The notes under the pieces are model-generated. The model did not search any database, was not told the DNA's origin, and worked only from the letters and a program-made list of their open reading frames with translations. Positions 1 to 64,000 of a DNA stretch of 64,000 nt are shown in pieces. The DNA is from Tsukamurella pulmonis (GTDB lineage Bacteria; Actinomycetota; Actinomycetes; Mycobacteriales; Mycobacteriaceae). Made by a program: the position numbers and the translations under genes. Within the stretch, counting starts at the first letter, position 1. Each line of letters begins with the position of its first letter. Location of the stretch: NCBI RefSeq assembly GCF_900103175.1, contig NZ_FNLF01000002.1:1116001-1180000 (forward strand), given 5' to 3'.

Positions 1-292
1 CACCACCGCCGACGTGCGGGCCCGCACGTCGGGCCGGTCGGTGTCGGCCGTGCTCTCCCGCGCCGACGCCGATGCGGCGCTGCGCGCCCTGCCGGGCACC
101 CGGGTCAGCGAGATCCGCGGCGACCGCACCGTCTTCATCACCGATCAGCGGGCGAACAGCGGCGCCGCGACGTCCGACGACCTGCTCCGATTCCTGCTCA
201 CCCAGACCGGCGCCCGCGAGCTCGAGGCCGCGAGCCTCGGCCTCGAGGACGTCTTCGTCCAGCTCACCGCCGACCGAGAGGCCGCCCGATGA
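1..292 (+). CDS. ABC transporter ATP-binding protein, C-terminal fragment
   Basis: The reading frame is open from the window edge and stops at 290-292, so only about the last 96 residues are present. The Walker and signature motifs lie outside the window. The tail ends with a GLEDVFVQLT element, the usual C-terminus of ATPases of the drug/antibiotic (ABC-2, DrrA/CcmA-like) exporter family. It overlaps the downstream permease start by ATGA, which supports one ATPase-permease exporter operon. The ATPase assignment therefore rests on this tail and on the neighbour. The substrate is unknown. Confidence 0.75.
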   Translation, partial: TTADVRARTSGRSVSAVLSRADADAALRALPGTRVSEIRGDRTVFITDQRANSGAATSDDLLRFLLTQTGARELEAASLGLEDVFVQLTADREAAR

Positions 293-1074
293 CCGCCACC
301 GCCCCCACGACCGCCCCGCGCACCGGGCTCAACGCCCGCTTCCTCACACTCGAGGTCCGCCGCCTGCTGCGCAACCGGCAGACGCTGATCTTCACGCTCG
401 CACTGCCCGCCGTGCTCTACCTCGCGCTCTACAAGCAGCGCGCCGGGATCGAGGCACAGCTCGCGCACGGCGACTTCGCCGCCTGGATGATGATCGGCCT
501 CGCGGTCTACGGCGCCGCCGCGGCCTCCACCACGACCGCCGCCGCCGTCTCCGTCGAGCGGTCGTCGGGCTGGATGCGCACGCTGCGCCTGACGCCCCTG
601 CGCCCCGAGGCGTACACCGCCACCAAGATCCTGAGCTCCATGGCCGTCGCCGCGCTCCCGGTGACCGTGGTCGGCGCGCTCGGCGCCGCCACCGGAGCGC
701 ACGCGGAGCCGCAGGTGTGGGTGCTCTCGCTGCTCGCCGCGTGGATCGGATCGGCCGTCTTCGCCGCGCTCGGGCTCGCCCTGGGGCTCGCCTTCAAGCC
801 GGAGATCGTGATGCACATGCCCGGTCTGCTGATGACCGCGCTGGCCTTCGCCGGCAACCTGTTCATCCCGCTGTCGGGCACCGCCCTGACCATCGCGAAG
901 TTCACCCCGATGTACGGCGTGGCGACGGTGGCCCGCTACCCGCTCAACGAGGGCTGGCAGTTCTCCGGCGAGCACGTCTCGCTGCTCGGTGCGGTCGCCA
1001 ACATCGTGATCTGGTTCGCTGTCTTCGCCGCCGCCGCGATCACCCTGTACCGACGGGGCGGCGGGCGGCAATAG
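289..1074 (+). CDS. ABC-2 type transporter permease
   Basis: The 261-residue protein would form the membrane channel partner of the ATPase encoded just upstream, with which it shares an ATGA stop/start overlap. About six hydrophobic segments are visible: one after a basic N-terminal stretch (about 35-50), one near 65-85, then several between about 110 and 250. The segment GNLFIPLSG about two thirds along is typical of ABC-2 permeases. Length fits the family. The 3' end overlaps the convergent response-regulator gene by 35 nt. Substrate cannot be told; drug, antibiotic or lipid export is common in this family. Confidence 0.85.
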   Translation: MTATAPTTAPRTGLNARFLTLEVRRLLRNRQTLIFTLALPAVLYLALYKQRAGIEAQLAHGDFAAWMMIGLAVYGAAAASTTTAAAVSVERSSGWMRTLRLTPLRPEAYTATKILSSMAVAALPVTVVGALGAATGAHAEPQVWVLSLLAAWIGSAVFAALGLALGLAFKPEIVMHMPGLLMTALAFAGNLFIPLSGTALTIAKFTPMYGVATVARYPLNEGWQFSGEHVSLLGAVANIVIWFAVFAAAAITLYRRGGGRQ

Positions 1075-1729
1075 CCCGCGCCACCGCCTGGGCGCGGCTG
1101 GAGATCCCGAGCTTGGCGTAGACGTTGTTGATGTGCGTCTTCACCGTCGACTCGCTCACCTGCAGCGCCCGCGCGATCTGCCGATTCGACAGACCCTCCG
1201 CGATCAGGCCGAAGACCTCGGCCTCGCGGGGGGTCATGTCGTCGTCGGGCTCGGCGTGGGGGAGCGGTGCCCGCGCCGCCAGGGCGGCGGTCACCACGTG
1301 TGAGTAGGCGGCGGTGCTCAAATGCGCGTGCCCGGCGGCCGCGGCCCGGACGGCGCTCGCGATGTCCTGCCGGGAGGCGTCCTTGGTGAGGTAGCCGATC
1401 GCCCCGGCCGAGACGGAGGCCAGCACCGACTCGGCCTCCTCGGTGGAACTGATGATCACGACGCGGGTCCGCGGTGCCGTCTCCAGGATCCGGGCGGCGG
1501 CCTGGATCCCGTTGACGTCCGGCATGTGCAGGTCGGTGAGCACCACGTCGGGCAGCTCCCGCTGCGCGAGGTAGACCAGTTCGGCCCCCGACGTCGCCAT
1601 GCCCACGACGTCGATGCCCTCGACGAGCTCCAGGATCATGGCCAGTGACTCCGCGATGGTCCGCTGGTCGTCGGCGACGATCACCCGGATGGGGCACGGC
1701 GGTACGGAGGGAGCCGGCGCAGCGGACAT
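1040..1729 (-). CDS. NarL/LuxR-family DNA-binding response regulator
   Basis: This 229-residue cytoplasmic transcription factor has an N-terminal receiver domain (VIVADDQ with the acidic pocket, phospho-acceptor Asp in VLTDLHMPD, TSSTEEA-type switch region). A C-terminal LuxR helix-turn-helix follows (TPREAEVFGLIAEG through STVKTHINNVYAKL). The ATG at 1729 was chosen because it is preceded by AAGGAC at good spacing; the frame stays open further upstream to 1867 without a better site. No histidine kinase is in the window, so its partner is unknown. It is convergent to, and overlaps, the ABC permease. Regulation of the exporter is possible but only inferred. Confidence 0.9.
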   Translation of the reverse strand: MSAAPAPSVPPCPIRVIVADDQRTIAESLAMILELVEGIDVVGMATSGAELVYLAQRELPDVVLTDLHMPDVNGIQAAARILETAPRTRVVIISSTEEAESVLASVSAGAIGYLTKDASRQDIASAVRAAAAGHAHLSTAAYSHVVTAALAARAPLPHAEPDDDMTPREAEVFGLIAEGLSNRQIARALQVSESTVKTHINNVYAKLGISSRAQAVARAIAARRPVGTG

Positions 1730-2017
1730 CCGTCTGTCCTTCCGATCGGACGGGACTTTTAATGAGGCGTACGAAAATCGAGTGTAAGACATGGACCGCC
1801 CGCGCGCCGAGGGAGCCGATCGCCGCGATCCGAAGGTGAATTCGCGGTGAGAAGGCCGTGTACGCACGACGTCTCACGCATCCGGACTCCTCCCACTATG
1901 GACGGTTTTGGCCCGATTCGGCTCCACCGTCCTCCACCCCCTCTCCACCGAACTGGCGATACCGCACATCGTTCGTGAACCACACGATGGACTCGTCCGT
2001 TCAACGTGGAGGTTCCG
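1730..2017. promoter_or_regulatory. Divergent intergenic region
   Basis: This 288-nt gap separates the leftward response-regulator gene from the rightward membrane-protein/biosynthetic operon and must hold promoters for both. On the minus strand a TACACT hexamer occurs about 60 nt upstream of the regulator ATG and could be its -10 element, but no convincing -35 box is visible. On the plus strand I see no strong sigma-70-like pair; the only clear signal is the GGAGG ribosome-binding site at 2008-2012. Confidence 0.35.
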
Positions 2018-2554
2018 ATGCTCATCGAAGGTCTCATCGCGGTCGTGGTCGTGATCGCCGTGCTCGCGCTCCAGATGCGGGCGCGCCCGGTCCGCTCGTC
2101 GCCGCGCGCAGCGGTGGTCGTGGCCGTCGTCGGCGCGGTCCTCGCCTGGCGCTTCGTCAGCTCGCACGACGTGCCGCTCGGCGACCAGGCGTTCGTCATC
2201 GTCTCGCTGGTGATCGGCGCCGCGATCGCCGTGGCCCGCGCGTACACCGTGCGCCTGTCCCGGGTCGACGGTGCGCTGACCGCGCAGGGGACCGTCGCGA
2301 CGCTCGCGCTGTGGGTCGTCGGCATCGCCGCGCACCTCGGGATCGAGCTGCTCAGCGGCGAATCAGGCCTCGGCACCGCCTCGCTCACGCTCTACATCGG
2401 TGTCGTCGCGTTCGTGCAATCCGTGGTGATCCTGCTGCGCGCCAAGTCCGCCGGGCTGCTCGCCGACGACGTCGACCTGTTCGCGCGCCGCAGCGAACTG
2501 CGCGGGCACCTCGGCACCGAGCGCCGCCGCGGCCGCCGGCGGGCCGACCGATGA
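2018..2554 (+). CDS. Five-helix membrane protein of unknown function
   Basis: The 178-residue protein starts at the ATG 5 nt after a strong GGAGG (2008-2012); an in-frame GTG 12 nt upstream is less likely. Five hydrophobic segments are visible, at about residues 3-20, 32-48, 58-77, 90-112 and 120-142. A charged, Arg-rich cytoplasmic tail follows. It resembles small uncharacterised actinobacterial membrane proteins of the DUF1453 kind, but I cannot confirm that family. It overlaps the next gene (FabD-like) by ATGA, so it is the first gene of the long biosynthetic transcript. It may help export or membrane anchoring, or may simply be a co-transcribed neighbour. Confidence 0.7.
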   Translation: MLIEGLIAVVVVIAVLALQMRARPVRSSPRAAVVVAVVGAVLAWRFVSSHDVPLGDQAFVIVSLVIGAAIAVARAYTVRLSRVDGALTAQGTVATLALWVVGIAAHLGIELLSGESGLGTASLTLYIGVVAFVQSVVILLRAKSAGLLADDVDLFARRSELRGHLGTERRRGRRRADR

Positions 2555-3471
2555 CGAGCCCCGATCTCGCGGTCCTCGCGCCCGGCCAGGGCGCGCAGAA
2601 GCCCGGCGTCCTCGCGCCCTGGCTGCGGGGCGAGGAGCCGCGGGCGCTGCTCGCGGACTGGTCCGCCGCGGCCGGCCTGGACCTGGCGGACCTCGGCACC
2701 CGCGCCCCCGCCGAGGTGCTCCGCCGGACCGAGGTCGCCCAGCCCGTGCTGGTCGCCACGGCGCTGCTCGCCACCGCCCGCGAACTACCGGCGCACCTGC
2801 GCCTGATCGTCGCCGGGCACTCCGTCGGAGAGCTCGCGGCCGCCGCCGTGGCGGGGGCGCTGGCCCCGCGCGACGCCGTCGCCCTCGCCGCCGCCCGCGG
2901 TCGCGCCATGGCGCTGGCCTGCGCCGAGGTCGAGTCCGGCATGCTCGCCGTCCTCGGCGGCGAACCCGCCGCGGTCCTGGCCGGCATCGAGGCGGCCGGC
3001 CTCGCCGTCGCCAACCGCAACGGCGCCGGGCAGATCGTCGCCGCCGGCCCCGCCTCGGCCGTGTCCGCCCTGCTCGCCGCACCCCCCGCGGGGAGCACCG
3101 CCCGTCGGCTCGAGGTCGCCGGGGCCTTCCACACGCCGTTCATGGAGCCGGCGCGCGCCGCCTTCGCCGCCGCGGTCGGGGCCGTCGCGTTCGCCGACCC
3201 GGTGCACCGCCTGCTCGGCAACGCCGACGGTGCCGAGATCACCACCGGCGCGCAGTGCGCCGCCCGGCTCGTCGATCAGCTCACCGCGCCGGTCCGGTGG
3301 GACCTGTGCCAGGCGGCGGTCGTCGAGGCGGCGCCCGCCGGCATCGTCGAACTCCCGCCCGCCGGCGTGCTCTCCGGGCTGCTGCGCCGCACCGGCGGCC
3401 CGCGCGCCACCGCCCTCGGCCGCCCGGGCGAGCTGACCCGCGCCGCGGCGCGCACGGCGGTGCCCGCATGA
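2551..3471 (+). CDS. Malonyl-CoA:ACP transacylase (FabD-like)
   Basis: This 306-residue enzyme should move a malonyl group from CoA to a carrier-protein thiol, supplying the extender unit of the cluster. The FabD fold is shown by GQGAQ at about residues 12-16 and by GHSVGE with nucleophile Ser91. It is also shown by Arg116 in ARGRAM, which in FabD binds the malonyl carboxylate, and by His194 in AFHTPF as the catalytic base. It is about the usual FabD length. It overlaps both neighbours by ATGA. The conserved Arg favours malonyl over acyl substrates. It looks like a cluster-dedicated copy because it sits with two carrier proteins and ketosynthases, not with a housekeeping fab operon. Confidence 0.9.
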   Translation: MTSPDLAVLAPGQGAQKPGVLAPWLRGEEPRALLADWSAAAGLDLADLGTRAPAEVLRRTEVAQPVLVATALLATARELPAHLRLIVAGHSVGELAAAAVAGALAPRDAVALAAARGRAMALACAEVESGMLAVLGGEPAAVLAGIEAAGLAVANRNGAGQIVAAGPASAVSALLAAPPAGSTARRLEVAGAFHTPFMEPARAAFAAAVGAVAFADPVHRLLGNADGAEITTGAQCAARLVDQLTAPVRWDLCQAAVVEAAPAGIVELPPAGVLSGLLRRTGGPRATALGRPGELTRAAARTAVPA

Positions 3472-4888
3472 GCGGCCTCGGGGCGCTGTTGGCGGCCGCG
3501 GCCGCGCGGCACGGCGCCCGGATCGCCCTCGTCGACGGCGACGGGCGGATGGACTACGCGCAGCTCCTCGCCGCCGCGCGGAACGTGGCGGCCGGGCTCC
3601 GCGCGGCCGGCGTCACGCCCGGCGATCGCGTAGTGCTGCGCGCCGCGCCCGACCGCCGATCGGTCGCCACGATCTACGGAACCTCCCTCGCCGGAGCGGT
3701 TCCCGTGCCCCTGCATCCCGACGCGACCGACGACCAGCTCGAGTACGTCGCCGCGGACTGCGCCGCCGCCCTGGTGCTGCGCGACGAAGCGGCCCTCGCC
3801 GCGCTCGCAGCGTCCGCCGGCTCCGCCGACCCCGCGGCCGACGGCACCGGGGACAGCGATGCGCCCGCGCTGCTGATCTACACCTCCGGCAGCACCGGCC
3901 GGCCCAAGGGCGTCATCTGCCCCGCACGTGCCGTCGACGCCGCGATCGCCGCCGTCGGCGCCGCGCTGCGGTACCGGGGCGACGACGTCATCCTCTGCCG
4001 CCTGCCTCTGGCCTTCGACTACGGCCTCTACCAGCTCCTGCTCGCCGCGCGGGTCGGCGCCGCCGTCGTCCTGGCCGCGCCCGCCGCCGACATCGAACTC
4101 GCCGACGTGCTCGCGCGGGAGGGCGTCACCGTCGTCCCCCTCGTCCCGGAGCTGGCCCGCCTCCTCGTCGCCGTGCACGGCGGGGCGCCCGGCGCCGCCG
4201 GGGTCCGGCTCCTCACCAACACCGGGGCGCGGCTGGCGCCCGAGCTCGGGGGGACCTGTTGCGGGTCTTCCCCGGCGCGGGCATCGTCGCGATGTACGGC
4301 ACCACCGAGTGCAAGCGGATCTCGGTGCTGCCGCCCGAGGAGTACGCCGCCGCACCGGAATCCGTCGGCCACCCGATCGACGGGCTGCGCGTGCGGATCG
4401 ACCCGGGCACGTCCGAGATCGTGGTGCGCGGCGCCACTCTCATGGACGGCTACTGGAACGACGACGCCGCCACCGCGCACCGCTACCGGCGGGACCCGGC
4501 CACCGGCGAGCGGGAGCTGTGGACCGGCGACACCGGGCGCATCGACGCCGACGGCCGCCTGTACGTCGACGGCCGGCTCGACGACGTCTTCAAGCGGCGG
4601 GGCGTGCGCGTGTCCCTCACCGAGGTCGAGGCCGCCGCACTGCGGGTGCCCACCGTGCGCGCCGCGGTGGCCGCGCGGTCCGGTGAGCGCCTGTTCCTGT
4701 TCGTCGTCGCCGACACACCCGTCGCCGCCCTCGGTCGCGACCTCGCCGCCCGGCTGGACCCGCCCCGCCGTCCCGACCGGATCGTCGCCGTCGCATCGAT
4801 ACCCCTGAACCCCAACGGAAAAGCGGATCGCGCCGCGCTCGTCCGCGCGATCACCGCCCCGCCGATCGACGAGGAGATCACCGCATGA
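3468..4888 (+). CDS. Adenylate-forming acyl/aryl ligase, frame broken at G6
   Basis: This would be a class I adenylating enzyme that activates a carboxylic acid with ATP, probably for loading a carrier protein. The N-terminal part (3468 to about 4250) carries the P-loop TSGSTGRPKG at residues 139-148 and ends in frame at TNTGARLAPELGG. The C-terminal part continues in another frame from about 4251 to 4888 with MYGTTECKR, the GDTGRIDADGRLYVDGRLDD core, and Lys in NPNGKADRAAL. The break lies at a run of six G (4248-4253); one extra G restores a continuous ligase of about 473 residues. It overlaps both neighbours by ATGA. The choices are sequencing error, slippage or inactivation; the rest of both halves is intact. 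Confidence 0.8.
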
Positions 4889-5121
4889 CCGCCGACCGAT
4901 TCACCGACTTCCTGCGCGCCGCCGCCGATCTCGACCCGGCCGCCGACCTCGCCGACGACGTGGCCTTCGCCGACCTCGGCCTCGACTCCCTGGGCATCGT
5001 CTCCGTCTACCTCGCCGCGCGCCGCGAGTACGGCGTCACCATCACCGCCGACGACGTCGCGAGCGGCGCCGTCGACACCGTCGGCGGCCTGCGCCGGCAC
5101 CTCGCCGAGGCGGCCGCGTGA
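4885..5121 (+). CDS. Acyl/peptidyl carrier protein (first of two)
   Basis: This 78-residue acidic protein has the carrier-protein signature GLDSLG, with Ser35 as the expected phosphopantetheine attachment site. It overlaps the ligase by ATGA and the aminotransferase by GTGA, so its most likely loading enzyme is the adjacent ligase. Length and the four-helix pattern fit a stand-alone carrier protein. It differs clearly from the second carrier protein at 11445-11747 (DSLG against DSLD, and no N-terminal extension), which suggests separate jobs: one for a starter or amino-acid unit, the other for chain building. That division is inferred. Confidence 0.9.
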   Translation: MTADRFTDFLRAAADLDPAADLADDVAFADLGLDSLGIVSVYLAARREYGVTITADDVASGAVDTVGGLRRHLAEAAA

Positions 5122-6275
5122 TCACCCGCACCGGGGCCGGACCCGACCTGTTCACCGTGCCGCCGGGCACCGTCTCGCTCGCGGGCGGCATGCCCGCTCT
5201 CGGCACGCTGCCCTGGCCCGAGATCGCCGCCGCCACCGGCGCGACGCTCGAACTCGCCGGGCCGACGGTGCTGCAGTACGGCCGGCCCGTCGTCGGATCG
5301 ACGCTGGCCCGGCGGATCCGGGACCTGCTCGCGCTGCAGGGCGCGGACGTCGACGCCGCCGAGCTGATCCCGACCGCCGGATCCCAGATGGGGCTGTGCG
5401 TGGTGGCCGCCGTGCTCGGTCGCGACGCCGACACCGTGCTGTGCGAGGCCCCGTCCTACCCGGGCGCGCTCGCCGCCTTCCGCGACCGCGGCCTCGAGCC
5501 CGTCGCCGTGCCCGCCGACGCCGACGGCGTGGACCCGGACGCCGTCGCGGGCCTGGTGCGCCGCCGCCGGCCCGCCTTCCTCTACGTGAACCCGACCTTC
5601 CACAACCCCACCGGCAGAGTGATGCCGCGGCAGCGGCGCCGCGATCTCCTGGCGGCCTGCGCCGCAGTGGATCTGCCCGTCGTCGAGGACGATCCGTACG
5701 GCCTGCTCTCCTTCGACGGTCACCTGCACACCTCGCTGCTCGCGCTCGCCGGCCCCGGCGGCGACGTGATCCACCTGGGCACCGCGTCGAAGATCTTCGC
5801 CCCCGGACTGCGGGTGGGCTGGATAGCCGCGCCCGCGCACCGTCGGTCCGCCCTCGCCGCGCAGGCCGACCTGATGTCGCTCTCGCCGTCGGTGTTCGCG
5901 CAGGGCGTGGTGGCCGACTTCCTCGCCGGACCGTCCTGGCCCGCGCAGCTCGACGTCTTCCGCCGCGAGTACCGCGAGCGGGCCGAGATCGCCGACGGGG
6001 CCCTGCGTTCCGCCGGCGCCGAGCGGCACTGGCGCTGGGAGCGGCCGCGCGGAGGCTTCTACCTGTGGCTCACCGCCCGCGCGGGCGGCGTCGACGCCGA
6101 GGCGGTCGCCGAGCGGGCCCGCCGGGCGGGCGTGCTCGTGGTCCCGGGGCGCCACTTCTCCGTCGCCGGCGAGAGCGACGACGGGCTGCGGCTGTGCTTC
6201 ACCGGGCCCCGGCGCGCGCAGCTCGCCCCCGCCGTCGAGCGGCTCGGCGCCGTGCTCGCGGAGGTGGGCGCATGA
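5118..6275 (+). CDS. PLP-dependent aminotransferase (fold type I)
   Basis: This 385-residue enzyme would transaminate an amino or keto acid, or a carrier-bound keto intermediate, in the cluster. Fold-type-I aminotransferase features are the NPTFHNPTG segment at about 158-166, Asp-Asp-Pro-Tyr near 191-194, the PLP-binding Lys225 in TASKIFAPGLRVGW, and an Arg near the C-terminus (LRLCFTG). It resembles the LysN/MocR-type aminotransferase domain but lacks a GntR helix-turn-helix, so it is an enzyme rather than a regulator. It starts at GTG in a GTGA overlap with the carrier protein and ends in an ATGA overlap. The substrate is not known. Confidence 0.88.
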   Translation: MITRTGAGPDLFTVPPGTVSLAGGMPALGTLPWPEIAAATGATLELAGPTVLQYGRPVVGSTLARRIRDLLALQGADVDAAELIPTAGSQMGLCVVAAVLGRDADTVLCEAPSYPGALAAFRDRGLEPVAVPADADGVDPDAVAGLVRRRRPAFLYVNPTFHNPTGRVMPRQRRRDLLAACAAVDLPVVEDDPYGLLSFDGHLHTSLLALAGPGGDVIHLGTASKIFAPGLRVGWIAAPAHRRSALAAQADLMSLSPSVFAQGVVADFLAGPSWPAQLDVFRREYRERAEIADGALRSAGAERHWRWERPRGGFYLWLTARAGGVDAEAVAERARRAGVLVVPGRHFSVAGESDDGLRLCFTGPRRAQLAPAVERLGAVLAEVGA

Positions 6276-8596
6276 CCGCCGCCGCCACTCGGGCACTGAT
6301 CGTCGACGACGCCGCCCTGCGCGAGCGGGTCCCGCTCGCGGGCGGGTGGAGTGCCTGGCGCGCGGCGGTCCTGCGCAGCACCGGCTTTCCCGTCGAGGGC
6401 CTGGACCAGCTGGTCGACGACGCCGTCGGCGCCGCCGCGGACCGCTACCGCGCGGGCGAGCTGAGCGGCGAGGACTACCGGGCCCGGTTCTCCGAGGCGG
6501 CGGAGACGGTCGGCGCACGCCTGCGCGCGGTGGTGACCGACGACCGCTTCCTGCGGGCGCTGGTGTGGCAGAACCGCTCCGCCGCGGGCGCCGCCGACCG
6601 CGTGGCGCGGCACACGGGCGCGGGCAACGCCAAACACCGTGCCCGCGAACGCCTGGTGGCCCGGTACTGGCAGCGCTACTGCGGCAAGGCGGAGACCATC
6701 GGCTTCTTCGGCCCCGCCGCCTGGGTCGACCTCGGCGCGCCCGGCGGGGAGCTGCGGCACGCGCCGCCCACCGGCACGGACATCGTGGCCGACCGGCACG
6801 TGGTCCTCGAATCGTGGGCCGTGATCGAGCTCGCCCGGTGGATGGCCGAGCAGCCCGGCGTGCGCGCGTGGCTGCCGCCCATGCTGCGGCCGGACACCCT
6901 GCTCGACGGTGCGCGGGCCCTGGTCGGCGGGCGGCGCGCCGTGCGGCTCACCCCGGAGGAGGCGCTGATCGCGGCCTCCGCCGACGGCGAGACCCCCGCG
7001 GCCGAGCTGGGATCCGGGTTCGGCATGCCCCGCACGACGGCGCTGGAGACCGTCGCGCGGCTCGCCGAGCGCCAGGTGCTCTCCTGGGACGGCAACATCA
7101 GCCTGGGGCCCGACGCCGAGGCGCAGCTGGCCCGCCGGGTCGCGCGGATCGCCGACCCCGTGGCCGCCGCCCCGTGCATCGCCGTCCTCGAATCCCTCGC
7201 CACGCACCGCGCGGACATCGAGGCGGCCGTCGACGCCGAGACGCTCGACGCCGCGCTGGGCGCCCTGGACCGCTGGTTCGCGGCCCTCACCGGCCGTGCC
7301 GCCGACCGCTCCTCCGGCGCCTCCTACGCCGGGCGCACCCTCGTCTACCACGACTGCGTGCGCGCGGACCGGGTCGAGGTCGGCGCCGACGTCCTCGGCG
7401 CGGTGGGCCCCGCGCTGGCGCTCGTCGCCGACTCCGCCACCTGGTTCTCCGCCCGCCTGGCGCAGGAGTACCGGGCCGACATCACCCGCGAGATCGTCGA
7501 CGCCCGCCGCCGCGGGCGCGGCGCCGAGGTGACCCTCGCCGACGTCCTCGCGCGGATCCTGCCGCTCTTCTTCGGCGACGCCGGCGACCGCGCGGTGGAC
7601 CGCGCCGCCGCCGAGCTCTCGGCGCGCTGGGAACGGGTGCTCGACCGGCTCCTGGCGCACGCCGACGGGACCGGTGCGGTCCGCGCCACCGCGGCGGATC
7701 TCGCCCCGCTCGTGGCCGACGAGTTCGGCGGCGCCGAGCCGGGGTGGCCGCACTCGGTCATCCACAGCCCCGACCTGCAATTGGTCGCCACCGACCCGGA
7801 CGCGGTGGCCCGCGGCGAGTTCCGCGTGGTGCTGGGCGAGCTGCACGCCTGCATGCCCAGCCTCGACGTGCCGCCGCTGACCTGGTCCATCCCCGGCAGC
7901 GTGCGCGAGGCCGTGGACGCCGAATGCGTTCTGCCCCGACTGGTCCCGTTGTTCCCCGCGGGGTGGCGGCGCAACACCGGCCGGTTCATCCCCACGACCC
8001 TCGGTGCCACCGAGGTCGCCATCGGCTTCGCGAAGGCCTCGGTCATCGGCCGGTCGCGGGTGGTGCCCGCGGGCGCGATCGTGCTGCAGGACGACGGATC
8101 GGCGCGCACCCCGGACGGCCGGAGCTGGAGCTTCGGCCAGACGTTCGGCTCGTTCCTGTCGATCGTGGCGGCCGACGCCTTCAAGGTCGGCCTGCCCGGC
8201 GCCCACGCCCCGCGCGTGGAGATCGACCGCCTGGTGCTCTTCCGCGAGACCTGGCGGCCCGAGGCGGGTTCGCTGGTGCTCACCGCCCGCAGCGACGAGG
8301 CCGAACGGTACGCGGTCTTCCGCGCCTGGGCGCGCCACGTGGGCCTGCCGCGCCGCACTTACGCCAAGGTCCCCGGCGAACCGAAGCCGCTGTTCGTCGA
8401 CCTGGACAGCCCCGTGCTGGTCGCCGGGCTGCTCTCGACCCTGCGCGGCGACGGTGCGCCGCGCCCCGACGCGCGCCTGACGTTCAGCGAGGCGCTGCCC
8501 GACCGCGACGACTGCTGGCTCCGCGACGCCGACGGCGCCCGCTACGTCAGCGAGTTCCGGCTCCATCTCAGCCGCACCCCGGAGGGAATCCGATGA
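6272..8596 (+). CDS. LanB-type protein (lantibiotic dehydratase N-domain family)
   Basis: The 774-residue protein carries the hallmark of the LanB N-terminal (aminoacyl-tRNA-dependent, glutamylating) domain: a basic KHRARERLVARY helix followed by a Y-C-K-TIGFFGP motif at about 131-148. Its C-terminus has an EFRLHLSRTPEG ending. Full-length LanB dehydratases are about 1000 residues, with a further elimination domain of about 300 residues, which is missing here. The protein is thus like split glutamylation domains or PEARL-type peptide aminoacyl-tRNA ligases. No precursor peptide gene is visible nearby. In this context it may form an amide from an aminoacyl-tRNA, but this is inference. It overlaps both neighbours by ATGA. 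Confidence 0.8.
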   Translation: MTAAATRALIVDDAALRERVPLAGGWSAWRAAVLRSTGFPVEGLDQLVDDAVGAAADRYRAGELSGEDYRARFSEAAETVGARLRAVVTDDRFLRALVWQNRSAAGAADRVARHTGAGNAKHRARERLVARYWQRYCGKAETIGFFGPAAWVDLGAPGGELRHAPPTGTDIVADRHVVLESWAVIELARWMAEQPGVRAWLPPMLRPDTLLDGARALVGGRRAVRLTPEEALIAASADGETPAAELGSGFGMPRTTALETVARLAERQVLSWDGNISLGPDAEAQLARRVARIADPVAAAPCIAVLESLATHRADIEAAVDAETLDAALGALDRWFAALTGRAADRSSGASYAGRTLVYHDCVRADRVEVGADVLGAVGPALALVADSATWFSARLAQEYRADITREIVDARRRGRGAEVTLADVLARILPLFFGDAGDRAVDRAAAELSARWERVLDRLLAHADGTGAVRATAADLAPLVADEFGGAEPGWPHSVIHSPDLQLVATDPDAVARGEFRVVLGELHACMPSLDVPPLTWSIPGSVREAVDAECVLPRLVPLFPAGWRRNTGRFIPTTLGATEVAIGFAKASVIGRSRVVPAGAIVLQDDGSARTPDGRSWSFGQTFGSFLSIVAADAFKVGLPGAHAPRVEIDRLVLFRETWRPEAGSLVLTARSDEAERYAVFRAWARHVGLPRRTYAKVPGEPKPLFVDLDSPVLVAGLLSTLRGDGAPRPDARLTFSEALPDRDDCWLRDADGARYVSEFRLHLSRTPEGIR

Positions 8597-9609
8597 CCGA
8601 CCTGTACGCCGACGGACTGCTGCGCGCCCGCGAGGCGTCGGTGCTGTCCGTGATCGGCAACACGCCACTGGTCCCGCTGGACCGGATGTTCGCCGAGGCG
8701 CACTTCCGGGTGTTCGGCAAGCTCGAGCGCTGCAACCCCGGCGGCTCGGTCAAGGACCGTCCCGCCCGCGCCATGATCGAGCGGGGCATCGCCGAGGGGC
8801 GCCTGATCCCCGGCGTCTCCGAGGTGGTCGAGTCCAGCTCGGGCAACCTGGGCATCGCGCTGGCGCAGGTGTGCAACTACTACGACCTCCGGTTCCACTG
8901 CATCGTGGACGCCCGTGCCACCCGCACCAACATCGCGCTGATCCGCGCCTACGGCGGCACCGTCGAGGTGATCGACCGGCCCGACCCGGAGACGGGGGAG
9001 TACCTGCCCGCGCGCATCCGCCGGGTGCAGCAGATCTGCGGGGAGACGGGCGCCTTCTGGCCGAACCAGTACGCGAACGCGGTCAACGCCGAATCGCACC
9101 ACGCCACCATCGCGGAGATCCTGCGCGCGGTGCACTTCCGGCTCGACTACCTGTTCTGCACCACCAGCTCGTGCGGCACCCTGCGCGGGTGCTCGGACTT
9201 CCTGCGCGCGCACGGCCTCGAGACCGTGATCATCGGCGTCGACGCGGCCGGCAGCGCCATCTTCGGTCCGCAGTTCGTGGGCGAGGCCGTGCGGAAGCTG
9301 CCCGGTCACGGCGCCGCGATCGTGCCCCCGCTGTTCGCGCAGGACCTCGCCGACGACGTGGTGCACGTGACGGACGCGCAGGCCGTGCGGGGCTGCCGGC
9401 GACTGCTGCGCACCGAATCGATCCTGTGCGGCGCCTCCTCCGGCGCGGCGCTGGCGGCGATCTCCACGTACGCGAGCCGGATCCCCGAGGGGGCGCTGTG
9501 CGCCGCGATCCTCCCCGACGGCGGGGATCGCTACCTGGACACCATCTTCGACGACGACTGGGTCGGCGAGAACCTGAACGACGAGACCGACGAGGCGGTG
9601 TGTGCGTGA
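8593..9609 (+). CDS. sbnA: SbnA-type cysteine-synthase-like enzyme for diaminopropionate
   Basis: This 338-residue fold-type-II PLP enzyme matches the SbnA branch of cysteine synthases. SbnA joins O-phospho-L-serine and L-glutamate to N-(1-amino-1-carboxy-2-ethyl)-glutamate, the first step to L-2,3-diaminopropionate. Lys54 in NPGGSVKDR is the PLP lysine; VESSSGNLG is the substrate/PLP loop and CGASSGAAL the phosphate-binding loop. Length agrees with SbnA (about 325). The specific call rests mainly on the adjacent SbnB-like gene, which nearly always marks diaminopropionate synthesis. ATGA overlap with the LanB-like gene shows tight coupling. Confidence 0.88.
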   Translation: MTDLYADGLLRAREASVLSVIGNTPLVPLDRMFAEAHFRVFGKLERCNPGGSVKDRPARAMIERGIAEGRLIPGVSEVVESSSGNLGIALAQVCNYYDLRFHCIVDARATRTNIALIRAYGGTVEVIDRPDPETGEYLPARIRRVQQICGETGAFWPNQYANAVNAESHHATIAEILRAVHFRLDYLFCTTSSCGTLRGCSDFLRAHGLETVIIGVDAAGSAIFGPQFVGEAVRKLPGHGAAIVPPLFAQDLADDVVHVTDAQAVRGCRRLLRTESILCGASSGAALAAISTYASRIPEGALCAAILPDGGDRYLDTIFDDDWVGENLNDETDEAVCA

Positions 9610-10646
9610 TGTTGGCGATCAACAGGACGGATGTGGACGAGATCGTGGCCGAGCGCCACATCGCGATCATCGATGCGGTCGAGGCCGCCTACCGCTCCCA
9701 CGAGCGCTACCCCGAGGGCACGCCCCACTCGGTGTTCCTGCGCTTCCCGGACGACCCGGTGAACCGGATCATCGGGCTGCCCGCGTACGTCGGGGACGGC
9801 GGCCGACCCACCGCGGGACTGAAGTGGATCTCCAGCTTCCCCGCCAACACCGACCGCGGCCGCGAACGCGCCTCGGCGGTGATCGTGCTCAACGACCTCG
9901 AGACCGGGTACCCCCGCGCGATCCTCGAGGGCGCGCGGATCTCCGCCCTGCGCACCGCCGCCTCCGCGGCCGCGTTCAGCCGGATCGCGGACGGCGCGCG
10001 CCGGGTGGAGAAGGTCGGCGTGATCGGCTGCGGCACCATCAATCTCGCCACGATCGCGATGCTGCGGGCCGTGCACCCGGCGCTGCGCACCGTCGCCGCC
10101 CACGACGCGGTCCCGGAGCGGGCCGCCCAGTTCGTCGAGGCCACCGGCCTGGACGGGGCGGTGGCGCCCACGATCGCCGACGTCGTCGACGCCGACGTGC
10201 TGGCCATCGCGACCACCGACTCGTCGTACTGGCTCGACCTCGACGGGGCCCTGCACGACCGCACCCGGCCCGGCCGGATCACGGTGCTGCACACCTCGCT
10301 CCGCGACATCGCGCCGGCCTCGCTGGTGGGCGCGCTCAACGCCGTCGACGACGTCGAGCACGCGCTGCGCGCCGATACCGCGCTCGAGCGCGCCGTGCGG
10401 CTCGCATCGGCCGACGGGCGCACCGCCGCAGACGTGGTGCCGCTGACGATCGGCGCGCTGGCCGCCGGGACGGCGCACATTCCCGCCGACGACGGCCGCC
10501 CGCTGGTGTACTCGCCGTTCGGCCTCGGCATCACCGACATCGCCGTGGCCCGCTGGGTCGCCGACGAGGCCGAGCGCACCGGGCGCGGGGTCCGCCTCGA
10601 GGGCTTCGAGCCCGGCGTGCACGCGACGGCGGCCGCCCATGTCTGA
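9609..10646 (+). CDS. sbnB: SbnB-type dehydrogenase of the ornithine cyclodeaminase family
   Basis: The 345-residue protein belongs to the ornithine cyclodeaminase/mu-crystallin family. It has the KWISSFPANT and RTAASAAAFSRIA segments and an NAD-binding VIGCGTINLATIA loop at about 138-150. In this family SbnB oxidatively splits the SbnA product to L-2,3-diaminopropionate and 2-oxoglutarate. The ATG at 9609 overlaps the SbnA stop; a GTG at 9606 is an equal alternative. The SDR gene starts 8 nt before its stop. With SbnA it gives a confident prediction that the cluster makes or uses diaminopropionate. Confidence 0.88.
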   Translation: MLAINRTDVDEIVAERHIAIIDAVEAAYRSHERYPEGTPHSVFLRFPDDPVNRIIGLPAYVGDGGRPTAGLKWISSFPANTDRGRERASAVIVLNDLETGYPRAILEGARISALRTAASAAAFSRIADGARRVEKVGVIGCGTINLATIAMLRAVHPALRTVAAHDAVPERAAQFVEATGLDGAVAPTIADVVDADVLAIATTDSSYWLDLDGALHDRTRPGRITVLHTSLRDIAPASLVGALNAVDDVEHALRADTALERAVRLASADGRTAADVVPLTIGALAAGTAHIPADDGRPLVYSPFGLGITDIAVARWVADEAERTGRGVRLEGFEPGVHATAAAHV

Positions 10647-11397
10647 TCCGTTCGCCTTCGCCCCGGGCACCGTCGCGGTCGTGACGGGGGCCTCCCGCGG
10701 CATCGGCCGCAGCGCCGCGATCGCCCTCGCCGCCGCCGGCTGCGATGTCGCCGTGGGCTTCACGGCCGACGCCGACGGTGCCGAGACCACCGCGGAGGCG
10801 GTGCGCGCGCACGGCCGCCGCGCCGTCACGATCCGGGCGGACGTCCGGCAGGAGTCCGAGGTCGTGGCCCTGTTCGCCGCCGTGCGCGCCGAACTCGGAC
10901 CGGCGGCCGTGCTCGTCGCCAACGCGGGCGTCACCGCCGACGGCTACGTCGCCGCCATGGGCGCCGACAAGTGGTCCACCGTGATCGACACCAACCTCAC
11001 GGGCGCCTTCTACACCGCCCGCGAGGGCGTCAAGCAGATGTACCGCCGCGGCGGCGCGATCGTGCTCGTCGCCTCCACCTCCGGCGTCGCCGGCCGGGCC
11101 GGGCAGGCCAACTACGCCGCCAGCAAGGGCGGGCTGATCGCGCTCGGCAAGTCCCTCGCCGCCGAGCTCGCGCCGCGCGGCATCCGCGTGAACGTGGTCG
11201 CCCCCGGCTTCATCGACACCGACATGGTGGCCGGCATGCCGCCCGCCGCCCGCACGGAGGCGACCGCGGGGATCCCGCTCGGCCGCATCGGTTCCCCCGA
11301 CGACGTCGCCGCCGCCGTGACCTTCCTCGCCGGACCCGGCGCCGGCTACATCACCGGCAAGGTCCTCACCGTCGACGGCGGCCTGGTCAACGGCTGA
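10639..11397 (+). CDS. 3-oxoacyl-ACP reductase-like SDR (FabG-like)
   Basis: This 252-residue classical short-chain dehydrogenase should reduce a beta-keto thioester with NADPH in the chain-building set. It shows the cofactor loop TGASRGIGRS (residues 17-26), the NAG element in VANAGV, the catalytic Ser in VASTSGV, and YAASKGG with Tyr and Lys. The VDGGLVNG ending is usual for FabG. Its position between diaminopropionate genes and a carrier protein plus dehydratase supports the ketoreductase role. It starts 8 nt before the SbnB stop, so it is translationally coupled. Confidence 0.9.
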   Translation: MSDPFAFAPGTVAVVTGASRGIGRSAAIALAAAGCDVAVGFTADADGAETTAEAVRAHGRRAVTIRADVRQESEVVALFAAVRAELGPAAVLVANAGVTADGYVAAMGADKWSTVIDTNLTGAFYTAREGVKQMYRRGGAIVLVASTSGVAGRAGQANYAASKGGLIALGKSLAAELAPRGIRVNVVAPGFIDTDMVAGMPPAARTEATAGIPLGRIGSPDDVAAAVTFLAGPGAGYITGKVLTVDGGLVNG

Positions 11398-11444
11398 CGT
11401 CCCGATCCGTTCCGCAATCCCCGCACCCACGAAGGAGAACCACC

Positions 11445-11747
11445 ATGGCCGATATCGCAGCGATCCGGGAGGCCGGCGCCGCCCGTCTCGAGCTCAACCG
11501 CCGCATCAAGCAGCTCGTCATCGACGGGCTCGGCCTCGAGGTCACCCCCGAGGCCATCTCCGACAACCAGCCGCTGTTCGGCCGCGGCCTGGAGATGGAC
11601 TCGCTCGACACCCTCGAGGTGGTCGTGCTCGTCAACGACGAGTTCGGGGTATCCGTCAGCGATTCCGACGCGCAGGCCTTCGGCTCGGTCAACGCGCTGG
11701 CCGACTTCATCCTGGCGAAGGCCCCCGCCCCGGCGGCGGCGCGATGA
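11445..11747 (+). CDS. Acyl carrier protein (second of two)
   Basis: This 100-residue carrier protein has the pantetheine site in EMDSLDTLEV, Ser53. A clear GAAGGAG ribosome-binding site at 11431-11437 and the 47-nt gap before it mark one of the few places in the cluster where translation restarts independently, so this protein may be made in larger amounts. It has an N-terminal extension of about 20 residues and an Ala-rich tail, and lies directly before the dehydratase (ATGA overlap). It is the likely carrier for chain extension. Confidence 0.9.
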   Translation: MADIAAIREAGAARLELNRRIKQLVIDGLGLEVTPEAISDNQPLFGRGLEMDSLDTLEVVVLVNDEFGVSVSDSDAQAFGSVNALADFILAKAPAPAAAR

Positions 11748-12238
11748 CGACGTCCGTCGACGCCCCGGCGAGCGCCGGCCTGCGCAGCTACGACGCGTCG
11801 GCGATCCTGTCGATGCTGCCGCACCGCTGGCCGTTCCTGCTCATCGACGGCGCGTTCGACGTCGATCCGGGACGCTCGGGCAAGGGCGTCAAGAACGTCA
11901 GCCTCGCCGAGCCCTACTTCGCCGGGCACTTCCCCGGGGATCCGATCGTCCCGGGCGTGCTCATCATCGAGGCCCTCGCCCAGCTCACCGCCATCGTCTA
12001 CGTGGCCCAGGCGCAGGAGTCCGGGCACCCCGCGCCCGCGTCCACCGTCGGCTACCTCGGCGCGATCAACCGGGTGAAGTTCCACCGCGTGGTTCGGCCC
12101 GGTGAGCGGCTCGACCTCGCGGTCACCCTCACCACGGCGCTGGGCGATCTGCGCACCGTCGACATCGCCGCCCACGTGGGCCGGGAGAAGGTCGTGACCG
12201 GCACGATCACCGTGAGCAACCGGGCGGGCGAGCGATGA
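11744..12238 (+). CDS. 3-hydroxyacyl-ACP dehydratase (FabZ-like)
   Basis: This 164-residue hot-dog-fold enzyme would dehydrate beta-hydroxyacyl-carrier intermediates to trans-2-enoyl chains. The family signature is complete: LPHRWPFLLID at about 25-35, His62 in AGHFPGDPIVPG and Glu76 in LIIEALAQ. Together with the ketoreductase and the absence of an enoyl reductase in the cluster, it suggests an unsaturated, possibly polyene, acyl chain. That inference fails if a housekeeping enoyl reductase acts on the chain. ATGA overlaps on both sides. Confidence 0.92.
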   Translation: MTTSVDAPASAGLRSYDASAILSMLPHRWPFLLIDGAFDVDPGRSGKGVKNVSLAEPYFAGHFPGDPIVPGVLIIEALAQLTAIVYVAQAQESGHPAPASTVGYLGAINRVKFHRVVRPGERLDLAVTLTTALGDLRTVDIAAHVGREKVVTGTITVSNRAGER

Positions 12239-14268
12239 CCGCGGCGGTGCAGCAGCACGCGGCCGACGCCGCGGACGCGGACGTGCGGGTCCGGCCCCTC
12301 GTCGACGACGATCTCGCGCAGATCGCCGCCCTGTACGCGGCGCACCCGGACAACCCCAACCCGATCGGGGTGCCGCTCACCGCCGACGCCCTGCGCGCCG
12401 AACTGCGCGACCGCGGCACCGTCGCCTTCACCGTCGCGGTCGTCGACGGTGCCGTGGTCGGCACCTTCGGCCTGTTCGAGTCCACCGGACGCCGGGTCGC
12501 CGAGCCCGGCCAGCTTCTGGCCGACATGTTCTTCGTCGCGCCGGAGCACCGTCGCGGCAGCCTCACGGGGAACCTGTTCGCCGCCACCGTGGACACGATG
12601 ATCGCCCTCGGGTACGGGGTGCTGCGGCTGACCGTCAACCCGGCCAACGCGATCGCCTACCGCCTCTACCGCCGCGTCGGCTCGCTCGCGCTCGCGCCCG
12701 CCGCGGCCGGGGCCGACGGCAACGTCGAGCTCTACAACGTGATCCCGCTCCTGCTGAGCACCGCGGCCCCGCACCTGCCCGCCGCCGTGATCGAGGCGGC
12801 CCGCTCCCGGGAGACCTTCCGGTTCGGCGCCACGCAGGGCCGCGACGCCGGGCACCACTGCGACGTGCGGACCGCCGCCGACGGCACCCCCGTCGTGCGC
12901 ACCACCGTCCACCTCGGCGGTGCCGAGCTCGACGCCGAGCTCGACGCAGACACCCTCACGATCCGCTCCTTGACCCTGCGTCACGACGGCGAGGAGACCG
13001 CCCTGCCGGTGCCGGCCGCCGCGCCCCGCGTCGCGCGCGCCGCCCCGACGGAGCTGCGCCGCGGCGACTGGCACGTGCGCGTCGATGACGCCGACGGCGC
13101 GATCACTCTGCGCCACCCCGGATTCCGCGGCGACCTGCTGGCGATCGCCTGGCCCGCGGCCGGCGGCACGCGCCCGGCCTGGCGCCGCGGCCGGCGCGGC
13201 GACTTCGCCGTCACCGCGACCGCGGCCGGCCTGACGATCCTCGACCGCGCCGACCCCGCGTCCGTCGTCGTCGACCTCGCGATCGCCGACGGCCCCGACG
13301 GCCCGGTGCTCGAACACCGCGTCACCGGCGGGCCGCACCGCCGGCTGTACCTGACCGGCCTGCGCGCCGGCACCGTGCGCAGTGCGGCGGGGACGGCGCG
13401 GATCGGGACCGACCTGGCGGCGCCGGGGGAGCGGATCGTGCCCGACACCGCCGAGATCCCCGCCGCCGCACCCGCGGCGGGCGACCGGGTGACCTGGTCC
13501 GGCGGGTTCCGGATCGTCGCCGAGGCGACCGGGATGGATGCGCGCCTCGTCGACGCCACGACCCTGGACGTGCGCGCGGACTCCGGATCGACGGTGCGAT
13601 TGCGCCTGAGCGCGCCCGGACCCGCCGGGGCGCCGCAGGTCACTGGCGGGCGGCTGCGCGCGGCGGGGCGCCCGCTGGCCCTGGACCCGGCAGTCGGAGG
13701 AGCCCGCACCTGGGCCCCGGGCGGCCGCCCCGTGCTGTGGGGGCCGCACCCGCGCGTCCGTGCCCTCGGACACCTGCCCCAGTGGCGGGCGGGGCTCTGG
13801 GTCACCGCCGAGCAGCCGGACCGCACCGCCGGCGTCGGCTGGGGCGCCGCCCCCGGCGCGATCTGGGCCACTGCCGGTGACGGGCTCGACGGTGACGGGA
13901 TCAGCTGGTGTGCGGTCGAATCCGAGACCGAGCACGGTCCGGAGCTCACCGTCGACGTCGACGACCGCGGGCCGCGTGCCGCCGTCCTGTGGTGCACGCC
14001 CCGCACCGCCCGCACCGGCGACGTGCTGCTCGGCGACGCCCGGATCCCGCTCGGTGCGAGCCGGCACCGCTGGGCCCGCCCCGGTGAGGAGCCCTCGATC
14101 CCGCTGCCCGATGGCGGCACCCTCACCCTGCACGCCCCCGCGGGCGGCGAACTGCTCGTCCGCGCCACCCCCGCCGGACTGCTGATCGGCGGGCTCTGTC
14201 CCCCCGGCCGCAGCACCTGGCGCATCACCGTCCGAACCAGCCGAACCACCACCGAGGAGAACCGATGA
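12235..14268 (+). CDS. GNAT acetyltransferase fused to a large unknown domain
   Basis: Residues about 15-165 form a GNAT N-acyltransferase: VRVRPLVDDDLAQI start, MFFVAPEHRRGSLTG acetyl-CoA loop near 98-112, and LTVNPANAIAYRLYRRVG. The remaining about 500 residues have no motif I recognise. They are rich in short alternating hydrophobic stretches, Gly and Thr, look all-beta (sugar-mutarotase or jelly-roll-like), and contain several Trp-rich blocks such as RTWAPGG and GHLPQWRAGLWV. No transmembrane helix is seen. The gene overlaps both neighbours by ATGA. It might acylate an amine such as diaminopropionate; the C-terminal half could bind glycan or ligand. Function is not established. Confidence 0.7.
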   Translation: MTAAVQQHAADAADADVRVRPLVDDDLAQIAALYAAHPDNPNPIGVPLTADALRAELRDRGTVAFTVAVVDGAVVGTFGLFESTGRRVAEPGQLLADMFFVAPEHRRGSLTGNLFAATVDTMIALGYGVLRLTVNPANAIAYRLYRRVGSLALAPAAAGADGNVELYNVIPLLLSTAAPHLPAAVIEAARSRETFRFGATQGRDAGHHCDVRTAADGTPVVRTTVHLGGAELDAELDADTLTIRSLTLRHDGEETALPVPAAAPRVARAAPTELRRGDWHVRVDDADGAITLRHPGFRGDLLAIAWPAAGGTRPAWRRGRRGDFAVTATAAGLTILDRADPASVVVDLAIADGPDGPVLEHRVTGGPHRRLYLTGLRAGTVRSAAGTARIGTDLAAPGERIVPDTAEIPAAAPAAGDRVTWSGGFRIVAEATGMDARLVDATTLDVRADSGSTVRLRLSAPGPAGAPQVTGGRLRAAGRPLALDPAVGGARTWAPGGRPVLWGPHPRVRALGHLPQWRAGLWVTAEQPDRTAGVGWGAAPGAIWATAGDGLDGDGISWCAVESETEHGPELTVDVDDRGPRAAVLWCTPRTARTGDVLLGDARIPLGASRHRWARPGEEPSIPLPDGGTLTLHAPAGGELLVRATPAGLLIGGLCPPGRSTWRITVRTSRTTTEENR

Positions 14269-15314
14269 GCGAGAACCCGACCGACTACGCCGGCTACCGC
14301 GCCCTGCGCGACGGCGCGGGGGTCTACCGGCGCCCGGACCACGGCGTCGTCGTCCTCACCGGCGACGACCGCCTGCACGTGCTCGATCGCGTGCTGTCCA
14401 AGGGCAGCGACTTCACCGACCCCGACACCGCGCGCGAGGCCGTCATCGTCACCGCCGACGGCGCGCCGCTGGCCCTGGTCCTGCACGTCGAACTCGACGA
14501 CGCCTCCGTGCTCCTCGCGCTCACCCCGCTCGATGCCGGCGCGCTGGCTGCCCGCGTGCGGGAGATCGCCACCGGCACACCGGACGCCGGCGACACCGCG
14601 GTGACCGAGCCCGCCCTCGCCGGGATCGCCGTCGAGGGGCCCGCCGCCTGGCGGGTGGCCGCCGAGTTCCTCGACTTCGACGTCTCCGGCCTGGTGCTGG
14701 GCGCCGTGGAGCGCGCCGCCCACGCGGAACTGCCCGCCGCCGGTTTCGAGCCGCGGATCGTCCGCACCGGCACCACCGGCGAGTACGGCTACCTGCTGCT
14801 GGTGGACGCCGCCTCCGCGGACGCGGTGCACGAGCTGGTGCACCGGCTCGCCGCGCCCCACGGGGGCGCCCCGGTCGCCACCGACGAGCTGTGGCGGGCC
14901 CAGGCCGAGGTCGCCTCGCCGCTCTACGGCACGGGGTTCGACGGTCTGTCCACCGCCGAGGCCGACGTCAGCTGGCTCATCGACTTCGCCCGCATCGGCG
15001 CCTTCGACGGCTCCGACGCCATCGCAGCGCCCCCGGAGCCGGGCCGGCGCCTGACACCGCTCCTGCTCGGCGCCTCCGCCCGCGTCCGCGGCGGCGAGGC
15101 CGTCACCGCGGGCGATGCGGGCGACCGCGTCGGGACACTCGTCGCCGCCTCGATCCCGGTGGACGGCAACCGGATCGCCTACGCCGTGATCGAGGACCCG
15201 TTCCACGCGCCCGGCCTCGCGCTCGCCGTCGACGGGGAGGCCGGCAGCCTGCCCGCCGCGACCGTCGCGCTGCCGCTGCTGGTGACCCGGTCCACCACCG
15301 AGCGGATCGGCTGA
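14265..15314 (+). CDS. GcvT-like (aminomethyltransferase/YgfZ fold) protein
   Basis: The 349-residue protein resembles the folate-binding aminomethyltransferase family. It has an N-terminal DRLHVLDRVLSKGSDF segment, a middle VEGPAAWRVAAEFL region and TGTTGEYGYLLLV near 168-180, equivalent to the RTGYTGE motif that contacts folate in GcvT. A C-terminal barrel includes PDPFHAPG-like EDPFHAPG. The conserved Asp that activates folate in GcvT cannot be assigned with confidence. A tetrahydrofolate-dependent one-carbon step or a YgfZ-like scaffold role are both possible. It sits between the GNAT fusion (ATGA overlap) and the double ketosynthase (4-nt gap). Confidence 0.7.
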   Translation: MSENPTDYAGYRALRDGAGVYRRPDHGVVVLTGDDRLHVLDRVLSKGSDFTDPDTAREAVIVTADGAPLALVLHVELDDASVLLALTPLDAGALAARVREIATGTPDAGDTAVTEPALAGIAVEGPAAWRVAAEFLDFDVSGLVLGAVERAAHAELPAAGFEPRIVRTGTTGEYGYLLLVDAASADAVHELVHRLAAPHGGAPVATDELWRAQAEVASPLYGTGFDGLSTAEADVSWLIDFARIGAFDGSDAIAAPPEPGRRLTPLLLGASARVRGGEAVTAGDAGDRVGTLVAASIPVDGNRIAYAVIEDPFHAPGLALAVDGEAGSLPAATVALPLLVTRSTTERIG

Positions 15315-15318
15315 GCCC

Positions 15319-17604
15319 ATGCCCGCAGTCGTCGTCACGGGTGTCGGCCTGATCTCCGCCGCGGGGAGCACGGCCCAGCAGTGCTGGGACACCCTGCTCT
15401 CCGGCGCCACCGGGATCGTGCCGAACACGGTCTTCCCCACGGACGATCTCCAGGCGGCGATCGCGGGCGTCGCGCCGCTGCCCGAGGGGGAGGAGCAGGA
15501 ACTCGACCGCTGCTACCGGCTCGCGCGCCGGGCGTGCGCCGAGGCCCTGGCGCACGCCGGGCTCGGCCGCGCGGACGCCGCCCGCGCCGGGCTGGTGCTC
15601 GGCTCCAGCCTCGGCGCCATGCCGTCGCTCGAGGACTTCCATCGCGACGTCCTCGCGGCCGGCGCGGTGCGCGACCGGGCCGCGGCGCGCGCGGGCATCG
15701 ACACCCAGTTGCACTGCGCCGCCGACTACGTGGCGGGCGAGTTCGGACTGGGCGGGCCGCGCGTGGTGACCTCCAACGCGTGCGCCGCCGGGGCCGTCGC
15801 GCTGGGCTACGCGGCGGAGCTGCTCTGGCGCGGCGACGCCGACGTGGTGATCTGCGGCGGCGTCGACCCGCTCACCACGCTCTCGGCCCACGGCTTCTCC
15901 AGCCTCGGCGCGCTCGCGGAGAGCCCGTGCTCGCCGTTCGCCGCGTCCGACGGCCTCTCGCTGGGCGAGGGCGCGGGCTTCCTGGTGCTGGAGTCCGAGG
16001 AGCACGCGAGGGCTCGCGGCGCCGCGCCGCTCGCCCGGCTCGCCGGCTACGACCTCAGCAGCGACGGCTTCCATCAGACCGCCCCCGACCCGGGCGGCGA
16101 CGGGGCGCGCCGCGCGATGGAGGGCGCCCTCGCCGCGGCCGCGCTCGGGCCCGGCACCGTCGACTACGTGAACCTGCACGGCACCGGCACCCCCACCAAC
16201 GACGCCGTGGAGCCGAAGGCGATCCGCTCGGTGTTCGACGCCCCGCCGCCGGTGAGCTCGACGAAGTCCGTGGTGGGCCACACCCTCGGCGCCGCCGGTG
16301 CCGTGGAGGCGGTCGTCGGCGTCCTCGCGCTCACCGACGGGGTGCTGCCGCCCACCGTCGGCACGCGCGGCGACGCCGAGCGGACCGGGCTCGACATCGT
16401 GCCGGACCGGGCCCGGGAGGCACCCGTGCGCACCGTGCTGTCGAACTCCTTCGCCTTCGGCGGCAACAACGCCGCGGTGGTGCTGCGCCACGCCGCCGAG
16501 CCGGCCGGCGCGGCCGACGCCGCGGCGCAGGAGGCGCCGGTGATCACCGGGATCGCGGCGCTCGCGGGATCGGCGCAGTCGACGGCGGAGGTCCTCGCGG
16601 CGCTGAGGACGGGCGAGCCCGTCCACGAGCAACTCGGGCCACTGCGGTTCGCCCGGCTCGACCAGGCCGCGGTCGCGCGCCGGATCAACCCGGCCAAAGT
16701 GCGCAAGATGGACCCGATGAGCGTCTTCGCCGCCGGGGCGGTGGCGGATCTGCACGCGGCCTTCGGCAAGCCCGACCGCGCCGGGCTGGCCCGCGCGGGC
16801 ATCGTCCTGGGCACCGGGTACGGGCCGCTGAGCGCCGTCGCCGAGTTCCACCGCGGCGTCGTCGAGCACGGCAGCGCCGGCGCCAATCCCACCGTCTTCG
16901 CCAACACCGTGCAGAACGCGGCCGCGGGGCACCTGAGCGTGCTGCACCGCTACCGGGGCTTCACCGCCACCCTGACCTGCGGCGGCACCAGCACCGTCTC
17001 CGCGCTCTACCTCGCGCGGGCCGCGCTCGCCCGCGGCCAGGCCGACCGGATCGTGGTCGTCGTGGTCGACGAGTTCCCCGAGCTCGCCGCACAGGTGTAC
17101 GGCGCCACCGGCAACGCGCGGCACGGCGCGCTGGGCGAGGCGGCCGTCGCGCTCACCGTCGAACGCGCCGACACCGCCCGCGCCCGCGGCGCCGCACCGC
17201 TGGCGAGCCTCGCCGGGATCGGCATGGCGGGCGAGCCCGCCGGCATCGGCCGCGTGGGCGGCGACCCGGCGGCCTGGGCGCACGCCCTGACCCGCTCGCT
17301 CAAGGACGCCGGGCCCGGCGAGCCCGACCTCGTCGGCGCCGCCGCGACGGGCCACCGCACCATCGACGGGGCCGAGGCGGCCGCGCTCGACGCCGCGGGG
17401 CTCGCCGCCGTCGCGCGCTCCACGCCGAAGGCGGTGCTGGGCGAGACCGTCGGCTCCGCGGGCGCTCTCGCGCTGCTCGACGGCATCGACCGGCTCCGCG
17501 ACGGCGGGCGGCTCGTGGTCTCCTCGTACGCCCTCGGCGGCAGCTACCAGGCCGCGGTCTTCGACGTCCCCGCCGGGCGGCCGGACCCGGAGGGCGCCCG
17601 ATGA
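15319..17604 (+). CDS. Fused tandem beta-ketoacyl synthase (active plus degenerate half)
   Basis: This 761-residue protein contains two ketosynthase folds in one chain. The first half (about 1-395) has a complete Cys-His-His set: Cys155 in TSNACAAG, His287 in LHGTGTPTND and His321 in VVGHTLGAAG. The second half (about 405-750) keeps the fold pattern but is degenerate. The nucleophile region reads LTCGGTSTVS (Cys554 is shifted two residues against the first half) and the second His is replaced in LGETVGSAG (Glu709). This recalls a KS-alpha/chain-length-factor pair fused into one gene. It would condense malonyl-carrier with the growing chain. ATGA overlap with the phosphopantetheinyl transferase. 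Confidence 0.88.
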   Translation: MPAVVVTGVGLISAAGSTAQQCWDTLLSGATGIVPNTVFPTDDLQAAIAGVAPLPEGEEQELDRCYRLARRACAEALAHAGLGRADAARAGLVLGSSLGAMPSLEDFHRDVLAAGAVRDRAAARAGIDTQLHCAADYVAGEFGLGGPRVVTSNACAAGAVALGYAAELLWRGDADVVICGGVDPLTTLSAHGFSSLGALAESPCSPFAASDGLSLGEGAGFLVLESEEHARARGAAPLARLAGYDLSSDGFHQTAPDPGGDGARRAMEGALAAAALGPGTVDYVNLHGTGTPTNDAVEPKAIRSVFDAPPPVSSTKSVVGHTLGAAGAVEAVVGVLALTDGVLPPTVGTRGDAERTGLDIVPDRAREAPVRTVLSNSFAFGGNNAAVVLRHAAEPAGAADAAAQEAPVITGIAALAGSAQSTAEVLAALRTGEPVHEQLGPLRFARLDQAAVARRINPAKVRKMDPMSVFAAGAVADLHAAFGKPDRAGLARAGIVLGTGYGPLSAVAEFHRGVVEHGSAGANPTVFANTVQNAAAGHLSVLHRYRGFTATLTCGGTSTVSALYLARAALARGQADRIVVVVVDEFPELAAQVYGATGNARHGALGEAAVALTVERADTARARGAAPLASLAGIGMAGEPAGIGRVGGDPAAWAHALTRSLKDAGPGEPDLVGAAATGHRTIDGAEAAALDAAGLAAVARSTPKAVLGETVGSAGALALLDGIDRLRDGGRLVVSSYALGGSYQAAVFDVPAGRPDPEGAR

Positions 17605-18143
17605 CGGCGCACGCCACCGTCTTCCGCTGCGCGGGACCGCGGGACGAGCGCGGCCGCACGCGGACGGCGGGCACCGGGCGCGCCCTGCTCACCCGCGCCG
17701 CCGCGCCGCTGGGCCTCGGCGCACCGCGCCGCACCCGCACCGGGGGCTGGGCGTGGCCGGAGGACGGCTGGCACGGCTCGGTGGCGCACTGCGCGGACAC
17801 CGCCGTCGTGGTGCTCGCCCGCTGCGGCGTCGGCGTCGACGCCCAGGAGCACCGCGACCGCCCGCGCGCCCTGGCGGCCGTGGCCGCGATGCTGGGCCGC
17901 GACCGCGCGGACGTCCGGGACTTCGCCGAGGTCGAGGCCGTGATCAAGCTGATCGGCCCGCAGCACGCCGCGCTCGCCGGGCTCCGGCTGCCCGGCCGCG
18001 AGCACGGCTGGCGCGCCGCCCCGTTCGGGGTGATCGGCTCCGCCGTCGACGAGCGCGGCCTCGCCGTCGCCGTCGCCGCCGAACGGCCGCTGGACGTGCG
18101 GTGGCGGGCCGTGGGCGCACCGGCGACGGGGCCGCTGTGGTGA
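17601..18143 (+). CDS. 4'-phosphopantetheinyl transferase (Sfp-type, short)
   Basis: This 180-residue protein has the two Sfp signatures in order: GSVAHC followed by VGVDAQE (Asp80, Gln82/Glu83, magnesium ligands) and FAEVEAVIKLIG, the equivalent of WxxKEAxxK (Glu112, Lys116). It would transfer the phosphopantetheine arm from CoA to the two carrier proteins in the cluster. It is shorter than Sfp (about 225) and has Phe instead of the usual Trp in the second motif, but all metal and CoA-binding positions I can judge are present. It is coupled to the ketosynthase (ATGA) and to the next gene (GTGA). Confidence 0.8.
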   Translation: MTAHATVFRCAGPRDERGRTRTAGTGRALLTRAAAPLGLGAPRRTRTGGWAWPEDGWHGSVAHCADTAVVVLARCGVGVDAQEHRDRPRALAAVAAMLGRDRADVRDFAEVEAVIKLIGPQHAALAGLRLPGREHGWRAAPFGVIGSAVDERGLAVAVAAERPLDVRWRAVGAPATGPLW

Positions 18144-19267
18144 GCGCGGTGCGGGCACCGGCGTACGCGCGGCGCGTCTCGCAGATCGAACGCAGCTACC
18201 TCGCCGCGGCCGCGGCGGGCTCCGACTGCGCCATCCGGCTCGTGGTGGAGGGCACGGGCGCGCTCGCGTTCGCGGACCTGCGCGCCGCCGTCGACGTCGC
18301 GGCGGCCGCCCACCCGGGCCTGTCCGCGCTCCGCCGCGGGGGCCTGTGGCGCGGTGGCGGTCCCGCGCCCCGCGTTGTCGCGTCGTCGCTGCCCGTCGAC
18401 GACGACCCGCGGATCCGCGCCGAGCTCTCGGTGCGCACCGGCCCCGTCGCCGAGATCCTCCTGCACCCGGGCGGCGACGGCGGCACGGCCGTGCTCTTCC
18501 GCGCGACGCACGCCGTGACCGACGGGCACGGGGTCATGGACTTCGCCCGCGACGTCTTCCGCGTGCTGCGCGGCGAGGCGCCCACCGGGAACCCCGACGC
18601 GCTCGGCGACGAGCACTTCGTCCGCGCCGCCGGCCGCTCCGGCGCGCCCGCCGGCGGCACCGACCCGGTGCCCGCGCCGTGGCCCGTGCGCGCGCCGGGG
18701 CTGCGGTGGGTGCGGCGCGAGGTGCCGGGGCGGCTGAGCGGCGGCGCCGGGCGCGTGGCAGCCGCGGTACGGGCGGCCGCGCCCGGCCCGGCCCGGGTGA
18801 TGGTGCCCGTGGACCTGCGCCGGCACGACCCCGCGGTGCGCTCGAGCGCGAACCTCACCGCGCCCGTCTTCGTGGACCTGCCCGTGCCGGTGAGCCGGCG
18901 CGCGGTGCAGGCGGAGCTGCTCGCGGCGCTGCTGGACAACCGCGAGGTGGCCGGGCTCGGCGCCGACTACGGCAGCGCCAACCGGTTCGCCCGCACCCTC
19001 GCCGAGGCCACCACCGACGGCAGCGCCGGGCTCCCGGTGACCGCCATCGTCTCCGATCACGGCGCCGTGCCCGACGGTGCCTTCGACGCCCCCGGCTTCC
19101 GCGCCGTCCGGGTGCACACCATGCCCATGTGGGTGCCGTACGCCGCGACCTTCGTCTCGCTCGTGCACGCCGCCGGCCGCACGGTCCTGACCGCGGTCGT
19201 CGCGGACACCCCCGACGCCGTGGCCGCGATCGAGCGGGTCCTCGCCGCGGCAGTGGAGGAACCATGA
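18140..19267 (+). CDS. Condensation/PapA-like acyltransferase
   Basis: The 375-residue protein starts at GTG in a GTGA overlap. It carries HAVTDG at residues 124-129, matching the HxxxDG active-site motif of condensation domains, polyketide-associated acyltransferases and related CoA-dependent acyltransferases. An N-terminal Q-x-E-R-x-Y segment and a later RVMVPVDLRR strand fit the two-lobed fold. It would form an ester or amide by passing a carrier-bound acyl group to an acceptor, for example diaminopropionate. It is somewhat shorter than a canonical condensation domain (about 430). Acceptor identity is inferred from context only. Confidence 0.8.
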   Translation: MSAVRAPAYARRVSQIERSYLAAAAAGSDCAIRLVVEGTGALAFADLRAAVDVAAAAHPGLSALRRGGLWRGGGPAPRVVASSLPVDDDPRIRAELSVRTGPVAEILLHPGGDGGTAVLFRATHAVTDGHGVMDFARDVFRVLRGEAPTGNPDALGDEHFVRAAGRSGAPAGGTDPVPAPWPVRAPGLRWVRREVPGRLSGGAGRVAAAVRAAAPGPARVMVPVDLRRHDPAVRSSANLTAPVFVDLPVPVSRRAVQAELLAALLDNREVAGLGADYGSANRFARTLAEATTDGSAGLPVTAIVSDHGAVPDGAFDAPGFRAVRVHTMPMWVPYAATFVSLVHAAGRTVLTAVVADTPDAVAAIERVLAAAVEEP

Positions 19268-20679
19268 TCCGAACCGCACCGTCGACCCCGATGATCACCG
19301 GCATCGCCGTGGTGGGCTCGCTGCTGCCGCTGCTGGACTCGACGATCGTCAACATCTCGCTGCACGCCACCGCCGACCGGTTCGGCACCATCACCGACGT
19401 GCAGTGGGTGGTCACGGGCTACCTGCTGGCCCTGGCCGCGACCATGCCCGTGACGGCCTGGCTGGCCCGGCGCTACGGCCGCTACCGCACCTTCCTGGTC
19501 GCGGTGATCGCGTTCGCCGCCGGCTCGGTGGTCTGCGCCGTGAGCCCCAGCCTGGAGGTGCTCATCGCAGGTCGCGTGCTCACCGGCGCCGCCGGCGGCG
19601 TGCTCGCGCCCATCTCGACGGTGGTGCTCACGGCCGGGGTGCCGCGCGAGCGGCTCGGCGCCGTGCAGTCGCTCAACGGCACCGTCATGCTGGCGGGCCC
19701 GCTGATCGGGCCCACCGTCGGCGGGGTGCTGCTCGAGCACGGGGGATGGCGCTCGATCTACTGGGTGGCCGTGCCGGTGTGCGTGGTGGTCGTCGCGCTC
19801 GCCCTCGTCGCGCTGCCCCGCGACGCCGGCTCGCGCAGCGCGCCGCTCGACGTGCCGGGGCTGGTCTCCGGATCCGCCGGCGTCACCGCGCTCGTGTTCG
19901 CCCTGCGCGAGGCCGCCGTGCCGCACCGCGACCCCGTGGAGATCGCCGCGCTCACCCTGCTCGCGGTCGGCGGGACCGCCCTGTTCATCCGTCGCGAGCT
20001 CACCGCGGAGCACCCCCTGCTCAACCTGCGGCTGTACGCGGACCGTCGATACGCGTGGGCCAGCGCCTGCGTGGCGCTGGTCGGCATGCTGCTCTACGCC
20101 CCGATGGTGATCGTGCCGCTGTACCTGCAGAGCGAGCGCGGCGAGTCCGCGATCCGCACGGGCCTGATCATGTCCTTCGGCGGGATCGGCGCCATCGTCA
20201 TGGGCGCGCGCACCGCCCGCATCGTGCAGCGGCTCGGCGCGGGGCGGACCCTGCTGATCGGCCTGGCCGTGGTGGGCGCCTCGACGGTGCCGCTGATGCT
20301 GCTCACCGCGACCACGCCGATCTGGATCATCGCCGTCACGCTGGTGGTGCGGGGGATCGGCGTCTCGCTGTCGATCGTGCCGGCGATGACGAGCGCCTTC
20401 GTGGCCATCACGCCGCAGGACATCCCCGACGCGTCGCCCCAGCTCAACCTGCTGCAGCGGATCGGCGGGGCGCTCGCGGTCACCGGCGTGACCATCGTGA
20501 TGCAGTCCGACGGGCTCGAGGTGGGTGCCGGCGGGCCGGTGCTCAGCGCCTTCACCCACGGCTTCGACCTGGTCCTGGTGGTCACGGTGGTCACCGGCTT
20601 CGCCGCGCTCGGGCTGGTCCGTGCCGAGGCGCGGGAGCGGGCGCCGAAGCAGACGGAGCTCGTGGGAGCGGTCGACTGA
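19264..20679 (+). CDS. MFS drug/metabolite exporter (DHA2 family)
   Basis: This 471-residue membrane protein has about 14 hydrophobic segments. It carries the DHA2 hallmarks LDSTIVN (about 22-28), an ARRYGRY loop between helices 2 and 3, and GRVLTGAAGG plus GPLIGPTVGGVL in helices 4 and 5. It is a proton-driven exporter of the EmrB/QacA type. As the last gene of the coupled block (ATGA overlap with the acyltransferase), it most likely exports the cluster's product and gives self-protection. Confidence 0.9.
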   Translation: MIRTAPSTPMITGIAVVGSLLPLLDSTIVNISLHATADRFGTITDVQWVVTGYLLALAATMPVTAWLARRYGRYRTFLVAVIAFAAGSVVCAVSPSLEVLIAGRVLTGAAGGVLAPISTVVLTAGVPRERLGAVQSLNGTVMLAGPLIGPTVGGVLLEHGGWRSIYWVAVPVCVVVVALALVALPRDAGSRSAPLDVPGLVSGSAGVTALVFALREAAVPHRDPVEIAALTLLAVGGTALFIRRELTAEHPLLNLRLYADRRYAWASACVALVGMLLYAPMVIVPLYLQSERGESAIRTGLIMSFGGIGAIVMGARTARIVQRLGAGRTLLIGLAVVGASTVPLMLLTATTPIWIIAVTLVVRGIGVSLSIVPAMTSAFVAITPQDIPDASPQLNLLQRIGGALAVTGVTIVMQSDGLEVGAGGPVLSAFTHGFDLVLVVTVVTGFAALGLVRAEARERAPKQTELVGAVD

Positions 20680-20684
20680 GCCGA

Positions 20685-20713
20685 TTGTGACCGAACTCAC
20701 ACGGGCGTAGCGT
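20685..20713 (+). promoter_or_regulatory. Promoter, leaderless type, for the DUF5313-like gene
   Basis: A TTGTGA hexamer at 20685-20690 and TAGCGT at 20708-20713 are separated by exactly 17 nt. The ATG at 20720 lies 7 nt after the -10 box, where the transcript would begin, so the mRNA is predicted to be leaderless, a common arrangement in mycobacteria and relatives. A GGAGG overlaps this spot but would be too close or untranscribed. Confidence 0.65.
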
Positions 20714-20719
20714 GGAGGC

Positions 20720-21115
20720 ATGTCCACGTCAACGAATCGGACGCGTCCGAACCTCCTCGAGCGGGTGAAGTACCTGATGGGAATGCGCCTGCCCGATTCC
20801 ATGCGCGATTGGGTGGTCAACGACGCCACCGGCCCCGGCCACAACCGTCGCTTCTTCATCCGCGGGGCGCTGATGTTCCTGCCCTTCGTCGTGGTGGCGC
20901 TGGCCCTGCCCTCTCCGCTCTGGGTCAAGCTGGCGCTGGTCGCGATGATGGCGCTGCCGGCGATCGTCTTCATCGGCGGCCTGCGGTCGATCTACCTGCA
21001 GGAGCTGCTCGCCGACAACGGCATCGACCCGCACACCGAGAGCGGGCGGCAACGCGAGCGTCACCACCGTCGCGCCCGGGTCTACGAGGCCAAGTACCGG
21101 CACCGGGCGGCGTAG
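20720..21115 (+). CDS. DUF5313-like small membrane protein
   Basis: The 131-residue protein has a cytoplasmic N-terminus (LLERVKYLMGMRLPDSMRDWV), two hydrophobic segments at about 49-66 and 70-88, and an Arg/His-rich C-terminal tail (RQRERHHRRARVYEAKYRHR). From memory this is the DUF5313 pattern, found in Mycobacteriales and without known function. A leaderless-type promoter directly precedes it, so it is transcribed separately from the biosynthetic cluster. The DNA glycosylase gene starts 9 nt after its stop and may be co-transcribed. Confidence 0.8.
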   Translation: MSTSTNRTRPNLLERVKYLMGMRLPDSMRDWVVNDATGPGHNRRFFIRGALMFLPFVVVALALPSPLWVKLALVAMMALPAIVFIGGLRSIYLQELLADNGIDPHTESGRQRERHHRRARVYEAKYRHRAA

Positions 21116-21124
21116 CCTCGCCGG

Positions 21125-22000
21125 GTGACGGCAGAACGCTCATGGGTCACGGGACATCCGCTCGACCTGCACGGCACCGTCGGGGTACTGCGGCGCGGCG
21201 CCGGCGATCCGGCCTACGCCCGCACGCCCGGGGCGCTGTGGCGCGCCGTGCACACCCCGGACGGCCCCGGGACGGTCCGGCTCGCGCTCGCGGGCGGGGA
21301 GATGACGGCCCGGGCCTGGGGGAGCGGGGCGTCGTGGCTGCTGGAGCACGCGCCGGCGATGGTGGGGGCGGACGACGATCCGTCGCAGCTGCGCCCGCGG
21401 CACGACGTCGTCGCCCGGGCGATCGCCGCCTCCCCGGGGCTGCGGCTGACCCGCTCGGACCGGGTCTGGGAGACCCTGGTGCCGACGATCCTGGAACAGA
21501 AGGTGGTCGGGGCGGAGGCGTTCCGGGCCTGGCGGTACCTGCTGCGGCGCTTCGGCGCGCCCGCGCCGGGTCCGGCCGGGGCGCCGCGACTGCACGTGCC
21601 GCCGCCGCGCGAGCAGTGGAGCGCGATCCCGTCGTGGGAGTGGCACCGCGCCGGCGTCGAGCCGGTGCGCATGCGCACGATCCTCGGCGCGAGCGCGGTC
21701 GAGGTGGAGCACCGGCCGGAACGGCTCGGGGCCCTCCCGGGTGTCGGCGCGTGGACCGTCGGGGAGCTGCTGGGGCGCGCGTGCGGCGACCCGGACGCCG
21801 TTCCCGTGGGCGATTACCACCTGCCGCGCATCGTGGGAATAGGTCTGACGGGGGCCGCGTTGGATGATTCCGAGATGCTCGAGGCGCTCGAGCCCTATCG
21901 GGGGCAGCGCGGCAGGGTGATCCGGCTTCTGGTGCGCGCGGGCGTCGATCGCGAGCGGCGCGGGGCGCGGGTCTCCGTCCGCGACTATCGTGGCCTGTAG
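21125..22000 (+). CDS. DNA-3-methyladenine glycosylase-like HhH-GPD protein
   Basis: The 291-residue protein should remove alkylated bases in base-excision repair. It shows LVPTILEQKVVGAEAFRAWR (start of the helical domain), the helix-hairpin-helix LGALPGVGAWTVGEL, and a following catalytic Asp in PVGDYHLP, as in AlkA-type glycosylases. Start is a GTG at 21125. Length is usual for the actinobacterial DNA glycosylase 2 family. It follows the DUF5313-like gene closely. Confidence 0.85.
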   Translation: MTAERSWVTGHPLDLHGTVGVLRRGAGDPAYARTPGALWRAVHTPDGPGTVRLALAGGEMTARAWGSGASWLLEHAPAMVGADDDPSQLRPRHDVVARAIAASPGLRLTRSDRVWETLVPTILEQKVVGAEAFRAWRYLLRRFGAPAPGPAGAPRLHVPPPREQWSAIPSWEWHRAGVEPVRMRTILGASAVEVEHRPERLGALPGVGAWTVGELLGRACGDPDAVPVGDYHLPRIVGIGLTGAALDDSEMLEALEPYRGQRGRVIRLLVRAGVDRERRGARVSVRDYRGL

Positions 22001-22010
22001 ACAATGCATT

Positions 22011-22342
22011 TTGACCAGTGTGAGTTCAGGCGGGTAAGCTAGGTCGCCGTGCCTGGGTAACCAGGACTATTCTCACGTGCCCATGGCTAGGCCGGACCTC
22101 CGGAACCGCCCATGAACACGCGACACGCCCGACCTCGGGGTACGTGCGAGGCGGGTAGCTACTTCCCGGAGACGGGACTGACCAGTGGAAACGATGCGAA
22201 TCGATGAAGCCGGTGGGGCCGCGCTGCGGAAGGAGTGCACCGCGTTCGCGGGGTGCGCGACTTGCCCGGAGCTACAACCGCAGCAGTAGGAACAGCCGGC
22301 CGCGCGGCCGGTGACAGCCGAAACGAAGGAAAAAGCGCTTCT
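22011..22342 (+). promoter_or_regulatory. str operon promoter and long leader
   Basis: TTGACC at 22011-22016 and TAAGCT at 22035-22040 with an 18-nt spacer form a strong sigma-70-type promoter for rpsL-rpsG-fusA-tuf. The transcript would have a leader of about 295 nt. The leader contains a 16-nt perfect palindrome (22296-22311, CCGGCCGCGCGGCCGG), able to form a hairpin close to the rpsL start. AAGGAAAAAG before the ATG is the probable ribosome-binding site. No leader peptide stands out. Confidence 0.6.
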
Positions 22343-22717
22343 ATGCCAACTATCAACCAGCTGGTCCGCAAGGGCCGCCGGGACAAGGCGTCCAAGACGA
22401 AGACGGCGGCCCTCAAGGGCTCGCCGCAGCGTCGCGGCGTCTGCACCCGCGTCTACACCACGACCCCGAAGAAGCCGAACTCGGCTCTCCGTAAGGTCGC
22501 CCGTGTCCGTCTGACGAGCTCGGTCGAGGTCACCGCGTACATCCCCGGCGAAGGTCACAACCTTCAGGAGCACTCGATGGTGCTCGTCCGTGGCGGTCGT
22601 GTGAAGGACCTCCCGGGTGTTCGTTACAAGATCATCCGCGGTTCGCTCGATACCCAGGGTGTCAAGAACCGCAAGCAGGCGCGGAGCCGCTACGGCGCGA
22701 AGAAGGAGAAGGGCTGA
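22343..22717 (+). CDS. rpsL: 30S ribosomal protein S12
   Basis: This 124-residue protein of the decoding centre begins [12 protein letters not shown]. Lys43 ([11 protein letters not shown]) and Lys88 ([10 protein letters not shown]), the classical streptomycin-resistance positions, are both wild type, so no ribosomal streptomycin resistance is indicated here. First gene of the str operon; its stop overlaps the rpsG ATG (TGATG). Confidence 0.98.
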
Positions 22718-23187
22718 TGCCTCGTAAGGGACCGGCGCCCAAGCGCCCCGTCGTCAACGACCCCGTCTACGGCTCGCCCGTGGTCACCCAGCTCGTGAAC
22801 AAGGTGCTCCTGGACGGCAAGAAGTCCACCGCCGAGCGCATCGTCTACGGCGCCCTCGAGGCGACCCGTGAGAAGACCGGCACCGATCCGGTCCTCACGC
22901 TGAAGAAGGCGCTCGACAACGTGCGCCCGTCGCTCGAGGTCAAGAGCCGCCGCGTCGGTGGCGCCACCTACCAGGTGCCGATCGAGGTGAAGGCCGGTCG
23001 CGCCAACACCCTCGCGCTGCGCTGGCTCGTCACCTTCACGCGGCAGCGTCGCGAGAAGACCATGATCGAGCGGCTCGCCAACGAGATCCTCGACGCGAGC
23101 AACGGTCTGGGCGCTTCGGTGAAGCGTCGCGAGGACACCCACAAGATGGCCGAGGCCAACCGGGCGTTCGCGCACTACCGCTGGTGA
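22717..23187 (+). CDS. rpsG: 30S ribosomal protein S7
   Basis: The 156-residue protein nucleates assembly of the 30S head and binds 16S rRNA. It begins [11 protein letters not shown] and contains [10 protein letters not shown], the standard S7 signature. Its start overlaps the rpsL stop. A strong hairpin follows before fusA. Confidence 0.98.
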
Positions 23188-23194
23188 TCCGATA

Positions 23195-23222
23195 CCGGGC
23201 CGCCGCCTTCGCGGCGGCCCGG
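23195..23222 (+). terminator. Hairpin between rpsG and fusA
   Basis: A perfect 12-bp GC-rich stem (23195-23206 with 23211-23222) has a CTTC loop. No T-tract follows and the operon continues, so it is better seen as an attenuating, processing or mRNA-stability element than a full terminator. It could help set the ratio of S12/S7 to the elongation factors. Confidence 0.5.
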
Positions 23223-23268
23223 GTCACCGGAAGCAAATCCATCCTCTAAGAGAACGAGGCTTACCACC

Positions 23269-25374
23269 GTGGCACAGGAAGTGCTTACCGACCTCACGAA
23301 GGTCCGCAACATCGGCATCATGGCGCATATCGATGCCGGTAAGACCACCACTACCGAGCGCATCCTCTACTACACCGGTGTGAACTACAAGATCGGTGAG
23401 ACCCACGACGGTGCCTCGACCACCGACTGGATGGAGCAGGAGAAGGAGCGTGGTATCACCATCACCTCCGCCGCCGTGACCTGCTTCTGGAAGAAGAACC
23501 AGATCAACATCATCGACACCCCCGGGCACGTCGACTTCACGGTCGAGGTGGAGCGTTCGCTCCGCGTGCTCGACGGTGCCGTCGCGGTGTTCGACGGCAA
23601 GGAGGGCGTCGAGCCCCAGTCGGAGCAGGTGTGGCGCCAGGCTGAGAAGTACGACGTCCCGCGTATCTGCTTCGTCAACAAGATGGACAAGCTGGGCGCC
23701 GACTTCTACTTCACCGTGCGCACCATCGAGGAGCGCCTCGGCGCGAAGCCGCTGGTCCTGCAGCTCCCGATCGGTGCCGAGGATGCCTTCGACGGCGTCG
23801 TCGACCTGCTCGAGATGAAGGCCATCACCTGGCGCGGCGTCGTCGAGATCGGCGCTGAGCCGACCATCGAGGAGATCCCCGCCGAGCTCGCCGAGAAGGC
23901 CGCCGAGTACCGCGAGCAGCTGCTCGAGACCGTCGCGGAGTCCAACGAGGCTCTGATGGAGAAGTACTTCGCCGGCGACGAGCTGACGATCGACGAGATC
24001 AAGGCCGCGATCCGCAAGCTCACGATCACCCGTGAGCTGTACCCGGTGCTGTGCGGCTCGGCGTTCAAGAACAAGGGCGTGCAGCCCATGCTCGACGCCG
24101 TGATCGACTACCTCCCCAGCCCGCTCGACGTGCCCTCCATCGAGGGCCACGCCGTGGGCGACCCGGAGACGATCCTCTCGCGCAAGCCGAGCAAGGACGA
24201 GCCCTTCGCGGCCCTGGCCTTCAAGATCGCGGCGCACCCGTTCTTCGGCAAGCTGACCTTCGTCCGCGTGTACTCGGGTCACATCGACTCGGGCACCGGC
24301 GTGCTCAACGCCACGAAGGGCAACAAGGAGCGCATCGGCAAGCTCTTCCAGATGCACGCCAACAAGGAGATGCCCGTCGAGGATGCGACCGCCGGTCACA
24401 TCTACGCGATGATCGGTCTGAAGAACACCACGACCGGTGACACCCTGTGCGACCCGGCCAACCCGATCGTGCTCGAGTCCATGTCCTTCCCGGACCCGGT
24501 CATCAACGTCTCGATCGAGCCGAAGACCAAGTCCGACCAGGAGAAGCTCGGCGTCGCGATCCAGAAGCTCGCCGAGGAGGACCCCACTTTCTCCGTCGAG
24601 CTCGACGATCAGACCGGCCAGACCGTCATCGGCGGCATGGGCGAGCTGCACCTCGACATCCTCGTCGACCGCATGCGTCGCGAGTTCAAGGTCGAGGCCA
24701 ACGTCGGCAAGCCGCAGGTGGCCTACCGCGAGACGGTCCGTCGTCCCGTCGAGAAGCACGAGTACACCCACAAGAAGCAGACGGGTGGCTCGGGCCAGTT
24801 CGCGCGCGTCATCATCAAGCTGGAGCCGCTGGAGGACGCCGAGGACGGCGCCACCTACGAGTTCGTCAACGCCGTGACCGGTGGCCGCGTCCCGAAGGAG
24901 TACATCCCTTCGGTCGACGCCGGCGCGCAGGACGCGATGCAGTACGGCGTGCTCGCGGGCTACCCGCTGGTGAACGTCAAGGTCACGCTGCTCGACGGCG
25001 CGTACCACGACGTGGACTCGTCCGAGATGGCGTTCAAGATCGCCGGCGCGCAGGCCTTCAAGGAGGCTGCACGCCAGGCCGGTCCCGTCATCCTCGAGCC
25101 CATCATGGCTGTCGAGGTCACGACCCCCGAGGACTACATGGGTGACGTGATCGGCGACCTCAACTCCCGCCGTGGCCAGATCCAGGCCATGGAGGAACGC
25201 AGCGGTGCCCGCCTGGTGAAGGCTCAGGTCCCGCTGTCGGAGATGTTCGGCTACATCGGCGACCTCCGGTCGAAGACCCAGGGCCGAGCGAACTACTCCA
25301 TGGTTTTCGACTCGTACGCCGAGGTTCCGGCGAACGTGTCGAAGGAGATCATCGCGAAGGTGAACGGGGAGTAA
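23269..25374 (+). CDS. fusA: Elongation factor G
   Basis: This 701-residue GTPase drives ribosomal translocation. G-domain motifs are present: G1 [15 protein letters not shown]3 DTPGHVDF and G4 NKMDKLG, followed by the other EF-G domains with GMGELHLDI. It starts at GTG after an AAGAGAACGAGG stretch. It is the third gene of the str operon. Confidence 0.98.
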
Positions 25375-25522
25375 TTCCTCCCCGCTCTCCGGAGCGTGGC
25401 GCTTCCCGGCTCCCGCCGCGGCGTCAGACCCACGGCCCGTCCGTGGCGTCGAAAACCACCCGAAAGAAACACACCCTTGCAGGGCAACCGGCCCGCAAGC
25501 ACTACGTCCAGGAGGACATAAA
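25375..25522 (+). promoter_or_regulatory. fusA-tuf intergenic region
   Basis: This 148-nt spacer carries a short imperfect hairpin (25477-25485 with 25491-25498, one bulged A) and a strong AGGAGG ribosome-binding site before the tuf GTG. The length leaves room for a separate tuf promoter, as known in other actinobacteria, but I see no clear -35/-10 pair. Confidence 0.35.
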
Positions 25523-26713
25523 GTGGCGAAGGCGAAGTTCGAGCGGACCAAGCCGCACGTGAACATCGGCACCATCGGTCACGTCGACCACGGCAAGACC
25601 ACCCTGACGGCTGCCATCACCAAGGTTCTGGCCGAGAAGTACCCGGACCTGAACGAGGCCTCGGCCTTCGATCAGATCGACAAGGCGCCGGAGGAGAAGG
25701 CTCGTGGTATCACGATCAACATCTCCCACGTCGAGTACCAGACCGAGAAGCGTCACTACGCTCACGTCGATGCGCCGGGTCACGCCGACTACATCAAGAA
25801 CATGATCACCGGTGCCGCGCAGATGGACGGCGCGATCCTGGTCGTGGCCGCCACCGACGGCCCGATGCCGCAGACCCGCGAGCACGTGCTGCTCGCGCGT
25901 CAGGTCGGCGTGCCCTACATCCTGGTCGCCCTGAACAAGTGCGACATGGTCGACGACGAGGAGATCCTCGAGCTCGTCGAGATGGAGGTCCGCGAGCTGC
26001 TGGGTTCGCAGGACTTCGACGAGGACGCCCCCGTCGTCCGCGTCTCGGGCTACCAGGCCCTGCAGGGCGAGGAGAAGTGGGTCGACTCGATCGTCGAGCT
26101 CATGAACGCCGTCGACGAGTCCATCCCGGACCCCGAGCGTGAGACCGACAAGCCCTTCCTGATGCCGGTCGAGGACGTCTTCACGATCACCGGTCGTGGC
26201 ACCGTCGTCACCGGTCGCGTCGAGCGCGGCATCATCAACGTGAACGAGGAGGTGGAGATCGTCGGCATCCGCGAGAAGTCGACCAAGACCACCGTCACGG
26301 GCATCGAGATGTTCCGCAAGCTGCTCGACTCGGGCCAGGCGGGCGACAACGTCGGTCTGCTGGTTCGTGGCCTCAAGCGTGAGGACGTCGAGCGCGGCCA
26401 GGTCGTCGTGAAGCCGGGCACCACCACCCCGCACACGGAGTTCGAGGGCCAGGCGTACATCCTGTCGAAGGACGAGGGCGGCCGCCACACCCCGTTCTTC
26501 AACAACTACCGTCCGCAGTTCTACTTCCGTACCACGGACGTGACCGGCGTCGTGACCCTCCCCGAGGGCAACGAGATGGTCATGCCCGGCGACAACACCG
26601 AGATGAGCGTCAAGCTCATCCAGCCGGTCGCCATGGACGAGGGCCTGCGCTTCGCGATCCGCGAGGGTGGCCGCACCGTCGGTGCCGGCCGCGTCACCAA
26701 GATCATCGCCTGA
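25523..26713 (+). CDS. tuf: Elongation factor Tu
   Basis: This 396-residue GTPase delivers aminoacyl-tRNA to the ribosome. It shows [11 protein letters not shown] (G1), DAPGHADY (G3), NKCDMVDD (G4), and domain 2/3 sequences ending with GRVTKIIA. It starts at GTG after AGGAGG. It is the last gene of the str operon and is followed by a strong terminator. Confidence 0.98.
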
Positions 26714-26730
26714 TCTTCGGTAGCAGCCGA

Positions 26731-26766
26731 AAACGGCGCCTCTCCCTTCGGGGAGGGGCGCCGTTT
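26731..26766. terminator. Terminator after tuf, probably bidirectional
   Basis: The stem 26731-26746 pairs with 26751-26766 over 16 bp (one G-T pair) around a TTCG loop. Runs of A and T flank the base, so it can act as an intrinsic terminator for tuf on the plus strand and for the convergent peroxiredoxin gene on the minus strand. Confidence 0.85.
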
Positions 26767-26801
26767 CGCGTATCCGGGGCCGTCCGGCGCGGCGGTGCCG
26801 G

Positions 26802-27446
26802 TCAGAGGGCGTCGACCGCCGCCAGGATCGCCGACGGCTCGGTGGCGGTGGTGTAGTCCGGATGCACGTCGATCCAGCGGACGACGTGGGCGCCGTCGAC
26901 GAGGACCGTCGACGGGTGCGGCAGGCGGGTGGTGCCGTCGGCGTTGGCCTGGGTCACGTCGAGCCCGAGGTCGAGCTGCGCCGCGCGCGCCTCGTCGGAC
27001 GGGGTGGTGACGATGCCGAGCCCGTCGGCGATGACGAGGCCGGGATCGGAGAGCACCGTGAAGGTGAGCTCGTTCTTCTCCGCGGTCGAGAGCGAGCCGT
27101 CGGGCGTCTGCGGACTGATCGCGATGAGCTGCACGCCGCGCTCGGCGAGCGCGGGCGCGAGCTCGGTCTGGTAGGTGTGCAGGGTCAGGTTGCAGTACGG
27201 GCACCACGCGCCGCGGTAGAAGACCAGCACGGCGGGCCGGTCGCCGAGCACCTGCGCCAGGGTGGTCTCCGCGCCGTACGGGTCGAGGACGGGACCGTCG
27301 GGGACCGGGGTGCCGGGGCGGGCCACGCCGGCGCCGGGGCCGGACTCGGCGAGGGCGCGCTGCTCGGCGGTGAAGGCCTCCATGGGCCCGCCGGCCTCGG
27401 CGGCGTGGGCCTTCAGGGCGGACAGGGCTTCGTTGACGGTGCTCAT
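26802..27446 (-). CDS. Peroxiredoxin-like AhpC/TSA protein
   Basis: The 214-residue protein has a thioredoxin fold with YRGAWCPYCNLTL, that is a CPYC redox pair, after an N-terminal helical stretch. DPGLVIADGLGI is the usual peroxiredoxin AhpC/TSA element. It would reduce peroxides using thiols. No signal peptide is seen, so it is cytoplasmic. The gene is convergent to tuf with the shared terminator between them. Confidence 0.85.
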   Translation of the reverse strand: MSTVNEALSALKAHAAEAGGPMEAFTAEQRALAESGPGAGVARPGTPVPDGPVLDPYGAETTLAQVLGDRPAVLVFYRGAWCPYCNLTLHTYQTELAPALAERGVQLIAISPQTPDGSLSTAEKNELTFTVLSDPGLVIADGLGIVTTPSDEARAAQLDLGLDVTQANADGTTRLPHPSTVLVDGAHVVRWIDVHPDYTTATEPSAILAAVDAL

Positions 27447-27606
27447 GCCCTCACGGTAGGCACTGCGCCGGCCCCGGCGGCCGGGGGCGGCGCGACGTCA
27501 GAGAACCGTCATCATCGCCGGAAAACGGCGCCCGGCCGTGCGTCCGTCGGTGATAATCCCTGCAGACGTGGGGCGGCGCCCCACCGGAGGCGAGGAGAGA
27601 AGACCG

Positions 27607-27963
27607 ATGCCGAAGCTGATGAGGGCGATGGCGGCCGGGCTCGCGGCGGCGGGGATCGTGACCCTGGTGCAGGTGCCCGCGGCCCACGCGGACGGCCGGC
27701 TCGACGAGGGCCGCTTCCTGGTGGCCACGCACAACACCCGCGACTTCACCCGGCCCTACGGCTACAACACCACGGATGCGCAGCGGATCCGCTTCGGGTA
27801 CCAGGCGTGCGCCGCGCTCGACCGGCACCCGGAGAGCACCGTCGCGGCGACCCGGGCGCTCTACCGCCAGGCGGGGACTCCCCAGTGGGAGCGCCAGCAG
27901 GTGGTCTTCTACGCGGCGCAGTACCTGTGCCGCCGGCACTGGGACCGCTACAAGAGCCCGTGA
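27607..27963 (+). CDS. Small exported protein, DUF732-like
   Basis: This 118-residue precursor has a Sec signal peptide (basic MPKLMRAMAAG, hydrophobic core, cleavage after AHA near residue 28). The mature part of about 90 residues has two Cys, in YQACAAL and QYLCRRH. The layout FL...TRDF...QACAALD...AAQYLC resembles the mycobacterial DUF732 secreted family of unknown role. GAGGAGAGAAG upstream of the ATG at 27607 is the ribosome-binding site; an open frame upstream to 27538 is not needed. Confidence 0.75.
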   Translation: MPKLMRAMAAGLAAAGIVTLVQVPAAHADGRLDEGRFLVATHNTRDFTRPYGYNTTDAQRIRFGYQACAALDRHPESTVAATRALYRQAGTPQWERQQVVFYAAQYLCRRHWDRYKSP

Positions 27964-27970
27964 TCGGCCG

Positions 27971-28849
27971 TCAGCGGGCGAGGTAGCGGGCGAACGTCCA
28001 CCCGTAGATCGCCGACTCCAGATCGTGCCGCGCCGCGGACACCGTGGCCTCCACCAGCGCCCGCTCGAGCAGCCGGGCGCGGAGCGCGGTGCCGTCGGGC
28101 GGCCCGCTGCCGGCGGTCAGCGATCGCGGCGGCGTGCGCGGCAACCGCAGTGCGTCGTCGAGGGCGTCCTGGTCGATGAGCAGCTGATCGAGCACGGCGG
28201 GCGCCACCGGGCGCCCGGCCGCGAGATGACGGCGCGCCTCCGCCCGGGCCTCGTCGACGCCGATCGCGTGCTGCTCGGGGATCTCGATCCGCTCGAGGTC
28301 GCGCAGGAGCGCGCGGGCCTGGCGATCGGCAGCGTCGGGCTGCAGGGACCGGACGTGCTCGATCCGGGCCGGTGAGGCGACGAGCTCGAACCGCGTGACG
28401 CGACCGGGGAGGACCTGCCCGGGGTGCCGCTCGCCGACGAGCTTCCACGGGCCGCGCGGGACGTGGTGCGCGCGACTCGGATGCGTGGTGGCGACGGCGT
28501 GGATCGTGTAGCCCTCGGCGCCGGCGAATTCGACGAGCTGGCGCACGGGATCGTCGACGGTGGCCCACGCGGCCGCGGTGGGGACGTTCCACAGCACGCG
28601 CACACCGGCCGGGACGATGGCGCCGAGCGGCAGCCAGCCGGCGTCGGTCGTGGTCACGACGAGCAACGGCTCGGGGCCCCGCGTGAGGTAGGCGGCGGCC
28701 CAGTTCAGGCCCGATTCCGGGAGGTACGGGCCGCCGCGCAGCGAGCCGAGGATCGAGCCGATGACACCCCGGACCTGCTGGATCTCAAGGCTTTCCGGCA
28801 CCGGTGCGCCGGGCGTGGGGAACCGCCCGATGGGAATGGGGACGAGCAC
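27971..28849 (-). CDS. Uncharacterised protein, Rv3899c-like (DUF5631/5632) C-terminal region
   Basis: About 292 residues from a GTG at 28849. The start is uncertain. Conserved-looking sequence (LPVLVPIPIGRFPTPGAPVP) begins immediately, no good ribosome-binding site precedes the GTG, and the open frame continues upstream under the DUF5302-like gene. The N-terminal block with SLEIQQVRGVIGS and the Trp-containing middle recall mycobacterial DUF5631/DUF5632 proteins, from memory only. A TACGAT hexamer about 60 nt upstream on the minus strand could be a -10 box. No membrane segment or signal peptide is seen. It may be a naturally short or an N-terminally truncated copy. Role unknown. Confidence 0.55.
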   Translation of the reverse strand: MLVPIPIGRFPTPGAPVPESLEIQQVRGVIGSILGSLRGGPYLPESGLNWAAAYLTRGPEPLLVVTTTDAGWLPLGAIVPAGVRVLWNVPTAAAWATVDDPVRQLVEFAGAEGYTIHAVATTHPSRAHHVPRGPWKLVGERHPGQVLPGRVTRFELVASPARIEHVRSLQPDAADRQARALLRDLERIEIPEQHAIGVDEARAEARRHLAAGRPVAPAVLDQLLIDQDALDDALRLPRTPPRSLTAGSGPPDGTALRARLLERALVEATVSAARHDLESAIYGWTFARYLAR

Positions 28850-28967
28850 TGGGAGGTCGATGGCACCCTCCTCGGACGACCCGCTTCTTGCGATGGCAAT
28901 CGTATCCGATGGGCGCGCGGACCGTCCGGTCGCAGGGGCCGCCGGTGAGAGCGGCCCCTGCCCGCGG

Positions 28968-29126
28968 CTATCCGCTCTTGCGGCGGAACTGCTGCTGGTG
29001 ACTCTCCGAACCGTGCGTGTTCTGGGTCTTGGCCGCCCCGTCCAGGTGGGCCGAACCCTGACGATTCGACGCGTTCTTGCGTTCGAGCGCTTCCTTGAAC
29101 TTGTCGGCGATACCGTCGGCGGGCAT
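28968..29126 (-). CDS. Small DUF5302-like protein (52 residues)
   Basis: This short gene encodes a highly charged 52-residue protein beginning MPADGIADKFKEALERKNAS and ending QQQFRRKSG. It has the AHLDGAAK block and the RRKSG ending that I associate with the actinobacterial DUF5302 family. A GAGAGAGGAG ribosome-binding site lies 6-7 nt before the ATG. No hydrophobic segment is present. Function is unknown; it is predicted to be a small basic, perhaps disordered, cytoplasmic protein. It lies divergent to the SDR gene at 29226. Confidence 0.8.
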   Translation of the reverse strand: MPADGIADKFKEALERKNASNRQGSAHLDGAAKTQNTHGSESHQQQFRRKSG

Positions 29127-29225
29127 GGTGTCTCCTCTCTCTCGCGTGACTTCACGCTAAACCGGACAGAGAGGGATGTCACTCGATTTGCCGCGCGGTC
29201 GTGTGCGGGGGGAAGGATAGGGGTC

Positions 29226-30032
29226 ATGAGCATCTACGTGGTCACCGGAGCGGCGTCCGGGCTCGGTGCCGCCACCGCGGAACGGCTGCACGCCGCGGGG
29301 CACGGCGTGATCGGGGTGGACCTGCACGGCACCGACGTCGAGGCCGATCTGGGGACGCCGGGCGGACGATTCGAGGCGGTCGCCCGGATCGGCGAGCTGG
29401 TGGGATCCGCGCCGCTCGCCGGCTTCGCCGCGTTCGCGGGGCTCGGTCCCGGTGCGGGACGGTCGGGTTCGTCGCTGGTGGCGGTGAACTACTTCGGCTC
29501 GGTCGACCTGCTGGTCGGCCTGCGGCCGCTGCTGGCGCGGGGGCCGTCGACAGCGCTGCTGGTGAGCTCCAACTCGACGACGACGCAGCCGGGCTGGCCG
29601 TTCGAGCTCGCGCAGGCCTGCCTCGACGGTGACGAGCACGCCGCCGCCGACCTCGCCGACTCGTACGGCGAGTACGCCTCCGTTCCCGCCTACCCGGCCA
29701 CGAAGGCGGCGCTGGCCTACTTCGTGCGCACGCACGCCGCCGAGTACATCGCGCAGGGCATCCGGCTCAACGCCATCGCGCCGGGACTCATCGACACCCC
29801 CATGACGCAGGCGGGCCGCGAGGATCCGCAGCTCGGGGCCGCGATGGACGCCTTCCTCGAGCTCATCCCCGCCGGCCGCGCCGGCCGGCCCGACGAGATC
29901 GCCGCGCTCGCCCAGTTCCTGCTCGGGCCCGACTCCGGCTACTGCGTCGGTTCCGTCGTCTTCGCCGACGGTGGCCTCGACGCCCAGCAGCGCCCGACGG
30001 ACTGGCCGCGGCCGGTCTCGGGGGCGGACTAG
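29226..30032 (+). CDS. Short-chain dehydrogenase/reductase
   Basis: This 268-residue classical SDR has the cofactor loop TGAASGLGA at residues 7-15, the active-site Ser in LVSSNST, and YPATKAAL (Tyr/Lys). A 45-residue insert between the Ser and Tyr regions (TQPGWPFELAQAC to EYASVPA) is typical of 3-alpha-hydroxysteroid dehydrogenase-like SDRs. It probably oxidises or reduces a sterol-like or other secondary alcohol with NAD(P). Substrate unknown. ATG chosen; the frame upstream to 28761 is an overlap with the DUF5302-like gene. Confidence 0.85.
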   Translation: MSIYVVTGAASGLGAATAERLHAAGHGVIGVDLHGTDVEADLGTPGGRFEAVARIGELVGSAPLAGFAAFAGLGPGAGRSGSSLVAVNYFGSVDLLVGLRPLLARGPSTALLVSSNSTTTQPGWPFELAQACLDGDEHAAADLADSYGEYASVPAYPATKAALAYFVRTHAAEYIAQGIRLNAIAPGLIDTPMTQAGREDPQLGAAMDAFLELIPAGRAGRPDEIAALAQFLLGPDSGYCVGSVVFADGGLDAQQRPTDWPRPVSGAD

Positions 30033-30148
30033 GTCACGAGGCCGGCCACGATCCGGGGCGTCACCCGCGCTGCGACGGTGCCCCCCGCAGTTCCCGTTCC
30101 GGCGTTCTCACCGGATGCCGGCTAAGGGCTTTGCGACTGTTCCAGGAT

Positions 30149-31264
30149 TCAGAACCGGATCACTTGGCGGACGGCGGTGCCGTCGGCCAGGGCGTCCATG
30201 CCCTCGTTGATCTGCTCCAGCGTGATGACGCCGGAGATCAGCTTCTCCACCGGGAGCCTTCCCGCGCGCCACATCTCGACGTAGCGCGGGATGTCGCGCT
30301 GCGGCACGGCGGAGCCCAGGTAGCTGCCGATGATCGTGCGGGCCTCGGCGGTGAGCACCAGCGGGCTGATCTCCGACCGCGCAGCGGGATTGGGGAGTCC
30401 GACGGTCACCGTCCGCCCGCCGACGGCGGTCGCCGCGACCGCGGACTCGAACGCGCGGGGATGCCCCGCTGCCTCGATCACGACCGGGGCGCGCACGCCC
30501 TCGGCCGCCAGTTCCTCAGGGGTGTAGGCGACGTCCGCGCCGAGCGCGCGCACCTGCTCCAGCTTCGCGGGCTGGGCGTCGACGCCGATCACGCGGCCGA
30601 CGGCACCGTCGGCCTGCAGGGACAGGGCGGTGAGGACGGCGGCCATGCCGACCCCGCCCAGGCCGATGACGATCACGTCGTCGCCGCCCGACGGTGCGCC
30701 GGCGTTGAGCACCGCGCCGCCGCCGGTGAGCACCGCGCAGCCGAGGACGGCCGCGATCTCCGGCGGCACATCGGAATCCACGCGGGTCACCGATCGGGCG
30801 TCGACCACGGTGTGCGTCGCGAAGCCGGAGACGCCGAGGTGGTGATGCACCTCCGCGCCCTCGCGGGAGAGGCGGCGGCCGCCGCCCAGCAGCTCGCCGG
30901 CGTTGTTGGCGACGCTGCCCGGCGTGCACGGAAGCTGGCCGTCCGTACGACAATTGGCGCACTCGCCGCAGCGGGGGAGGAAGGCCATCACGACGCGATC
31001 GCCGACCGCGACTCCGGCGACGCCCTCGCCCAGCGCCTCGACGATGCCCGCGGCCTCGTGGCCCAGCAGCATCGGCACCGGGCGGACGCGGTTGCCGTCC
31101 ACCACCGACAGGTCCGAATGGCACAGGCCCGCGGCCTCGATGCGGACCAGCAGCTCGCCGGGGCCGGGCGGCGCCAGCTCGAGCTCGCCCACCGAGATCG
31201 GGGACGACTGCGCGTACGGACGCGCGCGCCCGATCTCCTCCAGCACCGCTCCGCGGATCCGCAT
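30149..31264 (-). CDS. Zinc-dependent alcohol dehydrogenase (MDR family)
   Basis: This 371-residue medium-chain dehydrogenase has the catalytic-zinc Cys in AAGLCHSDLS, His-Glu in LLGHEAAG, four structural-zinc Cys in CGECANCRTDGQLPC, and the nucleotide loop GLGGVGMAA. It would oxidise an alcohol or thiol adduct with NAD. It is coupled (TGATG) to the upstream ferredoxin-reductase-type gene, so the two probably work in one oxidative pathway, for example of alkanes, steroids or aromatics. The exact substrate is not visible. Confidence 0.88.
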   Translation of the reverse strand: MRIRGAVLEEIGRARPYAQSSPISVGELELAPPGPGELLVRIEAAGLCHSDLSVVDGNRVRPVPMLLGHEAAGIVEALGEGVAGVAVGDRVVMAFLPRCGECANCRTDGQLPCTPGSVANNAGELLGGGRRLSREGAEVHHHLGVSGFATHTVVDARSVTRVDSDVPPEIAAVLGCAVLTGGGAVLNAGAPSGGDDVIVIGLGGVGMAAVLTALSLQADGAVGRVIGVDAQPAKLEQVRALGADVAYTPEELAAEGVRAPVVIEAAGHPRAFESAVAATAVGGRTVTVGLPNPAARSEISPLVLTAEARTIIGSYLGSAVPQRDIPRYVEMWRAGRLPVEKLISGVITLEQINEGMDALADGTAVRQVIRF

Positions 31265-32286
31265 CAGTACTCGACCTCCAACTCCGGCGACGTCGGCTTC
31301 GCCTGGCACCCCAGAATGTAGCCGTCCTCGGCGTCGTCCGGGTCGAGTCCGTCGGTCACCGCCATCTCGACGGTGCCCTTCGTCAGCTTGCACAGGCAGG
31401 TGGCGCATTCGCCGGACTGGCAGGAGTACGGCACGTCGTGGCCGTTGTTGATCAGGACGTCGACGAGCGACTCGCCCTCCGGCCACGACACGGTGAAGCT
31501 CGCGCCCAGGTTGTGGACGGTGACCTCCGGCGAGTCCGCCGTGACCTCGACCTCGTGCGGCACGATGTCGGCGAAGGCGTCGCCGGTGAGCGAGGCGTAG
31601 ATCTCCTGGTGCACCAGCTCGCGCGGGGTGCCGATGACCTTCGCGGCCTCCTTGCAGGCGGCCATGAACTCGTCGCGGCCGCACAGGTACGTCGCGCGCG
31701 AGTGGTACGGCGTGAGCAGCGCGGCCAGCATGTCGGCGTCGGGGCTGCCGCGCTCGGACTCCATCCACCAGATCACCGTGAGCCGCTCGTGCTCGGCCTC
31801 CAGCCGCGCGATCTCCGCGCGGAAGATGGTGTTCTCGGGGTCGGCGTTGGCGTAGAGCAGCGTGACCGGCTGCGTCCCGGCCTTCAGCGCGGCGGCCAGG
31901 ATCGACATGATCGGGGTGATGCCGCTGCCCGCGGCCAGCAGTAGGAGCGGCACGTCCAGGCTCTCGGGCACGAACACGCCCGACGGTGGCAGCACCTCCA
32001 GCTCGCTGCCCACGGTGATGTTGTCGCAGAGCCAGTTCGAGGCGTACCCGTCGACGGTCCGCTTGACCGTCACGCCGGGCTTCGCGGCGTCGAACGGGGA
32101 GGTGTAGAGGGAGTAGGAGCGGGCGACCGATCCGGTCCGCTCCGACGGCACCCGGACCGTGACGAACTGGCCCGGCCGGTAGTCCCATTCCGCGTCGAAG
32201 ACGAAGGACTTCGCGAGCGCCGTCTCGTCGATCACCTCGGTGACGGTGACGATCTGACTGCGGCTCGAATGGGGGGTGAGGCTCAT
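31264..32286 (-). CDS. FAD/2Fe-2S oxygenase reductase (PaaE/KshB type)
   Basis: The 340-residue protein has an FAD domain with ARSYSLYT, an NAD domain with AAGSGITPI, and a C-terminal plant-type [2Fe-2S] domain with CQSGECATC and, further on, GYILGCQAKP. It passes electrons from NAD(P)H to an oxygenase partner. Such reductases include KshB and phenylacetyl-CoA epoxidase reductase. No oxygenase subunit is adjacent, so the partner is unknown. It overlaps the alcohol dehydrogenase start. Confidence 0.88.
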   Translation of the reverse strand: MSLTPHSSRSQIVTVTEVIDETALAKSFVFDAEWDYRPGQFVTVRVPSERTGSVARSYSLYTSPFDAAKPGVTVKRTVDGYASNWLCDNITVGSELEVLPPSGVFVPESLDVPLLLLAAGSGITPIMSILAAALKAGTQPVTLLYANADPENTIFRAEIARLEAEHERLTVIWWMESERGSPDADMLAALLTPYHSRATYLCGRDEFMAACKEAAKVIGTPRELVHQEIYASLTGDAFADIVPHEVEVTADSPEVTVHNLGASFTVSWPEGESLVDVLINNGHDVPYSCQSGECATCLCKLTKGTVEMAVTDGLDPDDAEDGYILGCQAKPTSPELEVEY

Positions 32287-32400
32287 GCGTCCAGGTTATC
32301 GGCCCGACGTGTGTGCGATCGTCTCCGCCCAGCGGGCACGATGGCACACAGGACCGAGCGCGGGCCACGGCGTGCGGCGCTCAGCACGCGCACAGCGGCC

Positions 32401-33168
32401 GTGACTACCGTGCATCCGGTGGATCACACGCTGCCCGACGTCCTCGCCCTCGCCTGGGAACGGGTCGTCTCCGACGTGGCCGACCGCCAGCCCGCCCCCG
32501 AGCCCGCGGTCCTGGTGGGCACGGCCGTCGCCGCGCTGATCCTGGTCCTGTGGCGGCCCGCGTGGCGCCGGGCCAGGCACGTCGTGACGATCGCCCACGA
32601 GGGCGGCCACGCCGTGGTCGCGATGCTGTGCGGCCGCCGATTGAGCGGGGTGCGGCTGCACTCCGACTCGTCGGGCCTGACCGTGACCCGCGGCCGCGCG
32701 AGCGGGCCCGGGGCGATCGCGACGTTCGCGGCGGGGTATCCGGCGCCGACGCTGGTCGGCCTGGTGGCCGCCGTCCTCCTCTCCCGCGGCTACGCACTGG
32801 CCGCCCTCTGGGCCGCCGTTCTCGTCCTGGCGCTGCTGCTCGTGCAGATCCGCAACTTCTTCGGCCTGTACGTCGTGCTCCTCGCGGCGGCGGTCGTGGT
32901 GGGCGTGTCGTGGTGGGCCGCCCCGGAGGTCAAGGTCGCGCTCGCCCACCTGGGGACCTGGTTCCTGCTGCTCGCGGCGCCGCGCGCCGTCGTCGAACTG
33001 CAGCGCGTGCGGCGTCGCGGGCGGGGCCACGAGAGCGACGCCGACCAGCTCGCCCGCCTGACGCGGATCCCCGGCGGTCTGTGGGTGGCGGTGTTCGCGA
33101 CGGTGACCGTCGGGGGAGCGGTGCTGGGCGTCCTGCTGCTGGCGGCGGGGGCCGGATCTCCGCCCTGA
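32401..33168 (+). CDS. M50-like membrane zinc peptidase
   Basis: About 255 residues from the GTG at 32401; an in-frame ATG at 32341 is an alternative start. A zinc motif HEGGH (residues 66-70) lies just after the first hydrophobic segment (about 36-50). Three further hydrophobic stretches and a final one near 230-250 make a polytopic membrane protein. This matches M50B-like membrane metalloproteases that cut substrates within the bilayer. No PDZ domain is seen. The gene is divergent to the oxygenase-reductase gene and its substrate is unknown. Confidence 0.75.
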   Translation: MTTVHPVDHTLPDVLALAWERVVSDVADRQPAPEPAVLVGTAVAALILVLWRPAWRRARHVVTIAHEGGHAVVAMLCGRRLSGVRLHSDSSGLTVTRGRASGPGAIATFAAGYPAPTLVGLVAAVLLSRGYALAALWAAVLVLALLLVQIRNFFGLYVVLLAAAVVVGVSWWAAPEVKVALAHLGTWFLLLAAPRAVVELQRVRRRGRGHESDADQLARLTRIPGGLWVAVFATVTVGGAVLGVLLLAAGAGSPP

Positions 33169-33196
33169 GGACGATGCGACGGCCGCCGACCCGGTC

Positions 33197-33210
33197 CTAC
33201 ACTGGTGTAG
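33197..33210 (+). promoter_or_regulatory. Inverted repeat overlapping a putative -10 box
   Basis: CTACAC and GTGTAG face each other across a TG centre. The left arm contains TACACT, a good -10 hexamer, about 47 nt before the monooxygenase ATG. The palindrome could be an operator for a TetR-type repressor, which often controls such monooxygenases, although no regulator gene is adjacent. Confidence 0.35.
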
Positions 33211-33256
33211 ATTTCGGGGCGGGAACTGACGTCCCGTTCACCGAAAGGGAGTGGCC

Positions 33257-34744
33257 ATGGCTCACGACGTGATCATCGTCGGCGCGGGGTTCGGCGGCAT
33301 GGGCGCCGCGATCGAACTGCTCGGCCGTGGCCGCAGCGACATCGTCATCCTCGAGCGCGAGGACGACCTGGGCGGGACGTGGCACGTCAACCACTACCCG
33401 GGCCTCGCGGTGGACATCGCCTCGGTCACCTACTCGTACTCCTTCGAGCCGAACCCGAACTGGTCGCGCCTCTACGCGCCGGGCTCCGAGCTCAAGGCCT
33501 ACGCGAGTCACGTCGCCGACAAGTACGGACTGCGGCCGCTGATGCGCTTCGGCGTCGACGTCACGGGCGCCGTCTGGGACCCGCAGGCCGCCGAGTGGGA
33601 GGTCACCGTCGTGCGCGAGGGCGGCCTCGAGCAGAAGCTGCGCACCCGCTACCTGATCACCGCCACCGGCTTCCTCAGCCAGCCCAAGCTCCCCGACATC
33701 GAGGGCATCGACGACTTCGCCGGCACCGTCATCCACAGCGCGCAGTGGGACGACGACGCCGACCTCACCGGCCGGCGGATCGGCGTCATCGGCACCGGCG
33801 CGACCGGCGTGCAGCTCGTGCCGGAGCTGGCGAAGCTCGCCGGGCACCTCACCGTCTTCCAGCGCACCCCGATCTGGGTGGTGCCCAAGGTCGACTTCCC
33901 GGTCCCGGGGCCGGTGAAGACGCTGTTCGGTCGCCTGCCCGTGACGCAACGCGCTGCGCGGCTGGCGAATTCGACGGCGCTGGAGGTGCTCAGCACCGTC
34001 GGCGTGCTCAACTACAAGTACGGCCACCGGTTCAACGATCTGGCCGCCGTTCTCGCGAAGGCGCACCTGCGCGCGCAGGTGCGCGACCCGCGGACCCGCG
34101 CGGCGCTCACCCCGTCGTACTCCTTCGGCTGCAAGCGGCCCACCTTCTCCAACACCTACTTCCCGACCTTCGGGCGGGAGAACGTGACCCTGGAGGCCTC
34201 GTCGATCGCGCGGGTGCTGCCGCACGGCATCGAGATGGCCGACGGCACCGTGCACGAGCTCGACGCCCTCGTGCTCGCCACCGGATTCTCGCTGTGGGAG
34301 AAGAACTTCCCGGCGATCGAGGTGATCGGCCGCGACGGCCGCGATCTCGGCGAGTTCTGGCGCGAGGGCCGGTTCCAGGCGTACGAGGGCATGGCCGTGC
34401 CGAAGTTCCCCAACTTCTTCAGCCTGCACAGCCCCTACAGCTACACCGGGCTGAGCTACTTCTGGACCATCGAGGCGCAGATGGTGCACCTGCGGCGCGT
34501 CTTCGACGAGATCGACCGCACCGGGGCGCGCACCGTCGAGGTGACCGAGCAGGCGAACGCGCGGTTCCTGGAGCAGATGAGCCACCGCCTGGAACGCTCG
34601 GTGTTCCAACTCGGTTCGTGCGAGGGCAGCCGCAGCTACTACTTCGACCCCCACGGCGAGGCGACGCTCCTGCGGCCCAGCTCCGTGCTCGGCGCCCGCC
34701 GCGACGCCCGCACCTTCCCGATCGACGACTACGCGTTCGCGTAA
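33257..34744 (+). CDS. Flavin-containing/Baeyer-Villiger monooxygenase
   Basis: This 495-residue enzyme has the FAD loop VGAGFGGMG (7-15), the Baeyer-Villiger fingerprint FAGTVIHSAQWD, and a second NADPH loop GVIGTGATGVQ. LATGFSLWE lies toward the C-terminus. It would insert oxygen into ketones or oxidise heteroatoms using NADPH and O2. The ATG at 33257 has AAAGGGAG at 6-nt spacing. Length fits type I Baeyer-Villiger enzymes. Substrate unknown; cyclic or steroid ketones are common for actinobacterial relatives. Confidence 0.88.
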   Translation: MAHDVIIVGAGFGGMGAAIELLGRGRSDIVILEREDDLGGTWHVNHYPGLAVDIASVTYSYSFEPNPNWSRLYAPGSELKAYASHVADKYGLRPLMRFGVDVTGAVWDPQAAEWEVTVVREGGLEQKLRTRYLITATGFLSQPKLPDIEGIDDFAGTVIHSAQWDDDADLTGRRIGVIGTGATGVQLVPELAKLAGHLTVFQRTPIWVVPKVDFPVPGPVKTLFGRLPVTQRAARLANSTALEVLSTVGVLNYKYGHRFNDLAAVLAKAHLRAQVRDPRTRAALTPSYSFGCKRPTFSNTYFPTFGRENVTLEASSIARVLPHGIEMADGTVHELDALVLATGFSLWEKNFPAIEVIGRDGRDLGEFWREGRFQAYEGMAVPKFPNFFSLHSPYSYTGLSYFWTIEAQMVHLRRVFDEIDRTGARTVEVTEQANARFLEQMSHRLERSVFQLGSCEGSRSYYFDPHGEATLLRPSSVLGARRDARTFPIDDYAFA

Positions 34745-34768
34745 CCGCCGATCGGGTGGGGGCGAGGG

Positions 34769-35218
34769 CTATTTCACCTCGAAGACGCCGGTGCAGGACG
34801 ACGGCGTGCCGCCCGGCACCCGCGGCGTGACGGTGCCGGTGAACTCGATGACGCCCGCGCCGGTGCGCAGGCCCGGGAACCACATGCCCGCGTGATCGGG
34901 GCCGAGGAGCGAACTGCCGATCTCGTGGTCCGTCGCGCCGGTGGTGCGGTTCTTCCAATCGATGCGCAGGTCGGTGGGGGTGGGGGCCGTGAACGTGGGG
35001 TCCCAGCGGCCGACGGTGACGTCGATCTGCCCGGGGACCGGGTGCAGGTAGCCGTCCTCACCGAGGCTGTGTCCCACGGAGAGGTCGGCGCCGCCGTCCT
35101 GCGCGGAGCAGATCGGCAGTTGCGCGCCCGGCGCCGCACCGGCGGCCGCGGGGAGGGCGAGTCCGCCGGCGAGAGCTGCACCGGCGGCGAGGGCGAGGGC
35201 GGAGCGGGTGTGAATCAT
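34769..35218 (-). CDS. Secreted hypothetical protein
   Basis: The 149-residue precursor has a clear Sec signal peptide (MIHTRSALALAAGAALAGG with cleavage after AGA near residue 28). The mature part of about 120 residues contains two Cys, in PICSAQ near its start and SSCTGVF near its end, which could form a disulfide. The rest looks beta-rich (DLRIDWKNRTTG, GVIEFTGTVTPR). I recognise no family. The gene converges on the monooxygenase gene and lies upstream of nothing obviously related. Confidence 0.7.
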   Translation of the reverse strand: MIHTRSALALAAGAALAGGLALPAAAGAAPGAQLPICSAQDGGADLSVGHSLGEDGYLHPVPGQIDVTVGRWDPTFTAPTPTDLRIDWKNRTTGATDHEIGSSLLGPDHAGMWFPGLRTGAGVIEFTGTVTPRVPGGTPSSCTGVFEVK

Positions 35219-35278
35219 GCGATCTCCTTTGCTCGAATCATTGCCTTCGCTCAGAGATCGTCGGGGTGTTTGCGAGCG

Positions 35279-35899
35279 TTACGCGTCGAGGAGTGCGAGC
35301 ACCGCGTCGGCGGCCTTCGCGGGCGCGCCGGACTTCGCGGGCGCCAGGTCGTGCGCGGCCGCGACCTCGACGATCGTCGTCGGGCCGGCGATGAGCGCCG
35401 CGGCGTCCGCCAGCTCCTCCGGCGAGGCGAAGGGATCGCGCCTGCCGTGCACCAGCACCGTCGGGATCGTGATGTCCGGCAGGTGCGCCGTGCGCGCCTT
35501 CTCCGGCCGCCCCGGCGGGTGCAGGGGGTAGGAGAGGAGCAGCAGCCCGTCGGGCCCGGGCAGGTTCGCGGAGGCGCCCTCCGCGACGGCCATCGACGCC
35601 ATGCGCCCGCCGTAGCTGTGCCCGCCCCACAGGATCGGCCCCTCGAGCTCGAGCACCCGCGCCGTCTCGGCGAAGGCGGCCCGGTCGGCCGCCTGCCCCG
35701 ACGGTGACGGCGGCCCCTTCGGCCGCTGCCGCCGGAACGGCAGGTCGATGCGGACCGTGCACACCCCGCGCCGCGCCAGCTCCTCGCCGAGCAGCCGCAG
35801 CATGGCCTGATCGCGGTTGCCGCCGGCGCCGTGCGCCAGGACCAGGGTCGCGCGGGCGTCCTCGGAGCCTTCGGGGTCGTGAATCGAGAGCCAGGTCAC
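35279..35899 (-). CDS. Alpha/beta hydrolase (dienelactone-hydrolase-like)
   Basis: This 206-residue hydrolase has an LVLAHGAGGN oxyanion loop, the nucleophile Ser in GGHSYGGR, an acid near VHGRRDPFASPEE, and a terminal His in AAHDLAP. It is a small single-domain alpha/beta hydrolase, similar to the KANL3/Tex30-like group. The substrate is unknown. It is divergent to the CoA-transferase family III gene. Confidence 0.82.
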   Translation of the reverse strand: MTWLSIHDPEGSEDARATLVLAHGAGGNRDQAMLRLLGEELARRGVCTVRIDLPFRRQRPKGPPSPSGQAADRAAFAETARVLELEGPILWGGHSYGGRMASMAVAEGASANLPGPDGLLLLSYPLHPPGRPEKARTAHLPDITIPTVLVHGRRDPFASPEELADAAALIAGPTTIVEVAAAHDLAPAKSGAPAKAADAVLALLDA

Positions 35900-35932
35900 C
35901 CTCCCAGCCTACGGGCAAGTTAACGTGCATTC

Positions 35933-37030
35933 ATGACTGATTCGAAGCAGGGTCCCCTCGCGGGACTGAAGGTGGTCGAGTTCGCCGGTCTCGGCCCCGC
36001 CCCGCACGCCGCGATGCTCCTCGCCGACCAGGGCGCCGACGTCGTCTCGGTGCAGCGCCCCGGGGTCGGCGTGGCCGGCCTGACGGGTAAGCCGTCGGGC
36101 GTCAAGCGCGGCCGCACCATCGTCGAGGCCGACCTGAAGAACCCCGACGACATCGCGACCATCCTCGAGCTGATCGACCGCGCCGACGTGATCGTCGAGG
36201 GCTTCCGCCCCGGCGTCATGGAGCGCCTCGGCCTCGGGCCGGACGTCGTGCTCGAGCGCAACCCGCGCATCGTCTTCGCCCGGATGACCGGCTGGGGCCA
36301 GGACGGCCCGTTCGCGCAGCGCGCCGGTCACGACATGAACTACATCTCGCTCACCGGCCTGCTGCACGCCATCGGCCGCCGGGGCGAGCGCCCGGTGCCG
36401 CCGCTCAACCTCGTCGGCGACTTCGCGGGCGGCTCGATGTTCCTCGTCTTCGGCGTGCTCGCGGCGCTCTACGAGCGCAACACGTCGGGCAAGGGGCAGG
36501 TCATCGACGTGGCGATGGTCGACGGTGCCTCCCTCATCGGGCAGATGCAGTGGGACTTCCGGGGCCAGGGCATCTGGAGCGACGAGCGCGGCGTGAACAC
36601 CCTCGACGGCGGTGCGCCCTTCTACGACACCTACGAGACCTCCGACGGCAAGTACGTCTCCGTCGGCGCGATCGAGCCGCAGTTCTTCGCGGAGCTGCTG
36701 GCCAAGCTCGAGCTCAAGCAGGAGGATCTGCCCTTCCAGCTCGACCAGGCGCGCTGGCCCGAGCTGCGCGCCGCGCTCGAGGCGGCGATCAAGACGAAGA
36801 CGCGCGACGAGTGGGCGGAGATCTTCTTCGACTCGGACGCCTGCGTCGCGCCGATCCTCACCTTCGAGGAGGCCTCGCAGCACCCGCACATGGCGGCGCG
36901 CGGCAACCTGCAGGAGATCGGGGGAGCGATGGCGCCGATGCCCGCGCCGCGCTTCTCGCGCACCCCCGCCGGGGTGCCGGACGCGCCGAACCCGGAGGCC
37001 GTCGACCCGTCGACGCTCTGGCGGGACTGA
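35933..37030 (+). CDS. CoA-transferase family III protein, alpha-methylacyl-CoA racemase-like
   Basis: The 365-residue protein has the family start LAGLKVVEFAGLGPAPHAAMLLADQGADVV, here noted in part, and GWGQDGPFAQRAGHDMNYI, which carries the catalytic His of alpha-methylacyl-CoA racemases. A DFAGG segment follows with the usual Asp. It would epimerise 2-methyl-branched acyl-CoA, as needed to degrade branched fatty acids or sterol side chains. CoA transfer is an alternative in this family, but the GHDMNYI pattern favours the racemase. Confidence 0.85.
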   Translation: MTDSKQGPLAGLKVVEFAGLGPAPHAAMLLADQGADVVSVQRPGVGVAGLTGKPSGVKRGRTIVEADLKNPDDIATILELIDRADVIVEGFRPGVMERLGLGPDVVLERNPRIVFARMTGWGQDGPFAQRAGHDMNYISLTGLLHAIGRRGERPVPPLNLVGDFAGGSMFLVFGVLAALYERNTSGKGQVIDVAMVDGASLIGQMQWDFRGQGIWSDERGVNTLDGGAPFYDTYETSDGKYVSVGAIEPQFFAELLAKLELKQEDLPFQLDQARWPELRAALEAAIKTKTRDEWAEIFFDSDACVAPILTFEEASQHPHMAARGNLQEIGGAMAPMPAPRFSRTPAGVPDAPNPEAVDPSTLWRD

Positions 37031-37036
37031 GAACTC

Positions 37037-37104
37037 GGAGAATCGGCCGATTTCGCGGTGGCGCCGGATATCCACGGCGCCGACCGGAAATCGGCCGATT
37101 CTCC
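37037..37104. terminator. Long inverted repeat between convergent genes
   Basis: Arms 37037-37054 and 37087-37104 are perfectly complementary over 18 bp. Each contains the 12-nt self-palindrome AATCGGCCGATT, and an inner imperfect GC-rich stem lies in the 32-nt spacer. It sits between the stop codons of the racemase-like and the serine-protease genes, so it probably terminates both transcripts. The unusual doubled palindrome may instead be a mobile or protein-binding repeat. Confidence 0.6.
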
Positions 37105-37117
37105 TCAGAAGGGGCGT

Positions 37118-37825
37118 CTACCCGACGACGAGTGAGGTGCCGGTCGCGCGCAGTGCCGAGCCCAGGTCGTAGAACAGCGAGCCGCTGCGGGTGAGCGGGC
37201 CGTCGAACGTGGCGGCGCGGCTGGCGATCCCGAGGGCGGCGTTGTCCGAGGTGCGGATCAGCGGCCCGCCGCTGTCGCCCACCTGGACGGGGATCGTGGT
37301 GGCGATGTAGCCGCCGTCCACGCTGACCACCGAACCGCAGCGCCAGCCCGACGAGACGCCCTGGCTGCAGACCGGATCGCCCGGCCGGGCCGTGCCCACC
37401 GAGGTCGGCCGGACACGGCCGCCCGGGGTGGCCTTCGCGAGCTTCGGATCGAGGGTGAACACGCCCCAGTCGGGGGCGTCGGGCACCTCGAACATGTCGG
37501 ACTTGGTCAGTCGCGGCGAGGACGAGCCGGCGTTCACTCCGACGATCCGACCGTCGACGACGACCTGCTGGCCCTGCGCACCGCAGTGGCCGGCGTACAG
37601 GCCCACGCGGGTGCCGTCGGGGCGCTGGCCGACGAAGCCGACGGTGCAGCCGCGGCCGTCGGCGACGTTCCCGACGAGCTTGGTGACGGTGAGCACCGAA
37701 CTGCCGGGGACCACGGAGGCCACCGGCTCCGCCTGTGCGGCGGCGGGGACGAGCGCGGCGACGCCGCCGAGGACGGCCACGGATGCCGCGAGGGTCCTCG
37801 GGTACGACGTGATGGTGCGGCGCAT
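37118..37825 (-). CDS. Secreted trypsin-like serine protease
   Basis: This 235-residue precursor has a signal peptide (MRRTITSYPRTLAASVAVLGG, cleavage after AQA near residue 32). The S1-type triad is visible as His in YAGHCG, Asp in APDWGVF and Ser in VGDSGGPL. Two Cys pairs probably form disulfides. It would be an extracellular chymotrypsin-like protease. The ATG at 37825 follows GAGGAGGATC, a strong ribosome-binding site; the open frame further upstream is not used. Confidence 0.85.
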   Translation of the reverse strand: MRRTITSYPRTLAASVAVLGGVAALVPAAAQAEPVASVVPGSSVLTVTKLVGNVADGRGCTVGFVGQRPDGTRVGLYAGHCGAQGQQVVVDGRIVGVNAGSSSPRLTKSDMFEVPDAPDWGVFTLDPKLAKATPGGRVRPTSVGTARPGDPVCSQGVSSGWRCGSVVSVDGGYIATTIPVQVGDSGGPLIRTSDNAALGIASRAATFDGPLTRSGSLFYDLGSALRATGTSLVVG

Positions 37826-37945
37826 GATCCTCCTCGGGTCGGCGCAAGACTGTGCGACGGTAGCGTGCCACACGCCACACCGCCTGTAAACCGAGTGATC
37901 GATGATGCGCAGATTAACTCATGTGACTCGAGTTGTGTGATGGAC

Positions 37946-38428
37946 TCACTTCGAGGGCTTGGGTGTGACCCAGGTCGTGATCTTCGCGTGCACCACCTCG
38001 GTGCCCTTCTTGTCGCGGATCGCGATGTCGACCGGCACCTCGCGCCCCGTGGTGATCGCGTCCCAGTCGACGTCCTCGGCCAGCGTGGCCGTCGCGACGA
38101 GCGAGGACTCGGCCTTGGCGAGGTAGTCGACGGTCATGGACTTGGGCAGCCAGCGGTGGGTGCCCGGCGTGGACGCCTCCATCACCATGCCCATGCCCAC
38201 CTCGGCGAGGTTGCAGGCGGCGATGGCGTGGAACGTGCCGATGTGGTTCTGCACGAACCACCACTTCGGCCCGTGGACGACGGCGCGGCCGTACTCGATC
38301 TCGGAGATGTAGGGGGTCACGGAGGCGAAGTAGGGCGCCTTGAGGGAGGCGGCGGCGGAGAAGGCCAGCTTGCCGAGCGGCTTGTCGCTGAGTGTGCGCC
38401 ACATCTTGAACGTGGAGGTGTCGGTCAT
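37946..38428 (-). CDS. DUF4442-like hot-dog thioesterase
   Basis: The 160-residue protein has the hot-dog pattern of DUF4442/YiiD-type thioesterase-like proteins. It shows ISEIEYGRAVVHGPKWWFVQNHIGTFHAIA, here quoted only through WWFVQNHIGT, then an acidic/His helix with HAIAACNLAE and the LPKSMTVDYLAKAES strand. It probably hydrolyses or binds acyl-CoA. A TAAGAT hexamer 6 nt upstream of the ATG on the minus strand suggests a leaderless transcript, and a CTTAC/GTAAG inverted repeat (38437-38452) overlaps it. Confidence 0.75.
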   Translation of the reverse strand: MTDTSTFKMWRTLSDKPLGKLAFSAAASLKAPYFASVTPYISEIEYGRAVVHGPKWWFVQNHIGTFHAIAACNLAEVGMGMVMEASTPGTHRWLPKSMTVDYLAKAESSLVATATLAEDVDWDAITTGREVPVDIAIRDKKGTEVVHAKITTWVTPKPSK

Positions 38429-38530
38429 GGACGTATCTTACCGCAGAGTAAGTTAGGGCGCCCGCCGCAGTGCGGTATCGCCGTGGTGGCGCGTACGCTG
38501 ATCGGCACACTCGAGTGAATGGGGAGATTG

Positions 38531-39292
38531 ATGACCGAAAGTGACGGCCGGAACGACCAGAATCCGACCGAGCAGGCCGGGCCGAGTCAGGACCCGTACG
38601 CCCAGAGCCCCTACGGACAGAGCCCGTACGGACAGAACCCGTCGGGTCAGGATCCGTACACGCAGAGCCCGTACGCCCAGAACGCCGATCCGTTCAGCAA
38701 GGAGCAGCCGGCCCCGGGCTACCCGCAGCAGTCTGCCCCTCCCGCCTACGGGCAGCAGGCCTACGGACAGGAGGTCTCCGGGCAGCAGGCCTGCGGACAG
38801 CCGGCCTCCGGGCAGCAGGCCTTCGGGCAGCCGGTCCACGACCAGTCCGCCTTCGGTCAGCCCGGTCAGCCGTACCCGGGCTACCCCCAGCCCGGCTACC
38901 CCCAGCCCGGCTACTCCCAGCCCGGCTACGGCGGGGCGCCGACCTCGCGGCCCGGCACGATCATCGGGGCGGCCGTGGTGCTGATCGTGGTCGGCCTGAT
39001 CTGCGCGCTGGTCGGTGCGCTCACGCTGCTCGGTTCGGGGGAGGCGCTCGAGGGCGAGGACGCCGCGTTCGCGGCCGGCTTCCTCGGCGCGGCGATCCTC
39101 GGCCTCGTCGGATCGCTCGGCGGCATCGCCACGGGCATCGGCCTGCTGCTCAAGCGTTCGCGGATCATCGCGATCCTCGCCACCGTCGCCTCCGTGCTGA
39201 TGGCGTTCACCTGCATCGGCCTCATCGCCACCGTCGCGGTGCCGATCCTGCTCTGGGCGCCGGAGTCCTCGCGCCGCTGGTTCACCGCCTGA
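38531..39292 (+). CDS. Membrane protein with Gln/Gly/Pro-rich repeats
   Basis: The 253-residue protein starts at ATG after GGGGAG. Residues 1-140 are low complexity, built of imperfect repeats SPYGQ, QQAxGQ/GQPxxGQ and PGYPQPGY, and are probably disordered. Residues 145-245 contain three or four hydrophobic segments separated by short loops. Such Q/P/Y-rich N-termini before a small membrane domain are common in actinobacterial cell-envelope or division-associated proteins. No catalytic motif is visible; function unknown. Confidence 0.75.
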   Translation: MTESDGRNDQNPTEQAGPSQDPYAQSPYGQSPYGQNPSGQDPYTQSPYAQNADPFSKEQPAPGYPQQSAPPAYGQQAYGQEVSGQQACGQPASGQQAFGQPVHDQSAFGQPGQPYPGYPQPGYPQPGYSQPGYGGAPTSRPGTIIGAAVVLIVVGLICALVGALTLLGSGEALEGEDAAFAAGFLGAAILGLVGSLGGIATGIGLLLKRSRIIAILATVASVLMAFTCIGLIATVAVPILLWAPESSRRWFTA

Positions 39293-39304
39293 CCGGACGG
39301 CCCG

Positions 39305-40315
39305 TCACCGCGGCGGGGCCGCCGCGAGCGCGGCGAAACCGTCGCGGGCCAGCCGGACGATGCTCTCGCGCACCGTCGGCCAGTACCGCGAGCGCACGCT
39401 GACCGGCGTGCCGTGTCCGGCACCGTCGAGCTCGACGAGCAGCGACGGTGCCCCGAGAGCGCGCGCCGCCGCCACGAAGTCCACGGATTCGCTCGCGGGG
39501 ACCACCGTGTCCTTGGAGCCGTGGATCGCCACCGACGGCATGAGCGGATCGATCCGCTGGATGGGGTTCGCCAGCGCGTAGCGCTCGGGCACCTGGTCGG
39601 GCATCCCGCCCAGCGCCTTGCGCACGTGGTCGTTCAGGCGCGACGAGGTGCGCATGTCCAGCACGCCCGCCATAGCCACGAAGGCGCGGGGAACCACGGT
39701 CGGGCCGCCGCCGGCCGGCCAGGTGACCCCGGGCGCCCCGGCCGGCAGGGTGCGCCGCGAGGCCGCCCACGCGGCGAGCTGGCCGCCCGCGCTGTGCCCG
39801 ACCAGGATCACGTTCGTCGGGTCCAGGGCGGGCGCGTTCTGTGCGAGCGCCGGCACGAAGTCGACGGCGTACCCGACGTCGGTGAACGTCGTCGACCAAC
39901 CGCCGCCCGAGCCCACGCGGCGGTACTCGACGTTCCACACCGCCAGGCCCTCGGCCTGCAGCGCCCGCGCGACCTCGGCCGTGTACCCGGCGCTCGAGCG
40001 GTTCTTCCAGCCGCCGCCGTGGATGAGCACCACCACGGGGACACTGCGCGGCGCGTGCGCGCCGCGCGGCAGGTAGAGGTTGCCGTAGTTCTGCCGGGGA
40101 TCGGCGTTCGGCGCGGGGTAGCGGTAGCGGACCGCGTCGTCGCGCACCGCCGCTGCCGGTCGCGGGACGATCGGCTCCAGTGAGGGTGACGCGCTGACGG
40201 AGGTCGACGGTCCGCCGGGGCCGCCCGGGTCGACGGCGCAGCCGACGAGTCCGGCGCCCAAGGACCCCACCAGGATCAGCGCGCCCAGCTTCGGCGCGAC
40301 GCGCTGCTCGGTCAT
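39305..40315 (-). CDS. Lipoprotein carboxylesterase (alpha/beta hydrolase)
   Basis: About 336 residues from the ATG at 40315. A lipoprotein signal ends in LVGCAVDP, so it is predicted to be lipid-anchored on the outside of the membrane. The alpha/beta hydrolase domain has LIHGGGW (oxyanion hole, HSL/carboxylesterase type), nucleophile Ser in VGHSAGGQ, Asp in HGSKDTVVP, and His in DGAGHGTP. It would hydrolyse esters. The open frame upstream of 40315 runs into the S10 promoter region and is not coding. Confidence 0.85.
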   Translation of the reverse strand: MTEQRVAPKLGALILVGSLGAGLVGCAVDPGGPGGPSTSVSASPSLEPIVPRPAAAVRDDAVRYRYPAPNADPRQNYGNLYLPRGAHAPRSVPVVVLIHGGGWKNRSSAGYTAEVARALQAEGLAVWNVEYRRVGSGGGWSTTFTDVGYAVDFVPALAQNAPALDPTNVILVGHSAGGQLAAWAASRRTLPAGAPGVTWPAGGGPTVVPRAFVAMAGVLDMRTSSRLNDHVRKALGGMPDQVPERYALANPIQRIDPLMPSVAIHGSKDTVVPASESVDFVAAARALGAPSLLVELDGAGHGTPVSVRSRYWPTVRESIVRLARDGFAALAAAPPR

Positions 40316-40675
40316 GACCACATTCTTCCAGAGCGGCCGTTCGGGCGGCTGTGACGCGAATCGCACGCAGCGGATCGACCGGTTCGATTTGAAGAACGGG
40401 CCGGAGCAGTGCATACTGGTCGGGTTGCCTTGTCGGGCGGCGCGGTCCCCTGTGGATCGTCCCACCGGCTTCGGTATCGCCCGGCACCCCTTGCGGGAGC
40501 CACCGGAACACACGGCGGAGTATGAGCGCCAGCGCGACACGCCCGACCGCGTGGACCGGAGCAATTTGACACATGAACAGCGTCGATCGACTTTTCAGCG
40601 GGATACGTTCCCGCAGGTTTTTCAGCTGTCCGTGTGTCTGGCAATACGTGAACACTTGACGGAAGAGGACACAGC
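40316..40675 (+). promoter_or_regulatory. S10 operon promoter and leader
   Basis: The 360-nt gap holds TTGAAG at 40389-40394 and CATACT at 40412-40417 with a 17-nt spacer, followed five nt later by GGTTGCCT (40423-40430). The transcript would have a leader of about 250 nt before the rpsJ GTG. The leader may contain an autoregulatory structure, as in other S10 operons, but I cannot assign one by eye. The same GGTTGCCT block follows the -10 boxes of the rplN and rpsH operons. Confidence 0.7.
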
Positions 40676-40981
40676 GTGGCGGGACAGAAGATCCGCATCA
40701 GGCTCAAGGCCTATGACCATGAGGCGATCGACGCGTCTGCTCGGAAGATCGTCGAGACCGTGACCCGCACCGGCGCCCGCGTGGTCGGTCCCGTGCCGCT
40801 GCCGACGGAGAAGAACGTGTACTGCGTCATCCGTTCGCCGCACAAGTACAAGGACTCGCGCGAGCACTTCGAGATGCGTACGCACAAGCGGCTGATCGAC
40901 ATCCTGGACCCGACGCCGAAGACGGTCGACGCGCTCATGCGCATCGACCTGCCGGCCAGCGTCGACGTGAACATCCAGTAA
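40676..40981 (+). CDS. rpsJ: 30S ribosomal protein S10
   Basis: This 101-residue protein of the 30S head is also NusE in transcription antitermination. It shows [18 protein letters not shown] and the loop [14 protein letters not shown]. It starts at GTG after AGAGGACACAGC and is the first gene of the S10 operon. Confidence 0.98.
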
Positions 40982-41000
40982 GCGGCTGCGGAGAATCGAT

Positions 41001-41666
41001 ATGACTGAGAACAAGATCAAGGGAATCCTGGGCACCAAGCTCGGCATGACCCAGGTCTTCGACGAGAACAACCGGGTCGTCCCGGTCACCGTCGTCAAGG
41101 CCGGGCCGAACGTGGTCACCCAGATCCGTACCCAGGCCGCTGACGGCTACGACGCCGTGCAGCTCGCCTTCGGCGCCATCGACCCGCGCAAGGTGAACAA
41201 GCCCGTCTCGGGCCAGTTCGCCAAGGCCGGCGTCACGCCGCGTCGCCACATCGCCGAGCTGCGGCTCGCCGATGCCGACGCCGCCGCCGACTACGAGGTC
41301 GGCCAGGAGCTGGGTGCCGACGTCTTCGAGGCCGGAAACTTCGTCGACGTCACCGGCATCAGCAAGGGCAAGGGCTACGCCGGCGTCATGAAGCGCCACG
41401 GCTTCGCCGGTCTCGGCGCCAGCCACGGCGCGCAGGCCGTGCACCGTGCCCCCGGTTCCATCGGTGGCTGCGCCACCCCCGGCCGCGTCTTCAAGGGCGT
41501 GCGCATGGCCGGCCGCATGGGCTCCGACAAGGTGACCACGCAGAACCTGTCCGTGTTCAAGGTGGACGCCGACGCCGGCGTCCTGCTGATCAAGGGCGCC
41601 ATCCCCGGTCGCAAGGGCGGCCTCGTGATGGTCCGTACCGCTGTGAAGGGTGGTGCTCGCGCATGA
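41001..41666 (+). CDS. rplC: 50S ribosomal protein L3
   Basis: The 221-residue protein begins with [16 protein letters not shown] and carries the GHQKVTTQNL-like loop ([14 protein letters not shown]). It sits near the peptidyl-transferase centre. Its stop overlaps the rplD start by ATGA. Confidence 0.98.
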
Positions 41667-42316
41667 GCAAGCTGACTCTTGATGTCAAGACCGCCGACGG
41701 CAAGACCGACGGCACCGTCGATCTCCCCGCCGAGATCTTCGACGTCGAGCCCAACATCGCGCTGATGCACCAGGTGGTCGTCGCGCAGCTCGCCGCTGCG
41801 CGCGCCGGCACCCACGCCACCAAGACCCGCGGCGAGGTCCGCGGCGGTGGCCGTAAGCCGTACCGCCAGAAGGGCACCGGCCGCGCCCGTCAGGGCTCGA
41901 CCCGCGCGCCGCAGTTCGCCGGCGGTGGCACCGTCCACGGCCCGCAGCCGCGCGACTACAGCCAGCGCACCCCGAAGAAGATGAAGGCCGCCGCCCTGCG
42001 CGGTGCCCTCACCGACCGGGTTCGCGAGGACCGTATCCACGTCGTCACCGAGCTGGTGGCCGGCCAGGAGGCGTCGACCAAGACCGCCCGCCTGTTCCTG
42101 GCCGCGCTGTCGGAGCGCAAGAAGTTCCTCGTGGTCGTCGGCCGCGAGGACCTGACCGCGCAGCGCAGCGTCCAGAACCTGCCGAACGCGAAGTGGATCT
42201 ACGCCGACCAGCTCAACACCTACGACGTCCTGGACGCCGATGACCTGGTGTTCAGCCGCGAGGCTCTGGGTTCGTTCATCGCGAGCGCCACGAAGACCGA
42301 GGAGGCGAACGCCTGA
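41663..42316 (+). CDS. rplD: 50S ribosomal protein L4
   Basis: This 217-residue protein lines the exit tunnel with its loop ([20 protein letters not shown]). In many bacteria L4 represses its own operon by binding the S10 leader. It overlaps rplC and rplW (stop TGATG). Confidence 0.98.
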
Positions 42317-42627
42317 TGGCTACCGCAACCATCCCCGCCGACCCGCGGGACATCCTGCTCGCGCCGGTGATCTCCGAGAAGGCCTACGGCCTCATCGAGG
42401 AGAACACGTACACCTTCGTGGTGCACCCGGACGCGAACAAGACGCAGATCAAGATCGCCGTGGAGAAGGTCTTCGGCGTCAAGGTCGACAGCGTCAACAC
42501 CTTGAACCGCCAGGGCAAGCGCAAGCGCACCCGTGCCGGTTACGGTCAGCGCAAGAGCACCAAGCGCGCCATCGTGACCCTGAGCGCCGACAGCAAGCCC
42601 ATCGACATCTTCGGAGGCGCGAGCTAA
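42316..42627 (+). CDS. rplW: 50S ribosomal protein L23
   Basis: This 103-residue protein at the tunnel exit shows [21 protein letters not shown] (in part) and [15 protein letters not shown]. It docks trigger factor and SRP. It overlaps rplD and is directly followed by rplB. Confidence 0.97.
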
Positions 42628-43464
42628 ATGGCTATCCGTAAGCACAAGCCGACCACTCCGGGTCGTCGTGGTTCGTCGGGCTCGACCTTCGACGAGATCA
42701 CGCGTTCGACCCCGGAGAAGTCGCTGGTCCGCCCGCTGCACGGCCGTGGTGGCCGCAACGCGCACGGCCGCATCACCACCCGGCACAAGGGTGGCGGCCA
42801 CAAGCGCGCCTACCGCGTCATCGACTTCCGTCGCCATGACAAGGACGGCGTCAACGCCAAGGTCGCGCACATCGAGTACGACCCCAACCGCACCTCGCGG
42901 ATCGCGCTGCTGCACTACCTCGACGGCGAGAAGCGCTACATCCTCGCGCCGAAGGGCCTGGGACAGGGCGACGTCGTCGAGTCGGGCCCCAACGCCGACA
43001 TCAAGCCGGGCAACGCCCTGCCGCTGCGCAACATCCCCGCCGGCACCGTGATCCACGCCGTCGAGCTGCGCCCCGGTGGCGGTGCCAAGATGGCCCGCTC
43101 GGCCGGTGCCAGCATCCAGCTGCTGGGCAAGGAGGGCGCGTACGCGACCCTGCGCATGCCCTCCGGTGAGATCCGTCGCGTCGACGTGCGCTGCCGCGCC
43201 ACCGTCGGCGAGGTCGGCAACGCCGAGCAGAGCAACATCAACTGGGGCAAGGCCGGCCGTATGCGGTGGAAGGGCAAGCGCCCGACCGTCCGTGGTGTCG
43301 TCATGAACCCGGTCGATCACCCGCACGGCGGTGGTGAGGGTAAGACCTCCGGTGGCCGCCACCCGGTGAGCCCGTGGGGCAAGCCCGAGGGCCGCACCCG
43401 CAAGAACAAGGCGAGCGACAAGCTGATCGTGCGTCGCCGCAAGTCCGGTAAGAACAAGCGCTAG
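42628..43464 (+). CDS. rplB: 50S ribosomal protein L2
   Basis: The 278-residue protein has the GRHPVSPWG-type and [13 protein letters not shown] segments near its C-terminus, including the conserved His needed for peptidyl transfer. It begins [15 protein letters not shown]. The start immediately follows the rplW stop. Confidence 0.98.
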
Positions 43465-44979
<1,515 letters not shown>

Positions 44980-44983
44980 CGCC

Positions 44984-45400
44984 ATGTTGATCCCCCGTCG
45001 GGTGAAGCACCGTAAGCAGCACCACCCCAAGCGCTCCGGCGCCGCCAAGGGTGGCACCACCGTGGCCTTCGGTGACTACGGCATCCAGGCTCTCGAGCCC
45101 GCCTACATCACCAACCGCCAGATCGAGTCCGCTCGTATCGCCATCAACCGCCACATCAAGCGTGGCGGCAAGGTCTGGATCAACATCTTCCCGGACCGCC
45201 CGCTCACCAAGAAGCCGGCCGAGACCCGCATGGGTTCCGGTAAGGGCTCGCCCGAGTGGTGGGTGGCGAACGTCAAGCCCGGTCGCGTGATGTTCGAGAT
45301 GACCTACCCCAACGAGCAGATCGCTCGCGAGGCCCTGCGCCGCGCGCAGCACAAGCTCCCCTGCAAGACCCGCATCGTGACCCGAGAGGAGCAGTTCTGA
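44984..45400 (+). CDS. rplP: 50S ribosomal protein L16
   Basis: The 138-residue protein begins [15 protein letters not shown] and contains [20 protein letters not shown]. It contacts A-site tRNA. Its stop overlaps the rpmC start. Confidence 0.98.
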
Positions 45401-45630
45401 TGTCGAACACCGTCGCCGCTGATCTCCGCGGTCTCACCGCGGACGAGCTGGTGGAGAAGCTGCGCGAGGCCAAGGAGGAGCTGTTCAACCTGCGCTTCCA
45501 GATGGCCACCGGACAGATGAGCAACAACCGTCGCCTGCGTACCGTGCGTACCGACATCGCCCGGATCTACACGATCCTGCGCGAGCGGGAGCTCGGCCTG
45601 GCCTCGGGTCCGGAGGGTGACGCCGCATGA
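45400..45630 (+). CDS. rpmC: 50S ribosomal protein L29
   Basis: The 76-residue helical protein with [20 protein letters not shown] (in part) and the [13 protein letters not shown] helix sits near the tunnel exit. It overlaps rplP and rpsQ. Confidence 0.97.
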
Positions 45631-45911
45631 GCGAGAATGGAAGCAACGTGACCACTGAGGCTCGGAACAGCCGCAAGGTGCGTATCGGGTACGTCGTGTC
45701 CGACAAGATGGAGAAGACCATCGTCGTCGAGCTCGAGGACCGCGTGAAGCACTCCCTGTACGGCAAGATCATCCGCACCACCTCCAAGGTGAAGGCGCAT
45801 GACGAGGAAGGCGTCGCCGGTGTCGGCGACCGCGTCCGGATCATGGAGACCCGTCCGCTGAGCGCCAGCAAGCACTGGCGTCTGGTGGAGGTGCTGGAGA
45901 AGGCCAAGTAA
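45627..45911 (+). CDS. rpsQ: 30S ribosomal protein S17
   Basis: The 94-residue OB-fold protein has [18 protein letters not shown] (in part) and [15 protein letters not shown]. It binds 16S rRNA early in assembly. It is the last gene of this block: a strong terminator follows, whereas in many bacteria rplN would come next. Confidence 0.97.
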
Positions 45912-45936
45912 AGGCCCCTCCCACCGAGAGACACGC

Positions 45937-45974
45937 GAACACCCCGGAACCTCGTACGAGGATCCGGGGTGTTC
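45937..45974. terminator. Terminator after rpsQ
   Basis: A perfect 12-bp stem (45937-45948 with 45963-45974, GAACACCCCGGA and complement) encloses a second small stem, CTCGTACGAG. It ends the S10 block and lies directly before the convergent lipoprotein gene stop, so it may serve both strands. Confidence 0.85.
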
Positions 45975-45976
45975 TG

Positions 45977-46557
45977 CTATTCGTCCTCGATCCGGTTGCA
46001 GAGCGTGACGATCTTCGCGTTCATGTGGTCGGTGACGGCCTTGTAGGCCTCGTTGGTGCCGCCCCACATGTTCGGCGGACCGGCGGCGGCCGCCTGCGCC
46101 GCCTGGACGGTGCTCCGGTAGACGGTGATCAACCGGCGGTATTCGGTGAGCACCTCCACGAGCTCCGGGATCGGGGCCGCGATCGTGAGCACGGCGGGCA
46201 GCGCCGCCATCTCGGTATCGATCGCCGCGTACTCCGCGGCGAGCTTCGGCGCCATCCCCGCCCAGAACGCCGCGACGCTCGGAGAGTCCTTGAGCACCTT
46301 GGTCGCGCCGGTCCCAGCGTCGTGCGTCGCGACCCGCGGCGTGTACCCGGCGACCCATCGGTGGCACGCGTCCAGGCCGGCCCGCTGGACGGCCTTCTTC
46401 TTCAGGTGCGCCGCCACCGCGTCGGGATCGGCGGTGGCGGTGCCCGCGACGGTGCGCGCGGCACCGTCGACCGAGGGGAGGGGCCGTCGGACGAACAGCC
46501 CGTGAGGGCGCCGAGCAGGATCCCCATCGCGGCCGCGCCGCGCATTCGTACCGTCAT
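45977..46557 (-). CDS. Tandem exported-protein paralogue 1 (lipoprotein, frame broken)
   Basis: The mature part (45977-46417 and somewhat upstream) reads in one frame: DACHRWVAGY, then FWAGMAPKL, ending IVTLCNRIEDE. A perfect lipoprotein signal (MTVRMRGAAAMGILLGALTGCSSDG, in part MGILLGALTGCSSDG) starts at the ATG 46557 but in another frame. Adding one base in the C4 runs (plus-strand G runs 46475-46478 and 46480-46483) joins them. The product then contains VAGTATADPDAVAAH, matching VAGTGSADPSAVAAY of paralogue 3. So this is the first of four related genes with a one-base deletion, real or an assembly error. Function unknown. Confidence 0.65.
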
Positions 46558-46687
46558 GATCCGCCCCCCGGCAGCCGAAAGACGCGCCCCCCGGCGCGCG
46601 CTCCCACCGTAGCCGGGCGCTACGGGTGCGTCCGGGTTTTGCGGGGAGAGCGGTGCCGGGGGGCGGGCTCAGGCGTGGGGTGCGGCG

Positions 46688-47212
46688 TCAGAGCGTGCGG
46701 CAGATCGCGTGCAGCGCGTTGCTGGCGTCGGTGACGCGGTCGTAGGCGGGGTTGCTCCGCGTCCACGTCGCGCGCTCGGTGCCGCGGGCGGCGCGGTCGG
46801 CGTTCAGCGCGCGGCTGTACTCGGTGAGCCGCGCCTGGTAGGCGCGCAGGGCGTTGGCGAGCCGCGGGTGCGAGGCGGCACGGTTGATGGTGCCCGGCAG
46901 GGTGCGCAGCTCGGTGGCGATCGCGTTCTGCTCGGCGTCGATGACGGGGCCGATGCCGGCCCAGTTCCACTGCGGGTTCTTGGTGAACTCGACGGTGGCG
47001 CGGGTCGCCTTCAGCCGCGGGGCGCGGTTGGCGTACCACTGGTCGTAGGCCGCCCGCGCGGCGCTGGTCGACGGTGCGCTCGGGGCGGCGGCGCCCGGTG
47101 CGCCGGGCGCGGGTGTCGGGGCGGCGGTGGCGACCGCTGCGAGGGGAGTGGCGACGGCGGCGGCCAGCAGCCCCGCGGAGACGGTGCGGGCGACCCACAG
47201 GCGAACGGTCAT
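46688..47212 (-). CDS. Tandem exported-protein paralogue 2
   Basis: The 174-residue precursor has a Sec signal peptide (basic start, hydrophobic core to about residue 28, AxA cleavage near ATAAP) rather than a lipobox. The mature part carries TKNPQWNWAGIGPVIDAE, the family's TK(N/D)PxWxW motif, and ends in LHAICRTL. The first Cys of the family is replaced by Tyr-Asp (AAYDQWY), so a disulfide seen in relatives cannot form. Mostly helical. No known domain. Confidence 0.75.
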   Translation of the reverse strand: MTVRLWVARTVSAGLLAAAVATPLAAVATAAPTPAPGAPGAAAPSAPSTSAARAAYDQWYANRAPRLKATRATVEFTKNPQWNWAGIGPVIDAEQNAIATELRTLPGTINRAASHPRLANALRAYQARLTEYSRALNADRAARGTERATWTRSNPAYDRVTDASNALHAICRTL

Positions 47213-47312
47213 GACGGTTACCTCTCGATGTCAAATAGTGAACATGGAGAAGGTTAGCCCACGCCTTAACTTCGGCGTATGGAAATATTCGTGATATCGA
47301 ACACCTGCGTCG

Positions 47313-47849
47313 TCAGCGCGACGGGCAGACCGCCTCGATCCTCTCGAGCGTGTCGACCATGGCGGACGAGGCCGGATTGCGCTTGGGCCAGGTCTGATCC
47401 CCGGAACCGCGCGCCTGCGCGTCCGCGCGCAGCGCCACGCCGTACGCGTCCAGCTTGGTCTTGTACTGACTGAACAGGGTCTTCAGCGATTCCTGCAGGT
47501 TCGGAGTGGCGACGATCCCCGGCAACTTGCCCGATTCCGTCTCGATCGCGGCCAACTCCGCGTTGACGAGGCCGGCGATGCCGTCCCACTGCCAGTTCGG
47601 GTCCTTCGTGAAGGCGGTGGTGGCCCGCGTGGCGACGAGGCGGGTGTCCACGTTGGTCTCCCAGGCGGCGCACGCCGAGACGCGGGCTGACTCCGCCGCG
47701 GCGGCGCGCGAGGCCGCGATGGTGCTCTGGTACGCCGCGACCGCCGACGGATCGGCCGAACCGGTGCCGGCGACGGTGCAGCCCGTGACGAGCACGGCCC
47801 CGGCCAGCGCGGCCGTCGCGGTTGCGATGGACCTGGTGCGTGTGGACAT
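47313..47849 (-). CDS. Tandem exported-protein paralogue 3 (lipoprotein)
   Basis: The 178-residue precursor starts at the ATG 47849 and has a lipobox in AVLVTGCTVAG, so it is predicted to be membrane-anchored outside the cell. The mature part includes VSACAAWET, TKDPNWQWDGI and a terminal EAVCPSR; the two Cys are placed as in paralogues 1 and 4. It looks alpha-helical. The family is not one I recognise. Confidence 0.75.
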   Translation of the reverse strand: MSTRTRSIATATAALAGAVLVTGCTVAGTGSADPSAVAAYQSTIAASRAAAAESARVSACAAWETNVDTRLVATRATTAFTKDPNWQWDGIAGLVNAELAAIETESGKLPGIVATPNLQESLKTLFSQYKTKLDAYGVALRADAQARGSGDQTWPKRNPASSAMVDTLERIEAVCPSR

Positions 47850-47869
47850 GGTTCCTCCCCGGTGGCCGG

Positions 47870-48415
47870 TCATTTCGTGGTGCAGAGCCCCTTGACGTTC
47901 TCCCCGACCCGCTCCAGCGCGTCCAGCGCGGGGTTCGTGCGAGCCCAGCTGTCCTCCGCTCGCGCGGCCTGGTCGGCGCGCATCGCCGCGCCGTAGGCGT
48001 CGAGCTTGGCCTTGTAGTCGGTGAGCACGGTCGAGACCGTCGCCGGCAGATCGCGCGTCGCGATCAGCGCGGGCAGTGCGGTGGACTCCGTCGCGACCGC
48101 CGCCAGCTCGGCCGCGATCGTCGGTGCGATGGAGTCCCAGGTCCACGCGGGATTCTTCGTGGCCGCGACCGTCGTGGAGGTGACCGCGTCCCGCTTGGCG
48201 AAGCCCGCCTGCCACGACGCGCACACCGACGTCTTGGCCGCCGCCGCGGACGCCGCCCTCGACGAGGCGAGCGTCGACTGGTACGCCGCCACATCGCTCT
48301 GCTGCGCCGAGCCCGACCCGGCGACCGGCGTACACGCCGCCGCCGCGACGAGCGCCGCACCGGCGACGACCAGCGCGGCGCCGCGCTGTGCCGCCGATCC
48401 GTTCCCCATCCCCAT
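47870..48415 (-). CDS. Tandem exported-protein paralogue 4 (lipoprotein)
   Basis: The 181-residue precursor starts at the ATG 48415, preceded by GGAGGG; ATG 48409 is an alternative. The lipobox is AAAACTPVAG. The mature part has SVCASWQ, TKNPAWTWDSI and a final KGLCTTK. It is closest to paralogue 3 (shared SDVAAYQST/SAVAAYQST and TDYKAKLDAYG/SQYKTKLDAYG). With three neighbours it forms a four-gene tandem array and is probably the first transcribed gene of it. Confidence 0.75.
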   Translation of the reverse strand: MGMGNGSAAQRGAALVVAGAALVAAAACTPVAGSGSAQQSDVAAYQSTLASSRAASAAAAKTSVCASWQAGFAKRDAVTSTTVAATKNPAWTWDSIAPTIAAELAAVATESTALPALIATRDLPATVSTVLTDYKAKLDAYGAAMRADQAARAEDSWARTNPALDALERVGENVKGLCTTK

Positions 48416-48728
48416 ATCGCCCCCTCCGGCGCGCGGAACGCGCGCCTCGATGAGTGCATTGTCGCGCATGACGCGGTCGTTCGTCGCGCAGGGGCGAAGA
48501 TCGCGCGGCCCTGTGAGCGCGGGCACCTCCGCCTCGGACGTGCGCTGTGGTGCGAACAGGTTTGCTATGCTTGTCATCGTGCGGGACGGTGACGTCCCAC
48601 ATGCGTCGTAGGGCCCCGGGCCCTGTCTCGCCCTAGCGGCTCGAGACCTCCTCCCGGTTCTTCTCTTGCGGCGAACGGACGCGGCCACCGCCGCCTTCGC
48701 CACCCACCAGTGTTAGGTGAGACCACCC
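48416..48728. promoter_or_regulatory. Divergent region before the helicase gene
   Basis: This 313-nt gap separates the lipoprotein array (leftward) from the DEAD-box gene (rightward). TGCTATGCT at 48563-48571 is an extended -10 element for the helicase, giving an untranslated leader of about 150 nt. Such long leaders are typical of cold-responsive RNA helicase genes. The leader holds a GC-rich imperfect hairpin near 48610. No gene is visible in the gap. Confidence 0.5.
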
Positions 48729-50192
48729 GTGTCTACAGCTGTGCCCACGAAATCCTTCTCCGACCTCGGCGTTCCCGCCCCCGTCGTCGACGCCCTCGTC
48801 GCGATGGACCGGCCCACCCCGTTCCCGATCCAGGCCGACACCCTGCCTGACACCCTTTCCGGCCGCGACGTGCTCGGCCGGGGCAAGACCGGCTCGGGCA
48901 AGACCCTGGCCTTCGCCATCCCGCTCGTCGTCGCCGTCGACGAGGCGCGCGGCTCCCGTCGCCGCCCGGGCCGCCCCGTCGGCCTGGTGCTCGCGCCGAC
49001 CCGCGAGCTGGCCACGCAGATCACGGCCACCGTCGAGCCGCTGGCGAAGTCCCTCGGGCTCAACGTCACCACGATCTTCGGCGGCGTCAAGCAGTCCCGC
49101 CAGGAGCAGGCGCTCGCGCAGGGCGTCGACATCGTCGTGGCCTGCCCCGGCCGCCTCGAGGACCTCATGCGGCAGCGCATCGTCGATCTCTCCGACGTGG
49201 CCGTCTCCGTCCTCGACGAGGCCGATCACATGGCCGACCTCGGGTTCCTGCCCGTGGTCACCCGCATCCTCGCGGCCACCCCGGCCGATGGGCAGCGCAT
49301 GCTCTTCTCCGCCACGCTGGACAACGGCGTCGACAAGCTCGTGCGCAAGTTCCTCCACGACCCGGTCTCGCACTCGGTCGACCCCGAGACCTCGCCCGTC
49401 GCCGACATGACCCACCACGTCTTCGAGGTGAGCGGCAAGGACGACAAGACGGCCCTCGTGCGCGCCCTCGCCTCGGGCACCGGCCGCCGGATCCTGTTCA
49501 CCCGCACCAAGCACCAGGCCAAGAAGCTGGCCAAGCAGCTCACCGAGCAGGGCATCCCCGCGCGCGACCTGCACGGCAACCTCAGCCAGCCGCAGCGCGA
49601 CCGCAATCTGGAGGCCTTCAGCGCCGGTACCGCCCGTGTGCTGGTCGCCACCGACATCGCCGCCCGCGGCGTGCACGTCGACGACGTGGAGCTCGTCGTG
49701 CACGTGGACCCGCCCGCCGAGCACAAGGCCTACCTGCACCGCAGCGGCCGCACCGCGCGCGCCGGCAGCGCGGGCACCGTCGTCACCGTGATGACGCCCG
49801 AGCAGCGCAAGGACACCCAGGTCCTGCTCAAGAAGGCCGCGATCGCCGCGCGCCCCGTCGCCGTCACCGCCGCCTCGCCGGTCGTCGTCGACCTGGTCGG
49901 CGATGTCGCGCCCTACGTCAAGCCCGAGCCCGTCGCGCCGCCGCAGCAGCCGCGCCGCGCCGGTGGCGGGCACGCCCCGGGCCGGGGTCGCGCCGGGCGC
50001 GGCAAGGGCACCGGGCAGCGGTCCGACGGTGCCGGCCAGGGCGGCCAGCAGCGTCGCCAGGGGCAGAGCGGCCAGCAGCGGCCCCGCGCCGGAGCCGGGC
50101 AGCGCCAGGCGCCTTCCGGCGGGCGGGTTCAGGGCCAGGGGCAGGGCCGCGCGCAGCAGCCCCGTCGCCGCGCCACCCGCCCTGCGGGCTGA
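48729..50192 (+). CDS. DEAD-box ATP-dependent RNA helicase
   Basis: The 487-residue protein begins with a Q-motif (FSDLGVPAPVV...PTPFPIQ) and has Walker A GKTGSGKT, PTRELA, DEAD in VLDEADHM, SAT in LFSAT, and VATDIAARG plus HRSGRTARAG. A C-terminal tail of about 90 residues is rich in Gly, Gln, Arg and Pro and would bind RNA. It unwinds RNA for ribosome assembly or decay, fitting its place among ribosomal genes. The GTG start at 48729 has an AGGTGAG site upstream. Confidence 0.92.
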   Translation: MSTAVPTKSFSDLGVPAPVVDALVAMDRPTPFPIQADTLPDTLSGRDVLGRGKTGSGKTLAFAIPLVVAVDEARGSRRRPGRPVGLVLAPTRELATQITATVEPLAKSLGLNVTTIFGGVKQSRQEQALAQGVDIVVACPGRLEDLMRQRIVDLSDVAVSVLDEADHMADLGFLPVVTRILAATPADGQRMLFSATLDNGVDKLVRKFLHDPVSHSVDPETSPVADMTHHVFEVSGKDDKTALVRALASGTGRRILFTRTKHQAKKLAKQLTEQGIPARDLHGNLSQPQRDRNLEAFSAGTARVLVATDIAARGVHVDDVELVVHVDPPAEHKAYLHRSGRTARAGSAGTVVTVMTPEQRKDTQVLLKKAAIAARPVAVTAASPVVVDLVGDVAPYVKPEPVAPPQQPRRAGGGHAPGRGRAGRGKGTGQRSDGAGQGGQQRRQGQSGQQRPRAGAGQRQAPSGGRVQGQGQGRAQQPRRRATRPAG

Positions 50193-50205
50193 GCGAGCGA
50201 TCACG

Positions 50206-50241
50206 CGACCGCCGCATCCTCGACCGAGGGTGCGGCGGTCG
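50206..50241. terminator. Bidirectional terminator between convergent genes
   Basis: The arms 50206-50222 and 50225-50241 pair over about 16-17 bp with one G-T pair. The element lies 14 nt after the helicase stop and just before the stop of the convergent ATPase gene, so it can end both transcripts. Confidence 0.75.
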
Positions 50242-50255
50242 TCGTCTGCGGGCGG

Positions 50256-53200
50256 TCAGCCGCGGGCGATCCGCAGCACCTCGTCCTCGGTGGGCGGGCT
50301 CGCGGCGTGGTGGCTCAGGCACATCGGGGAGTGCAGGCGCACCGTCTCGGCGCCGGCCCCCAGGTAGAAGTCGCCCGCGCCGAGGCCGCCGATCCCCTCG
50401 AGCCGGCCGCCGCGCGCCGCGGCCAGATCCTTCGCCGCCTGGATCTGCACCGGCGCGTTGAGCTTGCCGTAGAAGTGTGTCGCACTGTTGCCGACGACCT
50501 TGTCGTGCAGGCCCTTCGGCGCCTGCGTCGCGAACACCAGCCCCAGCCCGTACTTGCGGGCCTGCGAGGCCAGCAGCAGCGTCGACTCGGTGGACGGCTT
50601 GATCGCCCCCGACGGCGCGATCTGCTGCGCCTCGTCCATCACCAGGAGCCAGCCCAGCGGCGTCTCGCCCGCGGGGTGGCGCCGGATCCAGGCGAACAGC
50701 GCCAGCTGCAGCTGCGCGACGAAGGTCTGCCGCTGCGTCTCGTCGGGCAGGCCGATGAGGCTGATCACCGAGACCCGCGCCCGCTTGCCCGGCGCCGGGG
50801 TCAGCAGGGTCGCCGGGTCCACGGCCTCGCCGCGGCCGCCGAGCAGCGGATTGTTGATGAGCGCGGCCTGCAGGTTCGCGGCCAGCTCGGGCGCCAGCTT
50901 GTCGGCGCTGCCGAGGCTGCTGCGGCTCGAGTCCCAGTCGGCGAGATACTCGGCGAAGCCGCGGATGTCGGCGCGGCCGACCTGCCGGCCGTAGGCGTCG
51001 AGGGCCTCGCGCAGGATCGCCCGCTGCTGCTCGCGTTTGGCGCCGCCGATCCCGACGTGCTGCTCGAGCGAGCTCGCCGACGCCTCGACCGCCATCGCGA
51101 AGCCCTCGCGGGCCTCCTGCGCCTCGGTATCGCCCGGGCCGTCGCCCCCTCCGATCCCCTCGCGTAGCGCCGCGAAGTCCGGGATCGGTTGCAGCACGAG
51201 CGGTCTCGCGGACTGACGGTTCGGCGTCCACACCACCACGTCGGTCTCGTCGAGGTAGCGCTGGGCGCGTTCGGCGTCGCCCTCCCACCAGCCCGACGGC
51301 GGCTGCGGCCACGCCTCGCCGTGGCGGGAGAGGTCGTTGTTGGGATCCAGCACGATCGCCGAGATCCCGCGCAGCGCGCACTCCTCGATGAGTCGGCGGA
51401 GCAGCACCGTCTTGCCCGAGCCGGAGCCGGCGAAGACCGCGGTGTGCTTGCGCAGCTCGGCCGGGTCCAGCGCGACGCGCTCGTGGTCCGGGCCCAGGCC
51501 GACCACGATGCCCTCCGGGCCCTGGGGGCTCGACGGTGCCGGCGGAACCGCGGGGGCGGGCTCCGGCTTCGGGGCGGGCGGGCCGCCGAACATGACGTCG
51601 GCGACGGAGCTCGACAGCCCGCCGACGCGTCCCACGGCGTCGCCGGGGATCATGCCCCGGCCGCGCCGCGAGGCGGGCGCGGGCCGGTCCGTGGGCGCCC
51701 TGCGCTCGAGGCCGGCGAACATCCGCAGCCCGTGCGCGGGCCGGCGGGCGGCGAGCCACTCGTCCAGGCCCTCCGGCGAGTTCGCGATGATCCGGCCGAG
51801 CGCGTCCAGCGTCGCGAGATCGGCCTCGTCGAGGGGGAGCAGCTCGGCGCCGCGCTCGATCGCATCGGCGATCACCGACGACGCCTTCGGGCTGGTGGGC
51901 CAGGGCGTGGAACGCAGCAGGAAGAGCTTGCGCCGGTCCATGCCCGCGGCGACGCCCGCCGCGGTGGCGGCGCTCTGCACCCGGTTGGTGGTGGCGACGG
52001 CGTTGGCCGCGGGGATCGCGCGGAAGGCCCAGTGCTGCTCGTCCTCGACGCGGCCGGGCAGGCGCCGCCGCAGCCGTCCGTCGAGGTGCTTGTTGCCGCG
52101 CTCGATCTGGAAGCCCTCGCCGCCGTCCTCGCGGGTCCAGGCGCGCAGGCCCGCCTCGATCAGGCCGCTCATGCGCTTGTCGGCGACGGTCTGGTCGGTC
52201 GCCACGTCGCCCACGCGCGCGCGGATCCGCAGCGCGTCGAACTGCTCGTCGATGCGGGCCAGCGCCGCCTCCGGCGTGGTGTCGGGTAGTGCCGGCTGCA
52301 CCGGCGCGGGGGTCGCGGCGGGGTTCGCCGCGGGCGGCGCGACGACGCGCGGCGCGTCCCCGTCGGAGGCGCCGAAGGACGCGAGTTCGAAGTCGGTGCG
52401 GGCGCTCACGCACGCCCGGATGTGCGCGTCGACCTTGGTGAGCAGGTCGCGCGGGGTGTGGTGCACCGCCGAGGCGAAGGCCTCGGGCGCCACCGGCCAC
52501 GTCGGGTGCGGCGGCGTGAACTCCTTGGCGCGGTACGCGGCGGTGAGCCGGCGCTCGACGATGGCGCGCGCGATGGCGCCGTCGGGCAGCGACTTGAGCG
52601 GGCCGACGACGCGGAACCGGGCGGCGACGGAGGCGGTGGCCCGGCCGGCGAGCGTCTCCCAGGCCGTGGGCAGCATGCAGGCGACGGTGACCGTCCGGTA
52701 CAGGCCCTGCCGCAGCGACATCAGGCCGTGGCCGACCTGCTCGATGACCTCGCTCTCGGCCGTGTCCGGCGCGGCGAGCGTGGCCGCGGACTGCGCGAGC
52801 AGCGTGTCGATCTGGTCGACGGCGAAGACCGTCGCGGCGGTCTCGGCCATGAACGCCGAGATCGCACGGACCGTCTCCACCGCGGGGAAGCCGTGCGCCG
52901 GCAGGCCCCAGTGCAGGCGCTCGGCGGCCGTCTCCTCGACTTCGATGTCCTCGAGGAAGGCGGAGCCGAGGTCGGCGAGGCGGCTGTCGGGGGAGCCGAG
53001 CAGCACCAGTGCGCGCAGCACCCCGTGGTACTGCCGCACCTGCGGGCGGCGGTTGCTCATCGCGGTGACCAGCGCGTCCAGGCCCTCCGGCGTGGGCACG
53101 GCGTCGCCGGAGAACTCCCGGCGGTGGGCCCGCGAGAGCCCCGCCTCGTCGGAGAGCAGCCACAGCAGTTGCGCGAGCTGGGTCTCGTGATCACGCGCGG

Positions 53201-53552
53201 GGCGCAGCAGGGAGCTGCGCAGCGAGGTCAGGGCGGCGCGCCAGAAGTCGGAGGCGTCGAGTAGTTCCAGCAGCACGAAGTAATGGCCCGCGGCCTGCAC
53301 CTCGGAGCGGAAGCGGGTGAGCAGGTGGGTCTTGCCGGTGCCCGCGTTGCCGGTGATGACGAGGCCCGTGGGAGAGGCGCCGGTGGACGCGACCGCGTCG
53401 CCGAGGGCGTCCTCGAGGTCCTCCCAGACGTCGGTGTGCAGGCCGTCGACGTGGGTGTCCTCCGTCGCCGCGTCCCAGACCTCCTCGTAGGTCGGTGCCC
53501 AGCTCAGGCGGACGGAGCGCAGCGCGGTGCGCTGCAGATCGGAGAGCGTCAT
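50256..53552 (-). CDS. Double P-loop ATPase: AAA domain fused to HerA/FtsK-like domain
   Basis: The 1098-residue protein has two motors. Near the N-terminus is an AAA-type ATPase (Walker A GNAGTGKT at 68-75, sensor-like VFAVDQIDTLL). Near residues 700-1098 is a HerA/FtsK-like ATPase (second Walker A GSGSGKTVLL, Walker B WLLVMDEAQQI, and ARKYGLGLVFATQAPKG). A Pro/Ala-rich linker joins them. No signal peptide or membrane helix is visible, so it is cytoplasmic. It overlaps the winged-helix gene by ATGA. It is likely to move or process DNA; a role in anti-phage defence or repair is possible but not shown. Confidence 0.85.
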   Translation of the reverse strand: MTLSDLQRTALRSVRLSWAPTYEEVWDAATEDTHVDGLHTDVWEDLEDALGDAVASTGASPTGLVITGNAGTGKTHLLTRFRSEVQAAGHYFVLLELLDASDFWRAALTSLRSSLLRPARDHETQLAQLLWLLSDEAGLSRAHRREFSGDAVPTPEGLDALVTAMSNRRPQVRQYHGVLRALVLLGSPDSRLADLGSAFLEDIEVEETAAERLHWGLPAHGFPAVETVRAISAFMAETAATVFAVDQIDTLLAQSAATLAAPDTAESEVIEQVGHGLMSLRQGLYRTVTVACMLPTAWETLAGRATASVAARFRVVGPLKSLPDGAIARAIVERRLTAAYRAKEFTPPHPTWPVAPEAFASAVHHTPRDLLTKVDAHIRACVSARTDFELASFGASDGDAPRVVAPPAANPAATPAPVQPALPDTTPEAALARIDEQFDALRIRARVGDVATDQTVADKRMSGLIEAGLRAWTREDGGEGFQIERGNKHLDGRLRRRLPGRVEDEQHWAFRAIPAANAVATTNRVQSAATAAGVAAGMDRRKLFLLRSTPWPTSPKASSVIADAIERGAELLPLDEADLATLDALGRIIANSPEGLDEWLAARRPAHGLRMFAGLERRAPTDRPAPASRRGRGMIPGDAVGRVGGLSSSVADVMFGGPPAPKPEPAPAVPPAPSSPQGPEGIVVGLGPDHERVALDPAELRKHTAVFAGSGSGKTVLLRRLIEECALRGISAIVLDPNNDLSRHGEAWPQPPSGWWEGDAERAQRYLDETDVVVWTPNRQSARPLVLQPIPDFAALREGIGGGDGPGDTEAQEAREGFAMAVEASASSLEQHVGIGGAKREQQRAILREALDAYGRQVGRADIRGFAEYLADWDSSRSSLGSADKLAPELAANLQAALINNPLLGGRGEAVDPATLLTPAPGKRARVSVISLIGLPDETQRQTFVAQLQLALFAWIRRHPAGETPLGWLLVMDEAQQIAPSGAIKPSTESTLLLASQARKYGLGLVFATQAPKGLHDKVVGNSATHFYGKLNAPVQIQAAKDLAAARGGRLEGIGGLGAGDFYLGAGAETVRLHSPMCLSHHAASPPTEDEVLRIARG

Positions 53553-54196
53553 CGGGTGATCCTGATCGCGTGCAGGGGACGGCCGCCGAGCTGCAGCGCG
53601 GCCGCGTGGTCGTCCGGGGTGAGGGCCTTGAGATTGTCCTCGGCGACGATGTGCACGCCGGGCTCGGGATAGAGGGCGCGCAGGGCGTCGTCGAGCTCCG
53701 CGCGGGGCAGGTCGGGCAGGGCGGCGCGCAGGTCGCGCAGGGCGACCCAGGCGCCCGGCGCGGCGATCCGGCCGTAGGCCTCGCGGACCCGCGCCGACGG
53801 CGGACCGTCGGGCACGGGGGCCGGGGCGCCGGGGGTCGACGGTGCCGGCGTGACCACCTCCCCGAGCGCGAGCGACTCGCGGCGCAGGTACCGGCCGATC
53901 CCCGCGGCGAAGGTGAACAGCGCGCGCAGCTGCGGGGTGGCGCGCGGAGGGGGAGAGGATTCGAGCAGCTCGGCGGCGGCCGCCCAGCCCTTGTCGGTGA
54001 GGGAGAGGAGCAGGGTGCGGCGCGCGCCGGTCTCGACCTCGAGCAGGCCCCGTTCGACGAGCCTGCGGCGCGACGGCGCCTCCAGCGCGGGGCCGAGCAG
54101 TTTCAGGTCGGGATTGCGCACCGGTTCCACGGCGGACGCGAGCACCAGTAGGACAGTCGATTCCGTGCCGGTGAGACCGTCGATCGACGCGCTCAT
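53549..54196 (-). CDS. Winged-helix protein coupled to the HerA-like ATPase
   Basis: The 215-residue protein has an N-terminal MarR-like winged helix (TGTESTVLLVLASAVEPVRN, then RRRLVERGLLEVETGARRTLLLSLTDKGW, quoted in pieces). A Pro/Ala-rich linker leads to a second small helical domain (AYGRIAAPGAWVALRDLRAAL). It would bind DNA, either as the operon's regulator or as a DNA-loading subunit of the ATPase. The ATG at 54196 follows AAGGGGAG; the ATGA overlap with the ATPase gene shows strict co-expression. Confidence 0.75.
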   Translation of the reverse strand: MSASIDGLTGTESTVLLVLASAVEPVRNPDLKLLGPALEAPSRRRLVERGLLEVETGARRTLLLSLTDKGWAAAAELLESSPPPRATPQLRALFTFAAGIGRYLRRESLALGEVVTPAPSTPGAPAPVPDGPPSARVREAYGRIAAPGAWVALRDLRAALPDLPRAELDDALRALYPEPGVHIVAEDNLKALTPDDHAAALQLGGRPLHAIRITR

Positions 54197-54589
54197 CACT
54201 CCCCTTCCCGTGACCCGACCCCGTTGCAGTGACCAATGTACGGACCCCACAACGACCGATTCCGCGGTATCGCCCGGTGGCACGGCGCGTGCGGTCCTCG
54301 TGTCTTCGGCCAGGGAGAGCACGGAGGGGGCGTCACGGCTGTCACCAGCGTCGATGTCGATCGACTGTGGATCCGGCGCGCCCGGCCGCGCGGCGGTCAC
54401 GGCGCGGCGGAGGATCTCGGCGCCACCCGCACGCCGCGGGTGCTCGCGCTCCGCCGCCGTGCGCGCACGTCCGAGGCGAACCGACGGTGCCGGGAGGGGA
54501 CGTCCCGGGGCTCCCCTCTGGACGAGGCGCGCGTCCTCGACGTCCGGGCCGCCCCGCGGCGGCGTGAATGCGCGCCCGGGCGCGCGGGA
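54197..54589. other. 393-nt gap without recognised gene
   Basis: The minus strand stays open upstream of the winged-helix start to 54400, but that segment lacks a start with a ribosome-binding site and looks non-coding. Several plus-strand frames are open only because of high GC. No repeat, tRNA or clear promoter pair is visible; it presumably holds the promoter of the two-gene ATPase operon. Confidence 0.4.
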
Positions 54590-54859
54590 TCAGCGCTTCT
54601 CGCAGGCGATGCCGTCGCCGTCGCGATCGAGGCCGTCGTTGGCCTTGTAGAGGTCGGCGTCGACGGTGAAGGTGGTGACCGGCGTCTTCGACGTCGAATC
54701 GACGGCGCCGGGTTCGCCCACCCCGTGCGGGTAGTCGGCGTTGAGCGCCTTGCAGTTGGGGTAGTCGCCGGCAGCCGTTGCGGGCGCGCCGATCAGTACC
54801 GGCCCCGCTGCGATCGCCAGCGCGGTGAGCCCCGTGAGAAACCTCGTCGATCGATTCAC
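54590..54859 (-). CDS. Excalibur calcium-binding domain secreted protein
   Basis: About 89 residues from the GTG at 54859, which has AAGGAG at 7-nt spacing; an ATG 15 nt upstream lacks such a site. A signal peptide (RSTRFLTGLTALAIAAGPV, cleavage near ATAAG) precedes a short mature protein with CKALNADYPHGV and the C-terminal DRDGDGIACE motif, the Excalibur (extracellular calcium-binding) signature. It is probably secreted to the cell surface and binds calcium. Two Cys may pair. Confidence 0.88.
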   Translation of the reverse strand: MNRSTRFLTGLTALAIAAGPVLIGAPATAAGDYPNCKALNADYPHGVGEPGAVDSTSKTPVTTFTVDADLYKANDGLDRDGDGIACEKR

Positions 54860-55166
54860 CGGACACTCCTTCATCAGGGGGAACCTCGAGTTCGAGGTTC
54901 GTGGAGCGTAGAGCGCGCAGTGCGGCGAAGGGGCCGAAATGCTGATAGTCCCGGCAGGATCGCGATCGCGGGCGGGAGGTGTCGTCGGGCCGCCGCGACC
55001 GGCGGCCGGGACCCGGCGCAGGCTGACCGGGCGCGATTCGACAGCGACCTGCGGTTTCCTCTACTATGGATCGGTTGCCTGTGGCCTCGCGCCACGAGCG
55101 ACTGACCACGCGTGTTCGGGTCGGAAATCCGGCGCGCATGAAAATCCAGGTCGAGGAGACTCTCTA
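54860..55166 (+). promoter_or_regulatory. rplN operon promoter and leader
   Basis: TTCGAC at 55037-55042 and TACTAT at 55062-55067 (19-nt spacer) are followed five nt later by GGTTGCCT (55073-55080). The leader to the rplN GTG is about 90 nt with GAGGAG upstream of the start. So rplN-rplX-rplE-rpsZ has its own promoter, needed because the S10 block is terminated 9 kb earlier. The first 150 nt of the gap contain nothing recognised. Confidence 0.7.
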
Positions 55167-55535
55167 GTGATTCAGCAGGAATCGCGGGTGCGGGTCGCCG
55201 ACAACACGGGTGCCAAGGAAATCCTCTGCATCCGCGTGCTCGGTGGAAGCTCGCGCCGCTATGCCGGCATCGGTGACATCATCGTCGCCACCGTCAAGGA
55301 CGCCATCCCCGGCGGCAACGTCAAGCGCGGCGAGGTCGTCAAGGCCGTCATCGTGCGCACCGCCAAGGAGCGCCGCCGTCCGGACGGTTCGTACATCAAG
55401 TTCGACGAGAACGCCGCTGTCATCATCAAGAACGACAACGACCCTCGTGGCACCCGCATCTTCGGCCCGGTCGGCCGCGAGCTGCGCGACAAGAAGTTCA
55501 TGAAGATCGTTTCGCTGGCTCCGGAGGTGCTCTGA
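55167..55535 (+). CDS. rplN: 50S ribosomal protein L14
   Basis: The 122-residue protein begins at GTG with [18 protein letters not shown] (in part) and contains [16 protein letters not shown]. It binds 23S rRNA and forms an intersubunit bridge. First gene of its own transcription unit here. Confidence 0.98.
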
Positions 55536-55536
55536 C

Positions 55537-55842
55537 ATGAAGGTGCACAAGGGCGATACCGTCATCGTGATCTCGGGCCCCGACAAGGGCGCCAAGGGCA
55601 AGGTCGTCGAGTCCTTCCCGAAGGCTGACAAGGTCCTCGTCGAGGGCGTCAACCGGATCAAGAAGCACACCAGCACCTCCGCCACCGCGCAGGGCGGGAT
55701 CGAGGTCCGCGAGGCCCCGATCCACGTCTCCAACGTGATGGTCGTCGACTCGGACGGCAACCCCACCCGCGTGGGCTACCGGACCGACGAGGAGACCGGC
55801 AAGCGCGTGCGGATCTCCCGCAAGAACGGGAAGGACATCTGA
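55537..55842 (+). CDS. rplX: 50S ribosomal protein L24
   Basis: The 101-residue KOW-motif protein begins [20 protein letters not shown]. It initiates 50S assembly. One nt separates it from the rplN stop. Confidence 0.98.
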
Positions 55843-55843
55843 G

Positions 55844-56407
55844 ATGACCACCTCTGAGAAGATCCAGCCGCGCCTGAAGGCGCGCTACCGCGCCGAGATC
55901 AAGGACGCGCTCAACGCCGAGTACAAGTACGACAACGTGATGCAGATCCCGGGTGTCGTCAAGGTGGTCGTGAACATGGGCGTCGGCGACGCCGCCCGCG
56001 ACGCCAAGCTCATCAACGGCGCCGTCAAGGACCTCGAGCTGATCACCGGCCAGAAGCCGGAGATCCGCAAGGCCCGCAAGTCCATCGCGCAGTTCAAGCT
56101 CCGTGAGGGCATGCCCATCGGCGCGCGCGTCACGCTGCGCGGCGACCGCATGTGGGAGTTCCTCGATCGACTCACCTCGATCGCGCTGCCCCGTATCCGC
56201 GACTTCCGTGGCCTCAACGGCAACCAGTTCGACGGCAACGGCAACTACACGTTCGGCCTGAACGAGCAGTCGATGTTCCACGAGATCGACGTGGACTCGA
56301 TCGACCGCCCCCGCGGCATGGACATCACCGTCGTCACCACTGCCACCAACAATGAGGAAGGCCGCGCGCTGCTCAAGCACCTCGGCTTCCCCTTCAAGGA
56401 GAACTGA
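55844..56407 (+). CDS. rplE: 50S ribosomal protein L5
   Basis: The 187-residue protein binds 5S rRNA and P-site tRNA. It has [18 protein letters not shown] and [15 protein letters not shown]. Close spacing to rplX and rpsZ shows one operon. Confidence 0.98.
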
Positions 56408-56410
56408 GCC

Positions 56411-56596
56411 ATGGCAAAGAAGGCGCTGATCAACAAGGCCAACAAGAAGCCGAAGTTCGCCGTCCGCGCGTACACCCGGTGCAACAAGTGCGGCCGCCCG
56501 CACTCGGTGTACCGCAAGTTCGGCCTGTGCCGCGTGTGCCTGCGCAAGCTGGCCCACGCCGGCGACCTCCCCGGCGTGCACAAGAGCAGCTGGTGA
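56411..56596 (+). CDS. rpsZ: 30S ribosomal protein S14, zinc-binding type
   Basis: The 61-residue S14 is the short zinc form with two CxxC pairs (RCNKCGRP and CRVCLRK). Because it needs zinc, a zinc-free rpsN copy may exist elsewhere in the genome. The operon stops here, with a strong terminator, whereas rpsH would normally follow. Confidence 0.97.
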
Positions 56597-56634
56597 GTCC
56601 CGCCCGGGTCTGACCCGGGACGAGTTCCACACGC

Positions 56635-56676
56635 GAAGGGCGCGTGCTCCGCTTCGGCGCGGAGCACGCGCCCTTC
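56635..56676 (+). terminator. Terminator after rpsZ
   Basis: A perfect 18-bp stem (56635-56652 with 56659-56676) closes a six-base TTCGGC loop. It ends the rplN operon and separates it from the PAP2 gene region. Confidence 0.85.
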
Positions 56677-56714
56677 GGCGTCCCCGCACCGTCGCGCGCG
56701 AGCCGGCCGTCGTC

Positions 56715-56758
56715 GTGCGAGTGCTGTCTCCGCGCTGTGCGAGTGCTGTCACGGCGCT
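56715..56758 (+). repeat. Two-copy 22-nt tandem repeat
   Basis: Two copies of a 22-nt unit lie head to tail (56715-56736, 56737-56758). Each starts with GTGCGAGTGCTGTC and ends with CGCT or GGCGCT variants; a partial third copy (GTGCGCAG) follows. It lies about 80 nt upstream of the PAP2 gene and could be a repeated regulator-binding site. Confidence 0.6.
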
Positions 56759-56835
56759 GTGCGCAGCGCGATTCACGTCACGAAACGCGGATCGGATGCA
56801 CAGTGTTACTCGGACGTTAACTATGCTGTCATCTC

Positions 56836-58176
56836 ATGTTGGTGCGTGCAGACGTCGCGCTCCCGCGAGGTCCGCGCGGGGAGCACACCCGCGGCGGTAT
56901 CCGGAACCGGCCCTGGCTGTGGGCCATCGGGGCGGTCGTCGTCTTCGTCGCGGTCATCCAGGCGGCCGCGGTGGCCTACGGACTGGCCGGCCCCGTCGAG
57001 GGTCTGGCGAAGGACTTCGTCGGCCGTCCGGTCACCGGCGAGGTCAAGGTCGCTTCGCTCGCCCTCGCCCTGATGTGCATGCCCGGGCGCCTGCGGCTGC
57101 CCTTCGTCGGCGTCGTCCTGGGTGTCGAGGTGCTCTTCAACGCCGAGCGGTTCGTGGTCGGCTCGCCCCTGCACTTCGGCAACGGCGTGATGTGGGCGCT
57201 CGTCGCCCTGGCCGGGTACGCCGCCCTGCGGCTGACCGGGCGCGAGCAGGTCGCCGCGTACAAGGCCGCCGGCGTGGCCGGGATCCTCATCGTCGCCAAC
57301 GCCGTCTCCGCGGTCTGGCTCGGGCTGACCATGGAGGCGCTGCCGTACGTCGCCGATCACTTCGTCGAGGTCGCCGACCGCGCGCTCGGCAGCCCGTCGT
57401 GGGTGATGGGCCGGTTCGTGCACGAGCACGGCTGGTACCTGTGGCTGATCACCAAGGTCTACACCTACCTGCCCGTGGGCGCGGCCGTCGTCGCGTACTT
57501 CCAGCTGCGCCGCAGCTCCACCGAGGGCTTCCCGCGGCACCACATCGTGCGCTCGTTCATCGTGATCGGCGCGATCGGCCCCATCGTCTACTTCCTGTTC
57601 CCCGTCGTCGGGCCGGCCTACGCCTTCGGCAACGAGGTCGCGGGCGCCGGCTGGATGAACATCTGGCCGCACGTGCTGCCCACCTCGCTCGAGCCGGTCT
57701 CCGCGTACTTCAGTCAGGCGGCGCCCCGCAACTGCATGCCCAGCCTGCACACCGCCTGGGCCACCGCGATCCTGGTGCACGCGCTGCGCGGGCCGCGGCT
57801 GCTCAAGCTCTTCGGCGTCTTCTGGTGGGTCTGCACCATCTCCGCGACCCTGGGCCTCGGTGCGCACTACGGCGTCGACCTGATCGCCGGCTTCGTCTTC
57901 GCGCTGACGCTCGAGGCCGCCATGGTGCGCCCCGAGGACGGTTGGCATCCGCGCCGGATCGCCACCGTCGCGGGCGGCGCCCTCGCCTTCGTCGCGATCC
58001 TGCTCTCGATCCGTTACCTCAGCGTGCCGATGGCGCAGAGCGGCGCTCTCGCCGCCGTGCTGCTGTTGGGCACGGCCGGTGCGATGGTGCTCGGCTACGC
58101 GCGGATCGCTCGGCGCCCCGCGCCCGATGACGCCGTCGTCCCTGCTCCGGTGGGGGAGCGGGCGCTCGCGGCCTGA
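56836..58176 (+). CDS. PAP2/inositolphosphotransferase-like membrane protein
   Basis: The 446-residue membrane protein has about 10-12 hydrophobic segments. PAP2-superfamily motifs are PRNCMPSLHTAWA and GAHYGVDLIAG, with the catalytic His residues, resembling the AUR1/Ipt1-like branch that transfers phospho-head groups between lipids. In Mycobacteriales such enzymes act on inositol or arabinan lipids; the substrate here is inferred. A TATGCT at 56822-56827 lies 8 nt before the ATG, suggesting a nearly leaderless transcript. Confidence 0.82.
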   Translation: MLVRADVALPRGPRGEHTRGGIRNRPWLWAIGAVVVFVAVIQAAAVAYGLAGPVEGLAKDFVGRPVTGEVKVASLALALMCMPGRLRLPFVGVVLGVEVLFNAERFVVGSPLHFGNGVMWALVALAGYAALRLTGREQVAAYKAAGVAGILIVANAVSAVWLGLTMEALPYVADHFVEVADRALGSPSWVMGRFVHEHGWYLWLITKVYTYLPVGAAVVAYFQLRRSSTEGFPRHHIVRSFIVIGAIGPIVYFLFPVVGPAYAFGNEVAGAGWMNIWPHVLPTSLEPVSAYFSQAAPRNCMPSLHTAWATAILVHALRGPRLLKLFGVFWWVCTISATLGLGAHYGVDLIAGFVFALTLEAAMVRPEDGWHPRRIATVAGGALAFVAILLSIRYLSVPMAQSGALAAVLLLGTAGAMVLGYARIARRPAPDDAVVPAPVGERALAA

Positions 58177-58197
58177 CGACTAGGGTGTTCGTCGTGG

Positions 58198-58923
58198 GTG
58201 CTTCCGATGCGTAATACGGCGATCGCGGGTCTGCTCGGCGTCGGGGCGGTCGGTCTGATCGCCACCCGGTTCGTCGGTTCGATCGGGGCACTGCTGCTCG
58301 CGGGCGCACTCATCGTCGCGATGATCGTGTTCCTCGGCGGCAACGGCGATCCGTCGAAGTCCGCGACGGCCGATCCGTTGCAGTTCACCTCGCCCCCGCC
58401 GCCGCGCGAGCGGCCGCGCGCGAGCGCGCCGTCGGGCGAGGCGCTGTGGGACCGCGCGGTCGGCCGGCACGACGAGGTGCTCGGTGAGTACGCCGTCTAC
58501 GAACTCGATCCCGAGATGCTGCTGCGCTTCCCCGCGATGTGGGACTTCAGCTCGACCAAGGTGATCGCCTTCCACGACGCCCTGGAGCGCGCGGGTGCGC
58601 TGCGCACCGACGAGTACCCCGGCGAGGCGAAGGGCGCCGAGTACGCCGACGCCGTGACCGACCTGCGTACCAGCTGGTACGCCGCCGACCGGCACGCCCG
58701 CAGCACCGGCTCCGCCGGCCTCGCCGAGGAGGACGTGCGCGACCTCGATCGTGGGCTCAAGCTCTACCGGCACGCCTCGTCGAGCGCCGCCGCCGAGCGG
58801 GCCGCGTACCTGAACCAGGTGGTCAGCACGGTCGACCGGCTCGTCGATCGCGGTGTGCTGCCTGCGCCGCCGCGTTTCCGTGCCGAACTGGAGGCCGAGG
58901 CCCGCAAGGCCATCGAGGGCTGA
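58198..58923 (+). CDS. Membrane-anchored protein of unknown function
   Basis: The 241-residue protein (GTG 58198 or ATG 58207) has two adjacent hydrophobic segments in the first 45 residues. A Pro-rich linker (FTSPPPPRERPRAS) leads to a soluble, mostly helical, charged domain. A TAGGGT at 58181-58186 may be the -10 element. I recognise no family. It follows the PAP2 gene by 21 nt and could be co-transcribed. Confidence 0.7.
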   Translation: MLPMRNTAIAGLLGVGAVGLIATRFVGSIGALLLAGALIVAMIVFLGGNGDPSKSATADPLQFTSPPPPRERPRASAPSGEALWDRAVGRHDEVLGEYAVYELDPEMLLRFPAMWDFSSTKVIAFHDALERAGALRTDEYPGEAKGAEYADAVTDLRTSWYAADRHARSTGSAGLAEEDVRDLDRGLKLYRHASSSAAAERAAYLNQVVSTVDRLVDRGVLPAPPRFRAELEAEARKAIEG

Positions 58924-59065
58924 GTTCGTCGCGTCGTTCGAAACCGGGCTGATTCTGGATCAGGATCGCCTGACGGGATTCTGACGCGAAATTCGCCCGG
59001 TTTCGGAACGGACGCGCGGCCGTCGCCTTGACCGAACTGTGACTAATGTTGCGTATGGTGTTTTT

Positions 59066-60265
59066 GTGACTGTTGTGACTCGAAGGGTGATGCTCTCGGC
59101 GGCGGCCGCGCTTCCCATGGCGATGGTGGCCGCGCGGGCGGCCGCTGACCCCGGCTCCGGGGCGGGCGCGGGCGGCACGGTCGGGCCGACGACGCCCGGG
59201 GCTCCGGCCGGTGCACCCGGCGCTCCCGCGGCACCGGCCGCGCGGTGGACGCCCGAGCGGGCCCAGCAGTGGCGGGCCCAGAACCCGTGGATGGTCGGCG
59301 CGAACTACATCAACGCCAACGCCGGGAACCAGTTCGAGATGTTCCAGGCGCAGACCTTCGACCCGAACCGGATGAATCTCGAACTGAGCTGGGCGCGCGG
59401 CCTCGGCATGACCACGATGCGCGTCTTCCTGCAGGACCAGTTGTGGACCGCCGACCCGACCGGCCTCGTGCAGCGACTCGACCAGTTCCTCACGATCGCG
59501 CACAACAACGGGATCAAGATCATGTTCGTGCTCTTCGACTCGTGCTGGGACCCGAACCCGAAGCCCGGCGTGCAGCGCGAGCCCACCCCCGGCGTGCACA
59601 ACTCCACCTGGGTGCAGAGCCCCGGCGCCGCCGGTCTGACCAACCCCGACACCGCCGCGCTGCAGGCCTACGCGACCGGTGTGGTCAAGGCGTTCGCGAA
59701 CGATCCCCGCGTGGTCGCGTGGGACGTCTGGAACGAGCCGGAGAACCTCGCCGACTCGTACCCGCTGAGCCCGCCCGACAAGGTCGCCCGCGTCGCGCAG
59801 CTGCTGCCCCAGGCGTTCGCCTGGGCGCGCGCCGGCAACCCGACGCAGCCGCTGACCTCCGGCACCTGGGCCGACACCCGGCCCGAGATCCGCGCGATCC
59901 AGCTCGAGCAGTCCGACGTCATCAGCTTCCACAGTTACGACCCGCCGGAGAAGTTCCGCGCCATGGCCGCCGACCTCGCCAAGCAGGGCCGCCCGATGCT
60001 GCTCACCGAGTACATGGCCCGCCCGCAGGGCAGCACCATCGAGACGATCCTGCCGATCTGCAAGGAACTCGGCATCGACGCCTACCAGTGGGGCTTCGTC
60101 GCCGGCCGCAGCCAGACCTACTACCCGTGGGACTCGTGGAAGCAGCCCTACGTCGGGGCGCGGCAGCCGCAGCAGTGGTTCCACGACCTGCTCTGGCCCG
60201 ACGGTCGTCCCTATCGGGACGCCGAGGTCGCGACGGTCCGCCGCCTCACCGCGGCGCAGACCTAG
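59066..60265 (+). CDS. Tat-exported GH5-like glycoside hydrolase
   Basis: About 399 residues from the GTG at 59066. The N-terminus MTVVTRRVMLSAAAALPMA (in part TRRVML) is a twin-arginine signal, followed by a Gly/Pro/Ala linker. The catalytic domain has WDVWNEPEN (acid/base Glu) and MLLTEYMARP (nucleophile Glu), the GH5/clan A pattern, with RVFLQDQLW and ISFHSYDP strands. It would cut a beta-linked polysaccharide outside the cell. Other starts (GTG 59039) cannot be excluded. Its TAG stop shares the CTAG with the stop of the convergent gene. Confidence 0.82.
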   Translation: MTVVTRRVMLSAAAALPMAMVAARAAADPGSGAGAGGTVGPTTPGAPAGAPGAPAAPAARWTPERAQQWRAQNPWMVGANYINANAGNQFEMFQAQTFDPNRMNLELSWARGLGMTTMRVFLQDQLWTADPTGLVQRLDQFLTIAHNNGIKIMFVLFDSCWDPNPKPGVQREPTPGVHNSTWVQSPGAAGLTNPDTAALQAYATGVVKAFANDPRVVAWDVWNEPENLADSYPLSPPDKVARVAQLLPQAFAWARAGNPTQPLTSGTWADTRPEIRAIQLEQSDVISFHSYDPPEKFRAMAADLAKQGRPMLLTEYMARPQGSTIETILPICKELGIDAYQWGFVAGRSQTYYPWDSWKQPYVGARQPQQWFHDLLWPDGRPYRDAEVATVRRLTAAQT

Positions 60266-61497
60266 TCGGTGCGCAGGAACCGGCCGTCGAGCGCGTAGTA
60301 GGCCTCGGCGCTCGAGTTCGGTCCGAGCCCGACCTCCATGACGGTGGGCGGGGTGACGCGGGAGCTGGTGCGGGTGTCGGCGGAGACGCGCAGCCCCAGC
60401 GCGAAGGCGTCGATCGGCAGCACCGAGAAACGCTGCACCAGATCGGTCCGCGCCTTCTCGATGCCCTCGTAGCGGACCGCTGACAGGGGGAACGAGGTCT
60501 CGCTGCTGGACGAGCTCGGCCGCAGGTCGATCTCGGGGAACTTGCCGACGGTCTCCGCGAGCTTCCCGGTCCGGCCGGCGCCCGCGATGCTCAGCTCGAC
60601 GGTGCCCTTGCCCGAGCCGACGGAGCTCACGTTCTCGGCGAAGACGCGGTACTCCAACCGGTCGATCACGCGCGCGGCCGGATCGAAGCCGTTCGCGCGC
60701 AGGAGGCGCTCGGCGATCGGGAGCATCCCGCCGGTCTTCGCCAGCGCCAGGTTGTCGGGGAGTGCGCCCGACGGGTCGACCTCGATCTCGATCGGGGACC
60801 GGTCGAAGGTGGCCACCAGGCGCTGGTCACCGCTGCGCCGCCCGATCTCGATGTCGTCCGACGAGGACGCCGTGCGCTTGACGCCGAGGGTCGCGATCGC
60901 GCCGTCGACCTTCGTCGTCGCCGCCCGCAGGTCGAGGCCCGCGATGTCCGCGGCGCTGAAGGCGTCCGCCGCGCGACTGGGCGTGCTCGAGCGCGACGGG
61001 GTGTTCCACTCGTGGGTGCTGCCGACGCGGGAGTACTGGAACGACACCTCCTCGCCGCGGGTGAGGTCGAGGAAGCGCATCTGCGTCCAGTTCTGGCTGA
61101 TGCTGATCTGGCGGATCGTGCGCGTACTGCCGGGCTGGATCTCCTCCGCCTTGGCGAGCACGCTGCGCAGCTCCTCCGACGGGTCGATCGGCTGCTCCTC
61201 CGAGGAGGCGAACGCCGACGAGCCCGACCGGCCCGACTCGGTGAGCACGATCGTCGCGGGCACGCCGGCCGAGACGATGACGATGCCGGTGGCGAGGGCT
61301 CCCGCCCACGCGGCACCGGGCGGGGCGGACCGCAGCCGCACGGCGAGGACGCCCGCGACGACGACGGTCGCGACGGCCAGCACCAGCGACGCGGTGCCGT
61401 CGGTCGCCACCGCTCCGACCAGGCCCGCCGTGGTGAGTACCGCGAGCAGGGTGACGGTCAGGGTGGTGGACACGGCCCTCAGGGTATCCGTCGGCAA
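60262..61497 (-). CDS. Membrane protein with large extracytoplasmic domain
   Basis: The 411-residue protein (start 61497, or GTG 61473) has three hydrophobic segments in the first 90 residues. A long, Ser/Thr-rich soluble domain follows, with ISQNWTQMRFLDL, DIAGLDLRAATTKVD and many beta-strand-like stretches, and no catalytic motif. The soluble part probably faces the outside. No family recognised. The last codons overlap the GH5-like gene by 4 nt. Confidence 0.7.
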   Translation of the reverse strand: MPTDTLRAVSTTLTVTLLAVLTTAGLVGAVATDGTASLVLAVATVVVAGVLAVRLRSAPPGAAWAGALATGIVIVSAGVPATIVLTESGRSGSSAFASSEEQPIDPSEELRSVLAKAEEIQPGSTRTIRQISISQNWTQMRFLDLTRGEEVSFQYSRVGSTHEWNTPSRSSTPSRAADAFSAADIAGLDLRAATTKVDGAIATLGVKRTASSSDDIEIGRRSGDQRLVATFDRSPIEIEVDPSGALPDNLALAKTGGMLPIAERLLRANGFDPAARVIDRLEYRVFAENVSSVGSGKGTVELSIAGAGRTGKLAETVGKFPEIDLRPSSSSSETSFPLSAVRYEGIEKARTDLVQRFSVLPIDAFALGLRVSADTRTSSRVTPPTVMEVGLGPNSSAEAYYALDGRFLRTD

Positions 61498-61583
61498 TCA
61501 CGGTGAGCGCAACCGCTGTGCCCGGACCGGGATCGGACATATGTTCCGCGGAGCACTAGCGACCCTTCCCGTCAGGAGTGATC

Positions 61584-62099
61584 ATGACCGCATCCGCCAC
61601 CGGCACCCTCGCCGCCATCATCGACGCGACCGACCAGGCCGTGACCCGCAACGTCGCGAACGCCCACGTGGTGTTCTCGGCGAGCGCGGTTCCGCAGGGC
61701 GCCGTCGGCTCCGTCACGACCGCCCGCCAGCACACGCTCGCCGTCGACGAGCCGCCGACGCTCGGCGGCGACGACACCGCGATCAATCCGGTCGAGACCT
61801 ACTTGGCCGCCCTGCTCTCGTGTCAGGTGGTGACGTACCGCTTCTACGCCGACAAGCTCGGCATCACCATCGACGAGCTGAAGCTCAGCGCGGAGGGCGA
61901 CCTCGACGTGCGCGGCTTCTTCGGCCTCGACGAGACCGTGCGCCCGGGCTTCACCGCGGTGCGGGTCACCGTCGACATCACCGGGCCGGACACCGAGGAG
62001 CGCTACCGCGAGCTGACGACCGTCGTCGACGCGCACTGCCCGGTCCTGGACCTGACCCAGAACCCGACGCCGGTCACGACGACGCTGCGGGTGAACTGA
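61584..62099 (+). CDS. OsmC/Ohr-family peroxide reductase
   Basis: The 171-residue protein has the OsmC fold with two reactive Cys: LAALLSCQVVTYRFYADKLG (in part) and [17 protein letters not shown]. It reduces organic hydroperoxides with a lipoylated or thiol partner. CAGGAG before the ATG is the ribosome-binding site. The 3' end overlaps the convergent DoxX-like gene by 26 nt. Confidence 0.88.
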   Translation: MTASATGTLAAIIDATDQAVTRNVANAHVVFSASAVPQGAVGSVTTARQHTLAVDEPPTLGGDDTAINPVETYLAALLSCQVVTYRFYADKLGITIDELKLSAEGDLDVRGFFGLDETVRPGFTAVRVTVDITGPDTEERYRELTTVVDAHCPVLDLTQNPTPVTTTLRVN

Positions 62100-62460
62100 C
62101 CCGGGGGCCGGTCGCGGCGAGCGCGCCGTAGAACAGCAGCAGCGACGAGGCCGCCGCGAAGTTCAGTCGCAGGTCGCGGGCGCGCACGTGCAGGCCCACC
62201 GCGACGGCGAAGTAGAGCGTCAGCATGATCGCGGTGAGCCGGGCCAGTCCCGGCCACCGCGGCGCCGCCGCGAGGCCGAGCGCCGAGGCGCCCTTGACCA
62301 CGGGGAAGAACCAGCGGCCACCGTCGGGCCAGCCGACGTCGTCGAGGCACCGTGCGATGTACGGGACGGGCTGGATGCACAGGGCCCCGTCGGTCGCCTG
62401 GCCGGCGGCGGCCGCCTGATAGAGCCGGGGATCGCGGAGGAGATCGTTCACCGAGGGCAT
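62074..62460 (-). CDS. DoxX-like small membrane protein
   Basis: The 128-residue protein (ATG 62460, GTGAGGATC upstream) has a hydrophilic N-terminus ([20 protein letters not shown]), then three or four hydrophobic segments with [34 protein letters not shown] and [11 protein letters not shown] (in parts), the DoxX/DUF4267-like pattern. Function unknown; often linked to redox or stress genes, which fits the neighbouring OsmC gene. Confidence 0.7.
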
Positions 62461-62743
62461 GATCCTCACGCTAGGCGCCCGCGCGGCGGGGGACAAGAGG
62501 TGCCGATTCGACTCTGACCGGCACTTTCTCTACACTAGTGAGGTTGCCTGTCGTGCTTCGAGCACGGCCGGCGCACTTCCCCGAACCGGTTCGCCGGTCC
62601 GGAATCCCTGCAGTGCAACGGTATTGCAGGACGGTTTGCTTCGTAGCAGGCCCACCGTCGGACGTTCCAGGCCCCGATTCGTCAGGGCACCAGAGCGCCG
62701 GCGATGTATGGGAACCGCTGCGAGAAAGGTAGACGAATCTGTC
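62461..62743 (+). promoter_or_regulatory. rpsH operon promoter and leader
   Basis: TTCGAC at 62507-62512 and TACACT at 62531-62536 (18-nt spacer) are followed five nt later by GGTTGCCT (62542-62549). The remaining leader of about 190 nt before the rpsH ATG has GAGAAAGG near its end. The element is very close to the rplN promoter, including GATTCGAC at the -35 side. Confidence 0.72.
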
Positions 62744-63142
62744 ATGACCATGACTGATCCGATCGCAGACTTCTTGACCCGTCTGCGCAACGCCAACTCG
62801 GCGTACCACGACGAGGTGACGCTCCCGCACTCGAAGATCAAGGCGAACATCGCCGAGATCCTCAAGCGTGAGGGCTACATCACCGACTTCCGTACCGAGG
62901 ACGCCGAGGTGGGCAAGAACCTCGTCGTTTCGCTGAAGTACGGCCCCAGCCGTGAGCGTTCGATCGCCGGCCTGCGCCGCGTGTCGAAGCCCGGTCTGCG
63001 CGTGTACGCGAAGTCCACCAACCTGCCGAAGGTCCTCGGTGGCCTGGGCGTGGCGATCATCTCCACGTCCTCGGGCCTCCTCACGGATCGCCAGGCAGCC
63101 AAGCAGGGCGTGGGCGGCGAAGTCCTCGCTTACGTCTGGTAA
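62744..63142 (+). CDS. rpsH: 30S ribosomal protein S8
   Basis: The 132-residue protein has [14 protein letters not shown] and the C-terminal [19 protein letters not shown] (in part). It binds helix 21 of 16S rRNA. Start is the ATG at 62744; an ATG two codons later is an alternative. First gene of the spc-type block here. Confidence 0.98.
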
Positions 63143-63156
63143 GGGGACAAACAACT

Positions 63157-63696
63157 ATGTCGCGTATTGGTAAGCACCCCGTGGTCGTTCCCGCGGGCGT
63201 CGACGTGCAGATCGCCGGCCAGGACGTCACCGTCAAGGGGCCCAAGGGCCAGCTTGCGCTGACGATCGCTGAGCCGATCTCGGTGTCGAAGAACGAAGAG
63301 GGCGCCATCGTGGTGGCCCGTCCCGACGACGAGCGGCGCAACCGCGCGCTGCACGGCCTGTCGCGGACCCTGGTCGCCAACATGGTGACCGGTGTGACCG
63401 AGGGTTACACCAAGAAGATGGAGATCTACGGCGTGGGCTACCGCGTGGCGCTCAAGGGCAAGGACCTCGAGTTCGCCCTGGGCTTCAGCCACCCGGTGCC
63501 GATCGAGGCGCCCGAGGGCATCACCTTCGCGGTGGAGAGCCCCACCAAGTTCTCCGTGTCCGGCATCGACAAGCAGCAGGTCGGCCAGGTCTCGGCGGTC
63601 ATCCGCAAGCTCCGTCGTCCCGATCCCTACAAGGGCAAGGGCGTGCGGTACGAGGGTGAGCAGATCCGTCGCAAGGTCGGAAAGACGGGTAAGTAA
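63157..63696 (+). CDS. rplF: 50S ribosomal protein L6
   Basis: The 179-residue protein has [17 protein letters not shown] and the C-terminal [14 protein letters not shown], both L6 signatures. It lies near the GTPase centre. Confidence 0.98.
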
Positions 63697-63699
63697 CTC

Positions 63700-64000
63700 A
63701 TGGCAACTCAGACTGAGAACAAGCGCATCCCGGCGGGCAAGGACGTCTCGACTCGTCGTCGTACGTCGAAGGCCCGTCGCCACTTCCGCCTGCGCAAGAA
63801 GATCGAGGGCACCGCGGTCCGTCCGCGGCTCGCGGTCAAGCGCTCCAGCCGGCACATCCACGTCCAGCTGATCGACGACCTCAAGGGCCACACGCTGGCC
63901 GCGGCGTCGACGCTGGAGGCGGACGTCAAGGCTGCCGGCGGCGACAAGTCGGCCCAGGCCAAGAAGGTCGGCGAGCTCATCGCCGCCCGCGCCAAGGCCG
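63700..64000 (+). CDS. rplR: 50S ribosomal protein L18, partial
   Basis: The frame from the ATG at 63700 is open to the window edge. It shows [21 protein letters not shown] and [12 protein letters not shown] (in part), the L18 pattern; the C-terminal part is outside. It binds 5S rRNA. Confidence 0.95.

Follow-up and report, generated by a model that had tools for sequence, protein, structure and literature searches.

A conserved actinobacterial gene cluster combining a dissociated type II polyketide synthase with diaminopropionate genes and a putative PEARL-like ligase

The question raised by this DNA of Tsukamurella pulmonis is whether the chain-building, amino acid and LanB-type genes lying side by side at positions 2551–20679 serve a single pathway, and what that pathway might make. 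The window (the whole 64,000-nucleotide stretch analysed) carries in this block 16 genes on the + strand, from a FabD-like gene through an MFS exporter, as established from the ORF list and profile matches. The sequence-only reading had described sixteen genes in one direction, mostly joined by ATGA/GTGA overlaps, and such 4-base overlaps were indeed found at 11 of the 15 junctions. As for the other junctions, SbnA and SbnB overlap by 1 base (or by 4 bases, should SbnB begin with the GTG at 9606), SbnB and the ketoreductase gene overlap by 8 bases, the GcvT-like and ketosynthase genes are separated by 4 bases, and a 47-base gap between the ketoreductase and second carrier protein genes is the widest within the operon. 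Profile support was obtained for FabD, the AMP ligase, two ACPs, the aminotransferase, the LanB N-domain, SbnA, SbnB, FabG, FabZ, the GNAT domain, the GcvT-like protein, the KS and the MFS exporter.

The cluster was found in eight genomes from five genus-level groups, with a nearly colinear gene order; in P. massiliense the diaminopropionate pair sits at the opposite end. Co-occurrence in related genomes, a check proposed beforehand, was thereby observed. Protein identity between the window and four other lineages ranged from 24 to 66%, and the closest lineage pair was the same for all 16 genes, indicating that they have been inherited together. In a tree of 23 LanB rows (six of the eight cluster members plus 17 proteins from 16 of 57 other loci), the cluster LanBs formed a single clade with support 100/100. 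The block represents a 19.6-kb insert with respect to most sister species, and its GNAT-beta gene, a cluster-specific marker, was present in 5 of 351 family genomes and 1 of 396 phylum genomes. The gene set is rare but well conserved in actinobacteria. Since the same genes occur in nearly the same order in eight genomes, they form one coherent biosynthetic cluster and not a collection of unrelated operons, and we regard it as highly probable that the block is a dedicated one.

Three genes precede the block. The ABC permease (289..1074, + strand, with an ATPase just upstream) has relatives directly upstream of the FabD-like gene in Rhodococcus sp. IEGM 1381, P. massiliense and genomes G394 and G651, to which it is 53–60% identical, as compared with 68% to three sister species and 86% to G004; it is cluster-linked in other lineages, yet it also occurs in sister species without the cluster. 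A divergent gene (1040..1867, − strand), read by eye from the ORF as a LuxR-type response regulator, lies within the insert and is absent at three empty sites with gene calls. The small membrane protein gene (2018..2554, + strand) is ATGA-coupled to the FabD-like gene, and its product matches PNTB below the cut-off; no tblastn match to it was obtained in cluster loci L004–L007 and L056, nor any blastp match in L104, L174 and L175.

The full dissociated chain-building set claimed by the sequence-only reading was borne out by profile matches and residues. The malonyl-CoA:ACP transacylase (MAT, 2551..3471; PF00698, 1.9e-22) has as its nearest solved structure 2qj3, an enzyme of the same activity (E 1.8e-72); a VinK-like acyltransferase was set aside, the nearest solved relative being FabD. 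The ketoreductase (KR, FabG-like, 10639..11397) scored 231.4 bits with NF009466 (cut-off 222) and 264 bits with TIGR01830, below the cut-off of 297.75, and the FabZ dehydratase (11744..12238) gave 132.6 bits with NF000582 (cut-off 113) and 127.8 with TIGR01750, below 155.15. They are accompanied by the carrier protein ACP2 (11445..11747; PF00550, 6.8e-11) and by a ketosynthase fused to a chain-length-factor-like half (KS-CLF, 15319..17604) in one 761-aa protein, instead of separate KS and CLF proteins. The KS half keeps C155, H287 and H321, whereas the second half has Gly in place of the Cys and other residues in place of both His; a protein with two active KS enzymes was therefore rejected. 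The block thus holds the set of a highly reducing type II PKS (catalytic KS, Cys-less CLF partner, KR, DH and ACP), and no enoyl reductase was recognised in it. A putative phosphopantetheinyl transferase-like protein (17601..18143) matched PF17837 weakly (4.5e-4; 20.7 bits against a cut-off of 27).

Directly upstream of the KS-CLF gene, a GcvT-like folate-fold protein is encoded (14265..15314; PF01571, 5e-16, and alignment). A KS-CLF search yielded seven other genomes among 384, plus the window's own and G651. Within the 12–15-kb stretches considered, a GcvT-like gene was close to the KS-CLF gene in one of these seven (G643, locus L202), whereas the remaining six loci (L196–L201) are aryl-polyene-like and lack it. 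Hence, the GcvT-like protein is not an obligate partner of fused KS-CLFs, and the link is a trait of a subfamily. The GcvT-like protein, the GNAT-beta protein and the KS-CLF fusion are additions to the sequence-only reading.

The ligase gene (3468..4888), proposed from the sequence alone, is present and of VinN type, but its reading frame is interrupted. The pieces, an N part starting at 3468 and a C part ending at 4888, match PF00501/PF13193 and are read in different frames, the frame changing near 4240–4260 within a G-rich stretch. This break may be an assembly error or a real mutation, and the strain may consequently not make the product. Six intact orthologues have 490–509 aa, and for an intact orthologue the nearest solved structure by far was 3wvn (E 1.3e-91), with 311 bits in one domain against 256 bits summed over two domains for the next-best entry. 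All seven aligned ligases retain the residues corresponding to VinN Asp230 and Arg331 (chain residues 246 and 347, on the assumption that the numbering is shifted by 16), and the motifs FDYGLYQ and TECKRIS occur in the pieces from the window as well as in the six intact orthologues. In published passages these two residues were used to argue for activation of the aspartate side chain (PMC7756342, PMC12186527). At the position of Ser299 the aligned ligases have Thr; the carboxylate pocket therefore differs from that of VinN, which counts against the pathway proposed below. Judged from its nearest structure and these residues, the ligase is of VinN type and is predicted to load an aspartate-like acid through its side-chain carboxyl. 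The candidate acceptor is the carrier protein ACP1 (4885..5121; PF00550, 1.8e-8).

With regard to the amino acid genes, the SbnA-type subunit (8593..9609) reached 377.7 bits with TIGR03945 (cut-off 349.95), and all five lineages tested have an SbnA that exceeds this equivalog cut-off. The SbnB-type subunit (9609..10646) scored 301.8 bits with TIGR03944, under the cut-off of 326.9, which was passed in 3 of 5 lineages; four orthologues gave 323.9–356.2 bits, the lowest being that of Rhodococcus, and in P. massiliense both proteins exceeded their cut-offs. These matches, which support the earlier assignment of a diaminopropionate-forming pair, suggest that L-2,3-diaminopropionate (L-Dap) is formed, and Dap is very likely a building block of the product. 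An aminotransferase and an exporter, also noted previously, were confirmed: the former (5118..6275; PF00155, 1.1e-30) is a PLP enzyme of fold type I, LysN/MppQ/MocR-like, with 2-aminoadipate transaminase 2egy as its nearest solved relative (E 2.1e-50), and the latter (19264..20679) is of the DHA2/EmrB type (TIGR00711, 262 bits, cut-off 230). Staphyloferrin B loci likewise contain SbnA/SbnB and an MFS exporter, and the block could in principle direct a Dap-carboxylate siderophore with the fatty chain as membrane anchor; as no iron-uptake, hydroxylase or siderophore-synthetase family match was obtained in the block, we consider this very improbable.

The LanB-type protein (6272..8596) carries the N-domain expected from the earlier reading (PF04738, 1.1e-28), but it is best read as a PEARL-like aminoacyl-tRNA ligase. 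The elimination domain PF14028 was found neither in this protein nor among 18 other proteins or gene pieces scanned; a search of the genome was also negative, as it was in its control genomes. With the intergenic space described above, there is no room for a precursor-peptide gene within the operon. A class I lanthipeptide cluster was rejected on both grounds. Residues E761, R763, E523, D501 and R35 are invariant in 10 of 10 aligned proteins; for BhaBC, published work assigns ATP, Mg and carboxylate contacts to Glu813, Arg815, Glu575, Asp558 and Arg34. The spacings of the E-x-R motif and of the glutamate 238 residues earlier (2 and 238) equal those of BhaBC exactly, that of 260 is near the 255 of BhaBC and the 259 of TglB, and Arg35 corresponds to Arg34 only as an arginine near the N terminus; these matches are by spacing, without alignment to a proven PEARL. 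It might be argued that the protein is a true dehydratase half that glutamylates a hydroxyl, and that another protein of the block then dehydrates a residue resembling Dap or serine in the product. PF04738 is common to dehydratases and PEARLs, and the PDB profile search gave the lantibiotic dehydratase-domain entry 6ec7 (E 2.3e-12), other matches being weak; nevertheless, the missing elimination domain (with the control genomes equally empty), the lack of precursor space and the invariant PEARL-type E-x-R make dehydration improbable. In one NRPS-PKS cluster, a LanB-annotated enzyme is reported to act on a carboxylate that chain reversal has left free, converting it to an amide. We are fairly confident, from residues and gene content, that the block protein acts in PEARL-like amide formation, and one amino acid of the product is probably taken directly from transfer RNA.

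Two further proteins were considered as acyl-transfer candidates. The GNAT-beta protein (12235..14268) consists of a GNAT domain, for which only GNAT families match convincingly, and a C-terminal part of ~500 residues that matched no family in the Pfam search; its structure model (mean pLDDT 56, pTM 0.47) shows mostly strands in this part and is too poor to use. The condensation-like acyltransferase (18140..19267) named by the sequence-only reading retains an H-x-x-x-D-G motif (H124xxxD128G129) invariant in 4 of 4 aligned orthologues, but it matches no Pfam family, so that the label derives from the motif alone.

In the pathway proposed, the ligase would activate aspartate, or a near analogue, as the adenylate of its side-chain carboxyl and load it onto ACP1, leaving the alpha-carboxylate free. 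The KS-CLF would extend from the isoaspartyl or another starter with malonyl-ACP2, KR and DH would leave double bonds to give an enoyl or polyenoyl chain, and the condensation-like protein would release the chain by transfer to an amine, for which Dap is the simplest candidate. The PEARL-like protein would then phosphorylate a carboxylate not open to extension by the assembly line, either the alpha-carboxylate of the isoaspartyl unit or the carboxylate of Dap, and couple it to an aminoacyl-tRNA. We infer a Dap-containing product that bears an acyl chain, perhaps an unsaturated one. That the cluster is self-contained for an exported acylated pseudopeptide made in this manner is put forward tentatively, and the isoaspartyl starter with PEARL capping, as drawn, is somewhat more doubtful. 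The two-headed logic, in which the type II PKS works from the side-chain carboxyl of the aspartate-like starter and the PEARL-like ligase from the alpha-carboxylate of the same residue, with Dap as the release nucleophile, appears rather unlikely in its entirety.

Several observations count against this pathway. No decarboxylase or VinM/VinK-like gene was recognised in the block (no gene-by-gene search was made), and, as the MAT is FabD-like, the route of an ACP1-bound starter to the KS is not explained. Two of the five lineages have an SbnB that scores slightly below the cut-off, the PEARL residues are matched by spacing, and in this strain the ligase is interrupted. No VinN-type ligase was seen near related GcvT/KS-CLF cassettes, which speaks against an aminoacyl starter for the KS and favours another route, about as doubtful as the isoaspartyl scheme: the amino acid on ACP1 would be a peptide building block, an ordinary polyenoyl chain would be built on a different starter, Dap or isoaspartate would be acylated by the condensation-like or GNAT protein, and the PEARL-like enzyme would extend the C terminus. 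PEARLs are reported to extend C termini, and passages on the bolagladin and AFC-BC11 pathways describe stand-alone VinN-type ligases serving lipopeptide assembly (PMC7756342, PMC12186527). On the other hand, no further peptide-bond enzyme was recognised, and the MAT, ligase and ACP1 genes stand together at the operon head in all five lineages looked at, as would suit a loading step.

If the two-headed logic is correct, a PEARL-like enzyme would here cooperate with a dissociated type II PKS for the first time, as far as the literature was searched, and it would do so within a GcvT-partnered, fused KS-CLF family spanning Actinomycetota and Bacillota. The cluster would join reducing type II polyketide synthesis, Dap and tRNA-dependent amide formation, which were not found together in the literature searched. 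That a GcvT-like gene recurs beside one set of fused KS-CLFs suggests that type II polyketide synthesis includes an enzyme function yet to be assigned. The compact 16-gene set suits heterologous expression, and the intact relatives, among them a Rhodococcus cluster (L102–L103) and that of the Streptomyces-like genome G651, make the cluster testable.

Among known systems, the highly reducing (ishigamide-type; 6kxd, which we take to be such a KS) and aryl polyene KS-CLF systems share with the block a KS with a Cys-less partner, KR, DH and ACP, but the block differs in its fused KS-CLF, GcvT-like partner gene and attached amino acid genes. The cassettes of Priestia megaterium pBMG6 and pBM500 present MAT, KR, ACP, FabZ, GcvT-like, fused KS-CLF, PPTase and MFS genes in one row, with the same KR-ACP-FabZ and then GcvT-KS order, the GNAT-beta gene aside, and a KS 34% identical to that of the window; unlike the block, they have no Dap, ligase, LanB or condensation-like genes annotated adjacent. 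In cispentacin and coronafacic acid systems, according to passages of PMC10698177, a discrete adenylating enzyme also loads a small dicarboxylic acid onto an ACP working with a type II KS pair; in the block, KS and partner are fused and the dehydratase passes the FabZ model. A cispentacin-type (amc) system was rejected, the models AmcF (263.6 vs 325), AmcE (51.1 vs 140), AmcB (33.5 vs 80) and AmcH (65.8 and 55.7 for the two ligase pieces vs 370, values lowered by the frame break) all being below cut-off. Vicenistatin-type macrolactam starter loading by VinN/VinL, as far as described in passages of PMC11284099, resembles the block in the ligase, the stand-alone ACP and the Asp230/Arg331 counterparts, but no VinO, VinM or VinK counterpart and no type I PKS were recognised in the block, and Ser299 is replaced. 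The threopeptin (sna) cluster combines PKS and NRPS genes with SnaE, a LanB-annotated protein that stands alone and has no precursor peptide; PEARL-like amide formation on a non-ribosomal substrate is described for it (PMC11212132), as is proposed here. That cluster uses a modular NRPS and a KS-AT-T PKS, in contrast to the reducing type II chain builder of the block, and the genes named in its paper include no Dap genes or dissociated type II set. In agreement with the sequence-only reading, no description of this gene combination was found in the open-licence PMC literature searched; the enzyme families are known, and it is their combination that is new.

Sixteen genes on the + strand, from a FabD-like gene (start 2551) to the gene of a DHA2-type exporter (end 20679), make up the block. 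Four-base ATGA/GTGA overlaps occur at 11 of its 15 gene junctions and no internal gap exceeds 47 bases, so the block is likely expressed as one transcript; the sequence-only reading had described sixteen same-direction genes mostly joined by such overlaps, and was right. With 47 bases as the widest gap, there is no space inside the block for a precursor-peptide gene. Just before it lie a divergent gene read by eye as a LuxR-type regulator (1040-1867) and a small membrane-protein gene (2018-2554). A scan of 1700-2600 found two patterns resembling terminators, on the + strand at 1733-1755 (0.2 expected), and no promoter of the sigma-70 consensus type.

A search of genome contigs with the LanB protein yielded 62 loci. 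In four Rhodococcus loci (L004-L007) the neighbours of LanB matched those of the window in kind and order, and this was also the case in [Pseudopropionibacterium] massiliense (L056) except for SbnA and SbnB, which were located after the exporter. Genome G394 carries the cluster in the same gene order, with a LanB 45% identical, and a further member was detected through its GcvT protein in G651, a Streptomyces-like genome. Conserved co-occurrence, which the sequence-only reading had named as support, was thus seen in eight genomes, the window included. The full set of 16 was found in the window, where the ligase is interrupted, and in P. massiliense, G394, G651 and Rhodococcus sp. IEGM 1381; in L005-L007, where the stretches compared end after the PPTase gene, 14 of the 16 were found. 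Among five lineages, G394 and G651 were the closest pair for 16/16 genes (the ligase being compared without the window and ACP1, the carrier protein beside it, without P. massiliense), and the cluster LanBs formed one clade with 100/100 support in a tree of 23 proteins. The shared gene set, the constant closest pair and the single LanB clade therefore indicate that the block travels as a unit. The cluster is rare: at E<=1e-20 its GNAT-beta protein (a GNAT domain plus a C-terminal part predicted to be mostly beta) was present in 5 of 351 family genomes (the window's own and the four Rhodococcus) and in 1 of 396 phylum genomes (the own genome), and, of 394 class genomes, 2 (own and G651) matched its GcvT protein at about 1e-138 or better, with 5e-33 as the best E value after these.

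SbnA exceeded the NCBIfam equivalog cut-off of 349.95 in all five lineages tested (window 377.7, G651 402.6, G394 384.5, Rhodococcus 360.3, P. massiliense 381.5). SbnB passed its cut-off of 326.9 in three lineages (G651, G394, P. massiliense); those of Rhodococcus (323.9) and the window (301.8) fell slightly short. The SbnA of P. massiliense is 37% identical to that of the window, and the retention of the pair in this species, though at a different place, argues that L-2,3-diaminopropionate (Dap) would be needed by the pathway.

The gene set proposed by the sequence-only reading was present in full, with identities now sharpened, save that the AMP ligase is broken in the window: the reading frame changes near 4240-4260, separating an N part from a C part. 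Six aligned intact orthologues are single frames of 490-509 aa. The frame change (4240-4262) sits in a G-rich stretch and, since both parts keep the conserved motifs, it may reflect either recent mutation or an error in the assembly. The nearest entry to the intact L005 ligase was 3wvn (E 1.3e-91, 311 bits in one domain), which we take to be VinN and to which 3wv4 and 3wv5 are related. Outside this group the top entry was LgrA, with 256 bits summed over two domains. Chain residues 246, 315 and 347 of 3wvn are D, S and R and, given an offset of 16, correspond to VinN 230, 299 and 331, which fits this identity. The window pieces and all six intact ligases have counterparts of the D and R (FDYGLYQ, TECKRIS), and that of Ser299 is Thr in the aligned ligases. 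The natural reading is that an isoaspartyl thioester would be formed on ACP1. The main rival, about as probable, is that the ligase/ACP1 unit would serve peptide assembly and not chain priming.

Among the chain-building proteins, the MAT is FabD-like (2qj3, E 1.8e-72), and the KR and FabZ each scored over one curated model cut-off and under another. No enoyl reductase was recognised in this set. In the 761-aa KS protein, the first half retains C155, H287 and H321. Aligning one half with the other showed the second-half counterpart of the Cys to be Gly in 7 of 9 proteins and Asn in the other 2, and both His positions were replaced in 9/9; the five Dap-cluster proteins have Gly, Ala/Ser and Glu at the three positions. 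As judged from these residues, the protein is a fusion of KS and chain-length-factor-like halves (KS-CLF).

The order ACP-FabZ-GcvT-KS:CLF, without the GNAT-beta gene, was seen in two other settings. One comprises L176-L178, which share the ACP, FabZ, GcvT-like and fused KS-CLF genes (KR in 2 of 3 as called); read by eye, the neighbours are flavin enzyme, hydrolase, sugar-pathway and regulator genes. The other consists of compact gene sets in genome G643 and on two plasmids of the Bacillota species Priestia megaterium (2 of 4 matches examined). PPTase, MAT, KR, ACP, FabZ, GcvT-like, fused KS-CLF and MFS genes were observed in L186 (pBMG6), L187 (pBM500) and L202, the locus of the Streptomyces-like genome G643. 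The Actinomycetota clusters and the P. megaterium plasmid sets together indicate a GcvT-partnered, fused KS-CLF family in two phyla. By direct search, 6 of 7 other fused KS-CLF proteins had no GcvT-like gene nearby: L196-L201 are aryl-polyene-like clusters in which the fused gene accompanies two separate KS genes, and no GcvT-like gene was seen within the 12 kb examined. True GcvT carries a GGVIDDL-type motif. The Dap-cluster protein retains the TTGEYGY stretch and has lost, by eye, the aspartate of the GGVIDDL-type motif, so ordinary aminomethyl transfer appears unlikely.

In other genomes of the genus, ABC permease and DUF5313-region matches lay 53 to 112 bases apart in 12 of 15, and gene calls on L140, L142 and L143 showed the two genes adjoining. 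In G004 they were about 56 kb apart; in this search no permease match was found in G010 and no DUF5313-region match in G011. The distance in the window is 19.6 kb, and among the 16 genomes of the genus the own genome alone had LanB. In four other lineages relatives of the ABC transporter (window 1-1074) lie immediately upstream of the cluster, yet sister species (L140, L142, L143, L138) have the transporter at the corresponding site and lack the cluster. At such sites it may be an export or self-protection remnant after cluster loss; alternatively, the cluster may have been inserted beside a pre-existing transporter. The second contig of the own genome (L185, 61 kb) had at its start a best plasmid match in Tsukamurella tyrosinosolvens (83.5% identity over 35% of a 20-kb piece), in a stretch carrying glycosyltransferase and sugar genes.

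In the pathway that we propose, isoaspartyl-ACP1 would be extended with malonyl-ACP2 to an enoyl or polyenoyl chain, which the condensation-like protein, with an H-x-x-x-D-G motif invariant in 4 of 4 aligned, would release onto Dap. An amide would be formed on a free carboxylate in a tRNA-dependent step, and the MFS protein, perhaps together with the ABC pair, would export the product. The aminotransferase, the GNAT-beta protein and the GcvT-like protein of the cluster stand outside this scheme. Gene content, conservation, the Dap pair, ligase type and KS-CLF logic are supported at the sequence level. The earlier proposal of an acylated, perhaps unsaturated, Dap-containing small molecule stands as to gene content, Dap pair and chain builder, the product-forming steps being putative.

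The LanB protein is probably similar to PEARLs, aminoacyl-tRNA-dependent amide ligases. PF04738 was its sole Pfam family, and PF14028 was found neither among the proteins scanned nor in the own genome, a genome search in which control genomes also gave nothing. According to PMC11212132, PEARLs do not co-occur with PF14028, and threonine addition to a carboxylate left free by chain reversal depends on a LanB-annotated protein of an NRPS-PKS cluster. PMC11962472 names Glu813, Arg815, Asp558, Glu575 and Arg34 of BhaBC. E761, R763, E523, D501 and R35 were invariant in ten aligned LanB proteins, five from the cluster and five from other LanB loci. By spacing, the E-x-R step and a 238-residue distance are identical to those of BhaBC, and a 260-residue distance is close to 259 in TglB and 255 in BhaBC; R35 fits Arg34 only in being an N-terminal arginine. 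Two adjacent LanB genes lie between NRPS- and PKS-type genes in L008 (9212-14613) and similar Micromonospora loci, the first having an extra N-terminal part, thioesterase-like by eye; this resembles the threopeptin-type arrangement in a paired form. Each enzyme family of the cluster is already known; the combination, for which the sequence-only reading knew no described cluster, is undescribed within the open-access literature searched.
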